From Pomacea canaliculata (Eukaryota; Mollusca; Gastropoda; Architaenioglossa; Ampullariidae): a stretch of DNA of 64,000 nt. The translations under genes were made by a program, and so were the position numbers. Shown here one piece after another: positions 1 to 64,000 of the stretch; position 1 is the stretch's first letter, and each line of letters starts with the position of its first letter. Below the pieces are notes generated by a model. The model was not told the DNA's origin. It was given only the letters and a program-made list of their open reading frames with translations, and searched no databases. The DNA lies in the NCBI RefSeq assembly GCF_003073045.1, contig NC_037593.1, positions 2,161,525-2,225,524 of the forward strand, in the 5' to 3' direction.

Positions 1-245
1 AGAGACTACAGTGTGACAGACTATAGACTACAGTGTGACAGGGTGTATATAGACTACAGTATGACAGGCTATATATAGACTACAGTGTGACAGGCTGTAT
101 ATAGACTACAGTGTGACAGGCTGTATATAGACTACAGTGTGACAGGCTGTATATAGACTACAGTGTGACAGGCTAAATATAGACTACAGTGTGACAGACT
201 ATAGACTACAGTGTGACAGTCTATATATAGACTACAGTGTGACAG
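1..245. repeat. 26-bp minisatellite
   Basis: About eight head-to-tail copies of a unit of roughly 26 bp containing AGACTACAGTGTGACAGGCT. Some copies are shortened or have TATAT spacer variants. The array runs off the left edge of the window, so its full size is unknown. Confidence 0.9.
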
Positions 246-1212
246 GCTGTAGACTGTATACATATGACATCGCTCTGGTCAAGTGTATGTGCCCTGGAAG
301 ATGCGGTTGTGATGGTGTGACGTGTGATGTGTGTCCGAGGGGTGGACCCGTCACGACAATGACAATGACAATGACAATGACGAGAGTTGACAAGCGCTTG
401 TGAATGTAATGTACTGTGTCGTTGTACTCACATTGTATTTATTTCACATTTGTACACATCGCTGTTCTCATCCCTTTCACCGTCCACCAATTTCATAATC
501 TTTACTTATTTTATTTTTTTATTTAAATGAATAGAGAAATGAAGCGTGACATCGTGATGAGCTGTCACGTGATCATTTAACATGGTGTTGAGCTGTCTTG
601 AAGACATGGTGTAAACATATCATAACAGGGAAGGATATAAATGAACGTCAAGACTGCGGTCACGTGATCATTCAAATCTTCAGTCGATCGTTCACGAGCG
701 AAGTTAACTCTCCGTAGGACCAGCCACCGAGTGTTTGGTTGCTAGTGACTAATTCACTGTCATCATAATAGTCATTAACACCGGAACTTGTGTCCTGAGT
801 GCCAGGGACGTACAGTAGCGAGTGACCCTCGGGGTCAGCATCCTATTGTAACTTGTCTAAACTTGTTAGTTCATGATGACCGCAGTTAAAGTGGCTTCCC
901 TCCCTCTCTCTCTCTCTCCACACACACATGTATACACATAGACAAGTTGTTCATTGTGGTTGTTTATTTGTCACAGCAGCATGCCTGTAAACAAACATCA
1001 CGTTGAGTACAAACGACATATTGTTTGCTCGTCCATGTTATCTCTGGTACTGTGAGAAGCTGACGACAGCAAACGGTTTACACGCTGTCACATCAACTGT
1101 ACAACAACACAACAACATAACATCAGCAGCTACAAAGCCTGCGACTGTCGATGACTAGAGACAAATGTCTTGGGACTAAGAACCTTTCTGCAGGATCAGT
1201 GCCTGTCGTCGG

Positions 1213-1660
1213 TCACATCACCAGCTGACCTGGCGGTCGTCGTCGGGGCGGTAGTCGTTTTGAAGGTCTGGTGTCTACCCAACTCGCCCGCTTCTTTATG
1301 GAATGTAGCAAGTCTTGTGACAGGGGCTTACCCTGGTCTGCTAACATAACATGGGGATATCGTACACACATTTATCAACTGTCTCCTTCTCTCACCTTAA
1401 TTCTTTCTCTCTTCCTCGCGCACACATTCACACCTGACACACCAGACAATCATCAGCTCCACTGATACTAACGGTTACTCCGCTCGCCTGTGTATCTAGC
1501 AACAACCATTGTTGAGACAATAAATATATCGCATCTTACTCAACGTAAAAACGAGAAAAGAGCAGAAGAGAATCAAACACTGACCATCGCGAGTCGCTGC
1601 AGCAGCAGTCAGCTGACACAGCACCACCAGCACCGCTACAACCATCAGCACGTGTCGCAT
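1213..1660 (-). CDS. Secreted prepropeptide, subfamily 1, copy A
   Basis: Function unknown; predicted secreted peptide precursor of 66 aa from two coding exons. The signal exon is 1585-1660 (76 nt, 25 codons plus one base, signal MRHVLMVVAVLVVLCQLT then AAAATRD), ending at a GTCAGT donor. The last exon is 1213-1337, after a TTAGCAG acceptor; the phase-1 join restores one frame to a TGA. The mature part carries DLLHSIKKRA, a tribasic processing site, then a basic proline-rich tail (RPSKRLPPRRRPPG). The signal exon is preceded by an acceptor at about 1674, with an untranslated exon ending at 1927 (CAACG/GTGAGC). AATAAA on the minus strand lies at 963-968. The exon boundaries are my reading; the family match to copies B-D supports them. 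By known families, the layout resembles neuropeptide or proline-arginine-rich antimicrobial precursors. Confidence 0.7.
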
Positions 1661-1791
1661 GATGACGTGATATCTGACGGTGAGAGAAGACAGTCAACAG
1701 GTGTAACAGCAGGTGGGGGACCTACCTGGTGGCCACAACATCTTTCTTCACTCAACTTACAAACTCACAAAACTTATAAACGACTGATTTG

Positions 1792-1823
<32 letters not shown>

Positions 1824-2017
1824 CAAACAGCTAGACAAGAATACCACAAGCCACACGCCATCTCTAGCAAAACGTATTTTACGACAGTCGACTAAAACAA
1901 ATCATCAAATGTTACAAACAGCTCACCGTTGTCACTCCTGATGTACAATGACTCAGAGTCGAGACTCGTATATGAAATCTGCTTCACTGAGACACCAGTA
2001 CTTACAAATTTCTCCCA

Positions 2018-2023
2018 TTTATA
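2018..2023 (-). promoter_or_regulatory. TATA box of peptide gene A
   Basis: TATAAA on the minus strand, about 95 bp upstream of the first-exon donor at 1927. The same box, spacing and surrounding sequence recur in front of copies B, C and D. Confidence 0.7.
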
Positions 2024-2737
2024 TTCTACACGAAAGGCGAGGTGCACAGAGGTCAAGTGTCGATCAAACAACCTGGTAGCCGCTGATTTGCTGACGTACG
2101 ATGACCTTTGACTTGATTTTCCTTCCGTTCTGCGGCAGTATGGGATGGCAGGCGACTGAAAACAAAGAAGACTTTGTGCTCAGCATCAACAACTTCTCGG
2201 CCTTTACTGGGTTGCCGTGATTGTGACTATTGGAGGGTCGCATCCTGGTCCTCACTGGAGTTTTGACAGCCTCAGTCAGTTTTAGTCTACACCGGAAGTT
2301 GAAAGCCCAGTAGTTGAAACAGCGGCGTTCGAACCCCAGGTGTGCACTAGGCGGATCGGTACCCATGAACAACAGCGCAGTTCTTGTAGCCAGCCCAGGT
2401 GTGCATCAGGTATCTGCCACCTCACAGGGCCGATGAAGGGAAGGCGGTGAGAGGAGAGGACATGAGCACCTCCCTGACAAACATTCCCCAAGATGGTGGG
2501 ATCTGCAACTCCCCAAACCTGAATGACCTTTTCTGTTCGTCTTGACATAGAGGGGAGCATGGCGGTGGTCATAGTTAAACTCAGTGATATGTTTTGTGTC
2601 TAGGACTGGCAGTTCTGTGAGATACTAAAGATACTCGACACTTGATTATCTCACCATGTCAGGGGCGGTAAGTTAGAGACGACATTCCTAGTGATGGCGA
2701 TAGTGACAGGTAGTTCTTGTTAGAAATGATGATTTAT

Positions 2738-2867
2738 TGTTACTGGTCTTATAACAGTCTAGTAACAGTCTTGTAACAGTCTAGTAACAATATTGTAACA
2801 GTCTAGTAACAGTCTAGTAAGAGTCTGGTAACAGTCTAGTAACAGTCTAGTTACAGTCTTGTAACTG
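2738..2867. repeat. 11-bp minisatellite (AGTCTAGTAAC type)
   Basis: About eleven tandem units alternating AGTCTAGTAAC and AGTCTTGTAAC. It lies between blocks A and B. Confidence 0.85.
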
Positions 2868-3339
2868 TGTGCTGTGTGTCCGACAGACGGACCGGCGCGA
2901 GGGTTGATTACTACTTGTGACAGTGATTGTACTTATCCTTACACTCAGTGTACTTATTTCACATTATACACTTGGCTTTCTTGTTCTGTCCTCCCTTACA
3001 ACCTCAACAATCTTTTTTAAAGAAGTGAAAGACGACATCGCAATGAGCTGTGTTAAATACATGGTGTATATATAAATATACAATGATATCAATGAGAGCG
3101 AAAGTCGTGGCAGCGGTCACGTGATCATTCAACATCGTCAGGCGGCTTGTGTACAAGTGTAGTAGCAGCTGCAGGACCAGCTCCCGAGAGTTGTAATAAC
3201 TCGTTAACACCGGAACTTGTCGTGAGTGCCAGGGCAGTACAGCAGTGAGTGAGCCTCGGGGTGAGCTTCCACAACTTCTCAAAACCTTCCGGTTCATAGG
3301 ACCGCAGTTAGAGCGGCTCCCTCTCTACACGTCCGCGTG

Positions 3340-3340
3340 C

Positions 3341-3424
<84 letters not shown>
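3340..3424. repeat. (AGAC)n then (CA)n microsatellite
   Basis: About eleven AGAC units followed by about nineteen CA units, lying downstream of peptide gene B. Long open frames across this stretch are repeat artefacts. Confidence 0.95.
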
Positions 3425-3425
<1 letters not shown>

Positions 3426-3777
3426 GACTCACAGACACACACGCAGACAGACACACATACAGACACACATACACACAGACTCGCACAAAACATTATTCAG
3501 TTTTAACGTTTTATTTTTGTGAAATCAGCAGACTGCTAAAGACAATCACAGCAGCTGGAGGACACGTGACATCATGTTGTTTGCTTCAGTCCACGTCATC
3601 TCTCGTCCTGCCATCGTCTCAACACCGCCGACTGTCACATCAAACTGTTGTGTGCAAAGTCAAAGATAGAAACATCGCCAGCTGAACATTTGAAAAAGCT
3701 GTGAATGGAAATGGCGAGACAAAGCATAATTTCTTGTGGTGAAGAAGACATTTTTCAGTGGCGGTAGTAACTGTCTC

Positions 3778-4226
3778 TCACACCAGAATACGTTCCGGTC
3801 TTCGGGTCGATCGAGGCCGCGGTCGTCGTCGGGGCTCGTGTCGAAATGGGATTACCGGGCCGAGGTGCTGATCCATCGCTCGTTTCTTCAACGAATGCAG
3901 CAACCCTCCCTCCCCCTTAGCATCGATGTGAGCAGCAACAAGTGACTGGCCTGGGTCTGTCCACAGACACAGCGATGTGAGAGTTTGATGGAAAAACGAT
4001 TGTCTGCATAGTACAACTAAAGATACAACAACAAAACTAATCGTAAAATGACCAAGGTATCTAACAACAACCATTATTGAGACAATAAATATATCGTAGC
4101 TTCACTCAACTTAAAAACGAGAAAAGAGCAGAAGAGAATCAAACACTGACCATCGCGAGTCGCTGCAGCAGCAGTCAGCTGACACAGCACCACCAGCACC
4201 GCTACAACCATCAGCACGTGTCGCAT
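3778..4226 (-). CDS. Secreted prepropeptide, subfamily 1, copy B
   Basis: Predicted secreted precursor of 84 aa. The signal exon is 4151-4226 (76 nt) and codes the same 25 residues as copy A, ending at a GTCAGT donor. The last exon is 3778-3956, after a CTGTGGACAG acceptor, and the phase-1 join gives 255 nt in one frame. The propeptide contains GLLHSLKKRA; the part after KKR is strongly cationic (EPRRRPRPRSTRRPER) and ends ILV. The exon start at 4239 follows a pyrimidine-rich CACCGTCAG acceptor, leaving a 13-nt leader before the ATG. The untranslated exon ends at 4581 (GTGAGC donor). AATAAA lies at 3510-3515. Function is inferred only: secreted and probably cleaved by a furin or prohormone convertase at KKR; antimicrobial or signalling peptide are both open. 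Confidence 0.72.
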
Positions 4227-4673
4227 GATGACGTGATATCTGACGGTGAGAGACGACAGTCAACAGGTGTAACACCAGGTGTAGGACTAACCTAGTGGCC
4301 ACAACATCTTTCTTCATTCAACTTACAAACTCACAACAGAGAGACTAAAGGTAGGAACTGTAAACCGTGGCTTGGACTTCAATTAACATCCTTCTTTTGC
4401 TCCTCGCTTACCTCGCCAAGCTTTTAATTTATTATTTATCAACGACAGATTTGTCTCTCTCTCTCACACACAAACACCAAATAGCTAGACAAGAATACCA
4501 CAAGCCACACGCCATCTCTAGCAAAACGTATTTTACGACAGTCGACTAAAACAAATCATCAAATGTTACAAACAGCTCACCGTTGTCACTCCTGATGTAC
4601 AATGACTCAGAGTCGAGACTGGTAGTTGAAATCTGTTTCACTGAGACACACCAGTACTTACAATTTTCTCCAA

Positions 4674-4679
4674 TTTATA
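4674..4679 (-). promoter_or_regulatory. TATA box of peptide gene B
   Basis: TATAAA on the minus strand inside AGAATATAAATTGG, about 93 bp upstream of the first-exon donor at 4581. Its position matches the boxes of copies A, C and D. Confidence 0.7.
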
Positions 4680-4887
4680 TTCTGCACTAACGGCGAGGTG
4701 CACTGAGGTCGAGTGTCGATCATACAACCTCGTAGCCGCTGATTGGCTGACCTTTGACTTGATTTTCCTTCCGTTCTGCGGCAGTATGGGATGGCAGGCG
4801 ACTGAAAAAGAAAGAAGACTTTGTGCTCAACATCAACAACTTCTCGGTGTTTACTGGGCTGCCATTATTTTGACTTTTGTCCATTAT

Positions 4888-5015
4888 TTTCACTCACTCA
4901 CTCACTCACTCACTCACTCACTCACTCAGACTTTTTTATTTGTCACTGTCAGATTTGAACACACCACCTTTCAGTCTTCAGACCTCGTCGGTAGCCACCA
5001 GGCTATACAGCCGTT
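4888..5015 (-). repeat. tRNA-derived SINE-like insertion with (CTCA)n tail
   Basis: On the minus strand an A-box-like TAGCCTGGTGG (4995-5005) is followed by a B-box-like GTTCAAATC (4952-4960) at tRNA-like spacing, then a short A-rich stretch and a tail of about nine TGAG units (4892-4927). This is the layout of a tRNA-headed SINE. The insertion interrupts the right side of block B. The family is not identified. Confidence 0.5.
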
Positions 5016-5019
5016 ACCA

Positions 5020-7600
5020 ACAACGTGTCTAAACTTCGTGAAAAAGTCAAGTTCGCTGTTTACACCAATGAACAAGTCCGCTCAACCGACACGCACACGC
5101 CCCAGAACCGGTGACGTCATCGACAACGAGGCTGCTGTTAACGAAGATGACTAGTGCACGACGGACCACAAACACCCTGCTACTGTCCCCCTAGGTACCT
5201 CCAACTGCCAGGAACACACACGTCATACTCAATGGAGTGAACAAGATCGGACTGACAGACGACAACAAACCTACCCGATCCTCTCCCCTCCAGACATCAT
5301 TGTACGCGTGGTCAGAGTTGCCTGCCCCAGTCAATGGAGGACATCGAAAACGGACAACAGTACCCTACAAAGAACACCAACAAGAAATAAGTGACAAGAT
5401 GGCCCGGCCCTCCACAGTTCATGACAATTGCTATCCCATAATGTCGAGGACTTTGTGTGGACGGCAAGACACAAGCAAGACAAGGGAGAGAATAAGTTCC
5501 ACTGACCCAGTGACTACGCGACACGAGGTGTCCGTGCTAACGGTCACCAGGACACAGCACGGGACTCACCCGTGAAAATATTTCACATCTTCAACTGCGA
5601 CATCGAAGGTTTGCTCGTGAAAACACGATCCTGGCTTTGTACAAAGCATTAACGTGTTTGTTATTGTGTCTTACAGACATTGCTTGACGTCAGCAGTACA
5701 CTGCAATGTTTCTCTGACTTCCAACGATACTTCAGTCCTGCTTCGACACTTACATCGCAAGGAAGAGCTGCCGGCCGATATCCTTGTTTTAGTAAAAAAT
5801 GTATTTAATAAGTTTTTGCATAGACTGCAGTGTACGGTTGACAATTTGATTTTATTGCAATTTGACACCGAGTTTAACGAGACAAGTTCTGGACTTAAAC
5901 CCACAGGTGAAACGCAGGTTCGGAGACAGACCAGGAGGAGATCGATCCTCGCCCAGAACCGGATCCGCTGGGGTGTATGGTTGCGGCACTAGGAGACAAA
6001 GAAGACTAAAAAGATAAGTGGGTTTGTGTGTGTGTGTGCGTGCTGCTTCCACCATTTTGTAAGTCTATGATCATGTTGAAAGCACAGTTACATCTGGACT
6101 TACAGGTCTACCACAGAGACGTTAATATTCGAATACCACTTCTACCTACCGCAGCGTTCTCATGGCAACCTACTATTTCTACCTACGCATCTGGTTTTGT
6201 AACATCATTTCTCATCTCCATCTCTTCCCAGAAGCACATTTTCCCGAGTTCCTCGACCATCTCACCGGAACATGGAGATGAAGCTGAGTTTGTAAGGTGG
6301 CCAGTGACAAATCACTGTCATGTGACCCACAGCTTTCATGCTCGTTGACCAACGGTGACCTCGCCACCAGCTCTGTCCATTTTTCACGGTTCCTCAAAGC
6401 CCCATGGGGAGTTAATCACACCAGCGCTGTCCACACTTTCCATGTATCCTCCTCCCTGTATCTTTCCTTGTCTTCTGTCTTCTCTTCTCCACTTTCCTTA
6501 TTGTTTGGGCATCGTGGTGTTGATTCCCTCTCCGATTTAAAACAAATGATATCACAGATGGTTCGCCTCTTCGAAAGTGAGACGTTTGCGATTTGTTTGT
6601 GGCTGTCGAACCTTTGCAGTCAGATGTTCCGAAATGTTTGTAAAGGAGACATGCAGGACATATAAGTCACAGGGCAGAGACATTCATTTCGTCCTTTTCA
6701 GTTCGGAAAAGAATTACCAGCAGCTGATATAAATTACATCAAGCCTTATGAAACTGATATAAAGCCTTGTGGTTACTACTTCATAGCAGCTCTCAGTTAC
6801 ACGTTCGCTTGGCCCAGTGACAAGAAAAAGCTCTTCTAGGAGCCTAGAGCCAGTGAACCACTCACAGTTAGCCCACTCAATGTATCATCATCGTTATTTC
6901 CTCAGCTAGCAGTGTCATAATCCAATTACCGGAAATTGGTCATCAAGCCTTTATTGAAGCGAGACATTCGATGAGATAAAATCTGAGAGGAAGGGGAACT
7001 GCCAGGGTCGAGACTGGAACTGTTTTCCCGTCAGACAATATTTCAAAGTACAGCACCCTTTCCTTTCTTTAGCAACCAGTAGGTGAGACAAACACAAATG
7101 TTTAGCTTAGTCTCGGGATTTTTTCTAAACCAAGTATATTTGACGGCGCCATCGTTAGGACAACAAGGACAGGACTTTCTTTGAAGTTATAAGTTGTCGG
7201 TAGCCGTGAGATCAGATCCCGTCCCCAACACACCTTTTTTTTCCTTTTTTTTTTATTACCTTCTTTTCCGTACTCCCACCCGGCTAGCCTTTTATTTTTA
7301 CTGAAAAGAATGAGCAGGATGGAGAGTGGGGGTGGGGTGGGGAAGCAGAATCCTATCCACAGGCCACAAACCAGTGACCATATGCAGTAACTTCCAGAAC
7401 ACGAAGTCTACCCTTATTCTAAGGGGTGACTAATGCATTTACTTTTGCATTATCCTAACATAAAAATTCCATTTAAAATGAAAGAAAAACTGGATAAAAA
7501 TAAAAATACGTTAAATGAAACAATGTCAGTGACACTAACTCAGATGAAGTGATGATCCAGACATTTTAGAGTTGGCTAATATCGATGCAGTCTTGGCTTG
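5020..7600. other. Intergenic, no supported gene
   Basis: Several open frames of 60-120 codons occur on both strands, but none shows a recognisable domain, a conserved copy elsewhere in the window or a convincing splice pattern. I see only unique sequence with scattered short repeats. Confidence 0.5.
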
Positions 7601-7619
7601 CATCACATTAGAATGCTAC

Positions 7620-8350
7620 ATTTTGATTGCCCGAGGGTAGTCACGTGACCGTGGTGACGGCCTGGCGACCTACCCGGTCGTAAAATATGCGGCGTTCAAT
7701 CGGAGCGCCAGATGAGAAGGTGAAGAAATGGGTGATTTACCAGTCGACACACCACGTGACCTATCAGACGCGCGCGCAGCAATCAGCGGAAGGGGGTAGG
7801 GTTCGGTTACCAATTAGGTCGGGGAGTGCCGGCGATTAGCTGCCGAGCCTTGCACCTTGGCCCAGTGGGCGCGGGCGGGACCGCAAGTCAAACAAGTGTG
7901 CCGCGCGAGGACCGCGCCAGTGCACGTGCGACGCGTGACGACACGGTGCGCCTAATGAGGCGGTCAGCTCGTGCCGCGAGGGGCGCCCGTGCACCAGACC
8001 TGACGTCGGGCTGTTGTGCGGCGTCAAAAGTTGCAGCAGCTCGTCGAACGCCGCCGACCTCGGGTCCGAGTCCCCCGATGTACCACTCCCGTGCACCCAC
8101 CCAGCCTCAAACATCCTCAATAGCCTCCCCTGGCAAAAGAGAAGTGGTGCGCGGGAAAATGACACGCCGGAAGTGGCATGAAAGTGATGGCGCTTCACAC
8201 ACCAGTTGGCAATCACTGACTAGGTTACCGCAGCTTATTCTTCCATTGTCGGAGGAAACCAGCGAAGCAGTTTGCCCTCGCCCCCCGCTTCTGTCAGACT
8301 GTAGAGCGAGACCCACATCTGTGTGGCGCGCGTGCGAGAGAGAAAGAGAA
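7620..8350. other. GC- and CpG-rich island
   Basis: This stretch is clearly richer in G+C and CpG than its AT-rich surroundings, with runs such as GACGCGCGCGCAGC. It holds overlapping open frames on both strands (plus 7826-8374, minus 7836-8216), as expected by chance in GC-rich DNA. It could be a CpG-island promoter or first exon of a gene whose body I cannot trace. No TATA box, known domain or matching exon was found. Confidence 0.45.
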
Positions 8351-8399
8351 AAAGAGGAAAAGGATAATCTTTAAGGAGTGAATAAAACTTACATTGAGA

Positions 8400-9700
8400 A
8401 ACACCTCCAAGAAAAGACAAACGTATAGTTCAGAATAAACGCAAAAATAAAAACGGTATCTTGAGAGAATGTCGATGCCAGATATCAGATATCAGATATA
8501 AATTATAGCAAATTGTATTGAAACAGATTTTCAATGGTGAAGAAGACACGCTGGGGTCATTAGTGTCAAAGTGTCAAATGACACAGTAAATTATTTAACA
8601 CCTACATACAGCAAGGTACACGACAGTAAACCCGACATTATTGTGACTGTCTGTGGTAAAGTTTGTTTTAAATATACATTACTTTTTCATAAAATAAGTA
8701 AACTATAAGCTAAACTACATCGTCCTCGTCATGCTGTCATTTTAAAATTTGGACTGACATGTAGATGTAATTGTTACATATTTTTAAAAAGTTTGATTTT
8801 TGTCAGAGCTTTCTAGCATCAATGCTGTTTAAATTACAATTAGATAAGTTGATGTGTTTGGCAAAAATATGTCGGACTTCTTTATTATATTTTATGTGAG
8901 ATTATGTTTGCCACATTCCACAGCTGGTCCATGCACAAAAAAACAAATTCCAAATTTCCGAACCCACAGTCCGAACACTTCCACTGTCACAACACATCTT
9001 ATGTTCCTTCCGACCATTCAATTCCCTCTCCCCCTAAAAAAAATCTCCAGTTGAAAATGACACCAAGTCTCCACTTGAATATAACCACAAAGTTTTCCAC
9101 TTCTAGGTAACAAATATGTCCACTTGAAAGTAACACAAAAGTTTTCACTGACACCGATGCTCTTCCTGAAGTTATTTCTAATTCAGCTCTGGTTGGTGAG
9201 CCCGAGGCGGATACGATGAATAAGCCGAAGATCAACAACAACAAAGTGAGGAAAAAAACCCACAAAAACCTGGAGAAAAAAAGTCTTTAGCTAAATGCAA
9301 GTTCAAAACTCTAACTAACATTCTTCAAACATTAAACACACGCTCACCGAACAATCAACAAAGATACACACTCACCTCAACAGATACAAATCTGGTCAGG
9401 ATGTGGCCAGTCCAGTCAAGGCTAACTTCCAATTCTGTTCAGGACTTGTTAAATAACCACAATTCTGTTCAGCTTGTTAAATAACACAAATCTGGTCAGG
9501 ATGTGCACGTCCGGTCAGGACTACAACACCAAGTCGGTTCAAGACTTGTTGCAAACAAAACGTCTTGGACACACTGATGACACCGAGGAGACTGTTTACT
9601 TCTCCCCCCCCGTCAGGAAAACTCACACAACAACATCCCAAAACACTCAAACACTCTTTCCTTTGTTCTTCGAACAAAACAACCTATCAACACCAGTTGA
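8400..9700. other. Intergenic with degenerate short repeats
   Basis: AT-rich sequence without a supported gene. Between about 9040 and 9560, loosely repeated phrases appear (CCACTTGAA-type and AAATCTGGTCAGGATGTG-type units), suggesting a decayed tandem repeat. Confidence 0.4.
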
Positions 9701-9701
9701 T

Positions 9702-9733
<32 letters not shown>

Positions 9734-10045
9734 AGCCCGGCGCGGGAGGGATTTGGATCCCTGTTGTGGCGCGCACTCAGACAGTAATTGCTGTCTTTCA
9801 ACCTCCCCCTTCCAGTTACTTTTCCCTGTCTCCTACGTAGCTCAAAAAAAAAAAAATTAAAAAATATAGCGCAGCAGGTTTGTGACATACCTCATTTATT
9901 ATTACTTTCTTTGTTTAAACAGTTTCAAAAGCTTATCGAGCTCGCTTAACATCTTTCTCACTAACCCTTCCGGCCAAGAGCAATCCCCCCGTCTCCCATG
10001 TTACCTACTGGTCAGCTCTTCCAGTACCTCTATTACAAAATACAC

Positions 10046-10615
10046 TACCAAACATTATACCTAAAGAAGAAAACACCAAACCCCCGTGACAGCAACGATC
10101 AACATTCCAGCTCTGCACATATACACCTGCGCGCACACACCTATGCACACATGCGCTGCATTGGCACAGGCCACGCAGTCACACTCGGTCACACACCGTG
10201 GGTGACAGCGAGTGGGTGGGGGATGTTTTATGTTGGTCAAACGAAAACCGCCAAAGAAAAGCATTATGGGGGAGGGGGGAGGGAGACGACACTCGATGTA
10301 CCGATGTACTGTCCGGCTGCTTTCTTCACTCAGGCTTCAACACAGCCTGCAATTAGCATGGCAAACAAGACCAACGGACTGTCCTCGATCTGATCGTCAG
10401 AGGTGTTAGAACCTCCACTTGCCTCAGGGCCCGCTTTTGTGACGGTGATGACCGTCTCCTCTCTACGTTCCCCTACCTTTCTTCAGTTCTTTGCTCTTTG
10501 TGAGGAATTACGTCTCAATAATTGGGGGGGCAAAAGGATATTCCTGCCCCCCTGTATTTTCCTTGGGGGGGGGGGAGGCGGCTGCCCCCGCTGCCCCCCT
10601 GGTTCCTACGCCACT
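10046..10615 (+). mobile_element. Partial copy of the GTGGCGTAGG-ended DNA element
   Basis: The sequence matches parts of the element at 51158-52978: positions 10046-10199 correspond to its section starting at 51381, and 10200-10615 to its right end, finishing with GGTTCCTACGCCACTG. The middle (about 51535-52557) and the left end are missing. Its right end abuts block C at 10616 and probably removed the left margin of that block. Confidence 0.7.
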
Positions 10616-11380
10616 GAATCAGTGTACTTATTTCACATTATACACTTGGCCTTCTTGTTCTGTCCTCCCTTACAACCTCAACAATCTTTTTTAAATAAGT
10701 GAAAGACGACATCGTAATGAGCTGTGTTAAATACATGGTGTATATATACATATACAATGCTATCGATGAGAGCGAAAGTCGTGGCAGCGGTCACGTGAAT
10801 CATTCAACATCATCAGGCGGCTTGTGTACAAGTGTAGTAGCAGCTGCAGGACGCAGCTCCCGAGAGTTGATAATAACTCGTTAACACCCGGGAACTTGTC
10901 GTGAGTGCCAGGGCAGTACAGCAAGTGACGTGAGCCTCGGGGTGAGCTTCCACAACATTCTCAACCTTCCGGTTTCATAGGACGCAGTTAGAGCGGCTCC
11001 CTTCTCTACACGTCCGCGTGATCGACAGACAGACAGACAGACACACAGATAGAACAGACAGACACACACACCAAACACACACACACACAGAGACTCACAC
11101 AGGTACCTGCACAAAACATTTTTCAGTTTGAATGTTTTATTTTTGTGAAATCAGCAGACTGCTAAAGACAATCACAGCAGCTGGAGGACACGTGACATCA
11201 TGTTGTTTGCTTCAGTCCACGTCATCTCTCGTCCTGCCATCGTCTCAACACCACCGACTGTCACATCAAACTGTTGTGTGCAAAGTCAAAGATAGAAACA
11301 TCGCCAGCTGAACATTTGAAAAAGCTGTGAATGGAAATGGCGAGACAAAGCATAATTTCCTGTGGTGAAGAAGACATTTT

Positions 11381-11981
11381 TCAGTGGCGGTAGTAACTGT
11401 CTCTCACACCAGAATAGGTCCTCGTCTTTGGTCCCATCTCGGCTGCGGTCGTCGTCGTGGCATAAGTCGCGCTACTTCTACCGGGGCGCGGACGCTGGAA
11501 CACCGCTCGTTTCTTCAACGAATGCAGCAACCCTCCCTCCCCCTCAGCATCGATGTCGGCAGCAACAAGTGACTGGCCTGGGTCTGTCCACAGACAGCGA
11601 TGTGAGCATTTAATCGAAAAACGATTGTCTGCATAGTACAACTAAAGATACAACAACAAAACTAATCGTAAAATGTTCATAATTCATAGACTTTGAGACT
11701 CTCTCCCTCTCTCACCCTCAGTCTTTCCCTGTTTTACCTTTCATTCACACCTGCTGACACACCAGACAATCATCAGCTCCACTGATACTAACGGTAACTC
11801 TGGTGACCAAAGTATCTAACAACAACCATTATTGAGATAATAAAATATATCGTAGCTTCACTCAATTTAAAAACGAGAAAAGAGAAGAGGAGGGCAAACA
11901 CTGACCATCGCGAGTCGCTGCAGCAGCAGTCAGCTGACACAGCACCACCAGCACCGCTACAACCATCAGCACGTGTCGCAT
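11381..11981 (-). CDS. Secreted prepropeptide, subfamily 1, copy C (shifted C-terminus)
   Basis: Predicted 92-aa precursor. The signal exon is 11906-11981 (76 nt), coding the same 25 residues as copies A and B. The last exon is 11381-11583, after the same CTGTGGACAG acceptor as copy B; the total of 279 nt is in frame. The propeptide through GLLHSLKKRA is almost identical to copy B. After that, small length changes put the conserved CGACGACGACCGC tract in another frame, so it codes TTTT rather than RRR and the tail ends SGVRDSYYRH. The untranslated exon ends at 12242 and AATAAA lies at 11136-11141. Either this copy makes a different mature peptide or it is damaged; the long uninterrupted frame favours the first, weakly. 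Confidence 0.65.
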
Positions 11982-12334
11982 GATGACGTGATATCTGACG
12001 GTGAGAGACGACAGTCAACAGGTGTAACACCACAGAAGTAGGAACTACCTGGTGGCCACAACATCTTTCTTCACTCAACTTACAAACTCACAAAACTTAT
12101 AAACGATTTATTTGTCTCTCTCTCTCACACACAACCACCAAACAGCTAGATAAGAATACCACAAGCCACACGCCATCTCTAGCAAAACGTATTTTACGAC
12201 AGTCGACTAAAACAAATCATCAAATGTTACAAACAGCTCACCGTTGTCACTCCTGATGTACAATGACTCAGAGTCGAGACTCGTAGATGAAATCTGCTTC
12301 ACTGAGGCACACCAGTACTTACAAATTTCTCTCA

Positions 12335-12340
12335 TTTATA
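12335..12340 (-). promoter_or_regulatory. TATA box of peptide gene C
   Basis: TATAAA on the minus strand, 93 bp upstream of the GTGAGC donor that follows 12242. It sits at the same relative place as in copies A, B and D. Confidence 0.7.
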
Positions 12341-12699
12341 TTCTACACGAACGGCGAGGTGTACAGAGGTCAAGTGTCGAGAAAACAACCTCGTAGCCAC
12401 CGATTGGCTGACGTACGATGACCTTTGACTTGAGTTTCCTTCCGCTCTGTGGCAGTATGGGATGGCAGGCAAAGATGACTGTGCTGGGCATCAACAACTT
12501 CTTTGCCTTTACTGGGCTGCCATGGTTTTGACTTTTGGAGGGTCGCATCCTGGTTTTCATTGGAGGTTTGAGAGCCTCCGTCAGTTTTAGTCTAGACCGG
12601 AAGTTGAAAGCTCAATAGTTGAAACAGCGGCGTTCGAACCCAAGGTGCGCACTAGTCGGTTCTGTACCCGTGAACAACACCCCAATTTTTCTACTAGAG

Positions 12700-14500
12700 C
12701 CACATTTTTCTGTAGTCTAGAAATTATGGGGTTCCATAAGTCAGATTAAATGCATATTGTGGGATTTATTTTGATGACTTTTTATGCAACAAACTGTATT
12801 TTGATAATAATAATGATCATAATATTGGGTTAGAATAGAATCATAATAATAATCATAATCATCATCTTTCAATCCTATAAAGCCATATATCACTGTGTAC
12901 ATGCACTTGTCTAAAAATATAGGAAATCTTCTTGAGGAAAACATTTACTCAATAATATTTGTCTTTTTTATGTTATGCCTGTAACAGCTACATAATTGTT
13001 CTCGGTAGTTAGTTGCGAGTTATTGTTTTTGCCAATACAAGGGAAGCTATTCAGTCGCCATGTGGGCAATGGTACTACAGAGTTGCCTCCCTTGAGACTT
13101 GACGGCAGACTGAAGGAGGAAGCGGACAGACAGGATGCTGCTGGAGAATCTGATTGGCTGTCACAGACCATTCTTCCCACTTGATGGTCTGAGTCTTTGT
13201 GTGGCTGAGAGGTCGGAAGACCCATCGTGTACTGAACAACTACTTCCTGTAGTTTCCTTATTTACTGTTGTTGTTGTCTTCTACACCAGTCGTCATGTAA
13301 CCTCTCGCACCACTCACACCATGACACGTTCACCAGCGGGTTGGCGCTTTCTGTCATTCTATTGTGAATATTTTGATTAATTTAATGGCAGTAGTGTAAG
13401 ACATCAAAGTTAAAGTCTACTTTTTACTTCCTTTACAATTTCTACATCTTTATTATTAATGTTGGTTTAGAGAGGGTTTGATAGACGCTGACACCTTTTC
13501 CTGGGGGAGGGGGGATGATATAATGGCTTGAATTGTATATAGCAGGTTTATTCCGATGTAAATCTTGTGGTTTCATCAGTTGAAGACACCCGGAGATGTT
13601 GAATAATCGCAAACGGGTTTCTTTCTTGCCATGATTCTACTTGTCGCTTTAAAAGTTCAAACATTCCAGTGACATGAGGCTAAAGAGAGACAAAGTCATG
13701 TCAGACAATCAGTAACAAAGCATTGTGTTTGTTCCAAATATCAACTGTCTGTCCACCAGCAAGTCAGCCTCACGACATCACCTCCTCACCACTGGCAGAC
13801 AACAAGGTAAGGGCCACTTAACATCAATGAGTCATCATCATCATCGTGGTCATCGTGCAGTTTGTTGTCTGTGTCTGTCAGCTATAGACTGTGATAGATG
13901 AACAACACAAATATACAGCGAGTGATGCTACCACTGTTTTGGAGCCCAGCACCCATTCCTAGTGTTTGTGTTTCTTTTTAGTAAAGCGCTGTAAGCCCGC
14001 GGCAAAACGCGTTCTACACATGAGCATATTATTATGGGCATGCTCACAGGCAAGGGGGACAACCCATGATTCTCGAAGCAATCAGGGGTGACAACCCATC
14101 TTGAGAGAGAGAGTTCTGTCCCTTGGCCTGACAGGCTGAGGGGATTGTCCTTGGTTTTGTTTACGTTTGGTTGTTGTGCTTCGATTTGGATAAAAGTGTT
14201 GGACCTTCATGTTTACATGTGCTTCTGCTGCGTTTTCTTCCTCTTCTGGTCTGCAACTGGACGGTATGTAATGTATATAGTGTATATAATGTATATATTG
14301 TATATAATATTAATTTGAAGTGTGACCTGTGTAGATCTGTTGCTGGAGTCCACTCCGCCATGTTTCGCTCGCTTCGGCAAGTACAGTGAGGTACAGTGAG
14401 TAAACTGAAGTGATGATCACCCTCTTGTAGTTTCATCTGGTAACATTTCTTCATATTCTCCAGATAACTCAATATCTTCCCAGTATTGTCCTGATGTCAC
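12700..14500. other. Intergenic, no supported gene
   Basis: AT-rich unique sequence. Small open frames around 12968-13380 and 14088-14472 have no recognisable features. A possible GTAAGG donor at about 13807 could belong to an untranslated exon of the receptor gene at 15930, but I found no matching acceptor. Confidence 0.4.
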
Positions 14501-14708
14501 TGACCTTATTCTCTGGAGTCGTTACCGTTACATCTACAGTTATCTTACATCTACAGTTATCTCCCTTTACTGTCGGCACGCAGCGAGTCGTCGCGTAGTT
14601 CTTCCTTCTATATCTTTGTTACTATTGCATGATCATGTCCCGCATAGTTGTTACTATTTTGTGATTTTTTCAGTGCAGTTCGGTTGAGATATTGCGCTCT
14701 ATAAAGTA

Positions 14709-14709
<1 letters not shown>

Positions 14710-14778
<69 letters not shown>
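14710..14778. repeat. (TTA)n microsatellite
   Basis: About 23 uninterrupted TTA units, preceded by GCGCTCTATAAAGTAG. That junction is typical of the 3' end of a retroposon (LINE or SINE) tail. Confidence 0.9.
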
Positions 14779-14780
<2 letters not shown>

Positions 14781-15048
14781 CTTTCCCATAGTGCTGGTCC
14801 TTTGTCACACCCTTCCTTTTGCGATATTATGTTACTCTCAGATTATGTTCTTATTATTTGGTTTCTTTTTGGGTTTTTTTCTGTATTTCATTGTATTCCA
14901 GGTTAGTACGGTTGTTTATTCTTCTATAGTTCATATGTTATTTGTTTGTTTTCCTGTCCCTCGTATGCTGTCCATGTTTTGTTCTTGTTCTTAAGCGCTA
15001 AGGTGTATTCCTTAGGAGTGTGAGTATGAGGTTTACACATTTTGCATT

Positions 15049-15082
<34 letters not shown>
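14779..15082 (+). mobile_element. LINE 3' UTR fragment with (ATC)n tail
   Basis: It aligns with the minus-strand fragment 33480-33910 from the stop-proximal AACCTTTCCCATA to the conserved GTGAGTATGAGGTTTACA, then ends in about eleven ATC units (15049-15082). The coding end seen in the other copies is missing here. Clade not determined. Confidence 0.6.
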
Positions 15083-15084
<2 letters not shown>

Positions 15085-15929
15085 TCCCTGACAAATGATT
15101 AGTCGGTAATTTTTTACATTTTCTGTATTATTGGAGAAAACTTAAGGCAGCTTTAAGTGTAGATAAACAGTTTGGAAGTTTGGTCAAACACGTCCCTTCC
15201 CTGAGACATTTCCTATTTCACGCCAGACTTTATCCATAATCATCTGTCAGGCCTGCCTGTAAACGTTCTCCAGATTTGTGACCACCAGCAACTACCACTA
15301 CCAAACATACCACTACCAAACATCTCGCACTGTAACAGCCGCTGTGTAGCGACGACCACGTGATGTCGCGAGGAAAGTTGCGACTCGTTACATCGCGTCA
15401 TCAGACTAGGGGAACCGCCTTGAACATTGAGATCAGTCTTCCCCCGACCTCGTCAACAGTTCCAACGTCTGCTAGACAGAGATTTGGCTGTCAGTCGATC
15501 GAAATAACACAAAATATCGTCTAAGTAGTCATCTAGCGTCAATTATTGTCATTTGTAAGTCGGCAGACGTGGGTTAGTATCCCTGAAGTCACAGGAAGGA
15601 AACGTGCTTGGAGGGGGTTGACTATGTGTGGGTGTCGGGTGACAGGGTGTCCGCTGAAAACAAAGCACTTGCACTTGATCAGTGCATATCACGTTAGTCT
15701 ATTCTGATAGAAAAAAGTGATAGAGTCGGGGATGACACATTCATGTTATGAAGACGACCAATCGTCGAGACTTCCTAGAGTATCAGCTGTGTGATTATAA
15801 GACGAGAACGTTCTACCTCACTGACACATATCGTCAGTAAACGAAAGATCATTTCAAAGGTTATACAAGCATCTCAACGACTGATCGTAAACAGTCCCTC
15901 AGTCAAGAACATTAAGGATCTACGCAATA

Positions 15930-16985
15930 ATGTCAGGGTTAGAAGACAATTCAGACACTGAAAGTCTGACAATAGAAGGTACAGATGGCTATGACTATAA
16001 CTACTCTGGCGAGTATGATGACTATGCTGTCTACAGCACAGAGAGCTACTACATAGACAGAGTGGGCATCATACCCGTGGCATTGCTGGGTATCGTGGGT
16101 AACCTGGTGTCCCTCGTCGTGTGGAACTCACAGACCACGTACAACGCCACCATCTTGCTCTTCAAGTACCTGGCCGTGTGGGACACCGCATTCCTCGTGT
16201 CGGTTATCCCATTCATATTTCTGTATGAAGTCGATCCTTGGAGTATACCCGCCATAGTCCTCAACACTTTGTCCTTCCTTGCCAAGCTGGAGTCAGTGCA
16301 CACCACCCTGCTCATTACCTTCACCCGATGGCTGGCGGTGTACCGTCCTGTCCACGTGCACACCGGAAGTCTGTTAACACGACGTCACGTGGTGTTGGCC
16401 TGTTTGGTCGTCTTGGTCTGGTGCCTGGCGATCAGCGCCGTCTTCATGACCTTTAACCTGCTTCCAGAACCAACTGCAGAATGGGTATACGGGTGGACTG
16501 CCGTCCACATCGTGGGTCTGGCTGTCCCTATCCTTCCACTTATCGTCTTCAACGTCCTCCTGCTGATCAAGATTCGAACTCCGTTTTCTCCGACATCAAC
16601 AAAGTCAGAGCAGCAGCAGTCGAGCACGTGGGGCAGCACCCAGCGCCTGACGGTGGCCATCTTGTCCATGAGCGCCTTCAGTGTCGTGGCCTACACCATC
16701 GGCGAGACGACGACAGTCGTTTACTGGCTTGGACACTGGAGCGACGGCGGCGACCTCTTCATCACTCTTCAGTCTTCCTTCGAGCTGCTGCAGGTGGTCA
16801 ACTCCAGCGTCAACGTCGTCTTCTACTTTGCCTTTTCTCGCAATTTCCGCAGTTCCTCCACCAAGTGCTTCAACCGCTGGGTCCTGAGAGGCCGGGCAGT
16901 CAGCGCTGGACACCGAGGTCCTCACAGCGAAGACAAAGGCGACTCCTCCAGCAGCCGCACAGCGACTGAGACTGTGGCTCTGTGA
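15930..16985 (+). CDS. Class A (rhodopsin-like) GPCR 1
   Basis: Intact intronless receptor of 351 aa at the cell surface; ligand unknown. The extracellular N-terminus (1-44) is acidic and tyrosine-rich with a glycosylation site NYS at 24. Helices by hydropathy: TM1 45-66 (GNLVS), TM2 73-98 (LAVWD), TM3 107-132, TM4 153-175, TM5 190-214, TM6 240-262, TM7 279-302 (NSSVNVVFYF). Departures from the class: the DRY box reads TRW (132-134), NPxxY reads NSxxNVVFY, TM6 has no CWxP, and the paired cysteines of TM3 and extracellular loop 2 are absent (only C158, C165 and C313 exist). The tail is Ser-rich. Start chosen at the ATG giving an N-terminus like the two paralogs. Peptide-receptor-like or mollusc chemoreceptor-like are the best family guesses. 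The stop codon lies inside a short tandem repeat (16961-17063). Confidence 0.93.
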   Translation: MSGLEDNSDTESLTIEGTDGYDYNYSGEYDDYAVYSTESYYIDRVGIIPVALLGIVGNLVSLVVWNSQTTYNATILLFKYLAVWDTAFLVSVIPFIFLYEVDPWSIPAIVLNTLSFLAKLESVHTTLLITFTRWLAVYRPVHVHTGSLLTRRHVVLACLVVLVWCLAISAVFMTFNLLPEPTAEWVYGWTAVHIVGLAVPILPLIVFNVLLLIKIRTPFSPTSTKSEQQQSSTWGSTQRLTVAILSMSAFSVVAYTIGETTTVVYWLGHWSDGGDLFITLQSSFELLQVVNSSVNVVFYFAFSRNFRSSSTKCFNRWVLRGRAVSAGHRGPHSEDKGDSSSSRTATETVAL

Positions 16986-17063
16986 ACATGTTAGTGACTG
17001 AGACTGTGGCTCTGTGAACATGTTAGTGACTGAGTGACTGAGACTGTGGCTCTGTGAACATGT
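16961..17063 (+). repeat. 32-39-bp tandem repeat over the receptor stop codon
   Basis: Three units of the type GACTGAGACTGTGGCTCTG plus TGAACATGTTA. The first unit holds the last codons and TGA of GPCR1. The inverted paralog has the same feature at its 3' end (about 20345-20440). Confidence 0.85.
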
Positions 17064-17702
17064 TACAGCGACTGTCAGTTGTGACAGAACTGTATGTAGC
17101 CACAACAGCAACTTGGTCAACACCAGTGGCTCTGTAACAACACCTTTCTGGCTAGTTCTGTCTTGCCAGTACATGTCGGCCCCTGAGAAGATTGTTATTC
17201 AATATAATGAATGTAATATTGGAGTGTCATTTAAAGTTTGTTTTGTTGTCTCCTTACAGGCATTTTGTCATAGATTCGGTCACATGTAACCTACGTGTAG
17301 GTGATAGTCTATTATCTCGCAGTAATTATTAAATAAAAAATGTGATTTGATTTTATTTGTGTCAATGTTGTTATCTACAGCCACTAGTTCTGTTGTACAA
17401 GATCATCATGCAACCCCCGCTTCTATTACTATTACTATTTAACAATATTTATTAATGTTCTGCTCCACTTTGGTTGTAACAGGCTTTTCATTGTTGTTGA
17501 AAATATTTCATGTAAAGAGATGAGGAAAAATCGTTTCAAAATATAATCAGTTTGTACGGAAAGTTGTGACTGAAAGTAAAACTAAATTACGTTTCCTTCC
17601 AATTTTGCTTCCAGTTCCACCACAAAACTTTATTTTAGATGTTTGTGTCTGTGAAAAAGAGCGAAAGCTTAAAAGCAGTTTCGCCTACTTTCTATACTTC
17701 AT

Positions 17703-17776
17703 GGATAATAATGATAATAATGATAATAATGATAATAATGATAATAATGATAATAATGATAATAATGATAATAATT
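17703..17776. repeat. (GATAATAAT)n 9-bp tandem repeat
   Basis: About eight copies of a 9-bp unit, in the spacer between the inverted receptor arms. Confidence 0.9.
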
Positions 17777-18004
17777 GGATGTCTTTCACTTGCCACATCA
17801 AGCGAGGCAGTGCAAACATTCATAGAGTTCAAGTTTTCATTCATATTGCCAATCTTTGTGCTCATTACGGATTTCTGTTGTTTTAAAAAATCATATTACA
17901 TCCACTAAAAGGATTTCCTGTTTAGAGGCTGCCGTGAGTTCAGATCCATTATTATTTTCAATTGTTTTCTTTAGCGAAGGACTAACAAATATTTTCTGGT
18001 AATA

Positions 18005-18524
18005 CAGGTAGTCCTCGGGTTACGACGGTCTCGAGTTACGTCGTTTCGTGGTTACGACGCTCATTCCGACTTACGAGGTTTAGCGAAAGTAGATTCATCT
18101 GATAACAGTGCATCAAAGAAAAGGAAGGCCATCACCATGGAGGTGAAAGTGGATATCATAAGGCAGTCTGAGAAGGGGAAACAGCAACAGAAATTAGCAG
18201 GTCATTAGGACTTAGTCGTTCGACTGTCGCTACGATTATCAAGGAGAAAGATCGCATCCTTGAACACGTGACAGGATCTGCTCCTATGAAAGCGACAGTG
18301 ATAACAAAGCGTACTGTACTGAGCAATATTTTACTGTACTTATATTTATTGATAATGATGTAGGGTACTGTGTTAGGATAGGTGTTTGGATAGGCTAAGT
18401 GTTTGCAGTACTGTACTGTTATTATGGTACAGTACTGTATGAAAGTATGATCCGACTTACGTCGAAATTCGGTTTACGACGACGCGCTAAGAACGGATCC
18501 CCGTCGTAAGTCGAGGACTACCTG
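18005..18524 (+). mobile_element. Deleted pogo/Tigger-like DNA transposon
   Basis: Ends are imperfect inverted repeats (CAGGTAGTCCTCGGGTTACG and its counterpart) flanked by TA on both sides (18003-18004, 18525-18526), as expected of the Tc1/mariner-pogo superfamily. Inside, from 18138, are pieces of an N-terminal CENP-B-type helix-turn-helix: MEVKVDIIRQSEKGK, then a frame slip, then SRSLGLSRSTVATIIKEK. The catalytic region is missing, so the copy is non-autonomous. Confidence 0.85.
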
Positions 18525-19029
18525 TATATACTTTTTTACTTTGCTTGGGTGGTCGAGGGTTCATTTCGATATCACAACACTGAAGAAAGTTATGTAGTGA
18601 TCGTCAGAGTCATACAAGAGACAGGGTCATGCTATTCAGTCTCACTATAATAATATTACTATAATATAGTATATTATATTCACACTCCTACCCTGCTTGA
18701 CAATGGTGCGTGTCCACATGAAGGACGTCTGACATCCGCTCCAAGCACGAAGCAGGCAAGAGCTGAAGGCTTTCTCCAACCTCTTATTGTCGAGACAACA
18801 TAAATAAGTAAAAATTGTTTTTTTTTTTTTTTATTTCATGAAAATCACTTAAGATCTTTCAGAGACCATACGACTACAGCCTCCTACCTGAGTACCACTC
18901 ACCGCCTCTCACTGTGACAGAGAATACTCAGTCTCAAGGAGACTTCTCTTAGCGCCTGAGACAAGAACTGGACATGGACAACATTCAAGAACGGAAAGAT
19001 GAGCCACAGGGATGATGACTAATAGAAGA

Positions 19030-19315
19030 CAAATATAGAAACCTCAGAGAGGAACCAAATAACAAGGACAGACAGTATCGTGATTCTTCAGAGGAAGACG
19101 AGTATGGAAGTAACAATAAATGGAAAAAGTGAGAGTAGGTGTTGTAGAAGGACGAGCACTGTGTGGACTGTGATAGGAGTAGTGGTCAAGGAAGAGGTAT
19201 TTTTTTAGTCCACATTTAAAAGATGATTCCATGGTGGGAAGGTGGGGGATATGCAAGAGGAGAGAGTTCCATTGTTTTGCTGCTCAGTAACCAAACATCA
19301 CGTGACCGTTTGACC
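19030..19315 (-). mobile_element. LINE ORF2 C-terminal fragment
   Basis: On the minus strand the frame MESSFKCGLKKYLFLDHYSY aligns with SESFKRELNTHLFRKHHSY of the 33480-33910 copy, a C-terminal phrase common in LINE ORF2 proteins, followed by 3' UTR. It is an old, short 5'-truncated copy. Confidence 0.6.
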
Positions 19316-20099
19316 CTGTGACCCTGTGGACTGTGTTATTTGTACCACAATCAAAGTGTCCAAAGTGTGAGTTTTACGGCAATGAAAACACACCTCTTCC
19401 GGTGCAGTATGGAGTTCAGGGGCAGCTGTTAATTAAAAACCTTGTTTTGATAAATGAGCTTTATTTTCTGTATGAGTGACATGATATCAGCGTGACTGAC
19501 ATGGAGAATGAGATAGTGAAAGAGAAGTCGAGAATCTAAACAGTTGTTTTCAACGGTGTTTTCCCCAAGATAAAAACAATTAGGGAAGCACCAGTGAAAG
19601 CTAAAAGACAAGAAGATGTGAGCGGAGGAAGGAAGGAAGAGCGGTTTAAGAGAATAAAACCTTTTTTTGCATATGAACTGCAATCTGTTTTTCTCTTGAA
19701 AGCATTTGCTTTAGAGCATGGGAAACCATCTACAACTGAGAAAGTACTTATCTTCGTGCTTGTCCGTGTGTCCATGTACATTTTTATGTGTGTGTCTGCG
19801 TGTCTGTTTGCTTCTCAGTGTGTTTGTGTCCTCATGCCGGCGTCATTGTTTCTGTCTGTCTGTCTGTCTGTCTGTCTGCTATGTTTGTCTGTAGAAATCC
19901 TGTGTGAATATGAATGTATATATGACCATTCCTGTGCAGACCACTAAAACCCACATTACCCAGTAGGGGTTGTGGTGGGGATAGTAACAGTATTTGTGTA
20001 AAAGTAGTAGTAGCTGTAGATAACAACACTGACAGGAAGAAAATCAAATTATATTTACTATTTAATAATTAGTGCATAATAATAAGAATAATGACAAAA

Positions 20100-21863
20100 C
20101 TTACACGTTGGTTACATGTGACTGAATCAATGATAAAATACCTGTTAGAAGAAAAGCAAACAAAATTTGAGGGACACTCCAGTATTACATTCGTCAACTT
20201 GCACAACTAAGTTATCAGGGGTCGACATGTATTAACCAGACAGAACTTGCCAGGTAAGTGTTGTTACAGAGCCACTGGTGTTGACCAAGTCGCTGTTGTC
20301 GCTCCATACAGTTCTGTCACAACTGACAGTCGCTGTAGCATCAGTTCACAGAGCCACAGTCTCACTCACTAGCATCAGTTCACAGAGCCACAGTCTCAGT
20401 CACTAACATGTTCACAGAGCCACAGTCTCAGTCGCTGTGCGGCTGCTGGAGGAGTCGCCTTTGTCTTCGCTGTGAGGACCTCGGTGTCCAGCGCTGACTG
20501 CCCGACCTCTCAGGACCCAGCGGCTGAAGCACTTGGTGGAGGAACTGCGGAAATTGCGAGAAAAGGCAAAGTAGAAGACGACGTTGACGCTGGAGTTGAC
20601 CACCTGCAGCAGCCCGAAGGAAGACTGAAGAGTGATGAAGAGGTCGCCACCGTCGCTCCAGTGTCCAAGCCAGTGAACGACTGTCGTCGTCTCGCCGATG
20701 GTGTAGGCCACGACACTGAAGGCGCTCATGGACAAGATGGCCACCGTCAGGCGCTGGGTGCTGCCCCACGTGCTCGACTGCTGCTGCTCTGACTTTGTTG
20801 ATGTCGGAGAAAACGGAGTTCGAATCTTGATCAGCAGGAGGACGTTGAAGACGATAAGTGGAAGGACAGGGAAAGCCAGACCCACGATGTGGACGGCAGT
20901 CCACCCGTATACCCATTCTGCAGTTGGTTCTGGAAGCAGGTTAAAGGTCATAAAGACGGCGCTGATCGCCAGGCACCAGACCAAGACGACCAGACACGCC
21001 AACACCACGTGACGTAGTTTTAACAGACTTCCGGTGTGCACGTGGACAGGTCGGTACACCGCCAGCCATCGGGTGAAGGCAATGAGCAGGGTGGTGTGCA
21101 GTGACTCCAGCTTGGCAAGGAGCGAAAAAGTGTTGAGGACTATGGAGGGCTTGCTCCAAGGATTGACTTCATACACAAATATGAATGGGATAACCGACAC
21201 GAGGAATGCGGTGTCCCACACGGCCAGGTACTTGAAGAGCAAGATGGTGGCGTTGTACGTGGTCTGTGAGTTCCACACGGCGAGGGACACCAGGTTACCC
21301 ACGATACCCAGCAATGCCACGGGTATGATGCCCACTCTGTCTATGTAGTAGCTCTCCGCAGTAGAGAAGACATTGTCATAGGTATTGTCATAGCCATCTG
21401 TACCTTCCTTTGTCAGATTTTCATTCGCTGAACTCTCTTCTAACTCTGACATGATTGCGTAGATACTTGATGTTCTTAAAGAAAATGACAGCCAGGGTTC
21501 GTCACAGCCAGGCGTTGAAATGCTTGTCTGACTATTTCACTGATCTTTATTTTCTCAGAGTGTTTGTGTCAGCGAAGCAGGAATTTCTCTTTATGAATAC
21601 AACGCAGTTGCTGCTGTAGGAAGTTTCTCTGATTGGTCCTGGTCATGGCATGAAAACGTTATCTTCTTTAGTGTAAGTTACCCACGTGACACACACTGAG
21701 CAACGCACGAGCTCTGGCAGTGAACATCATGTCAAATACACATTTTCAACCCACACCAAGGAAGTCTCCTTTTTGTGATTTAAGCCGTTTTGGCCTTGGG
21801 TGAAACAGGAAATACTTCAGGGAAGTAAAGGATTTGACCAAACTTCAAAGCTGTTTATCTACA
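20100..21863 (-). repeat. Right arm of inverted receptor duplication
   Basis: Reverse-oriented match of 15158-17300, containing GPCR2. Homology extends into both flanks. Confidence 0.85.
20412..21452 (-). CDS. Class A (rhodopsin-like) GPCR 2
   Basis: Intact intronless receptor of 346 aa, the inverted paralog of the gene at 15930. Most differences fall in the N-terminus (here with NLT at residue 12 and lacking five residues of the acidic stretch) and in the first extracellular loop region (VNPWSKPSIVLNTFSLLAKL). From TM4 to the C-terminus the two proteins are nearly identical. It shows the same unusual features: TRW for DRY, NSxxN in TM7, no CWxP and no TM3/loop-2 cysteine pair. The start is the first ATG, aligned with the paralog. 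No breaks were seen, so both copies look functional. Confidence 0.93.
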   Translation of the reverse strand: MSELEESSANENLTKEGTDGYDNTYDNVFSTAESYYIDRVGIIPVALLGIVGNLVSLAVWNSQTTYNATILLFKYLAVWDTAFLVSVIPFIFVYEVNPWSKPSIVLNTFSLLAKLESLHTTLLIAFTRWLAVYRPVHVHTGSLLKLRHVVLACLVVLVWCLAISAVFMTFNLLPEPTAEWVYGWTAVHIVGLAFPVLPLIVFNVLLLIKIRTPFSPTSTKSEQQQSSTWGSTQRLTVAILSMSAFSVVAYTIGETTTVVHWLGHWSDGGDLFITLQSSFGLLQVVNSSVNVVFYFAFSRNFRSSSTKCFSRWVLRGRAVSAGHRGPHSEDKGDSSSSRTATETVAL

Positions 21864-21939
21864 GTTACAGAGACAGTACAAACTGTCCGTGCTGTGTTTT
21901 AATGTCTTTGTGACACCTGCCCTGATTATTTCTCTCAAC

Positions 21940-22170
21940 TGCTCTTCCTTTACATCCCAGCTACACAACTCCGCTCCTCGTCTGATGATCGTCTCCTTAC
22001 TCTTCTTGTCACCAGAACAACTCATGGCCACAGGATGTTTAGTTATTGTGCAGAGAAACATTGTCCATACCCGCCACCTACTAAGTAGTGAATCCTTTAC
22101 ACGTGCACTGAACACACACCTCTTCTGTAAACAGGACTCCTAACAACCTTTCCCATGAAGGTGTCGTCCA
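21940..22170 (+). mobile_element. LINE ORF2 C-terminal fragment
   Basis: The plus strand carries a decayed version of the LINE end seen at 33480-33910: GTTTAGTTATTGTGCAG, the CCATACCCGCCACCTAC phrase, ESFTRALNTHLFCK and AACCTTTCCCAT in the same order. It is 5'-truncated and lacks most of the 3' UTR. Confidence 0.6.
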
Positions 22171-22914
22171 CACCACTTCACTAAACGCCTACGGAAACGT
22201 CTTGCTGACATCAGTTGACCCGGCAGGCAAGCCAAGGATTTCCTTCAACCGATAAGTTTCTTTCCAACAATAAAAGAATAATAATACCGTAGATTGAATT
22301 TTGAGGACCAATTTTAGAATGTGCGTTCCAGTAGAACCAGAACACAGGAGTACATGACGGGACAGACACGAATGCTTCTAGTCGAATGTTATGCACTAAT
22401 ATGGATGATTTTGGAGAATTATGCCTACACGTGACCTTTAACCTAAGCTGATGGTAGACTTTTGGTTTAATAGTTGCTGTTGAAGAACGCCCCACACATA
22501 TACATGCATGCATAGAGTTGTATATTCATGTTTATTGTTGATTCTGATACACAGATATAAACAGACACAAAGCAGCGCATCCACACATTAATTCCTTGTT
22601 GATGCTGACCTCATCGTGGAGCCCGCTGCTTGAGTCAAGTCAGAGCTGGTGAGTTCTGCTCAGTTTATAAATGTGCTCAATCTGTCATGGACAACCCTAC
22701 ACGTTATAGAAGTGTACTCATGGGATACATCGGACTTGATTTGGAGTTCAGTACTGAAGGTGTGAAACAGATCCTGCTCGTCGATACAGCCTGTGGACAA
22801 CAGATGGATGGAAAGACTTCTTGGGACAGATACCAGAAAGCCAATGACTGTACAGAGGACACTCGCCACACTCGTAGGACACGAGAGGAACCCTGCTACC
22901 AACAGTCAAACGAC

Positions 22915-23133
22915 CGTTAGTTGGTTTGGTCATGTGACCCGGCACGACACCTTGTCCCTCAAGGTACCCTGAAGGGTGGTGGAAGCCGCGGCGGCCAGAA
23001 GAACTGGCTGATGAACGCGAAGGGCTGAAGTGGTTGTCCTGTACAGCACCTGCTGACCATCGCCAAGACAGGGGAGTGGCGGGCCCTGTCGGCTGCCATG
23101 TGTAGTCATGTGATCGCCAACGACCGGTAGCAG
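22915..23133 (+). mobile_element. LINE ORF2 fragment (endonuclease-RT C-terminus)
   Basis: Frame pieces WFGHVTRHDTLS, GTLKGGGSRGGQKNWLMNAK and LLTIAKTGEWRALSAA match in order the C-terminal GHV...RGRPK...W...REWR pattern of non-LTR retroelement polymerases. Frame changes separate the pieces, so it is dead. Confidence 0.7.
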
Positions 23134-24312
23134 TCTAGGGGCGAATAAAGGATGGAATTACATGAATTAAAGGAGATGTTGGATGTTGATGTCAAGGTAC
23201 AGTGGATGGGTGGACGGCTGTCTGCTCTGTTCCAGTTCATGGACAGCCGATAATATCGCGTCATCACAGTTTCACGTCATCCCACGTATGACGTCGCTCT
23301 CATTAACGGTTTCTTTGTGTTGGGGGCGTGGCCTCAGACACGTGGCTGTGTTGATGTCACGTGTCATTATATCTCCCACAGACGGACTCACGACAGTTGA
23401 GCGCTTGTGAAAGTGATTACAGTATCATTGCCCTCACTTCACATAACATTTTACACTTCTTTCACTCCCTCCCATCCATTTTCACACACATTGTTTTTTG
23501 AATGATTGAAACACGACAGGGTGTTGACATATCTGGAATAGATGATGTAAAGAATAAATGAATGAAAGATGAATCGGTGTGTTGAATGCGTGGCGTAAAT
23601 ATATAACGGATATAGATGGATGTGAATGAGCGGCTGCCAGTAGTCACGTGGTCATCCAAGATGGTCAGCGTGTTTGTGTGCTGCCTAGACTTTAGTTGCA
23701 AGGGACTTCTTCACGCCCATCATCAGGGCTCACTCACACCGGAAGTGGGTCACAAGTGCCAAGGAAACAGTCGTCATGTGACCATCAGAGGCGAGCGTCC
23801 CGCACTTCTGATTGTTCGAAACTTTGCGATTCATTGTGACAACAAGTTGACTCGACAACAGGACGCGTGTCCACCCCTCCTTACAACACACTCACACGTG
23901 CACACAGAAAAAAAGACACACACACACACACACAGAAACACACAATCACACACACGTGCGTGCAGTTATAAACACACACACACACACGCGCACGTACGTA
24001 TACACACTCTCACACACAAAATTATTCACCTTGCGCGCGTGTGTCAACTCTAGCGAAAGTTTGAGTGCAAGTGGAATAATTTTTATTTCAAATAAAATTC
24101 CCTTTGTTCAGTCCACAGAAGTCACTTTACTCGGTGATATTCTGAAGACCCCAGAGTATGTTTTAACTAATTTCAAATTAAACTTTAGTTTGTGACAACG
24201 CAAAGTCGGAATAGTACCAACTGCTGTCTTCTGAGAAAATATTTTGTGCAATGAAAGAAATATATTTATAATTTCTTCATGTAAAGAAGCAATTTCAGGG
24301 AGAGTAACTCTC

Positions 24313-24566
24313 TCACACCAGGGTAGGTCGTTGTCGTCGTCGCAGTCCCCGCAGCGGTCGTTGTGGTCGTCGTGGTGCAGGTCGCTGTTGTTGTATCACT
24401 GCGTCTATTCGGGGTGGAAGTCGTGCCTGGAGTACTTGTATTCCCCTCTTTGTCCTCCCGTGCCACAGCCCGTGTTCACCATTTGCCGCATTAACCAACG
24501 ATTCACTCGCGGCTGTCAACAACAACAACGACGACGACGACAACAACAACAACAACAACAACAACA

Positions 24567-24604
<38 letters not shown>

Positions 24605-25227
24605 GGGATTTGAGAAAATGATTGAATACACTTGTCACAGTATCTGTCATAGTCTCTAAAAATATGAAATAAATCGGATCAACTAACCTTTAATTATGGT
24701 GTATAAATAAAATAACATAAATATATAATTAACAGTATATATCTCTAAGTATATGCAAGTATTTAAACATTTCATGTATATATATACTTTTATTTTTTGA
24801 ACTTACTAACTTTTTAGGTTTGTTCATTAGTACAGAGATTGTCGATGTTAAAACACAATGATAACAAAGTATTTCAGAAATTAAAAATCGTGAATAAAAT
24901 AACGAGAAAACAAACGAGTCTCATGCAGACACATGCACATCCACACATATATAGACTTTTGAACTCTTTCTTTCTTCCTAATTCTCTCTTTTCTTCGTGC
25001 ACTCATACATTAACACACAAACAACCATGGATGCCACTCACACAACTAATGAAGTACAGAACGATATTATAACATATTAATATAATACACACATCGCAGC
25101 ATTCTCCGACCTTAACAACAGTGAGAACAACAGAGGAGGAAAGGCACATACCATCATCAGTCGCTGTGACAACGGCCAAGTGACACAGCACCACCAGCAC
25201 CGCCACAAGGACCACCAGGTGTCGCAT
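24313..25227 (-). CDS. Secreted prepropeptide, subfamily 1, copy D
   Basis: Predicted 91-aa precursor. The signal exon is 25152-25227 (again 76 nt) and codes MRHLVVLVAVLVVLCHLAVV then TATDD, ending at a GTATGT donor. The last exon is 24313-24512, after a TTGTTGACAG acceptor; 276 nt in frame. The propeptide aligns with copy B (SLV...GEHGLW), with TKR replacing KKR, then an Arg/Pro-rich tail (RPAPRRPQRPLRGLRRRQRP) ending TLV*, parallel to ILV* in copy B. The untranslated exon ends at 25634, the signal exon starts at 25240, and AATAAA lies at 24082-24087. The intron start carries the (AAC)n tract. Being divergent yet keeping exon length, phase, basic site and tail frame, D is the best evidence that the family is real and selected. 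Confidence 0.75.
24519..24604. repeat. (AAC)n microsatellite
   Basis: More than 25 AAC/ACG-type units just upstream of the last exon of peptide gene D, inside its intron. Confidence 0.9.
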
Positions 25228-25727
25228 GATGACGTAGTATCTGACGGTTAGAGAGAGTTACAGTCAGGTAGAACTTCAACCTCTACGGAATACCTGGTGA
25301 CCACAAAACCTTTCTGTTATAAAATCTTTCTCCGCTGATGTTACAGACTGAGGGCGTGACGACTACTGGCAGACAGAGTCAACTAGTGATTGGTTCATTA
25401 ACAAACTTAACGACTGACAGCAGCAAATAAAATAATAACGCCATCTTTAACAGGCATTTGTACTTCGCTACTGCAAAATCAAAGAAAAAAAAAACCACCC
25501 ACACACACAAACACACAAACACACTTGCTGAGCAAGTCTGAATAAAGACAAAGCTCACGCGCTCGCTAACAAAAGAAAATGTATTTGACTACAGTGGATA
25601 ACAAGAACGTTATCAATGCTATAAATAGCTCACCGTTGTTACTTGTTGTGATGTACAATGACAATAATTCAGACCTCGTAGATGAGACAAACTCTGAATC
25701 ACTCCTAGTACGTAGAGTTTTCTCCCC

Positions 25728-25733
25728 TTTATA
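25728..25733 (-). promoter_or_regulatory. TATA box of peptide gene D
   Basis: TATAAA on the minus strand within CAATATAAAGGGG, 94 bp upstream of the CAACG/GTGAGC first-exon donor. Confidence 0.7.
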
Positions 25734-25989
25734 TTGTACACGTTAGGCGAGGGGGACAAAGGTCAACATCGTAGCCGCTGATTGGCTGTGAGAGGATGAC
25801 TTCTTTTTTTTTTATCTTTCTTCCCTTCTGTGTCAGTCTGAGTTGCGAGAGATAGGAAAGAAGAAGACATTGTGTTCAGCACCAACAACTTGTCGGCCGT
25901 TACTGGGTTGTCGGACTTTGACTTCCGGGCAATCGACTCTCATTTCATTGGACTTTGACAACCTTGGTCCTTTCATGGCCGCAGGAGTG

Positions 25990-28900
25990 GGAGAGCCTCG
26001 TGGGAAGAACATCAGCTCTGGAGGCCAAGTTCAGCACACTAGGATGATGAATACCCGTGTGTAGTGAAGGATATGTTCTATAGGATCCACCCGTACATTG
26101 AGACAGTCGAGGGAAGTAAGGCAGCGAGTGGAAAACGAGACGGGTACCACCCTCACAAAACTATTGCCCCTACGATGGTCTGATAGTCCCCTGGTCTAGG
26201 GACATTTAGAGGCCTTGCTTATTATGCCCAATGAATTGCTTTGCTGTGTTGTCTCTCGTGTAGTTTGTGGCTGTGGACCCTCAGCAGTCAGAAGTCTTAA
26301 TATTTGTGAGACTGTCATACTACAAGCCGATACTCAGGACGGAAACAAAGTTCTGTAGTGAAGATTAGGATAAAATGTCACATCACAGTGATGGCACTCG
26401 GGCACGTGTACACGTGTGTGTGTGTTAGTCATAAGGGTCAAGGCTGGGTCACCTAGATGTTTGACCTCCGCCAGGAAAGAAGACAATCGCCTTCGTCGCG
26501 CTCGGCAGAACTCATGTCAAGGATCTTCTTCCGGTCCGTGCTTTCCGCTCTCTACAATTGCAGTTGACACAAGAAACTTGACCTGGCAAACACAATGTCA
26601 GCCAACTTACTGTCAGGTCGGTGCAAGAGGATTTGTGTGCCACTCATGTCCTGCTAACGACAGAATGGGGATAAGAGACTAACTACTTCACCCTTCTGTG
26701 TTTTATGTGGTCATCATCCTTGATGCCTTCTTTAACTCTTCGATTTTCATGTGTTTTAAATTTATTTTCAATGATGATGATGATGATTATGATGATGATG
26801 ATGCTCTTTATTGCAGTACCTTAGCCAAAGCCAGGGCCACCCTACAAACATCAAAACTCAGGACAGACGACAGTCCTGTGGCTCTACCTGTGAAGTCAAT
26901 GGGCACGCAGGTAGATAGCATTCACCAACTAAGTTGTCGATGAGACATCTACAGATGACAAAGTCGTGTGACTGGAGCAGACTATATCAATAATCAGAAA
27001 GGTAGATAGAATGGTCAGAACCTCCAGATGATCACAAACTGCAGTAAAACACTGAACATGTGACTGTTTGACACAGAAAGTCCACCGGAGGGACGATAAG
27101 AACACAGGAATAAAGAACTCACATACCAACACACGCTCAGGAATATTAAGAATGCGTGATTCCTTCTAAGGATTTGTTATTTACTAAGATTGATTCATCC
27201 CATCTTGGTTCTGGTGACCATGGAAGGGATATTCACAAGGGACACACGACCACCCGTGTTGGCTCGGGTTTGCGAGGTACAGACGTTGCTGTTTGTGCTG
27301 AGGTCATGTCAGTCCTAAGCTGCCACTGAAGCTGGTTATCAAAGACAGATCCTAACATTTATACAAGTTGGTGAAACATGGAGAGTACTATTGACGAGGT
27401 CTGTTCATCCGAAGTCAAATATCATTTTGTGTCTTTTTGTAGATCACAAGCGGGTAGATGGACACAAAGATGTCCCTTTGGATATTTCGCGGAGGTTTAG
27501 AAACAAGCGAGTCGAAATGTTTTTATTAAATTTGCCTTTTGGTCATTATTAATTCCAGGGGTTAACTATTGATAAAATGTGAGACTTAAGAACCTAACAC
27601 AATATTCTTTTGCGCCTTCTTTCTTTTTTAAAAGTTGGAATCCACTACAAAGCAGACAGCGACTGTAGACACTGTGTCCTATGTATCCTTATGTCTCTTG
27701 ACCTCAGGTTGACCCAGGATGCACTGGTGCTTTAGTGTTGCACTGTTTACTCAGGGTGAGTCTCTTAAACATTACACGCTGTCGGAAATGAAATGAAACA
27801 TGTGTGTGTAGTATATATATGTAGATATCTCCCAGACAGGTAATTCCTCTCAATGCCACACTTGTCTTTCGAGTCCCTAATTATCCCCATCCACACATGG
27901 AGTGGAAAGCTTGTTGTCGAGGCCCTTAGAAGCCAGTTGAGTAAACAATATTGCTGAACACTGCTCAATGCACAATACCAGCTTTGATTATTTTCCACTA
28001 ATGCCCATATTTCAGGTTCATTACAAAGACAACAATTCTACCCCAAACTTACTTTGATGTGTATTTAGCTATGTCCCTTATTGATAAATATCACTAAACG
28101 ATTTGTAATGAAAAGCAATATTACTTGCTGTTAGTATTAAACACGTGACAGTAACATACTAGAGGTGTACAGATAGACCGCTGTACACTGTAATCTTAAC
28201 TTGAACAATACACAGACACAAAAAACCGTATTTTTTCATAAAGTCTGAAAAGTTAAATGCAAAATAAAAGCAGATGTTGATTCATAGTTCAAAAGTACTG
28301 ATATGCAAAATGTATTTCACAAATTGACAGTATGTATTTATGGTGCAAAAACTGTTTATTCGGCTTAGTATTTGCTTATAAATTAATAAGACACAGCATC
28401 TCTCGCACCATTGGACTAAAGTTTGCGAACACAGCAGTCAGTCAGGGTCAGGGTTGGTCGTGAGTATCGAAGCTGTTTTCTTCTGCTCATTAGTTTTCTC
28501 ACATGTGACAATATTAATACCTTTAACGACTTTAGGATTCTGAAAGACTTTGTCTTTTCTTACTTAAACTATTACAAACTATGTTCTAAAGAAGAACAAA
28601 AGAAGACCAATACAAATCTCCTCCATCACCCGCCCTGTCAATTATTTATTGCTCCAGTCGAGTGTTTTGTCCATCAAAGAATTGAACAGAGGTTAGGAGC
28701 ATGTGGCAGGTTATTTACGAGACAGAGTATGTGTTTTTGTTGTTTGTATTTGACCAATTGACAGACACAAAACTGATTCAGGTAAAACGAAACTTCAGCG
28801 ATATTCGTTGGATTTTCGTAAATCTCTCTTTTTTTTTTGCGTAAATACTGGCAAGTGACACCTCCATACAGCCGCCATGGCGAGCATGATCAGTCATCTC

Positions 28901-29880
28901 ACAACCGGGATATTTCCTTGTTATTTCACTTTACATCGTTGTCACATTGTTGTTACAACCATCACTCAACTTAGACTCTTAGAGGATTCACAAGGCCACG
29001 ACACGGTCACGTGATGACTGGAGGACAGATAGGGTGCAAGCCAGAGGTCACGTCGCAACAATCCCATGGCCGCCACTGTCCTAGTCACGTGACTAAACCC
29101 ACCCTCCATGGACTGCCAGTATTTTAGGCCGACTGTGAGTTTGCACAAACTCCAGTTCACGAATATCAAACATTTGAAGTAGCCTTCCTCCACAAGGCTA
29201 GAGAGGTCCTGAAATATGTTTATTGACATGGCCGCCATCCCTAGGGCTCTGACACGCCCCCTAAAACCTTTTCTTTTTCTTGCTGACTGCCACACATTTT
29301 GAGTTTATCCTGCATAAATTCTCAAATACTTTCATTCCGCTATAGTCAAACGTACTTATTACATTCCTTAATCCACAATAAGGGTAAGTAGAAAAATAGT
29401 TAATAACACTTTCTTTACTGTTACCATAGAGACGATGGTATGTGTGGATAATAATAAAAAATGATTTATATAACACTTTACCACAAGCTGAAAGGCTTGC
29501 TCAAAATTTTTTAAAATAAATAATATAATAAATAACATAATAATGAAGGCTGGGCTTGAATTAAAGACTTCATTGCCTGCCGGTAGGTGTCGCCACTGAT
29601 GTGGAGAAGACGACCGCCATCAGCATGGATGCCGTCAGCATTCACACAGTCGCCGGCTGTCTCACACAAAACACTTATACAAACACTTGTAAGTGTCAGG
29701 AAAGAAAATAGATATCACGAGACTTTGTTTCAGCTGCAGACATCTCTACTGTATGAAGTAAAGTAGGTAAACAGAAACTCAGTCACTACACACAAGACTT
29801 CAAAAGATGAAAGAAGATCCTGTTACCAGGGACAACATTGACATCCTCTTCGTCTGTTTCCGATGCAAATATTTAATCTT
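25990..29880. other. Intergenic, no supported gene
   Basis: Mostly unique AT-rich sequence. It contains a (GAT)n tract at about 26771-26803 and a 90-bp segment (26440-26530) that recurs at 36533-36622. No open frame has a recognisable domain. Confidence 0.4.
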
Positions 29881-29904
29881 CAAGGATTCAACTTTCAGAG
29901 GAGA

Positions 29905-29919
29905 TATAAAGGATATAAA
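29905..29919 (+). promoter_or_regulatory. Double TATA box of peptide gene I
   Basis: Two TATAAA motifs 9 bp apart (29905-29910 and 29914-29919), 70-80 bp upstream of a perfect GTAAGT donor at 29989. This mirrors the promoter to first-exon geometry of the other peptide genes. Confidence 0.65.
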
Positions 29920-30002
29920 GGAGGGGAAACTGTAGGACTGACTATTGGTTCTCGAAATCTTTAATATCACTGTTCTCGCATCTTGCAAGTAAGTTTATTT
30001 AT

Positions 30003-31812
30003 TATTGTAATGAGTGCAGGGACTGCTAATGACGAATTGTATTTGTGTTACCGTTGTTTGATATCCTCTATGATAATGCCATCTACTCATTCTCTCCTTT
30101 ACCGACAGTTAACGCTCCTAAAACAAAACTCATTTTGTAAGAAGGAAGGAACAGAGGAGCTCAGCTCTCTAAATGTCAGTCCCACACCTTCATGAGTGAA
30201 TGGTGGACAATATTAGTAAACAGCTTTGATGTCATCTTCAGTTTTCATCTGCTGTCTTGGGATTGAAGTCAATATATTTTATTACACAAATTCAAAACGT
30301 AAAACAAATTAAGTTTTCAGTTTATTTCTCTTGTGTTCCGAAAGCTGTGAAGTCTCAGATTCCTTCTTTCTTCTCTGGTCGTCTGACACTGAGTCATCAT
30401 GCGACACCTGGCGGTCGTCGTGGCGATGCTGATGATGCTGTGTCTAGCGACACCTGGAGCTTGCTCACCTGCTGGTAGGTGACTTTTCTGTTTGTCATGT
30501 CAAATATATGTACTGCTTGATTATATGCTTTAATGAACATTAGTATTATTCTCTTACGATGAGTTATTATTCATTGACGATATCTGCGGTGCGAGAAGGA
30601 TGACTAGTAGGATGATGTGTGTCTCACCCTGTGTAGTCTGTGTCTATGTATTTGATACAACTGTTTTACAAACACTCCATGAAGACTGATTTTAGGAGGT
30701 ATGATGTAAAGAACATATGCTAAGAAATAACAAGGATATTGTGCTACAGACTTCAAGTTTTTTTCGGGGGAAAGCGATACATTATTTATCGACAACATAG
30801 ACGAGTAGACAGATGATCAAAACAAAAGTATGTGTCCAATGTTTGTGTGTATCGTGAACCACAAGATATTGGTCCTCAGGAAACTGTTCATGCGAGAGAC
30901 AGTTAAGACGAGTCTCTGCTCACCAACATTAACACAATACTGGCGGTTAGTGTTCACTGTTCACAGTCTGACACACGGCTTGTGTTTCCAGTCTGTCTTT
31001 TCATTAAAGACAAAAACTGAACGACGTGCGACGGGAAGTACAACACGACAAAGATTTATGAAACCATAGAAGCTCGACAAAATAAAATTATTGTAGGTAT
31101 CATGTTTGCCTCGGGTGTAGCAACTTCTACACAAACAACTTTGTCAGATGCTAAACCCATGCAGAAGCCACCTCTACCTCCCCTCCACCCCATTGCCCCC
31201 CACTTAACTCGAGGCACATTTTTATGTCAGTCTTGAGGTTGATAAAGTGTTTGACATTGTTATTATGGTTGATAACATGGATGCTGCTGTAACTTCGCTC
31301 TGAGGGCTTGTCAGATGGACAACTTTAGTCTCAATGCTCGTGCGCATTGTCGTCTGCACCTTGTTTCCCTCGTTGATGTCCTGTATAACTGTGTATTGCA
31401 GCCAGGGCACCGCTAGATGAGGTGCTATCAGAGCCCCTGTTGGAAAGAGGAGTGCTGGTAGATGATCCATGGGCCGAGCCACGACGGTTACCAGATGATC
31501 CTCCATCATCAGAGCCCCTGTGGGAAAGAAGAGTGCTGTCAGAACAGTTAGATGATCCATGGGTCGAGCCACGACAGTTAGCTGATCCTCCATCATCAGA
31601 GCCACGACCTGTCTTAGCAGCCGTATAGCAGTTCCACTCCAAGGTGATGTCTGGCTAACCTACCATCACCACAGCCATCACCGCAACCATCACAAGCTCG
31701 ACTGCTACGACCACCACAGCTTCCAACATTCACACTTTCCTCGCGTCTGTAAGCAGCTTGCTGTCGTGTTTTTGTTGTTGAAAAAGATGTTAAGATGATA
31801 ATGAAGTCATCT
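30003..31812 (+). repeat. Dispersed duplication, copy I (partner at 62770-64000)
   Basis: The stretch covering intron 1, both coding exons and the 3' flank of the subfamily 2 gene matches 62770-64000 in the same orientation. The partner lacks two internal segments. Confidence 0.85.
30399..31628 (+). CDS. Secreted acidic repeat peptide precursor (subfamily 2)
   Basis: Predicted 100-aa secreted protein. The untranslated exon ends at 29988 (GTAAGT). The signal exon is 30399-30474, exactly 76 nt as in subfamily 1, coding MRHLAVVVAMLMMLCLATPG then ACSPA, with a GTAGGT donor in phase 1. The last exon is 31402-31628, after TGTGTATTGCAG; 303 nt in frame to TAG. The mature part holds two similar units of about 27-29 residues (SEPLLERGVLVDDPWAEPRR and SEPLWERRVLSEQLDDPWVE, each followed by a DPPS phrase) and a third SEPR start. 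It is acidic and proline-rich with WVEPRQ/WAEPRR motifs, unlike the cationic subfamily 1. The signal match ties it to the same family on the opposite strand. Repeated units are usual in multi-peptide precursors, though no clean KR sites separate them. Function unknown; an AATAAA is clear only far downstream (about 32614). Confidence 0.65.
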
Positions 31813-31829
31813 GTGAAAGATCACTCAAG

Positions 31830-33480
31830 CGAAGACAACACAATGTTGTTAGTAAAGAAATACTAGAAAAATGCAGTTGTTCGTTATTCTTTGTGACAGA
31901 TTTGAGTGTATGAGATGTAGGAGTACAGGTAGTGGTGTGTGCGTGAGATTGTTTATTTGGAGAAAGGAGGAGTGTCCATGCAGGTCGTGACCGCCGTCTG
32001 ATTCCAGCTCTCAACCAACTCTGTTCTCGCCTGTTGCTCCTCTTTCCTACACCCACGTGACTCTACTCTTCAAGTGGCGAACAAAGGGACCAATGTTTTT
32101 AACTGTAAAAGAAAATCAAGATTGGACTCTTCAAAAGTCAACAGCTAAAGTCCTGTAAAAGTAAAACACATCACCGTCCAGCAATGGCCGAGAAAATGCA
32201 GACGGACACAGAAAGGAAGGAAGACAAAGTCAAAGGTCATCTTCTGAAGGCAGAAAAACGAGAAGCCAATCAGCGCCTCCTACGTTGCCTTTCATCTCCG
32301 CATCTCCTTACATGGAGACTTTGACAGGAGGAGACTGTGTTCACTGTTCTGCCTCAGTGGTAGGACTGTCCTCTCGTCTTAGACTCTGAACTCTTGTTGT
32401 TTGACATGAGAGCGAGGAACACTGAGGTGAGTTGTTACAACCAGTTCTTACCGACACAGAATTGTTTGCTAGAAATCTCACATCTTTGTTTCTGCCTTTC
32501 AGCTATTTTTTCTGATTTTTAAAATCTTATTTTAGTTGAAGTAGTTAACTAAGGCTGTTTGCAAACTAATGACACATTTGAACCAATCAAAAGCATTGAG
32601 ACCGACTGAGATAAACAGTAAAATAAAGAACACGAAGTCTGCTCAAAGACCAAAATTTTATTTACATTATCTACTCGTCGTTTGAGATGCCAAGTGTGTA
32701 AAATAAGTTTACTACCATTTTGTGAAATCTTGATAAGAAATCTTTAGATACCATTGACATAAATATGTGTATTAATATATGAGATAATTCTTGCAAAAAC
32801 TCAACACGTAAAAAATGAGTGTCATGTGTATAGTTTGTATGTTTGTTGATACATATAAATATATAAATATATAAGACCGAGGCTGAAGTCAAGAAGTAAA
32901 GACTCGGCAGAAAGAACATTTGTCTTTGAAAACCGTCAGGACTGACGTTACACACAGAACTGACGTCACACACAGAACTGACGTCACACAGAACTGACGT
33001 CATACACACACAATTGTCGTCACACACAGAACTGACGTCACACGCACACACGTGATGTACCTGATGGCGGTAGGACGATGAGGTGGTGTGAGAGACCTGA
33101 CTTCTCTCGGGTTCTGCTTCTTGTGAAGGCAATATTTGATTTCTCAACCCTCGCTGGTTACCTTTCCCACCCTCTACAGAGTCAGCTCCCCTTTCAAAGC
33201 GAGGTGACGCTGCGTCAATCCGGGTATTGAGCCGACAGGTAAACACAAACGTTTGGTTAGGAGACTGTCAGCAACCCTTTACTTTTACTATTCAAATGTT
33301 ATGTAAATGGAAATCAACTGTTGCTACAAACACTAAGACACTAGCGACACCTTTATTTCAGACAAATACAGACAGAAATGAATATCGCTCTGCACATCTT
33401 TTCTCACAGGAAGACAGCAAGACACAAGGTAGTGTCGTTTAGACACAAAATATACCAATAAAATGACTATTTACATAATA
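31830..33480. other. Intergenic with CRE-containing minisatellite
   Basis: No supported gene. A minus-strand open frame at 32671-33246 has no recognisable domain and crosses the minisatellite at 32940-33048. Confidence 0.4.
32940..33048. repeat. Minisatellite with four perfect CRE palindromes
   Basis: Units of the type CACACAGAACTGACGT are repeated about six times. Four carry the perfect palindrome TGACGTCA (32961-32968, 32979-32986, 32995-33002, 33033-33040) and one the variant TGACGTTA. TGACGTCA is the known CREB/ATF binding site; use in vivo is not shown. Confidence 0.85.
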
Positions 33481-33910
33481 GAGGTGATACCTGCAATAAA
33501 AATAATAATGATGATGATATAAATAACAAAATTTGTAAACCTCATACTCACACTCCTAAGGAGCATGCTCTGAGCGCTTAACAAGAAGGAAACATGGACA
33601 GCATACGAGGGACAGGACAACAAACAAATAACATGAACTATAAAACAATAAACAACAGTACTAACGAAGTATAAAATCAAAGACAGAAAACACGAAGAGG
33701 AACCAAATAACAAGAACAAGAGCTGAGAATAACATGATATTACAAAAGGAAGGTGAGACACAGCATTATGGGAAAGGTTGATAGGAGTGATGTTTACGGA
33801 ATAGGTGTGTGTTCAGTTCACGTTTAAAGGATTCACTAGTGGGGTAGGTGGCGGGTATGGACAGCGAGAGAGTTCCATTGTTTCTGCACAATAACTAAAC
33901 ATCGTGTGTA
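33480..33910 (-). mobile_element. LINE 3' end with coding C-terminus and (AT-rich) tail
   Basis: On the minus strand: a WNSL phrase, then SESFKRELNTHLFRKHHSY, stop, a 3' UTR of about 250 nt and a tail of ATC/ATT units (33489-33520). This is the best-preserved copy of a LINE end seen four times in the window. The clade cannot be told from this part. Confidence 0.65.
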
Positions 33911-34041
33911 AGAATCTAGCAATCCATTCATCTCATTGAGTATTGAAATACTTAGAAGAAATAAATGTTCTACTTTAGTGTTCGGTGCTGAAATCTTATC
34001 ATAGAAGTACATTCTCTGTCAGTGAGGGTCTGTTCACAGAG

Positions 34042-35079
34042 CTACAGTGCGGTGGTTACCAGACTGTGACTGTAATTCTGTTTGTGGGACGAAGCAACAG
34101 GTCGTCCAGCGTTGACTGCACGGCCTCTGAGTACCCGGCACTTCAAACATTTTGTGAAGGAACTGCGAAACTTGCTGGAAAATGTGAAGTAAAAGATGAA
34201 GTTGACACTGGAGTTGACCACCTGCAGCAGCTCGAAGGTGGACTCCAGAGTGGGAAAGAGGTTGATGTTGTCTCTCAAGTAAACGATCTTCACCGTCTCG
34301 CCGATGGTGTACGCAGCAACACTAAAGATACTCATGAACAAGATGGTGATGGTAAGGCGCTGGTCACTTGTCCTGGACGAAAACTGTTTTTGTTCTGAGG
34401 CCGAAACTGTTGACTTTGGAGAAGATGGAGAACGAATCTTTTTTATCAGGGCAAAGTTAAAGATGAAGAGTGGCAGGACAGGCAATGAAAGACCTACCGT
34501 GTGGATGGCGGCATACCCGGATAACCACGTGTGAAATGTCTTTGAAACCAGGTCAAAGGCCAAAGAGACGGCGCTGATCGCCAGGCACCAGACCAAGACG
34601 ACCAGACAGGCCACCACCACGTGACGTCGTGTTAACAGACTTCCGGTGTGCACGTGGACAGGTCGGTACACCGCTAGCCATCGGGTGAAGGCAATGAGCA
34701 GGGTGGTGTGCACTGACTCCAGCTTGGCAAGTGCTAACAAAGTGTTCAGTAATATCAATGCAACCCCTATAGGATCGACTTCATACAGTAATACGACGGG
34801 GATGATCGTCACCAGGAATGCGGTGTCCCACACGGCCAGGTACTTGAACAGGAAGATGGTGGCGCTGTACGTGGTCTGTGAGTTCCACACGACGAGGGAC
34901 ACCAGGTTACCCACGATACCCAGCAATGCCACGGGTATGATGCCCACTCTGTGTATGTAGTAGCTTTCCGGAGTAGTAATAGTGACATAGCTCTCGCGTG
35001 TACATGAAGTGTTGTCACAGTCATCTCCACCTTTCACACCCAGACTGCTGTTTGTTGAAACATCGAATGATAATGACAT
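34042..35079 (-). CDS. Class A (rhodopsin-like) GPCR 3
   Basis: Intact intronless receptor of 345 aa, more divergent paralog of GPCR1 and 2. The N-terminus has glycosylation sites NSS (10) and NTS (23). TM1-TM2 (SYYIHRVGIIPVALLGIVGN and onward) and the TM3-TM4 segment (ESVHTTLLIAFTRWLAVYRP and onward) are nearly identical to the others. TM5-TM7, loop 2 and the C-tail differ strongly. TRW replaces DRY, TM7 reads NSSVNFIFYF, there is no CWxP, and the TM3/loop-2 cysteine pair is absent; cysteines are present in the N-terminus (21, 26). No breaks. Oriented like the neighbouring peptide array. Ligand unknown. Confidence 0.93.
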   Translation of the reverse strand: MSLSFDVSTNSSLGVKGGDDCDNTSCTRESYVTITTPESYYIHRVGIIPVALLGIVGNLVSLVVWNSQTTYSATIFLFKYLAVWDTAFLVTIIPVVLLYEVDPIGVALILLNTLLALAKLESVHTTLLIAFTRWLAVYRPVHVHTGSLLTRRHVVVACLVVLVWCLAISAVSLAFDLVSKTFHTWLSGYAAIHTVGLSLPVLPLFIFNFALIKKIRSPSSPKSTVSASEQKQFSSRTSDQRLTITILFMSIFSVAAYTIGETVKIVYLRDNINLFPTLESTFELLQVVNSSVNFIFYFTFSSKFRSSFTKCLKCRVLRGRAVNAGRPVASSHKQNYSHSLVTTAL

Positions 35080-35089
35080 TCTTGATTTT

Positions 35090-36380
35090 CTTTTTCACGA
35101 TAATGACCAATCAACTCGTCCCGACCAAACTTTCTGATGTTCGTGAAACAAATGTGTGGTCGTTGTCTTATCACAGACTATTTGTGACAGTTACAGATCC
35201 AATATCACACAAGCACATGTGATGTGATGTGATGTGATGGGAAGTTTATCTGATTTGTCGACCTCTCTAAGCTCCACCTCTTCCTGAGTAGGACCGGCGT
35301 CTTGATCTCCATCTGGAAACACCTGCCACTCAACTATTACAGTATCATGGACTACATAGTGCGGCTACTCAGACATTCCACTGGTCAACACATTCATGTT
35401 ACAATTACAACATTCATGTTACTGAAATAAAATTCTTATTTCTCATTCTTATCAATTTCTATGTGCTCCAAACAAAATGTAAAAGTGTCTCTCTTGTTTT
35501 GATAATCTGCAATAATTATTGTGCACATGATGACATGCAGGCTATTATTAATTGACTAATAGTTAATACCTGTACAAAAACAAGTCCTAGACTACATTTG
35601 GTTGCCTGTCTCTTGTACAACTGTTCGGGGGCAGCTCTGGGGAGTGTCCAGCAGTAGTTAGACAGCATGGTAGTGGACAATTTTCATTGCTATCTTTCTT
35701 CCATTGTTGATGAAGACGTTGGCCATGCTCATCCCTAACCATACCATAGTTGTCAGAAAAAAAAATGTAGATGGAAATGAAGTGAATCTTTAGAAACATC
35801 TTGCAGCCAAGTTTCTGATACTGCTTCAGCAGGACTTCCACTAGTTCCTTGTACTATTCTTCTGTAACATTCCCCAGTTTTGGGAGGTACAGTTTGTAAG
35901 GGACACTGTAAATTTGCGTGACCATCCATCGGTGGAAGTCACGCCGCCTACCGTTGCTGATTTTTGAAGAAAAAGGAATATTTATTTAAAGTCTGATCAA
36001 GCAAAAATAAATAAATTAAAAGATGTAACGATTATTTGTTGACTCATGGAGTCATTGTCATGTCACATGTAATGTCACAACGATCAACAAAGGACATAAT
36101 CTTGTGAACTGAAAATAAATGATTAGAAAAGCCTCAGGGTAGTTCAAATCTGTCCACTCAGATGTGTGCTACGGTTGGACTCTTGTAAGAGCAATTATTT
36201 GTGTAAAGTTCATTACTCAGGACTGGTTGCAATTTAATGTTTAAATACTCATATCTACAGCTTGGAGCTTTGTCCTCTGTAAGTCCCCCGCCGACCAGGT
36301 GACAGACTCACAGGTGCCCTGTCTTGTCCAGTTACAGTCAGCTCTGTGTAGCATGTAATGACGACTGTCTGTCTGTCCCT
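35090..36380. other. Intergenic, no supported gene
   Basis: Unique AT-rich sequence with a short (TGATG)n run near 35220. No convincing exon or repeat was seen. Confidence 0.4.
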
Positions 36381-36388
36381 CCCTCTGC

Positions 36389-36391
36389 AGG

Positions 36392-36423
<32 letters not shown>

Positions 36424-36450
36424 TGCGTGCGTGTGTGTGTGTGTGTGTGT

Positions 36451-36513
<63 letters not shown>
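36389..36513. repeat. (GT)n/(GTGC)n microsatellite
   Basis: Long GT tract with a GTGC-rich start. All open frames across it are repeat artefacts. Confidence 0.95.
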
Positions 36514-36516
<3 letters not shown>

Positions 36517-37027
36517 TATTTCTATAACATCAAAGTTGTGTTGACTAGATGTTTGATCTTCCACCAAGAAAGGAGACAGTCGCCTTTGTCACACTCATCA
36601 GTGGTCCTGTCAATGATGTTCTTCCGGTCCTTCCTGTCTGCATCTGATACGAAAGCAGGAAATATCACAAAGCACCTACAGTTCCATCTTTACTGTGTCT
36701 CTTGGTGTAGTAAGTCTTCAAACTGTGCTAAAGGTGCCACTAAGACAAAGACAGAAAGATAGAGGTCCTCCATCTTGTCCTCTCTAACAGTACCAGTGAA
36801 CTTCCTGTTGACACGAGGACATGCACTTTCTCTCTAGACATGCACGATGTATTTATAGTAAAGACTACACAAACACTATTGTCACTACTACACCCGGGTA
36901 GCATCCCATCTACATCACCTGCATGGTGGTAATTGTATTGTAGCAGCTTCATGTACCCATACTTCACAACCACAGACAAGCACAGGTCAAAGTAGGGTCT
37001 CAAACAGATTGAAACAAAGGGATGGCA

Positions 37028-37041
37028 AACACACACACACA

Positions 37042-37132
<91 letters not shown>

Positions 37133-37177
37133 ACACACACACACACAGACACACACACACAACACACACACACACAC

Positions 37178-37221
<44 letters not shown>
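37028..37221. repeat. (CA)n microsatellite
   Basis: About 190 bp of nearly pure CA dinucleotides with a few interruptions. Confidence 0.95.
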
Positions 37222-37887
37222 GTGCTCCATAAATATTTTCTCTATTACAGAAAATATTACCAAACTACGACTACATGCAGAGAAAACACAAATAACTTGA
37301 GAGGAAATAATTAGGAAGAAGATTTGACTGATGTGAATCACGATCACACTTGTGCAATTGAAACTAATAATTTTAAAAGAAAATATGAGGACTGAAAGAA
37401 TAGAGTACATGCAATGAGGCAAGAATGGAAGTTTACATGAAAAGGTGGAGAAAAGAGAAAAGGTGTCTGTGTTAAATAACTTGTGTTTATTTATTCAATA
37501 CTTAGAGATTATTTCCGAGTCTTTGTTGCAACATCAACGTTTGTAGACGATCATGTAGACGAGCGATGATTAGTCTGCTAATAATTCAGGGATTTTTATC
37601 CTTTTCCTACAAGCAACATGTTCTCGTTATCAACCTACATTCGCGGGAGACATTCGGAGATTTCGTCTCTTAAATATTAATAGTAAAAATAATTTTATTT
37701 CACTCAAAACATCCTTGTGGTGGAGTCGCTTACATCGTGGTTTCGACTCGCAATATTTCGGTTACAACTGCTCGCATGCTGAATGTAGGACTGATGATAG
37801 ACATCTGACATCTGTCGCTGTCATCGTCAGCTGGTCACACTCACCTCTAGTCAGGACTGAGTAATACAGATCATAAAGACACTCACA

Positions 37888-37917
37888 AGTGTGTGTGTGT
37901 GCGTTAGTGGGTGTGTT

Positions 37918-37980
<63 letters not shown>

Positions 37981-38043
37981 CTGTGTTTGTTTGTGTTTGT
38001 GTGTGTGTTTGTGTGCGTTAGTGTGTGTGTGTGTGTGTGTGTG
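37888..38043. repeat. (GT)n microsatellite
   Basis: About 155 bp of GT with GTTT interruptions, 130 bp left of the start of the tandem peptide-gene array. Confidence 0.95.
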
Positions 38044-38293
38044 CAACACGACTTGTAGGACAGAAAGGTGCCTGCTAACAATTTCCTCCAAGATTATTTT
38101 ATATTGTACATGTGAAGGACTATCGCAGCCGTTATTTTCACGGTTTTTGATTTTTTCCTGAATTGTTACATAGGGAAAGTAGAAAGAGATTGAGAGAGAA
38201 GAAGAAATGAAGAGAAAGAGAAAGAAATGCAACAGATTCACACGAGAAATTCAAAGATAAACAAATATAGCAAACAATGCAACAGTACATCCC

Positions 38294-38326
<33 letters not shown>

Positions 38327-38542
38327 ACAGCAAAGTCAACAACACATTCATGCTAAAATGTCCTGAAAGGGTAAATAAAATATTTTACAAACGTGTTTTC
38401 AATATGACAGACATAAAAATGTTCCAGCTTTTTCAATAACTGTTTATTGCTTGTGTTGATTACTACAGGCAAGGTGTTGTCCTGTATATAATACAATTCA
38501 TATCTTATTTATTCAGCACGAGATGTGTACACAGCCTGTCAT

Positions 38543-40196
38543 TTAATTTATGACGACAGCGAAAGGTCCACAAGAACAAGGTCCTATGAAGTCACATGTA
38601 CAGGGGCCAGATACTAGTGTACGGACAACAGAGTTCGTCTCTCCTTTAGTCAGCACACCAAAAAGACTCGGATTCATAGCATTCGCTGAAAAAAGGAAAG
38701 ATAGACTGATAAAACAAACCGATGCAAGTTCTATCAAAACATGTTGAAACCCTAAATCAGCGGTTCTCAACCTGTGGGGCGCGACCCCCTGGGGGGTCGC
38801 GACGTGCCTACAAGGGGGTCGCGAAGGTGGTCATTTTTTAAAAAAAGTTTTTTTATACTGGTATTAGTGAAATTAGTTTACATTGTGTAACTGAGTGGTG
38901 TGGGGGCTCAAACTCCAAATCTCTTCTCCCTATTCAAGTACACTGTCTCGGCAATGCAGTGACTTCTCACTTCCAAAACTCAAAACACAATCCCCTCTCA
39001 ACAATTAAGCCTCCAATCTCCATCCTCTCACATTTTGCCCTCTCTCTTCCCCAATCTCTCATCGCTGACTCCCCTCTCCCTCTCCAGTCACACCTCTCTT
39101 TTTTTTAAAAACATCTAAAAGGCACGCATTCAGGAAACGTCCATCATTCACACCCTTTCATTCGCACGTGCTCAGTCCTAGTACTCTATAGGTCCCTGAC
39201 AGAAGGCCATGACCAGACAAGGGAAGGACACCACCATATTACAAACAACTGACAAGATGAATGCTTTCGTCCGAAAAATTTCGTTGTGGACGCAAAAGAT
39301 ACGCCAAGAAAATATTTTTGATATGTTTCCGTGCTTGTGTAAGTGCAAGGCTGACGTTAACTTGAATCTTGATCAGGTGAAGAATGTAATTATTGCCCAT
39401 CTAAAGGGACTGCAAGAAAGGTTTCAGCATTATTTCGCTGAAACTGATGTGACTAAATACGATTGGATTCGTAATCCATTTCTGGCTGATCCTAGCACAA
39501 GCGGGTTGTCCACGCAAGAAGAAGAGCAGCTCATCGACCTTTCGAGTGACCAATCCCTGAAAATGGTCTTCCAAACAACACCAGTGGCAACATTCTGGAT
39601 TAGCGTCAACGGTGAATATCCTCTCCTTTCTGAGAAAGCAATGAAAGTTCTTCTGCCATTTTCAACTTCGTATATGTGTCAGCAAGGATTTTCAGCATTG
39701 GCAGCACTGAAGTCTCAATACAGAAATCGTGTGGACGCAGAGGCTGAGCTGCGAATAGCAGTGGGTACGAACATCGACACAGGTTCGCTTCTCTATGCAA
39801 CAGCAAACAGGCTCAACCTTCTCATTAATCAAAGTGAGTGTCCAATAAAATAATATTTATTAGCACCGCAGAATTTGCTTTAGTAAAATTTCATTAACAG
39901 TTATACTTCTTGCAGATACGAACTTTGTTCTTCCGTTGTTGATTTCCTCGACGCGGCGTTCTGACGGAGGTTAGCTAAGGCTCCCCCCCCCCCCCGCTCT
40001 TCCACCGACCTAGCTGGCTAAGGGGGGTCGCGGACTTACAGGTGTTCGTCAGGGGGGTCGTCACATGTAAAAGGTTGAGAACCGCTGCCCTAAATATATT
40101 TTTAGGATTATTTACTGGACACAAGAGGCAGAGAATAGTGAGAGTGAGCCAGAGCTAGCGCATACATCATAAGATGTTACTGCCTGCATCCTGGAG

Positions 40197-40246
<50 letters not shown>

Positions 40247-40927
40247 ACATGATAAATTAAAAAAAATCTTCCTACAACTAACAGGACATGGACCTTTTTT
40301 TCTGTGTCTGATGCTGAGCTGCCTCATGTGTTTAAACAAGTTTATAAACCACGTGACATGCAGGTAATGTCCAGGTAATGTCCAGGTAATGTCAAGGTAA
40401 TGTCCAGGTAATGTTAAGGTAATGTCAAGGCAATATACACAACATAAACATAATGAAAAGAGCTTGGCATCGCCTTTTGGTGGTTGGTAATGATGTGCTG
40501 CAGACAGCACTTTCCTTGCGAACAGGTGTTGGTGATGGTGGCGCTAGTCTCTTCCTCCCTCCCACACCTGGACAAGTCAGGTGCCCCTCCCACAGCAGGT
40601 CAACTAGGGAAGGGGGACGTTTGATGTCAAACACAGGTTTCAGGTTAAAATCTCGTGTTCACATGTTCACACAAACTTGGTAATCATCAACACCAGTGCA
40701 TGCAACGGACTACGCATGCGCAGTATCATCAACATTGACAATCTCATTACATCTTAATGCATTGATGCATCTTCTATTCTGCTCATAAAACACAAGACTG
40801 ATAACCTAGTCACGTGCAATCTATTTTTACCGTCTGCCGACGTGGCAAGGGACGTGGTCTGCTGACACATCACCACCAGAGCAGCCACAACGACCACCAA
40901 GCGTCCCTGCATGCTGACTGTCATCAT
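38543..40927 (-). CDS. Secreted CxC-x5-CxC peptide precursor, copy E (subfamily 3)
   Basis: Predicted precursor of 79 aa (74 from the internal ATG at 40912). The untranslated exon ends at 41188 (GTAAGT donor). The signal exon is 40831-40941, coding MQGRLVVVVAALVVMCQQTT then SLATSAD, and ends in phase 1. The last exon is 38543-38685, after a strong acceptor CTTTCCTTTTTTCAG. The join gives a short mature chain: NPSLFGVLTKGETNS... then CTCDFIGPCSCGP, ending VIN. AATAAA lies at 38508-38513, about 30 nt past the stop. Four cysteines in CxC-x5-CxC could make two disulfides. A hAT element sits in the intron, 72 bp upstream of the last-exon acceptor. Function unknown; small secreted cysteine peptide. 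The exon model is mine and rests on four consistent copies. Confidence 0.72.
38758..40087 (+). mobile_element. hAT (Charlie/ZBED5-like) DNA transposon, internally deleted
   Basis: Perfect 15-bp terminal inverted repeats CAGCGGTTCTCAACC, with 8-bp target duplication CCCTAAAT (38750-38757, 40088-40095). The same site is empty in units F, G and H (GAAACCCTAAATATATTT), so insertion followed the array duplications. It is 1,330 bp long, carries only the C-terminal part of a transposase and is non-autonomous. Confidence 0.95.
39209..39853 (+). pseudogene. hAT transposase C-terminal fragment
   Basis: Open frame of 214 aa inside the hAT element. It resembles the C-terminal half of SCAND3/ZBED5-type transposase-derived proteins: a region with FVRKISLWTQKIRQENIF, then a FQHYF phrase, and a C-terminal dimerisation region with FSTSYMCQQGFSALAALKSQ and RNRVD. 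The BED zinc finger and most of the catalytic domain are absent, so it cannot be an active transposase. Confidence 0.8.
40198..40244. repeat. (TGA)n tract in the peptide-gene intron
   Basis: About fifteen TGA units. The equivalent intron position in the other array units holds expanded and interrupted GAT-type tracts (48807-48970, 56376-56436, 61079-61137), so this site varies quickly. Confidence 0.9.
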
Positions 40928-41281
40928 AAACACATACAACTCTGTAAATACCAGTGAATTGTACACAACAGCAGACACACCGGACTTTGTAAACAGTTCT
41001 CATGTCATAAGACAAACCTACCAAAACATGTTCATTAGTAAACATTGAGTAAACTTCATTTATTTTTACAAGTGTGATTAAGGATGAGACAAAATGAAAC
41101 ATGGAGTGGATGTAAGAAACAGCACACATCAACAGTTATAATTTGATATAAGCTAATACACAATTTAAACATCTACATGACACTTACTGTTGAATGCCTC
41201 GATCCTTACTTCTACTGAGGAATTTAGAGAAAACGGTTTGCTCGCTCAAATCATGAAACTGCCAGCTTGCAGTTGTCAGGC

Positions 41282-41288
41282 TTTTATA
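41282..41288 (-). promoter_or_regulatory. TATA box of CxC peptide gene E
   Basis: TATAAAA on the minus strand within GGATATAAAAGCCTGAC, 94 bp upstream of the GTAAGT donor that ends the untranslated exon at 41188. It is conserved in all four array units. Confidence 0.75.
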
Positions 41289-44200
41289 TCCTCCCGAGAG
41301 GAGGACGAAGGGAGGGAGGACAGATGAGGGAGGAGCAACAGGTTGATTGGCTTCTGCTTGCTTGCGTCTTCGCTTGTTTGTTTGTTTGTTTGTTTTTCCA
41401 AAGTGGATCATCTTTCTCGATCCTTCTGTTTGCCTTGTAAAAGTTGTCTTGAAATTTGTGGTTTTCCTGATGTTTAAATTTTAATATTCATCACGTGTGT
41501 GTTGCTGTGACTGCCCTAGATATGATAGAGCCCTGCCTGGTGCAAGTATTGACAGTGTTAGTGTTGACATGGACTTGTTTATCAAAACGTTTTAACGACT
41601 GTGAAGTAAGTAAGCAATGGTTGGTGAAAGAGCTGTAAACACAAAGTCAATAAAGGCCAGAGTTAATGATAATGTACAATGAATTATAGACACCAAGGGT
41701 TAATTGTCAACTGTAATTAATACTAGAGACCCGGGACTAATGATACAGTGAACTAAATACTAGAAACATGCTTCAGGGGGAGCTGTATCCTTAAGCTCTA
41801 AAGTTGAATATTGTTGAGAGATAGCAATTAGCCTTAATGACTTGCATTCTCTCTGTGTTGATGTGTTCTGACGGATTTCTTTGACATTCGCGTTTGTGCT
41901 GAACCAGTCCTTGTCGTCTCTTATCCACAATTTCAACTGTCTCACCAACTGTCAGTCTTCTCTCAGTAAGACTATAACAGTTTGTGTATGTGACAATGGG
42001 TGTAGACGATGCTGCGCCCACATTTAAATTGGTTATAGGGCTAACTAATTAGCAACACCTGTTTTCCTCCTGCTGGACACGTGTAGGTCTCGGGTATCTT
42101 TTAATTATATTCAAGTCAATCAAAGCCAAGTCACGTGACCGCACTGACGCTGCAGTTCGTCGTCTGAGTAGCGAAGACTAACTGTCAGAAGGTCTGTGGG
42201 CGTCACGTGGTCCACTTCACACAGTCGCCGCTTGGTGTACATCGAGTCTAGTCCAACTGTTATTTGGAAATGTCCACACAACATGCTTCATGAAGCACCA
42301 AGCTCATTCACATTGATAAAACAACCTCCCAGTCTCTGCTTTCTCTTCTCAGCAGACGGTTTGTGTACTCAGTGACCTTTGTGTTCTCACATTTCATTGC
42401 CTCCTCCTCTACTTGCAGCCCGAATTGAAAATAACAGCAATAGTTCATAGGGTTTGTTTTAGGCTTCATCATCTGCCATTCTGGAAATCAACATCCTTTC
42501 TTTATCATCGGGTTCAGTTTATTTTAAAATAAAAATTCACAAAATATGAATACATACACTTAATTTTCAAGATCAAAGTCTGCAATCTCACCTGCCACTA
42601 GGAAAGCAGAAAATTACTCTCTTACACTGGAGTGGGGCAACATCTTCCCAAACAAACAAACAAACAAACAAACAAACAAACATCGGTGTAGATCTACACA
42701 TCTCTTAATTGGTTATATTCTTTCACGCAAGATATTCCATCAAAGGGAAGTAAGTATTGACTGTTCAATGTTCAGAAGAGTATGAGGTTGTCTTCCTTCC
42801 TTCCTGTCTCGGGACATAAGACTTGGGGAAAGTCAACCAATCAGGTACTTTGTTATGTTTGAATGTAGGCAGAGGTTCAGCTGATCAAGCGCCATGTTTG
42901 AGCGAGTTGCCAGTTGCTGTATTCGACATGGATGTGTACTCAACCAACTCAGATGAAAACAGTAAGAAATACTCAACTTGTGATGAATATTCTAATAAAA
43001 CCTGTTTGTTTGGCTCTGACTGTTTGTATTTAATGTGTAAATAATTATGTTGAAAAAATGTTGGATCTACTTTTCTGTTCTCGCCTCTCTGTCCCATTCA
43101 GTTACAATCTTTCATTTGATGTTTGTACAAGAAAACAAATTCTATCTTTTCTTCAAATTTACACACCAAATGTTACAAAAACGCTCTTTCAAACGGTATA
43201 CCGCGGAAGGTGGTTTTCTTTGTTGTAGGTGATTTTATATAAATAATTCAAAAATACCTGTCGGACACGAAGTGTTCCCCATTTTCAGGCCGATGCTAAG
43301 TGCCCTGACACGTGATCTTTGTTTAATATGCGATCAGTCTTTTTTTATCATTCGACTAATCCTGTTTTATAAATATTGTTTATTCCCCTTGTAGGTGTCT
43401 ACTATTTTTCTGCGTGATTTTGTCTGTTTTATTAAGTGCATTCTCTACAGTTACCTCCAGTGTAGATAGGGGCTTATTTAACAACTCAATCTTGATTATT
43501 CTTAAGAATTTTTACAAGAAACATTTCCAACTACAACAGTTAATCTTTAGTTAAAAGAAGATACTTTCTTGCAGATAAATATGACAGAAGCATTTAGTAC
43601 ACATTGAAAGTTTGATTGACATTGAAATCCCTCATCACAGTTTATCAGTCACTGGCTGGTGTCAGTAAACTATGTGTCACTTTTGTTTACAAGTTGAGTT
43701 TAAGAAACTTGAACAAAAATAATTTCAGGCTCCAAATAATGCGGACTAGAAAGACAAATTGTAAAGGTATTCAACACACACACACACACAGGTGAGAGAG
43801 AGAGAGAGATACACACGATCACACAGAGAAATTGAGAGATCCTGTGTTGTGGACAGCTCCGTTACAAATAAATTTTGGACAAAAAGCTTTTATAATTTGA
43901 CTGTTTCTATTTATACAAACAACTGCCACGATTTACATCAATCTGTAAATATTGACATAATTATCAGTCAACTAAAATTTAAATTTCTCGACACTTTCCA
44001 CTCTGTATTCCTCAGTTGTGTGAAGCAATTACAAAATACAAATATTATAATGAACTTTTCTCAATGCGTTGTTTACTTTAAATCAGGGGTCTCAAACTCA
44101 ATTTACCCGGGGGCCACTGGAGGCAGAGTCTGGATGAGGCTGGGCCGCATCAGGTTTTCCACAAGAAAAGCTCTTACAAAAACATTCCAATGTCAAAAAT

Positions 44201-44473
44201 GTCTTATTTTTTCATCTTATTAAAAAATAAAAATAAATTAACAAATTTATAAGAAAAAATAAATCAATCAGTAATAAATAAATAAATTGAAAATGAAAAT
44301 ATAATAATAATACAGCAGATATAGAAGACTGCAGAAAATATAGTTGCTGACCAGAGAAATATAATTATTATTATTCAGATTCAAATGTCTGTATTAACAT
44401 TTCTTTAACATTTAACTTTCTGAACATGTATGGAATATTGAACATAAACTGTTTTGAACATGGCTTCTTCTGC

Positions 44474-46366
44474 CTACTTCTTGCTGCTAGAGGTCTGGCA
44501 GCGCTTACTCTCACATAGCCGAGCTACATTTGGCTTAAGGGAGGAAGCAGTTGAGACCCTCAGAACGGCTTGAAGATGCTCATCAGTAAGTCTGGATCTG
44601 TACTTGGACTTATTGAAGTTCAAGGTAGAGAAGAGCTTTTCGCACATGTATGTGCTCCCAAAAAGACACATGGTCCGCTTGAACATTCGGGAAAGCTCAG
44701 GGAAGCTAGGGGGCAGTTCTCTCAAAAATTGCCCGAGCTTGTCTGCTTTTCCACTCACCTCCCTGAACTTGGCTTTGAGTTCAGAGTTGCACTGCAGGTC
44801 AATGAGCTCCATTTGAAGCACAGGAGGAGCATCTTGCACATCAAAGGAGAAGGGGTCCGCAAAAATTTGAAATGAGGTTCTGTGCGTCTTGAAGTCTGCA
44901 AATCTGTGATCGAATTCCTCCTGTAGGTTCAAAATGACATCAAAATACTCTTCACCACTGAACGGTGTGCCTGCATCCATGAGTGCCTTGCATGCTGGGA
45001 AATGGCAAAGGTTTGTCTGAGAAAGCTGGGCTTTCCATAACATAAGTTTTGTAGAGAATGCTCTCACGTTGTCATAGGCAGCACTGACAAGTTGCCCCTG
45101 ACCTTGTAGCTTCTTGTTCAGTACGTTAAGCTCATGTGTCATATTCAACCAAAAAAAGCTAAGTCCCATGAGCCATTTTGGATCACTTAGCACAGGAACA
45201 GCAACCCCATCTTCCTCCATGAAGGCTTTCACTTCGGCTCTCAACTCAAAAAGTCTCTTCAATATGTTTCCCCTGCTGAGCCAACGTACCTCGGTGAAGT
45301 AGAGCACATCCCCATATTCTGACTCCATTTCCTCTAAAAAAGCACGAAACCTTCTGTGCTTTAAGCCCCTGGATCTGATTTGGTTGATACATTTCACAAC
45401 GATAGACATCACATTGTCAAACTTCAGGCATTTGCTGCAAAGGGCCTGCTGATGAATAATGCAGTGCAGAGCAATGGCCTCCTCCACACCTTCCTCTTCC
45501 AGTGTTTTTTTGGAACAAGTGCCACCAGTCCATTTTTCCTCCCTGTCATTGATGGCGCTCCATCAGTTGTTATTCCAACAAACCTCCTCCAAGGCAAACC
45601 GGCATTCTCAATGGCATCACACAGCTGGTGAAATATCTCCTGAGCTGTGGTCTGGCCATGCATTGGAATCACTGTGAGCAACTCCTCTATGACTTCAAAA
45701 GTGTCATCAACACCGCGGATAAAGACTGCGAGTTGGGCAGTGTCGGTGATGTCTGTGGTCTCACCAAGAACGACTGAGTATACAATATGAAATAATATAT
45801 ATGAAACATTTTGCTTTCTCACACAGTTGATCATAAATGTCACTTGACAGGCCAGAAATGCGCTCTACTACGGTGTTGGCAGAAAGGCTGATGTTGCTAA
45901 ACTGACCTTTCTTTTCTGGACAGACAATAGTTGCAGCCTGTAATATGAACATTTTTATAAATTCACCTTCTTTGAATGGCTTTCCTGCTTTAGCAATCAT
46001 CTCACTAACCACGTAGTTAGCTTCGACTGCTGCGTCATTCTCTTTGGTTGCTTTCTTAAAGAAATTTTGTTGCCTCAGTAGATATGTTTTAAGATTAGCA
46101 ACCCGGTTGACTCTCTCATCTCCCTGGTATTTTGCTTACTCCTCAGCATGTCTAGTTGTGTAATGACATTTCAAATTGTATTCTTTGTGCACTGCAACTT
46201 TCTCTGTGCAAATAAGACACGTTGGGCTGCCTCTGTGCTCAACAAAGAAATATTGCTCTTCCCACTTTTCCTGAAATTGTCTGTGCTCATCGCCAACCTT
46301 TCTCTTAACTGCAGGCTTTGAAAAAGACATGTTTGGAGCTGTGCGTAAAGGTCTTTGCGGGCTCAC
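44474..46366 (-). pseudogene. hAT transposase, GTF2IRD2-like, broken
   Basis: Read on the minus strand from 46366 to 44474. A BED-type zinc finger comes first (CLICTEKVAVHKEYN then H...H), then a segment with IVCPEKKGQFSNISLSANTV, a catalytic segment with GITTDGAPSMTGR, a long C-terminal frame of 337 codons with GQGQLVSAAYDNVRAF, and a dimerisation region with CEKLFSTLNFNKSKYRSRL. The order and phrases match the Charlie8-derived part of vertebrate GTF2IRD2 proteins (family knowledge). One in-frame stop after the BED finger (near 46137) and two frame changes (about 45770-45840 and 45430-45490) interrupt it. The host relevance is nil; it is a recent but dead copy. Confidence 0.85.
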
Positions 46367-46751
46367 TGTTGTGCAATGGCAAACTTAAACTGACTTTCGT
46401 TCCGCACACCTCATTGAACCACCAACACAAACGGCCTATCTTCACCACATACAACTTTACGTTTCCTCGAGACGGACCTCCTTTCGCCAGCGAGCAGTTT
46501 GAAAAGTGAGGATTTTTCTCACGCAGAAGCTAAGATGTTTCTCCCTCCGCGTGGCGTGTCTCCAGTCCTCCCTTTGAAGTTGACCGATTCAGGGAAACTG
46601 GCAGACACCCAACTTTTCCCACGGCCGTCCGCTTGAAGTCGGCGGGCCCGTGTCACTGGTCAAGATTTATGGCCACCCGCCCGGACCATCCAGAGGACAG
46701 TTGACAGAAACTGGAAGTTGCAGACTAAGGAGCGAGAGAGGAGAAGATATA

Positions 46752-47300
46752 CAGTCAAATCTCCCTACTATGCCACCCCGCTACTATGCCACTCTCGGTA
46801 TTATGCCACTTTTGCTCGGTCCCGACTATAAATTCAATGTAAAAAAAAATTTACTATGCCACCCCAGACTCTCGCTACTATGCCACTTTTTTGTGATTGT
46901 TAAAAGGCACAAGTTGTGAAATTCCGCGCAGTGCTCGATTATTATACTCTATGGTAGTGTGGGACATCGCAGTTAGGTGGATGGAACCTAGCACGCACAC
47001 AGGGAGGATGGCGGCTGGCGATGGGGGGGTGGTAGTCGCTGGCCGGGTGACAGCCACATGACAGGGAGAGCAGGAGGGGGTCGACTAGCGACAGGATGCA
47101 GGTGCGTGGATGTGGTTGGGAGGGGTGGAGGATGAAGAGGTGAGGGGGAGAATGAGAGGAGACAGCTTGCGCCAGCCGACGATTCTTGAGAGCTTTGGAC
47201 TGACGGGTAACTTGAGCAAATAAAGCCGTTTTTACGAACCCTCGGTATTATGCCACTTTTGCTCGGTCCCGGTAGGTGGCATAGTAGCGAGATTTGACTG
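46752..47300. mobile_element. TA-flanked MITE nested in the hAT element
   Basis: Terminal inverted repeats of about 25 bp (CAGTCAAATCTC...CTACTATGCCAC at one end, complement at the other) with TA on each side (46750-46751, 47301-47302). It is 549 bp with no transposase. A CTACTATGCCAC phrase and a CTCGGTATTATGCCACTTTT phrase repeat near both ends. This fits a Tc1/mariner or pogo MITE inserted after the hAT copy arrived. Confidence 0.9.
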
Positions 47301-47804
47301 TAACAGTATCAAACTCGGGCCGCACTAACATGAAACTTTCATATTGAGGTGGGGGCCGCAAACTTTTGTTTCGCGGGCCGCAGTTGGCCCGCGGGCCGCG
47401 AGTTTGAGACCCCTGCTTTAAATAAAGACATAAATAAATGTAACTCTTACCTACACTTTTGTATAGCATGCCACGTGACTTACAATGCCTACCTCTTAAT
47501 GATATTGTCTCGTAAACTAGAAATCTGGAGTGAACATTAAAATAAAAATACTTTTCCTAATCACACACAAATATCAATCAAGAAATGTGAAGAAAATATA
47601 GTCGTAAAGTTGGAATTTTATTGCTGTGATACTAGACACAGATAAATTATAGTGGGATGGCGATCAAAGAGTTTTAATTTTTTCGCAATGAAACTTTTCA
47701 AAAAACTTTTGTCAACGAATGAATAGAGAGGAGTGAAGAGAGCTAGAGACTGATGAGTGAATATGTGCTCACTGAAAGGAAGGAATGGTAGTAAGATCAT
47801 TGGA

Positions 47805-47875
47805 CTTGCGGGGAATCGATCTCGAACATGTGGCCTGGTCCTTCAATCGGGTCGTGACCTCATCTAATCGACATT
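47805..47875 (-). other. tRNA-like sequence, array unit E (also in F, G)
   Basis: On the minus strand TTAGATGAGGTCACGACC (A-box position) is followed by GATCGATTCCCCGC (B-box position). The same stretch recurs at about 55373-55445 and 60073-60145. It may be a tRNA-derived SINE head fixed before the array formed. No cloverleaf could be drawn with confidence, so it is not called as a tRNA gene. Confidence 0.3.
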
Positions 47876-48485
47876 TCTGACTTTTTAAATTTTTGGTGAA
47901 GATTGAATAGTAATAATTCAATTTATGGAGTATTAACATAGAATTTTTTTTTATCGTGATACATAGTCAAACACTTGAAACTTTAGAAATGTATTCAGTG
48001 TAATTATTTTAATTGGTTAAGTGCTATGGAATGAATGAAGGAGAGAAAAATCCAATATTTTGTAAAGAAATTTGTAGGACTGAGCACAACATTAAAGTTG
48101 CATAGGGAAAGTAGAAAGAGATGGATTGAGAGAGAAGAAGAAACGAAGAGCAAGAGAGAGAGAGAAATGCAACAGATTCACACGAGATAGAAAATTCAAA
48201 GATAAACAAATATAGCAAACAATGCAACATTACATCCCAGACATAGAGAGAGAAAGACAGAGAGCGAGAGAACAGCAAAGTCAACAACACATTTATGCTA
48301 AAAAGTCCTGAAAGGGTAAATAAAATATTTTACAAACGTGTTTTCAATATGACAGACATAAAAATGTACCAACTTTTTTAAATAAATGTTTATTGCTTGT
48401 GTTGATCACTACAGGCAAGGTGTTGTGCTGTATATAATACAATTCATATCTTATTTATTCAGCATGATATTTTGTACACAGCCTT

Positions 48486-49617
48486 TCATTTAATATATGA
48501 CAGAGGGGAAGGGTCACAAGGACAAGGTCCTATGAGGTCACATGTACAGGGGCCAGATACTAGTGTACTGACAACAGAGTTCGTCTCTCCTTTAGTCAGT
48601 ACACCAAACAGACTCGGATTCATAGCATCCGCTGAAAAAAGGAAAGATAGACTGATGAAACAAACCGATGCAAGTTCTATCAAAACATGTTGAAACCCTA
48701 AATATATTTTTAGGATTATTTACTGGACCCAAGAGGCAGAGAATAGTGAGAGTGAGCCAGAGCTAGCGCATACATCGTAAGATGTCCCTGTCTACAACCT
48801 GGAGTGATGATGATGATGATGATGATGACGATGACAACGACGATGATGATGTATTGATTGATGGATGATGAAGGAGGAGGAGGATGATTGATTGATTGAT
48901 GATGATGATACTGAGGAGGAGGATGAGGATGGATGGAGGAGGATGGAGTGATGATCATGATGATCATGATGATGAATTTTAAAAAATCTTCCAGCAACTA
49001 ACAGGACATGGACCTTTTTTTTCTAAGTGTCTGATGCTGAACTGCTTCATGTGTTTTAACAAGTTTATAAACCACGTGACATACAGGTAATGTCAAGGTA
49101 ATGTCCAGGCAATATACACAACATAAACATAATGAAAAGAGCTTGGCATCGCCTTTTGGTGGTTGGTAATGATGTGCTGCAGACAGCACTTTTCTTACAA
49201 ACAGTTGTTGGTGATGGTGGCGCTAGTCTCTTCCTCCCTCCCACACCTGGACAAGTCAGGTGCCCCTCCCACAGCAGGTCAACTAGGGAAGGGGGACGTT
49301 TGATGTCAAACAGGTTTCAGGTTAAAATCTCGTGTTCACATGTTCACATGTTCAGTTTCCTACATGAAATTGGTAATCATCAACACCAGTGCATGCAACT
49401 GACTACGCATGCGCAGTATCATCAACATTGACAATCTCATTACATCTTGATGCATTGATGCATCTTGTATTCTGCTCATAAAACACAAGACTGATAACCT
49501 TGTGACGTGCAATCTATTTTTACCGTCTGCCGACGTGTCAAGGGACGTGGTCAGCTGACACATCACCACCAGAGCAGCCACAACGACCACCAAGCGTCCC
49601 CGCATGTGGACTGTCAT
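48486..49617 (-). CDS. Secreted CxC-x5-CxC peptide precursor, copy F
   Basis: Predicted 79 aa from the ATG at 49617 (MTVH), or 75 from 49605 (MRGRLVVVVAALVVMCQLTT). The signal exon is 49524-49634 and ends in phase 1; the last exon is 48486-48631, after CTTTCCTTTTTTCAG. The untranslated exon ends at 49881 and AATAAA lies at 48454-48459. The cysteine core reads CTCDLIGPCPCDP. The C-terminus differs from E and G, ending PSPLSYIK because of small length changes near the stop. The MRGRL start is the closest of the array to the MRH start of subfamilies 1 and 2. A GT-rich intron tract (48807-48970) is the longest of the array. Confidence 0.72.
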
Positions 49618-49974
49618 CCTAAACACATACAAACCTGTAAATACCAGTGAATTGTACACAACAACAGTCACACCGGATTTTGTAAACAGTTCTCATGTCA
49701 TAAGACAAACCTACCAAAACATGTTCATTAGTAAACATTGAGTAAACTTCATTTATTTTTACAAGTGTGATTAAGGATGAGACAAAATGAAACATGGAGT
49801 GGATGTAAGAAACAGCACACATCAACAGTTATAATTTGATATAAGCTAATACACAATTTAAACATCTACATGACACTTACTGTTGAATGCCTCGATCCTT
49901 ACTTCTCCTGATGAATTTAGAGAAAACGATTTGCTCGCGCAAATCATGAAACTGCCAGCTTGCAGTTGTGAGGC

Positions 49975-49981
49975 TTTTATA
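49975..49981 (-). promoter_or_regulatory. TATA box of CxC peptide gene F
   Basis: TATAAAA on the minus strand, same spacing to the first-exon donor as in unit E. Confidence 0.75.
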
Positions 49982-51105
49982 TCCTCCCGAGAGGAGGACG
50001 AATGGAGGGGACGACAGATGAGGGAGGAGCAACAGGTTGATTGGCTTCTGCTTGCTTGCGTCTTCACGTGACCTCACTGACGCTGCAGTTGGTCGTTTGA
50101 GTAGCGAAGACTAACTGCCAGAAGGTCTGTGGGCGTCACGTGGTCCACTCCACACAATCACCGCTTGGTGTACATTGTGTCTAGTCCAACTGTTCTTTGG
50201 AAATGTTCACACAGCATGCTTCATGAAGCACCGAGCTCATTCACCTTGATAAAACAACCTCCCAGTCTCTGCTTTCTCTTCTCAGCAGACGGTTTGTGTA
50301 CTCACTGACCTTCGTTTTCTCACATGTCATCGCCTCCTTTACTTGCAGCCCGCATTGAAAATAACAGCAATAGTTCATAGGCTTTGTTTTAGGCTTCATC
50401 ATCTGCCATTCTGGAATGCAACATCCTTTCTTTGTTGAGTTTATTTTAAAATGAAAATTTCCAAATATGAATACATACACTTAATTTTCAAGATCAAAGT
50501 CTGCTTTCCCACCTGCCACTAGGAAAACAGAAGAAAATTACTTTCTTACATTGGAATGGGGCAACCTCTTCCCAAACAAACAAACAAAGAAACAAACAAA
50601 CAAAGAAATAAACAAAAATCGTTGTAGACCTAGACATCTCTTAATTGTTTATACATTCTTTCACACAAGATATTCCATCAAAGGGAAGTAAGCATTAACT
50701 GTTCAATGTCTGAGGTTGTCTTTCTTTTTTCCTGTCTCGGGACATCAGACTTGTGAAAAGTCAACAATCAGGTACTTTCAAGCGCCATGTGTGAGCGAGT
50801 TGCCAGTTGCTGTATTCGACATGGATGTGTACTCAACCAACTCAGATGAAAACAGTAAGAAATACTCAACTTGTGATGAATATTCTAATAAAACCTGTTT
50901 GTTTGGCTCTGACTGTTTGTATTTAATGTGTAAATAATTATCTTGTTGAAAAAATGTTGGATCTACTTTTCTGTTCTCGCCTCTCTGTCCCATACAGTTA
51001 CAATCTTTCATTTGAAGTTTGTACAAGAAAACAAATTCTATATTTTCTTCAAATTTACACAATAAATGTTACAAAAACGCTCTTTCACACGGTTTACCAC
51101 AGACG

Positions 51106-54100
51106 TCACGTGTCACGATTCCGGACTTTCTGTCAGCGCCTGGGGACGCTCCTGTTCCAGTGGCGTAGGAAGATGTTCGGCGTTGGGGGGGCAAACTCCC
51201 CTGTTGACAGTGAACGGCGTTCGCACTCGCACATTACGTAAAAAAGGATGGGGGGGGGGGTACTGCACGCACGCACGTACACAGTGGTAGCATCACAACA
51301 CGCTGTTTTATTGTTAAAAGGCAAAGCAGCATTAAATAAGAAAAAAAAAAAAAAAACCAAATTAAAGAATGACTCCCGGCTACCAAACATTATACCTAAA
51401 AAAGAAAACACCAAACCCCCGTGACAGCAACGATCAACATTCCAGCTCTGCACATATACACCAGCGCGCACACACCTATGCACACATGCGCGCATGCACA
51501 GGCTGCGCAGTCACACTCGGTCACACACCGTACACGTCTGCATACTGGGCAGGGTAGCCATCGGGTGGAAAACAAAGGTAAAGATTAATTAAGCCTACTC
51601 ACCCAACGGCTCGTGACACGCTTTGTTTCTATCTCACAACAACGCGGGGAAAATACGCTGGTTGCTGGAACCCTCTTCTAGACACCACGCCAGTTCCAGC
51701 GACAGTACACACAGCACGTGGCAAACCCCCGACTACTCCCAGAGACGGGCACAGGTCTCTCCGCCCCGCCGTCTTCCCAGTCCACATATACCTGTGTGGC
51801 AGGTTTCTAAAGGCTTCAATAAACCTCCAGAACCTTTCCCTACCCACAGGGCCCAGCGTCCGCGAAATAATACACGTTACAAAGAGGCACAGCCCTATAC
51901 CTGAACTCGGTGTCCGCAAACCGTGGGAAAATAGCCCCATCCACCCCAAAGAGAACCAAAGAGACCAGAGAGGAAGGGACGCAAGGCTACCGTATAATTA
52001 AGGGCCATAAACTGGCCAGACCACCGTGGCCAGGGGACGAAACTAGGGTGGGAATGGCCTCAGGGCCATCCCCTTCCTCGCTACCCGACGGTGCTGAGCC
52101 AGCGATGCGACACGTTCTATGGCCATCTACCAAAACACGGACACATATATACAAACCAAACAGTATAACACAGATAACTTATGTTGAGTACCAGCCACAG
52201 TCGTTGATGATAAAAGAGTGCCCTTGTGTAGTTTTAGAAATGTTACTTATGCACTTCCCCTGAGTCGTAGATAGCAATAATACCAGTCTCTCTGTCTCTA
52301 AAGAAAACTACCAATATAGGGACTCGGAGTCTTTGCCTGACTTAGGTGAAGTCAAAGCCGTCAATTCGCACTAAACCGTTGGTGTCTAGTAAGATGGAAG
52401 TCCTCGTGCTTCGCTAGCTTTTCACAAAGTGTAAGGGTTCCTGTCTGATTGGCAAGACTCACTGGGGTATTGGTATGCAACTAATTCGTTACTGGCATTC
52501 TGTGTTCCCGATGGCCAGTGCGGCCCCTTCGGTTGTAAGCGATAGCAGATAATTTTAGGGTGACAGCGAGTGGGTGGGGGATGTTTGATGTTGGTCAAAC
52601 GAAAACCGCCAAAGAAAAGGCGTCACATTATGGGGCAGGGGGGAGGGAGACCACACTCGATGTACCGATGTACTGTCCGGCTGCTTTCTTCACTCAGGCT
52701 TCAACACAGCCTGCAATTAGCATGGCAAACAAGACCAACGGACTGTCCCCGATCTGATCGTCAGAGGTGTTAGAGCCTCCACTTGCCTCAGGGCCCGCTT
52801 TTGTGACGGTGATGACCGTCTCCTCTCTACGTTCCCCTACCTTTCTTTGGTTCTTTGCTCTTTGTGAGGAATTACATCTCAAATATTGGGGGGGGGGGGC
52901 AAAAGGATATTCCTGCCCCCCTGTATTTTCCTTGGGGGGGCGGCTGCCCCCGCTGCCCCCCTGGTTCCTACGCCACTGCTGTTCCAGTAGGCAGCTCACA
53001 GCAGACGACGGTTGGCGGCAGTTTTTAGTACAGTTCGCGGGGAAAAGGTCAAGGCCTTCTCCCGCTGACCGTAGCCGTGCCTTACGTCACGCTCTTGCTA
53101 CGTCACGTGACGTCGGCTTGAGTGCTGTGTGCTGCCGGTGGGAGCTTTGGGGGGGTGCACTGGTTGGGCCCCTCCCTTCCCTGTCCAAGGTTTTGACGTG
53201 AAAAGCGTTCACGCGCCTTGGCATGGGCTGGGTGTCGTGGGTGCTGTCGATTGGTCACAGCCCCTGGGCGACAGGAAGTGACCCCCAGAGAGCAGCGTCC
53301 CTCGTGGCAGTTCTGACCTGGGCTCTGTGGAGAGAGGAGCGTTTTGTGTCGGAAAGGACGGCGGGAGGCCGGGCCAATGTGGGCAGTGTGGGCCGGGCAG
53401 TGTGGGCCGGGCAGTGTAGGCTGCGCCGTTTTACTCAAGCCGTGTGAGCTTTGTATGGAAAGTGTCCGCGGATATCCAGGGGAAAGTTTCTGCCATTCCT
53501 GTTGTGGAGGGCAGCTGACCGTCGGGTCGTAGCACAAGCCGTTTTGGGTGAGCAGAGTCTAGTTCCACTCTATTCTAGTTTATAGAGCCCTTAGTTCTCG
53601 GTTGGAGTGCTAATGCGCTGATTTTTTATGCTACAACTATGTTTATGGTTTTGAATGGAAGACATGTCGCTTTCCATTGTTAGGTTAGAATCTGTAATGG
53701 CCGGGTCGCGTCGCGTGTGGCACACACCCGTTTTTCCATGTATCAGTTTGTGAGTTAAAGGCCACTTGTCTAACGGTAGAATATTTGTATTTGTACAAGG
53801 GTGTTTTTAGAAGCTGAGAAATGTTTGGAGTGCCACACGTTGATAGGATGAATTGTTTTTTCTGCAGGCTTCCATTTGTTTTCTTCTACGTGTCTTACTT
53901 CTTCTCCGTGTTCTACATAGTCGTGATTTCGCTGGACGTTTTCTGCTCCTCATCTGTGTCGTCGTCCTCTTTTGTGTGACTGTCCGACATTGTGTCGACC
54001 CTGCGCCATCATCGCCGCGTCAGCGCATGTGCGCAACCCTGCTGTGCCAGTGTACGGCCTAGCCATCGGGGGGAGCACCTGGGGTGGAGGCCGACGAGCG

Positions 54101-54580
54101 GAGACTCCGTGACCAAGGTCTACCCGGACGAGGGAGTGAGGTCAGCTGGACAGCTGGTCGAGAGGGAGAGGGGGTGGCACCGCTGGTTCTGTGAACACCT
54201 TGAACGGACACTTGACTGTGCTGTGTCGCAGTGCACTTTGTATTTTCTCTGCTGTGTGTGTATTTTATTTGTAACCTCTTTGCGGGGAGGCAGTCCCCTG
54301 TTGTTTTTATATTTATTTGACGAGTACTCGTAGGTGTATTTTTGATCCGTTTTTCTGTGGGTGTGTGTGGGTGTATGTGTATTCGTGTTTATATTTTTAT
54401 TAAACTGCGTGCTTGTATCGTTTTTCCCGTCTTTTTCGTTGTCTGTGCCGTGCACGGGTTCGATAGGTAAGTCGCTGCCTGCCTCCGGCCGAGTGTATGT
54501 GCGTGTCTGGCCGGCTGTGTGAGCGGATGTGTGAGCGGCTGTGCGCGTGCTTCCGGCGCCGCTGGGGGTGGAACGCGACA
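51106..54580. mobile_element. Composite insertion in array unit F, unclassified outer element
   Basis: Units E, G and H run straight from the ACAGACGG phrase into TTTTCTTTGTT. Unit F has 3,475 bp inserted there, flanked by 7-bp direct repeats ACAGACG (51099-51105, 54581-54587). The outer part (51106-51157 plus 52979-54580) is GC-rich and starts TCACGTGTCACG and ends GAACGCGACA. Its family is unknown: no long inverted repeats and no recognised coding region. A second element is nested inside at about 51158-52978. Confidence 0.8.
51158..52978. mobile_element. Nested non-autonomous DNA element with CAGTGGCGTAGG ends
   Basis: Inverted ends CAGTGGCGTAGG/CCTACGCCACTG with flanking direct repeat CTGTTC (51152-51157, 52979-52984; the match extends to CTGTTCCAGT if counted into the element). 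The ends have the look of a hAT-type short-TIR element, with G-runs just inside both. No transposase was recognised. A shorter relative lies at 10046-10615. Confidence 0.75.
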
Positions 54581-55811
54581 ACAGACGGTTTTCTTTGTTA
54601 TATGTTAACATATATAAATAATTCAAAAATATCTGTCGGAAAACGAAGGGTTCCCCACTTTAAGAAGGACGGACTAGAAGGACAAGGTGTAAATGTATTC
54701 AACACACACACACACAGGTGAGAGAGAGAGAGATACACACGATCACACAGAGAAATTAAGAGATCCTGTGTTGTGGACAGCTCAGTCACAAATAAATTTT
54801 GTACAAAAAGCTTTTATAATTTGAGTGTTTCTATTTATACAAACAACTGCCATGATTTACATCAATCTGTAAATATTGACATAATTATCAGTCAACTAAA
54901 ATTTAAATTTCTCGACACTTTCCACTCTGTATTCCTTAGTTGTGTGAAGCAATTACAAAATACAAATATTATAATGAACTTTTCTCAATGCGTTGTTTAC
55001 TTTAAATAAAGACATAAATAAATGTAACTCTTACCTAGACTCTTGTATAGCATGCCACGTGACTTACAATGCCTACCTCTTAATGATAGTGTCTCGTAAA
55101 GTAGAATTCTGGAGTGAACATTAAAATAAAAATACTTTTCCTAATCACACACAAATATCAATCAAGAAATGTGAAGAAAATATTGGAATTAAAGTTGGAA
55201 TTTTATTGCTGTAATACTAGACACAGATAAATTATAGTGGGATGGCGATCAAAGAGTTTTAATTTTGTTTGCAATGAAACTTTAAAAAAAAAACTTTTAT
55301 CAACGAATGAAGAGAGCTAGAGACTGATGAGTGAATATGTGCTCACTGAAAGGAAGGAATGGTAGTAAGATCATTGGAGTTGCAGGGAATCGATCTCGAA
55401 CATGTGGGCCCGGTCCTTCAATCGGGTCGTGACCTCATCTAATCGACATTTCTGACTTTTTAAATTTTATTTAAAGATTGAATATTAATAATTCAATTTA
55501 TGGAGTATTAACGTAGAATTTTTTTATCGTGATACATGGTCGAATACATAAAAATTAAGAAAGGTATTCAGTGTAATTATTTTGATTGGTTAAGTGTTAT
55601 GGGAATGAATGAAGGAGGGAAAAATCCAATATCTAAAAAAGAAATTCGTAGGACTGAGCACAACATTAAAGTTGCATAGGGAAAGTAGAAAGAGATGGAT
55701 TGAGAGAGAAGAAGAAATGAAGAGAAAGAGAAAAAAAAATTGCAACATATTCACACGAGATAGAAAATTCAAAGATAAACAAATATAGCAAACAATGCAA
55801 CATTACATTCC

Positions 55812-55842
<31 letters not shown>

Positions 55843-56058
55843 ACAGCAAAGACAACAACACATTTATGCTAAAAAGTCCTGAAAGGGTAAACAAAATATT
55901 TTACAAACGTGTTTTCAATATGACAGACATAAAAATGTTCCAGCTTTTTCAATAACTGTTTATTGCGTGTGTTGATCACTACAGGCAAGGTGTTGTGCTG
56001 TATATAATACAATTCATATCTTATTTATTCAGCACGAGATGTGTACACAGCCTTTCAT

Positions 56059-57091
56059 TTAATTTATGACGACAGCGGAAGGTCCACAAGGACAAGGTCC
56101 TATGAGGTCACATGTACAGGGGCCAGATACTATTGTACTGACAACAGAGTTCGTCTCTCCTTTAGTCAGCACACCAAACAGACTCGGCTTCATAGCATCC
56201 GCTGAAAAAAGGAAAGATAGACTGATGAAACAAACCGATACAAGTTCTATCAAAACATGTTGAAACCCTAAATATATTTGTAATATCATTTACTGGACCC
56301 AAGAGGCAGAGAATAGTGAGAGTGAGCCAGAGCTAGCGAATACATCGTAAGATGTCCCTGTCTACAACCTGGAGTGATGATGATGATGAGGATGAGGATG
56401 ATGATGATGAGGAGGATGAGGATGAGGATGATGATGACATGATAAATTAAAAAAAATCTTCCTACAACTAACAGGACATGGACCTTTTTTTTTCTGTGTC
56501 TGATGCTGAGCTGCCTCATGTGTTTAAACAAGTTTATAAACCACGTGACATACAGGTAATGTCAAGGTAATGTCAAGGCAATATACACAACATAAACATA
56601 ATGAAAAGAGCTTGGCATCGCCTTTTGATGGTTGGTAATGATGTGCTGCAGACAGCACTTTCCTTGCGAACAGGTGTTGGTGATGGTGGCGCTAGTCTCT
56701 TCCTCCCTCCCACACCTGGACAAGTCAGGTGCCCCTCCCTCAGCAGGTCAACTAGGGAAGGGGGACGTTTGATGTCAAACACAGGTTTCAGGTTAAAATC
56801 TCGTGTTCACATGTTCACATGTTCAGTTTCCTACATGAAATTGGTAATCATCAACACCAGTGCATGCAACGGACTACGCATGCGCAGTATCATCAACATT
56901 GACAATCTCATTACATCTTGATGCATTGATGCATCTTCTATTCTGCTCATAAAACACAAGACTGATAACCTAGTCACGTGCAATCTATTTTTACCGTCTG
57001 CCGACGTGTCAAGGGACGTGGTCAGCTGACACATCACCACCAGAGCAGCGACAACGACCACCAAGCGTCCCTGCATGCTGACTGTCATCAT
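56059..57091 (-). CDS. Secreted CxC-x5-CxC peptide precursor, copy G
   Basis: Predicted 79 aa (74 from 57076, MQGRL). The signal exon is 56995-57105, with SLDTSAD at its end in phase 1; the last exon is 56059-56201, after the same pyrimidine-rich TTTTTTCAG. The untranslated exon ends at 57351 and AATAAA lies at 56024-56029. The core reads CTCDLIGPCPCGP, ending AVVIN as in E. Compared with E and F it has K for N before PSLF. No breaks seen. Confidence 0.75.
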
Positions 57092-57444
57092 AAACACATA
57101 CAACTCTGTAAATAACAGTGAATTGTACACAACAGCAGACACACCGGACTTTGTAAACAGTTCTCATGTCATAAGACAAACCTACCAAAACATGTTCATT
57201 AGTAAACATTGAGTAAACTTCATTTACTTTTACAAGCTGATTAAGGATGAGACAAAATGAAACATGGAGTGGATGTAAGAAACAGCACACATCAACAGTT
57301 ATAATTTGATATAAGCTAATACACAATTTAAACATCTACATGACACTTACTGTTGAATGCCTCGATCCTTACTTCTACTGAAGAATTTAGAGAAAATGGT
57401 TTGCTCGCTCAAATCATGAAACTGCCAGCTTGCAGTTGTCAGGC

Positions 57445-57451
57445 TTTTATA
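57445..57451 (-). promoter_or_regulatory. TATA box of CxC peptide gene G
   Basis: TATAAAA on the minus strand, conserved position. Confidence 0.75.
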
Positions 57452-58119
57452 TCCTCCCGAGAGGAGGACGAATGGAGGGGAGGACAGATAAGGGAGGAGC
57501 AACAGGTTGATTGGCTTCTGCTTGCTTGCGTCTTCACGTGACCTCACTGACGCGGCAGTTCGTCGTCTGAGTAGCGAAGACTAACTGTCAGAAGGTCTGT
57601 GTGCGTCACGTGGTCCACTCCACACAATCGCCGCTTGGTGTACATTGTGTCTAGTCTAACTGTTCTTTGGAAATGTTCACACAACATGCTTCATGAAGCA
57701 CCAAGCTCATTCACATTGATAAAACAACCTCCCAGTCTCTGCTTTCTTTTCTCAGCAAACGGTTTGTGTAATCAGTGACCTTTGTGTTCTCACATGTCAT
57801 TGCCTCCTCCTCTACTTGCAGCCTGCATTGAAAATAACAACAATAGTTCATAGGGTTTGTTGTAGGCTTCATCATCTGCCATTCTCGAATGCAACATCCT
57901 TTCTTTATCATCGGGTTCAGTTTATTTTAAAATGAAACAAACAAACAATCAAACATCGCTGTAGACCTACACATCTCTTAATTGGTTATATTATTTCACA
58001 CAAGATATTCTATCAAAGGGAAGTAACTATTGACTGTTCAATGTTCAGAAGAGTCTGAGGTTGTCTTCCTTTTTTCCTGTCTCGTGTCATCAGACTTTGG
58101 AAAAGTCAACAATCAGGTA

Positions 58120-58938
58120 CAGTGGAACCTCGGTTAACGAACTTAATCCGTTCTGGAAAGCTGTTCGTTATCCGAAACAATTTTTTCCATAAGAAATAAA
58201 GGAAATGGATTTAATAGGTTCCCACCCCCTGTTGACTCGCTAATATTTGAAAGTTACAGGCTATATATAGGTATTTGTTTTAATGAGAACAGTTATAATG
58301 CGATATAAATGGAGTTAAATAAACATAAAAACATTAACGAAAGCATTTAAACAAAAGAAAACTTAACGTTTTGACGGCGTGGTTGGAAGCAGGTGTGGGG
58401 AGGAAGGGTTGGAATTACTGCTTGGATTCCCCATCCATGAGCACACGTGACATTATAAAATCGGGGGAGACTTCCCTTTTCTGTAGCTTTGATGTTAAAG
58501 GAAAAAACTTGTCCAGTGTCTGTTCCTTCTGACTTTTTTGTAAAACTCTTCGGTAATACGACATCACATATCCGACAGACGCATGCCACCTTCATACTTT
58601 GAAATCATTTCCTTTTTCAATTCATTTGTTGGCCGCTTCCTTGTCATTACCTCACTACTATTAATTGTTCTTAATCTTCTTTGTAGCCATGATTGAGGAT
58701 TATCTTATTAAATTAAAGCACAACAATCACTAAATAAGAAGGATGCGCATAGATAAGGAACGACTGATCGTAACTGTCGCTAGGGCGAATGATGACATGC
58801 TGGTCGGTCACGTGTGGTTCACGTGGCTGTTCGTTATCCGAAATTTTGTTCGCTATCCGAGACAAACTTTTAACGAAATTTTTGTTCGTTAACCGAAATA
58901 TTCGCTATCCGAGGCGTTCGCTAACCGAGGTTCCACTG
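58120..58938 (-). mobile_element. Tigger-like DNA transposon, non-autonomous
   Basis: Inverted ends CAGTGGAACCTCGGTTAACG and complement, with TA on both sides (58118-58119, 58939-58940). The empty site is kept in unit F (CAATCAGGTACTTTCAAGCG). On the minus strand near 58640 a CENP-B-type N-terminus is visible (MTRKRPTNELKKEMISKYEG); the rest is decayed and no DDE domain is left. Confidence 0.92.
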
Positions 58939-60762
58939 TACTTTCAAGCGCCATGTGTGAGCGAGTTGCCAGTTGCTGTATTCGACATGGATTTGTACTC
59001 AACCAACTCAGATGAAAACAGTAAGAAATACTTAACTTGTGATGAATATTCTAATAAAACCTTTGTTTGTTTGGCTTTGACTTGTTGTATTTCATGTGTA
59101 AACAATTATCTTGTTGAAAAAATGTTGGATCTACTTTTCTGTTCTCACCTCTCTGTTCCATACAGTTATAATCTTTCATTTGATGTTTGTACAAGAAAAC
59201 AAATTCTATCTTTTCTTCAAATTTACACAATAAATGTTACAAAAATGCTCTTTCACACGGTATATCACAGACGGTTTTCTTTGTTATATGTTAACATATA
59301 TAAATAATTCAAAAATATCTGTCGGAAAGCGAAGGGTTCCCCACTTTGAGAAGGACAGACTAGAAGACAAGGTGTAAAGGTATTCAACACACACACACAC
59401 AGGTGAGAGAGAGAGAGAGAGAGAGATACACACAATCTCACAGAGAAATTGAGAGATCTCGTGTTGTAGACAGCTCAGTCACAAATAAATTTTGCACAAA
59501 AAGCTTTTATAATTTGAGTGTTTCTATTTATACAAGCAACTGCCATGATTTACATCAATCTGTAAATATTGACATAATTATCAGTCAACTAAAATTTAAA
59601 TTTCTCGACACTTTCCACTCTGTATTCCTTAGTTGTGTGAAGCAATCAGAAAATACAAATATTATAATGAACTTTTCTCAATGCGTTGTTTACTGTAAAT
59701 AAAGACATAAATAAATGTAACTCTTACCTAGACTCTTGTATAGCATGCCACGTGACTTACAATGCCTACCTCTTAATGATAGTGTCTCGTAAAGTAGAAT
59801 TCTGGAGTGAACATTAAAATAAAAATAACTTTACTAATCACACAAATATCAATCAAGAAATGTGAAGAAAATATAGTCGTAAAGTTGGAATTTTATTGCT
59901 GTAATACTAGACACAGATAAATTATAGTGGGATGGCGATCAAAGAGTTTTAATTTTGTTCGCAATGAAACTTAAAAAAAAAACTTTTATCAACGAATGAA
60001 TAGAGAGGAGTGAAGAGAGCTAGAGACTGATGAGTGAATATGTGCTCACTGAAAGGAAGGAATGGTAGTAAGATCATTGGAGTTGCAGGGAATCGATCTC
60101 GAACATGTGGGCCCGGTCCTTCAATTGGGTCGTGACCTCATCTAATCGACATTTCTGACTTTTTAAATTTTATTTAAAGATTGAATAGTAATAATTCAAT
60201 TTATGGAGTATTAACGTAGAATTTTTTTATCGTGATACATGGTCGAATACATGTAACTTTAGAAAGGTATTCAGTGTAATTATTTTAATTGGCTGACTGC
60301 TATGGGAATGTATGAAGGAGGGAAAAATCCAATATTTTGAAAAGAAATTCGTAGGACTGAGCACAACATTAAAGTTGCATAGGGAAAGTAGAAAGACATG
60401 GATTGAGAGAGAAGAAGAAATGAAGAGAAAGAGAAAGAAATGCAACAGATTCACACGAGATAGAAAATTCAAAGATAAACAAATATAGCAAACAATGCAA
60501 CCTTGCATCCCATAGAGAGAGAAAGACACAGAGAGAGAGAGAGAACAGCAAAGTCAACAACACATTTATGCTAAAAAGTCCTAAAAGGGTAAATAAAATA
60601 TTTTACAAACGTGTTTTCAATATGACAGACATAAAAATGTACCAACTTTTTTAAATAAATGTTTATTGCTTGTGTTGATCACTACAGGCAAGGTGTTGTG
60701 CTGTATATAATACAATTCATATCTTATTTATTCAGCACGAGATGTGGTACACAGCCTGTCAT

Positions 60763-61792
60763 TTAATATATGATGGGAGGGGAAGGTCCACAAGGACAAG
60801 GCCCTATGAAGTCACATGTACAGGGGCCAGATACTAGTGTACTGACAACAGAGTTCGTCTCTCCTTTAGTCAGTACACCAAACAGACTCGGCTTCATAGC
60901 ATCCGCTGAAAAAAGGAAAGATAGACTGATGAAACAAACCGATACAAGTTCTATCAAAACATGTTGAAACCCTAAATATATTTTTAGGATTATTTACTGG
61001 ATCCAAGAGGCAGAGAATAGTGAGTGTGAGCCAGAGCTAGCGAATACATCGTAAGATGTCCCTGTCTACAACCTGAAGTGATGATGATGATGATGATGAT
61101 GAGGATGAGGATGATGATGAGGATGATGATGATGATTACATGATAAATTAAAAAAAATCTTCCTACAACTAACAGGACATGGACCTTTTTTTTTCTGTGT
61201 CTGATGCTGAGCTGCCTCATGTGTTTAAACAAGTTTATAAACCACGTGACATACAGGTAATGTCCAGGTAATGTCAAGGCAATATACACAACATAAACAT
61301 AATGAAAAGAGCTTGGCATCGCCTTTTGGTGGTTGGTAATGATGTGCTGCAGACAGCACTTTTCTTACAAACAATTGTTGGTGAGGGTGGCGCTAGTCTC
61401 TTCCTCCCTCCCACACCTGGACAAGTCAGGTGCCCCTCCCACAGCAGGTCAACTAGGGAAGGGGGACGTTTGATGTCAAACACAGGTTTCAGGTTAAAAT
61501 CTCGTGTTCACATGTTCACATGATCAGTTTCCTACACGAAATTGGTAATCATCAACACCAGTGCATGCAACGGACTACGCATGCGCAGTATCATCAACAT
61601 TGACAATCTCATTACATCTTGATGCATTGATGCATCTTGTATTCTGCTCATGAAACACAAGACTGATAACCTAGTCACGTGCAATCTATTTTTACCGTCT
61701 GCCGACGTGTCAAGGGACGTGGTCAGCTGACACATCACCACCAGAGCAGCCACAACGACCACCAAGCGTCCCTGCATGCTGACTGTCATCAT
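60763..61792 (-). CDS. Secreted CxC-x5-CxC peptide precursor, copy H
   Basis: Predicted 79 aa (74 from 61777). The signal exon is 61696-61806 and the last exon 60763-60905, with the same phase and acceptor as the others. The untranslated exon ends at 62052 and AATAAA lies at 60727-60732. The core reads CTCDFIGPCPCGP with a variant end PSPPIIY. As in F, the last residues differ while the cysteine core is kept. Confidence 0.75.
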
Positions 61793-62145
61793 AAACACAT
61801 ACAACTCTGTAAATAACAGTGAATTGTACACAACAGCAGACACACCGGACTTTGTAAACAGTTCTCATGTCATAAGACAAACCTACCAAAACATGTTCAT
61901 TAGTAAACATTGAGTAAACTTCATTTATTTTTACAAGCTGATTAAGGATGAGATAAAATGAAACATGGAGTGGATGTAAGAAACAGCACACATCAACAGT
62001 TATAATTTGATATAAGGTAATACACAATTTAAACATCTACATGACACTTACTGTTGAATGCCTCGATCCTTACTTCTACTGAGGAATTTAGAGAAAACGG
62101 TTTGCTCTCTCAAATCATGAAACTGCCAGCTTGCAGTTGTCAGGC

Positions 62146-62152
62146 TTTTATA
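62146..62152 (-). promoter_or_regulatory. TATA box of CxC peptide gene H
   Basis: TATAAAA on the minus strand, conserved position. Confidence 0.75.
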
Positions 62153-62265
62153 TCCTCCCGAGAGGAGGACGAATGGAGGGAAGGACAGATGAGGGAGGAG
62201 CAACAGGTTGATTGGCTCCTGCTTGCTTGCGTCTTCGCTTGTTTGTTTGTTTGGTTTTTTTTTTC

Positions 62266-62505
62266 CAAAGTGAATCCAAATGTTTCTCTTTGTTCAGCAG
62301 TGCTTTTAGGCCCTTGGTCACCCAAGGTTTGTTGTTAGGATAAACATACACTGCTTTGATGGACTGGTGCAATCAACACTATTTTACTCCTCACTTTTAC
62401 TCCTAACTGTTTGTTAAATGTCTGTATGGGTATGTGAGCAAAGACAAATTTCTGTCCTCCTGGGCAGACAATAAAGTCTGTTTTGATTTTGATTTGATTT
62501 TGATC
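62266..62505. mobile_element. LINE fragment with 5' inversion
   Basis: The right part (about 62365-62505, plus strand) is a LINE-type 3' end: GGGCAGACAATAAAGTCTG followed by a TTTTGATTTTGAT tail. The left part (62266-62350) reads on the minus strand as PNNKPWVTKGLKALLNKEKH, a phrase typical of LINE ORF2 between endonuclease and reverse transcriptase. The uninterrupted locus is seen in unit E (CCAAAGTGGATC at about 41400). Confidence 0.7.
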
Positions 62506-62769
62506 CACTTTCTCAATCACTTCTGTTTGCCTTGTAATTATTGTTTTGAAATTTTGTGGTTTTGCTGATGTTTACATTTTAATATTCATCACGTGTTTGT
62601 TGTTGTGACTGCCCTAGATATGATAGAGTTCATGCTGTATGTATTGACAGTGTGAGTGTTTACATTGACTTGTTTATCAAAACGTTTTAACGACTGTGAA
62701 GTAAGGAAGCAATGGTTGGTGAGAGAGCTGTAAACACAAAGTTAATCAAAGCCAGAGTTAATGATAATG

Positions 62770-64000
62770 TCATTATTCTAATGATTGCAGGAACTGCTAA
62801 TGACGAATTGTATTTGTGTTACCGTTGACATCCTCTATTATAAGTCATCTACTCATTCTCTCCTTTACCGCCAGTTAAAGCTCCTAGAACAAAACTCATT
62901 TTGGAAGAAGGAAGGAACAGAGGAGCTCAGCTCTCTAAATGTCAGTCCCACACCTTCATGAGTGACTGGTGGACAATATAATAAATAACTTTGATGTCAT
63001 CTTCAGTTTTCATCTGCTGTCTTGAGATTGAAGTCAACATATTTTATTACACAAATTAAAAACGTAAAACAAATAAAGTTTTCAGTTTATTTCTCTTGTG
63101 TGAAGTCTCAGATTCCTTCTTTCTTCTCTGTTCGTCAGACACTGAGTCATCATGCGACACCTGGCGCTTGCACACCTGTTGGTAGGTGACTTCTGTTTTT
63201 ATCATCTCAAATATATGTACTTCTTGATTATATGCTTTAACAGCCATTAGTATTATTCTCTTACGATGAGTTATTATTCATTGACGATGTGTGCAGTGTG
63301 AGAAGGATGACTAGTAGGATGCTGTGTGTCTCACCCTGTGTAGTCTGTGTGTATGTACTTGATACAAATGTTTTACAAACACTTCATCAAGACTGATTTT
63401 AGAAGGCATGATGTAAAGTACATATGCTAAGAAATAAATAACAAGAATATTTTGCTACAGACTTCAAGTATTTTTTGGGGATAGCGATACATTATTTATC
63501 GACAACATAGACGAGTAGACAGATGATCAAAACAAAAGTATGTGTCCAATGTTTGTGTGTGTATCGTGAACCACAAGATATTGTTCCTCAGGAAACTGTT
63601 CATGTTGGTGACAGTTATGACGAGTCTCTGTTCACCAACATTAACACAATACTGCCGGTTAGTGTTCACTGTTCACAGTCTGACACACGGCTTGTGTTTC
63701 CAGTCTGTCTTTTCCCCAAACACGAAAACTGAAGGACGTGCGACGAGAAGAAGCCACCTCTACCTCCCTTTCACCCATTGCCCGCACTTTACACCAGGCA
63801 AACTATGTCAGTCTTGAGGTTGATGAAGTGTTTGACATTGTTGTTATGGTTATTATGGTTGATAAGATGGATGCTGTTGTAACTTCGCTCTGAGGGCTTG
63901 TCAGATGGACAACTTTAGTTTCAATGCTCGTGCACATTGTCGTCTTGCTGTCGTGTTTTTTCTTGTTAAAAAGATGTTAAGATGATAATGAAGTCATCTG
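62770..64000 (+). pseudogene. Broken copy of the subfamily 2 peptide gene
   Basis: It matches 30003-31812 in order, starting inside intron 1, so promoter and first exon are absent. The signal exon (63152-63181) has lost 46 bp between MRHLA and the donor, which changes the exon phase from 1 to 0. The whole last exon (31355-31756 in the intact gene) is deleted near 63943. It runs off the right edge of the window. Confidence 0.8.

Follow-up and report, generated by a model that had tools for sequence, protein, structure and literature searches.

Proline-rich antimicrobial peptides (PrAMPs) are delimited by a proline content of at least 25%, a net charge of at least +1, antimicrobial activity and an intracellular target, i.e., DnaK or the 70S ribosome (PMC7736402, Box 1). 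The arasins of decapods, among them the spider crab Hyas araneus, are described as a Pro/Arg-rich N-terminal part followed by a CxC-x4-CxC motif (PMC3543460, PMC11678341), the four C-terminal cysteines being joined in two disulphides. For the myticalins and modiocalins of mussels, multigene families are reported with a noncoding exon 1, an intron just before the ATG and a phase-1 intron 2, the mature myticalin being encoded in exon 2 and followed by an anionic C-terminal extension (PMC5577615). Membrane damage has been reported for myticalins, and the antibacterial activity of the oyster peptide Cg-Prp is reported as very low. Since cationic peptides from the haemolymph of the gastropod Rapana venosa, with two or three prolines in a penaeidin-like N-terminal region, have been described as PrAMPs (PMC11678341), gastropod PrAMPs would not be wholly new. 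For ampullariids, a 2022 review (PMC9178244) knows of a single antimicrobial report, that of Pom-1 and Pom-2 from Pomacea poeyana, which are presented as pieces of two other peptides, one bacterial and one from a moth, predicted to be helical and without proline-rich character (PMC7690686).

A stretch of 64,000 nucleotides from the genome of the golden apple snail Pomacea canaliculata (the window) carries four minus-strand loci, A to D. They sit in a cluster of some 25 related genes and, judged from their sequence, probably encode secreted host-defence peptides, as members of a multigene family that is arranged in tandem and variable. The earlier note had presented A to D as a family of four two-exon genes, and its positions for their exon pairs and junctions, TATA boxes and AATAAA-type signals are all confirmed, as are the open frames. 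The signal-peptide exon, preceded by a leader (13 nt in A), occupies 1585..1673 in A (coding 1660-1585), 4151..4239 in B (coding 4226-4151), 11906..11994 in C (coding 11981-11906) and 25152..25240 in D (coding 25227-25152); its 76 coding nucleotides end in phase 1 at a GT donor in all four loci, and an AG acceptor precedes the last exons at 1213..1337, 3778..3956, 11381..11583 and 24313..24512, respectively. Spliced frames are open over 201 (A), 255 (B), 279 (C) and 276 nt (D), stop included. The last exon of A encodes a pro-region, the processing motif LLHSIKKRA and an Arg/Pro-rich mature part; B and C have LLHSLKKRA and D has LWHGRTKRG, with Arg/Pro-rich tails in B and D. The DNA of C contains such a tail too, though not in the frame that B uses. 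Signal exons are identical between A and B and between B and C (76/76 each), whereas D is divergent (59/76 identical to A) and yet keeps length, phase, processing site and Arg/Pro tail. An A(A/T)TAAA signal follows the stop codon by 225-262 nt in each of A to D.

The two-exon structure itself seems to be incomplete. Upstream of the ATG, all four loci possess a conserved TATA box (2018-2023, 4674-4679, 12335-12340 and 25728-25733, with TATAAA starting on the minus strand at 2023, 4679, 12340 and 25733), a conserved donor ACAACG/GTGAGC and a conserved acceptor CCGTCAG. Because of these signals, a third, noncoding 5' exon is probable, putatively located at 1927..1993 in A (donor after 1927), 4581..4649 in B (donor after 4581), 12242..12310 in C (donor after 12242) and 25634..25703 in D (donor after 25634), the start being approximate in each case. 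In Markov shuffles, an open frame alone is weak evidence (P 0.06-0.18 per locus); when a dibasic site and an R/P tail as rich as the one observed are included, the values are 0.0013 for A and 0.046 for C, and none of 4000 shuffles for B or for D. A plain triplet-repeat origin of the tails of A, B, and D was rejected because all four synonymous proline codons are in use.

The count of four copies had to be enlarged as well. Within C4:2100001-2355000, the region in which family size was counted, 25 signal exons lie in 127 kb, window loci included, and all 25 end in phase 1 at a GT. A DNA search with the exon region of A gave eight matches, all of them inside this cluster. The motif LxHxx[KR]R, which was picked after the loci had been inspected, occurs within 1.2 kb after the signal exon in 15/25 cases (null mean 2.8, maximum 11/25 in 2000 placements), and a dibasic site is absent from the models of E, N, O, S1, and S2. 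Among siblings in the window, E on the plus strand has a phase-1 signal-peptide exon at 30399..30474 and a last exon at 31402..31628 with acidic, Pro-containing repeats and a C-terminal PRPVLAAV, and F (63152..63181, plus strand) is a relic copy of E in which the signal exon is mostly deleted. Four further phase-1 signal-peptide exons are found on the minus strand, i.e., G (40831..40912), H (49524..49605), I (56995..57076), and J (61696..61777); the best candidate for a last exon in these four and in M is open in 5/5 cases, but was rejected as a last exon since the copies are too alike for this to be telling. The region also holds Pro-rich open stretches without any signal exon.

Two genes of the window have already been modelled as proteins by NCBI, C as part of P0001, which contains an extra internal piece, and E as the identical P0004, and spliced P2 is identical to P0003; no protein model for A, B, or D was among the protein-search matches. 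P2 bears the NCBI name “prophenin and tritrpticin precursor-like,” which is a name only. Cathelicidins, the class implied by this name, are defined by a cathelin pro-domain, and when 14 members were compared with Pfam at E<=1, no cathelicidin family was among the matches. A literature search for prophenin in Pomacea gave no match. Among the same 14 members no Pfam family was found at E<=0.01 (best E 0.03), Rfam gave no match at gathering score, and a PDB sequence search with the peptide profile gave none at E<=1. Protein searches, one of which was limited to scoring the 7980 candidates with the most words in common, found no relatives outside Pomacea.

How far A to D are like PrAMPs, which the earlier note had proposed as one of two options, differs between the parts of that proposal. 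The sequence agrees with secretion, with processing at dibasic sites and with a cationic product rich in Arg and Pro; predicted net charges are +5 (A), +6 (B), +5 (C), and +10 (D). The proposal is strengthened by siblings outside the window that resemble PrAMPs. However, proline contents of 21% (A), 18% (B), 7% (C), and 16% (D) all lie below the 25% cut-off, and the tail of C is in another frame. Among 19 models (the 3-residue stub of R2 not being meaningful), at least 25% proline is found in P1, P2, P3, P4, Q, S1, and S2, and this combines with a charge of at least +1 in five, P2, P3, P4, Q, and S1. The net charge is 0 in P1, P5, S2, and R2 and negative in E (-7) and K (-3), whose products would be acidic. 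S1 consists of 46% proline with a charge of +7 and seven PRP, and Q of 30% proline with a charge of +8 and a C-terminal PIRV as in drosocin; the PRP repeats and the PIRV end are only suggestive of an intracellular target.

Resemblance to eight published peptides was assessed in 88 comparisons against composition-kept shuffles, with uncorrected p values. None of 300 shuffles scored as high as P2 and U with arasin 1, S1 with Bac7, or N with Cg-Prp, and values of p=0.003 were obtained for Q with drosocin and for B with Cg-Prp and of p=0.007 for A with Cg-Prp; D matches none of the eight above composition (best p=0.083). The spacing CxC-x4-CxC of arasins is shared by N, P1, P2, P5, R1, and U, although arasins come from another phylum, P1, P2, and P5 carry Pro-rich sequence also past the cysteines, and A to D are devoid of the cysteine motif; for the arasin-like siblings, convergence would be as likely as homology. 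S1 is similar to a mammalian peptide (Bac7) and Q to an insect peptide (drosocin), but no precursor type is shared with Bac7, drosocin, or apidaecin, and A to D are poorer in proline than these. A, B, and N are similar to Cg-Prp above composition, but no signal-exon relative was found. With the myticalins, the apple-snail genes have in common the multigene organisation, the probable noncoding exon 1 with an intron shortly ahead of the ATG, the phase-1 intron 2, a hypervariable cationic mature part and an apparently restricted taxonomic distribution, but their mature part is encoded by the last exon and forms the C terminus of the precursor.

It is conceivable, if somewhat doubtful, that a single signal-exon platform in one snail, with a phase-1 intron ahead of a hypervariable last exon, has yielded look-alikes of three kinds of PrAMP that elsewhere occur in mammals, insects, and crustaceans, namely the Bac7-like S1, the drosocin-like Q with its PIRV end, and the arasin-like N, P1, P2, P5, R1, and U. 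Class I, class II, and cysteine-capped PrAMPs would then have arisen by convergence within a single gene cluster. Conotoxin superfamilies diversify in a comparable way. If the cluster does encode defence peptides, it would hold several PrAMP architectures within one genome and would allow a direct test of whether a single precursor platform can give rise to peptides of class I, class II, and arasin-like type.

Each member of the family most likely consists of a noncoding 5' exon, a phase-1 signal-peptide exon, and a last exon coding for a pro-region, the mature peptide and, usually, a dibasic site of the LxHxxKR type between them. In a host-defence role, processing along the secretory route would free an Arg/Pro-rich peptide, with CxC-x4-CxC in some siblings, that would act on bacteria, either by entering the bacterial cell and blocking the ribosome or DnaK, by analogy with PrAMPs, or by membrane damage, by analogy with myticalins. 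The noncoding exon, transcription of A to D, cleavage, antimicrobial activity, and target are what we infer. NF-kB-like promoter sites were rejected as support, one being found upstream where 0.86 were expected, i.e., no enrichment. A constant signal exon, a variable mature part, and tandem copies are common to defence, venom, and reproductive peptides. With P2, U, S1, N, Q, and B resembling published antimicrobial peptides beyond composition, and with the prophenin-like label of P2 (again, a name only), it seems unlikely that A to D encode secreted peptides of some other rapidly changing kind, such as pheromones or reproductive peptides of semen or egg masses. A host-defence function would mean some 25 candidate defence-peptide genes in an invasive snail, compared with the one antimicrobial report from ampullariids of which the review was aware (PMC9178244).

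The signal peptide and the dibasic sites of the precursors would also suit neuropeptides or peptide hormones, and three intronless GPCR genes of the rhodopsin/Srw type are interspersed with the copies in the window, with nine GPCR matches (eight genes) in the surrounding C4 region, so that A to D might encode ligands of these receptors. This alternative, which the earlier note had entertained, has lost ground and appears very unlikely, since each precursor carries one variable product and no relatives were found in the proteins of other animals that were searched. A glycine at the peptide end, the amidation signal, is a mark of amidated neuropeptide precursors; it is present in one of 20 models, R1 alone. 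Paralogues of the GPCRs form clusters on C10 and C2, and no signal exon was found in the 60 kb sampled from about 143 kb of these (top score 8.3 bits at E 0.23), and a general co-clustering of peptide ligands and GPCRs was rejected on these grounds. A PDB sequence search with the GPCR gave no match at E<=0.001.

For the probable host-defence family, sequence evolution bears on whether some or all of A to D are decaying copies from which no working peptide is made, which we consider improbable. Decay would account for the differing tail frame of C, for R2, whose precursor has a stop codon directly past the cleavage site, for the loss of most of the signal exon in F, for the lack of protein models for A, B, and D among the matches, and for last-exon dN/dS values, which range from 0.23 to 1.6 among paralogues of this one genome and are near 1 in several pairs. 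These values lie on both sides of 1, the ratio which, if seen across related species, the earlier note would have taken as a refutation. In favour of the host-defence reading, mature-coding DNA is more diverged than intron plus 3' UTR in 8/9 pairs (p<0.01), but the S1/S2 pair shows no acceleration of mature-coding DNA (p=0.4). As last-exon dS also exceeds intron divergence in the P pairs and the B/C pairs, part of this contrast may stem from gene conversion in the flanking DNA. Against decay, splice sites, frames, TATA box, and polyadenylation signal are intact in A, B, D, and Lx, and the last exons of A and Lx differ by five nonsynonymous and no synonymous substitutions with the frame unbroken.

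The cluster, in the golden apple snail Pomacea canaliculata, is far larger than the four-copy family (A-D, on the minus strand) described in the earlier note. It holds 25 ATG-bearing signal exons between C4 (NC_037593.1) positions 2152580 and 2280020, within the 255 kb read (C4:2100001-2355000), where siblings were located with a signal-peptide profile and by DNA search. All 25 (22, plus S1 and S2, plus U) have a phase-1 end at a GT donor, and last exons were modelled for 20 (19 and U; all but G-J and M); U has a weak profile score (12.3 bits) and was recognised via its last exon. A same-strand LxHxx[KR]R motif, picked only after the loci had been inspected, lies within 1.2 kb downstream of 15 of the 25; random placement, repeated 2000 times, gave 2.8 on average and never more than 11. 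The window, placed by DNA search at C4:2161525-2225524, contains ten members or relics, namely A-E, G-J, and F, a deleted copy. Signal exons G (40831-40912), H (49524-49605), I (56995-57076), and J (61696-61777), all on the minus strand, belong to near-identical tandem units, and a fifth unit of this type, M, is found at C4:2234619.

The four exon pairs of A-D were found where they had been proposed: each signal exon is 76 nt long with a phase-1 end, donors are GT and acceptors AG, and the joins give open frames of 201, 255, 279, and 276 nt, respectively. Each of the four also has TATAAA and, as a putative polyadenylation signal, A(A/T)TAAA. An open frame by itself is weak evidence (P 0.06-0.18 per locus in shuffles). 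Combined with a dibasic site and an equally rich Arg/Pro tail, it has a shuffle P of 0.0013 for A and 0.046 for C, and occurs in 0 of 4000 shuffles for B and in 0 of 4000 for D. Upstream of each ATG, a TATA box, ACAACG|GTGAGC, CCGTCAG, and a 13-nt leader, immediately abutted by CCGTCAG, follow in that order. Judged from sequence, this arrangement matches a noncoding first exon followed by an intron that ends shortly before the start codon, so the genes probably have three exons, where the earlier note counted two.

Independent support for the proposed splicing comes, at the level of models, from NCBI proteins of this snail: spliced P2 is identical to P0003, whose name is prophenin and tritrpticin precursor-like, and spliced E, from the window, to P0004. 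P0001 includes the signal and last exons of C plus an additional internal piece, and P0002 joins the last exon of P3 to P4 with a different end; for A, B, and D, no protein model is among the matches listed in protein searches. Entries P0005 and P0006, from contigs of 1249 and 1716 bases, match, with intron read-through, the signal exons of N and Q. A Trp in P0006 replaces a stop of the snail genome, so this entry comes from another allele or a related species.

The claim of an Arg/Pro-rich cationic product holds for A, B, and D as to charge (+5, +6, and +10) and Arg/Pro tail, but their Pro content is just 21, 18, and 16%; that of C is 7%. At least 25% Pro with a net charge of at least +1, the sequence criteria for proline-rich antimicrobial peptides (PrAMPs) in PMC7736402, are combined in 5 of 19 models (P2, P3, P4, Q, and S1); a manual count for U, which lies outside this 19-model test, gives 12 Pro among 35 residues. 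Siblings are more informative than A-D: the mature part of S1 has 46% Pro, charge +7, and seven PRP motifs, and that of Q 30% Pro, charge +8, and a C-terminal PIRV. CxC-x4-CxC is present in P1, P2, P5, R1, N, and U; six-frame translation of the region gives 11 occurrences, seven in the family (R2 out of frame) and four elsewhere. The acidic members E (-7) and K (-3), and P1, P5, S2, and truncated R2 with a net charge of 0, count against a PrAMP reading; the last exon of E (31402-31628, plus strand) encodes acidic Pro-containing repeats and no cationic tail. The end of E, PRPVLAAV, is close to that of S1, PRPVLV. Beyond the window, S1 (L020; C4:2265604-2266227) and S2 (L021; C4:2275000-2275923), both on the plus strand, contain differing numbers of internal RPVPIPNPWPLPRP-type repeats.

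Likeness to published peptides, with their sequences taken from the literature, was assessed against 300 composition-kept shuffles each. The 88 comparisons carry no correction for multiple testing, and chance alone would give fewer than one at the p=0.003 level. P2 and U each score above 300/300 shuffles against crab arasin 1, as do S1 against mammalian Bac7 and N against oyster Cg-Prp; B reaches p=0.003 with Cg-Prp and Q p=0.003 with insect drosocin, and the best value for D is p=0.083.

Signal exons are identical between A and B and between B and C, and those of P1, P2, and P4 show no amino-acid change at dS 0.05-0.25 (P3-P4 dN is 0.10). In 8 of 9 pairs, mature-coding DNA is more divergent than the intron and 3' UTR taken together (p<0.01; B/C 0.314 versus 0.035, P2/P4 0.244 versus 0.074), S1/S2 being the exception (p=0.4); the pairs are not independent, the UTR of K aligns poorly, and the frame of C differs. 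Since last-exon dS likewise exceeds intron divergence in the P pairs and in B/C, part of this contrast may stem from gene conversion of the flanks. Last-exon dN/dS among family pairs ranges from 0.23 to 1.6, and A/Lx differ by five nonsynonymous and no synonymous changes. A conserved signal with a variable mature part is common to defence, venom, and reproductive peptides, and a reproductive role is a less probable alternative here. Departures from the family pattern also occur: C carries the Arg/Pro tail in its DNA, but in a frame different from B; R2 has a stop right after the cleavage site and retains its cysteine stretch out of frame; and F, the relic copy of E, has lost most of its signal exon.

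Most likely, the precursor would be secreted and then cut at the predicted dibasic site, releasing a cationic Arg/Pro peptide directed at bacteria. According to PMC11678341, PrAMPs enter bacteria via transporters and target the 70S ribosome or DnaK, ribosomal ones acting at start codons (class I) or stop codons (class II), and mussel myticalins permeabilise membranes. As Q ends in PIRV and S1 has Bac7-like PRP repeats, both ribosomal modes are testable in this cluster. PrAMPs as a kind are already known, gastropods included, the same review mentioning peptides from Rapana venosa. Our literature and database searches found no match for the gene platform or its spread across several PrAMP styles, and no paper joining prophenin to Pomacea; apart from the short-contig entries P0005 and P0006, no relatives beyond Pomacea are among the matches listed in protein searches.

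The earlier note had left the product as PrAMP-like or a neuropeptide. Siblings such as S1, Q, P2, and U resemble known PrAMPs, and the neuropeptide reading is the weaker one: a terminal Gly is seen in a single model out of 20, and 60 kb sampled from other GPCR clusters yielded no signal exon. Intronless rhodopsin/Srw-type GPCR genes are interspersed among the peptide genes, at 15891-16985 (plus strand), 20412-21536 (minus), and 34042-35094 (minus) in the window, with nine matches (eight genes) in C4:2115609-2231023; they possibly form a chemoreceptor array. Bigger GPCR paralogue clusters lie on C10 (1.21-1.31 Mb) and C2 (3.01-3.06 Mb). Two hAT transposase fragments (Pfam Dimer_Tnp_hAT) are located at 39200-39853 (plus) and 44474-45562 (minus).
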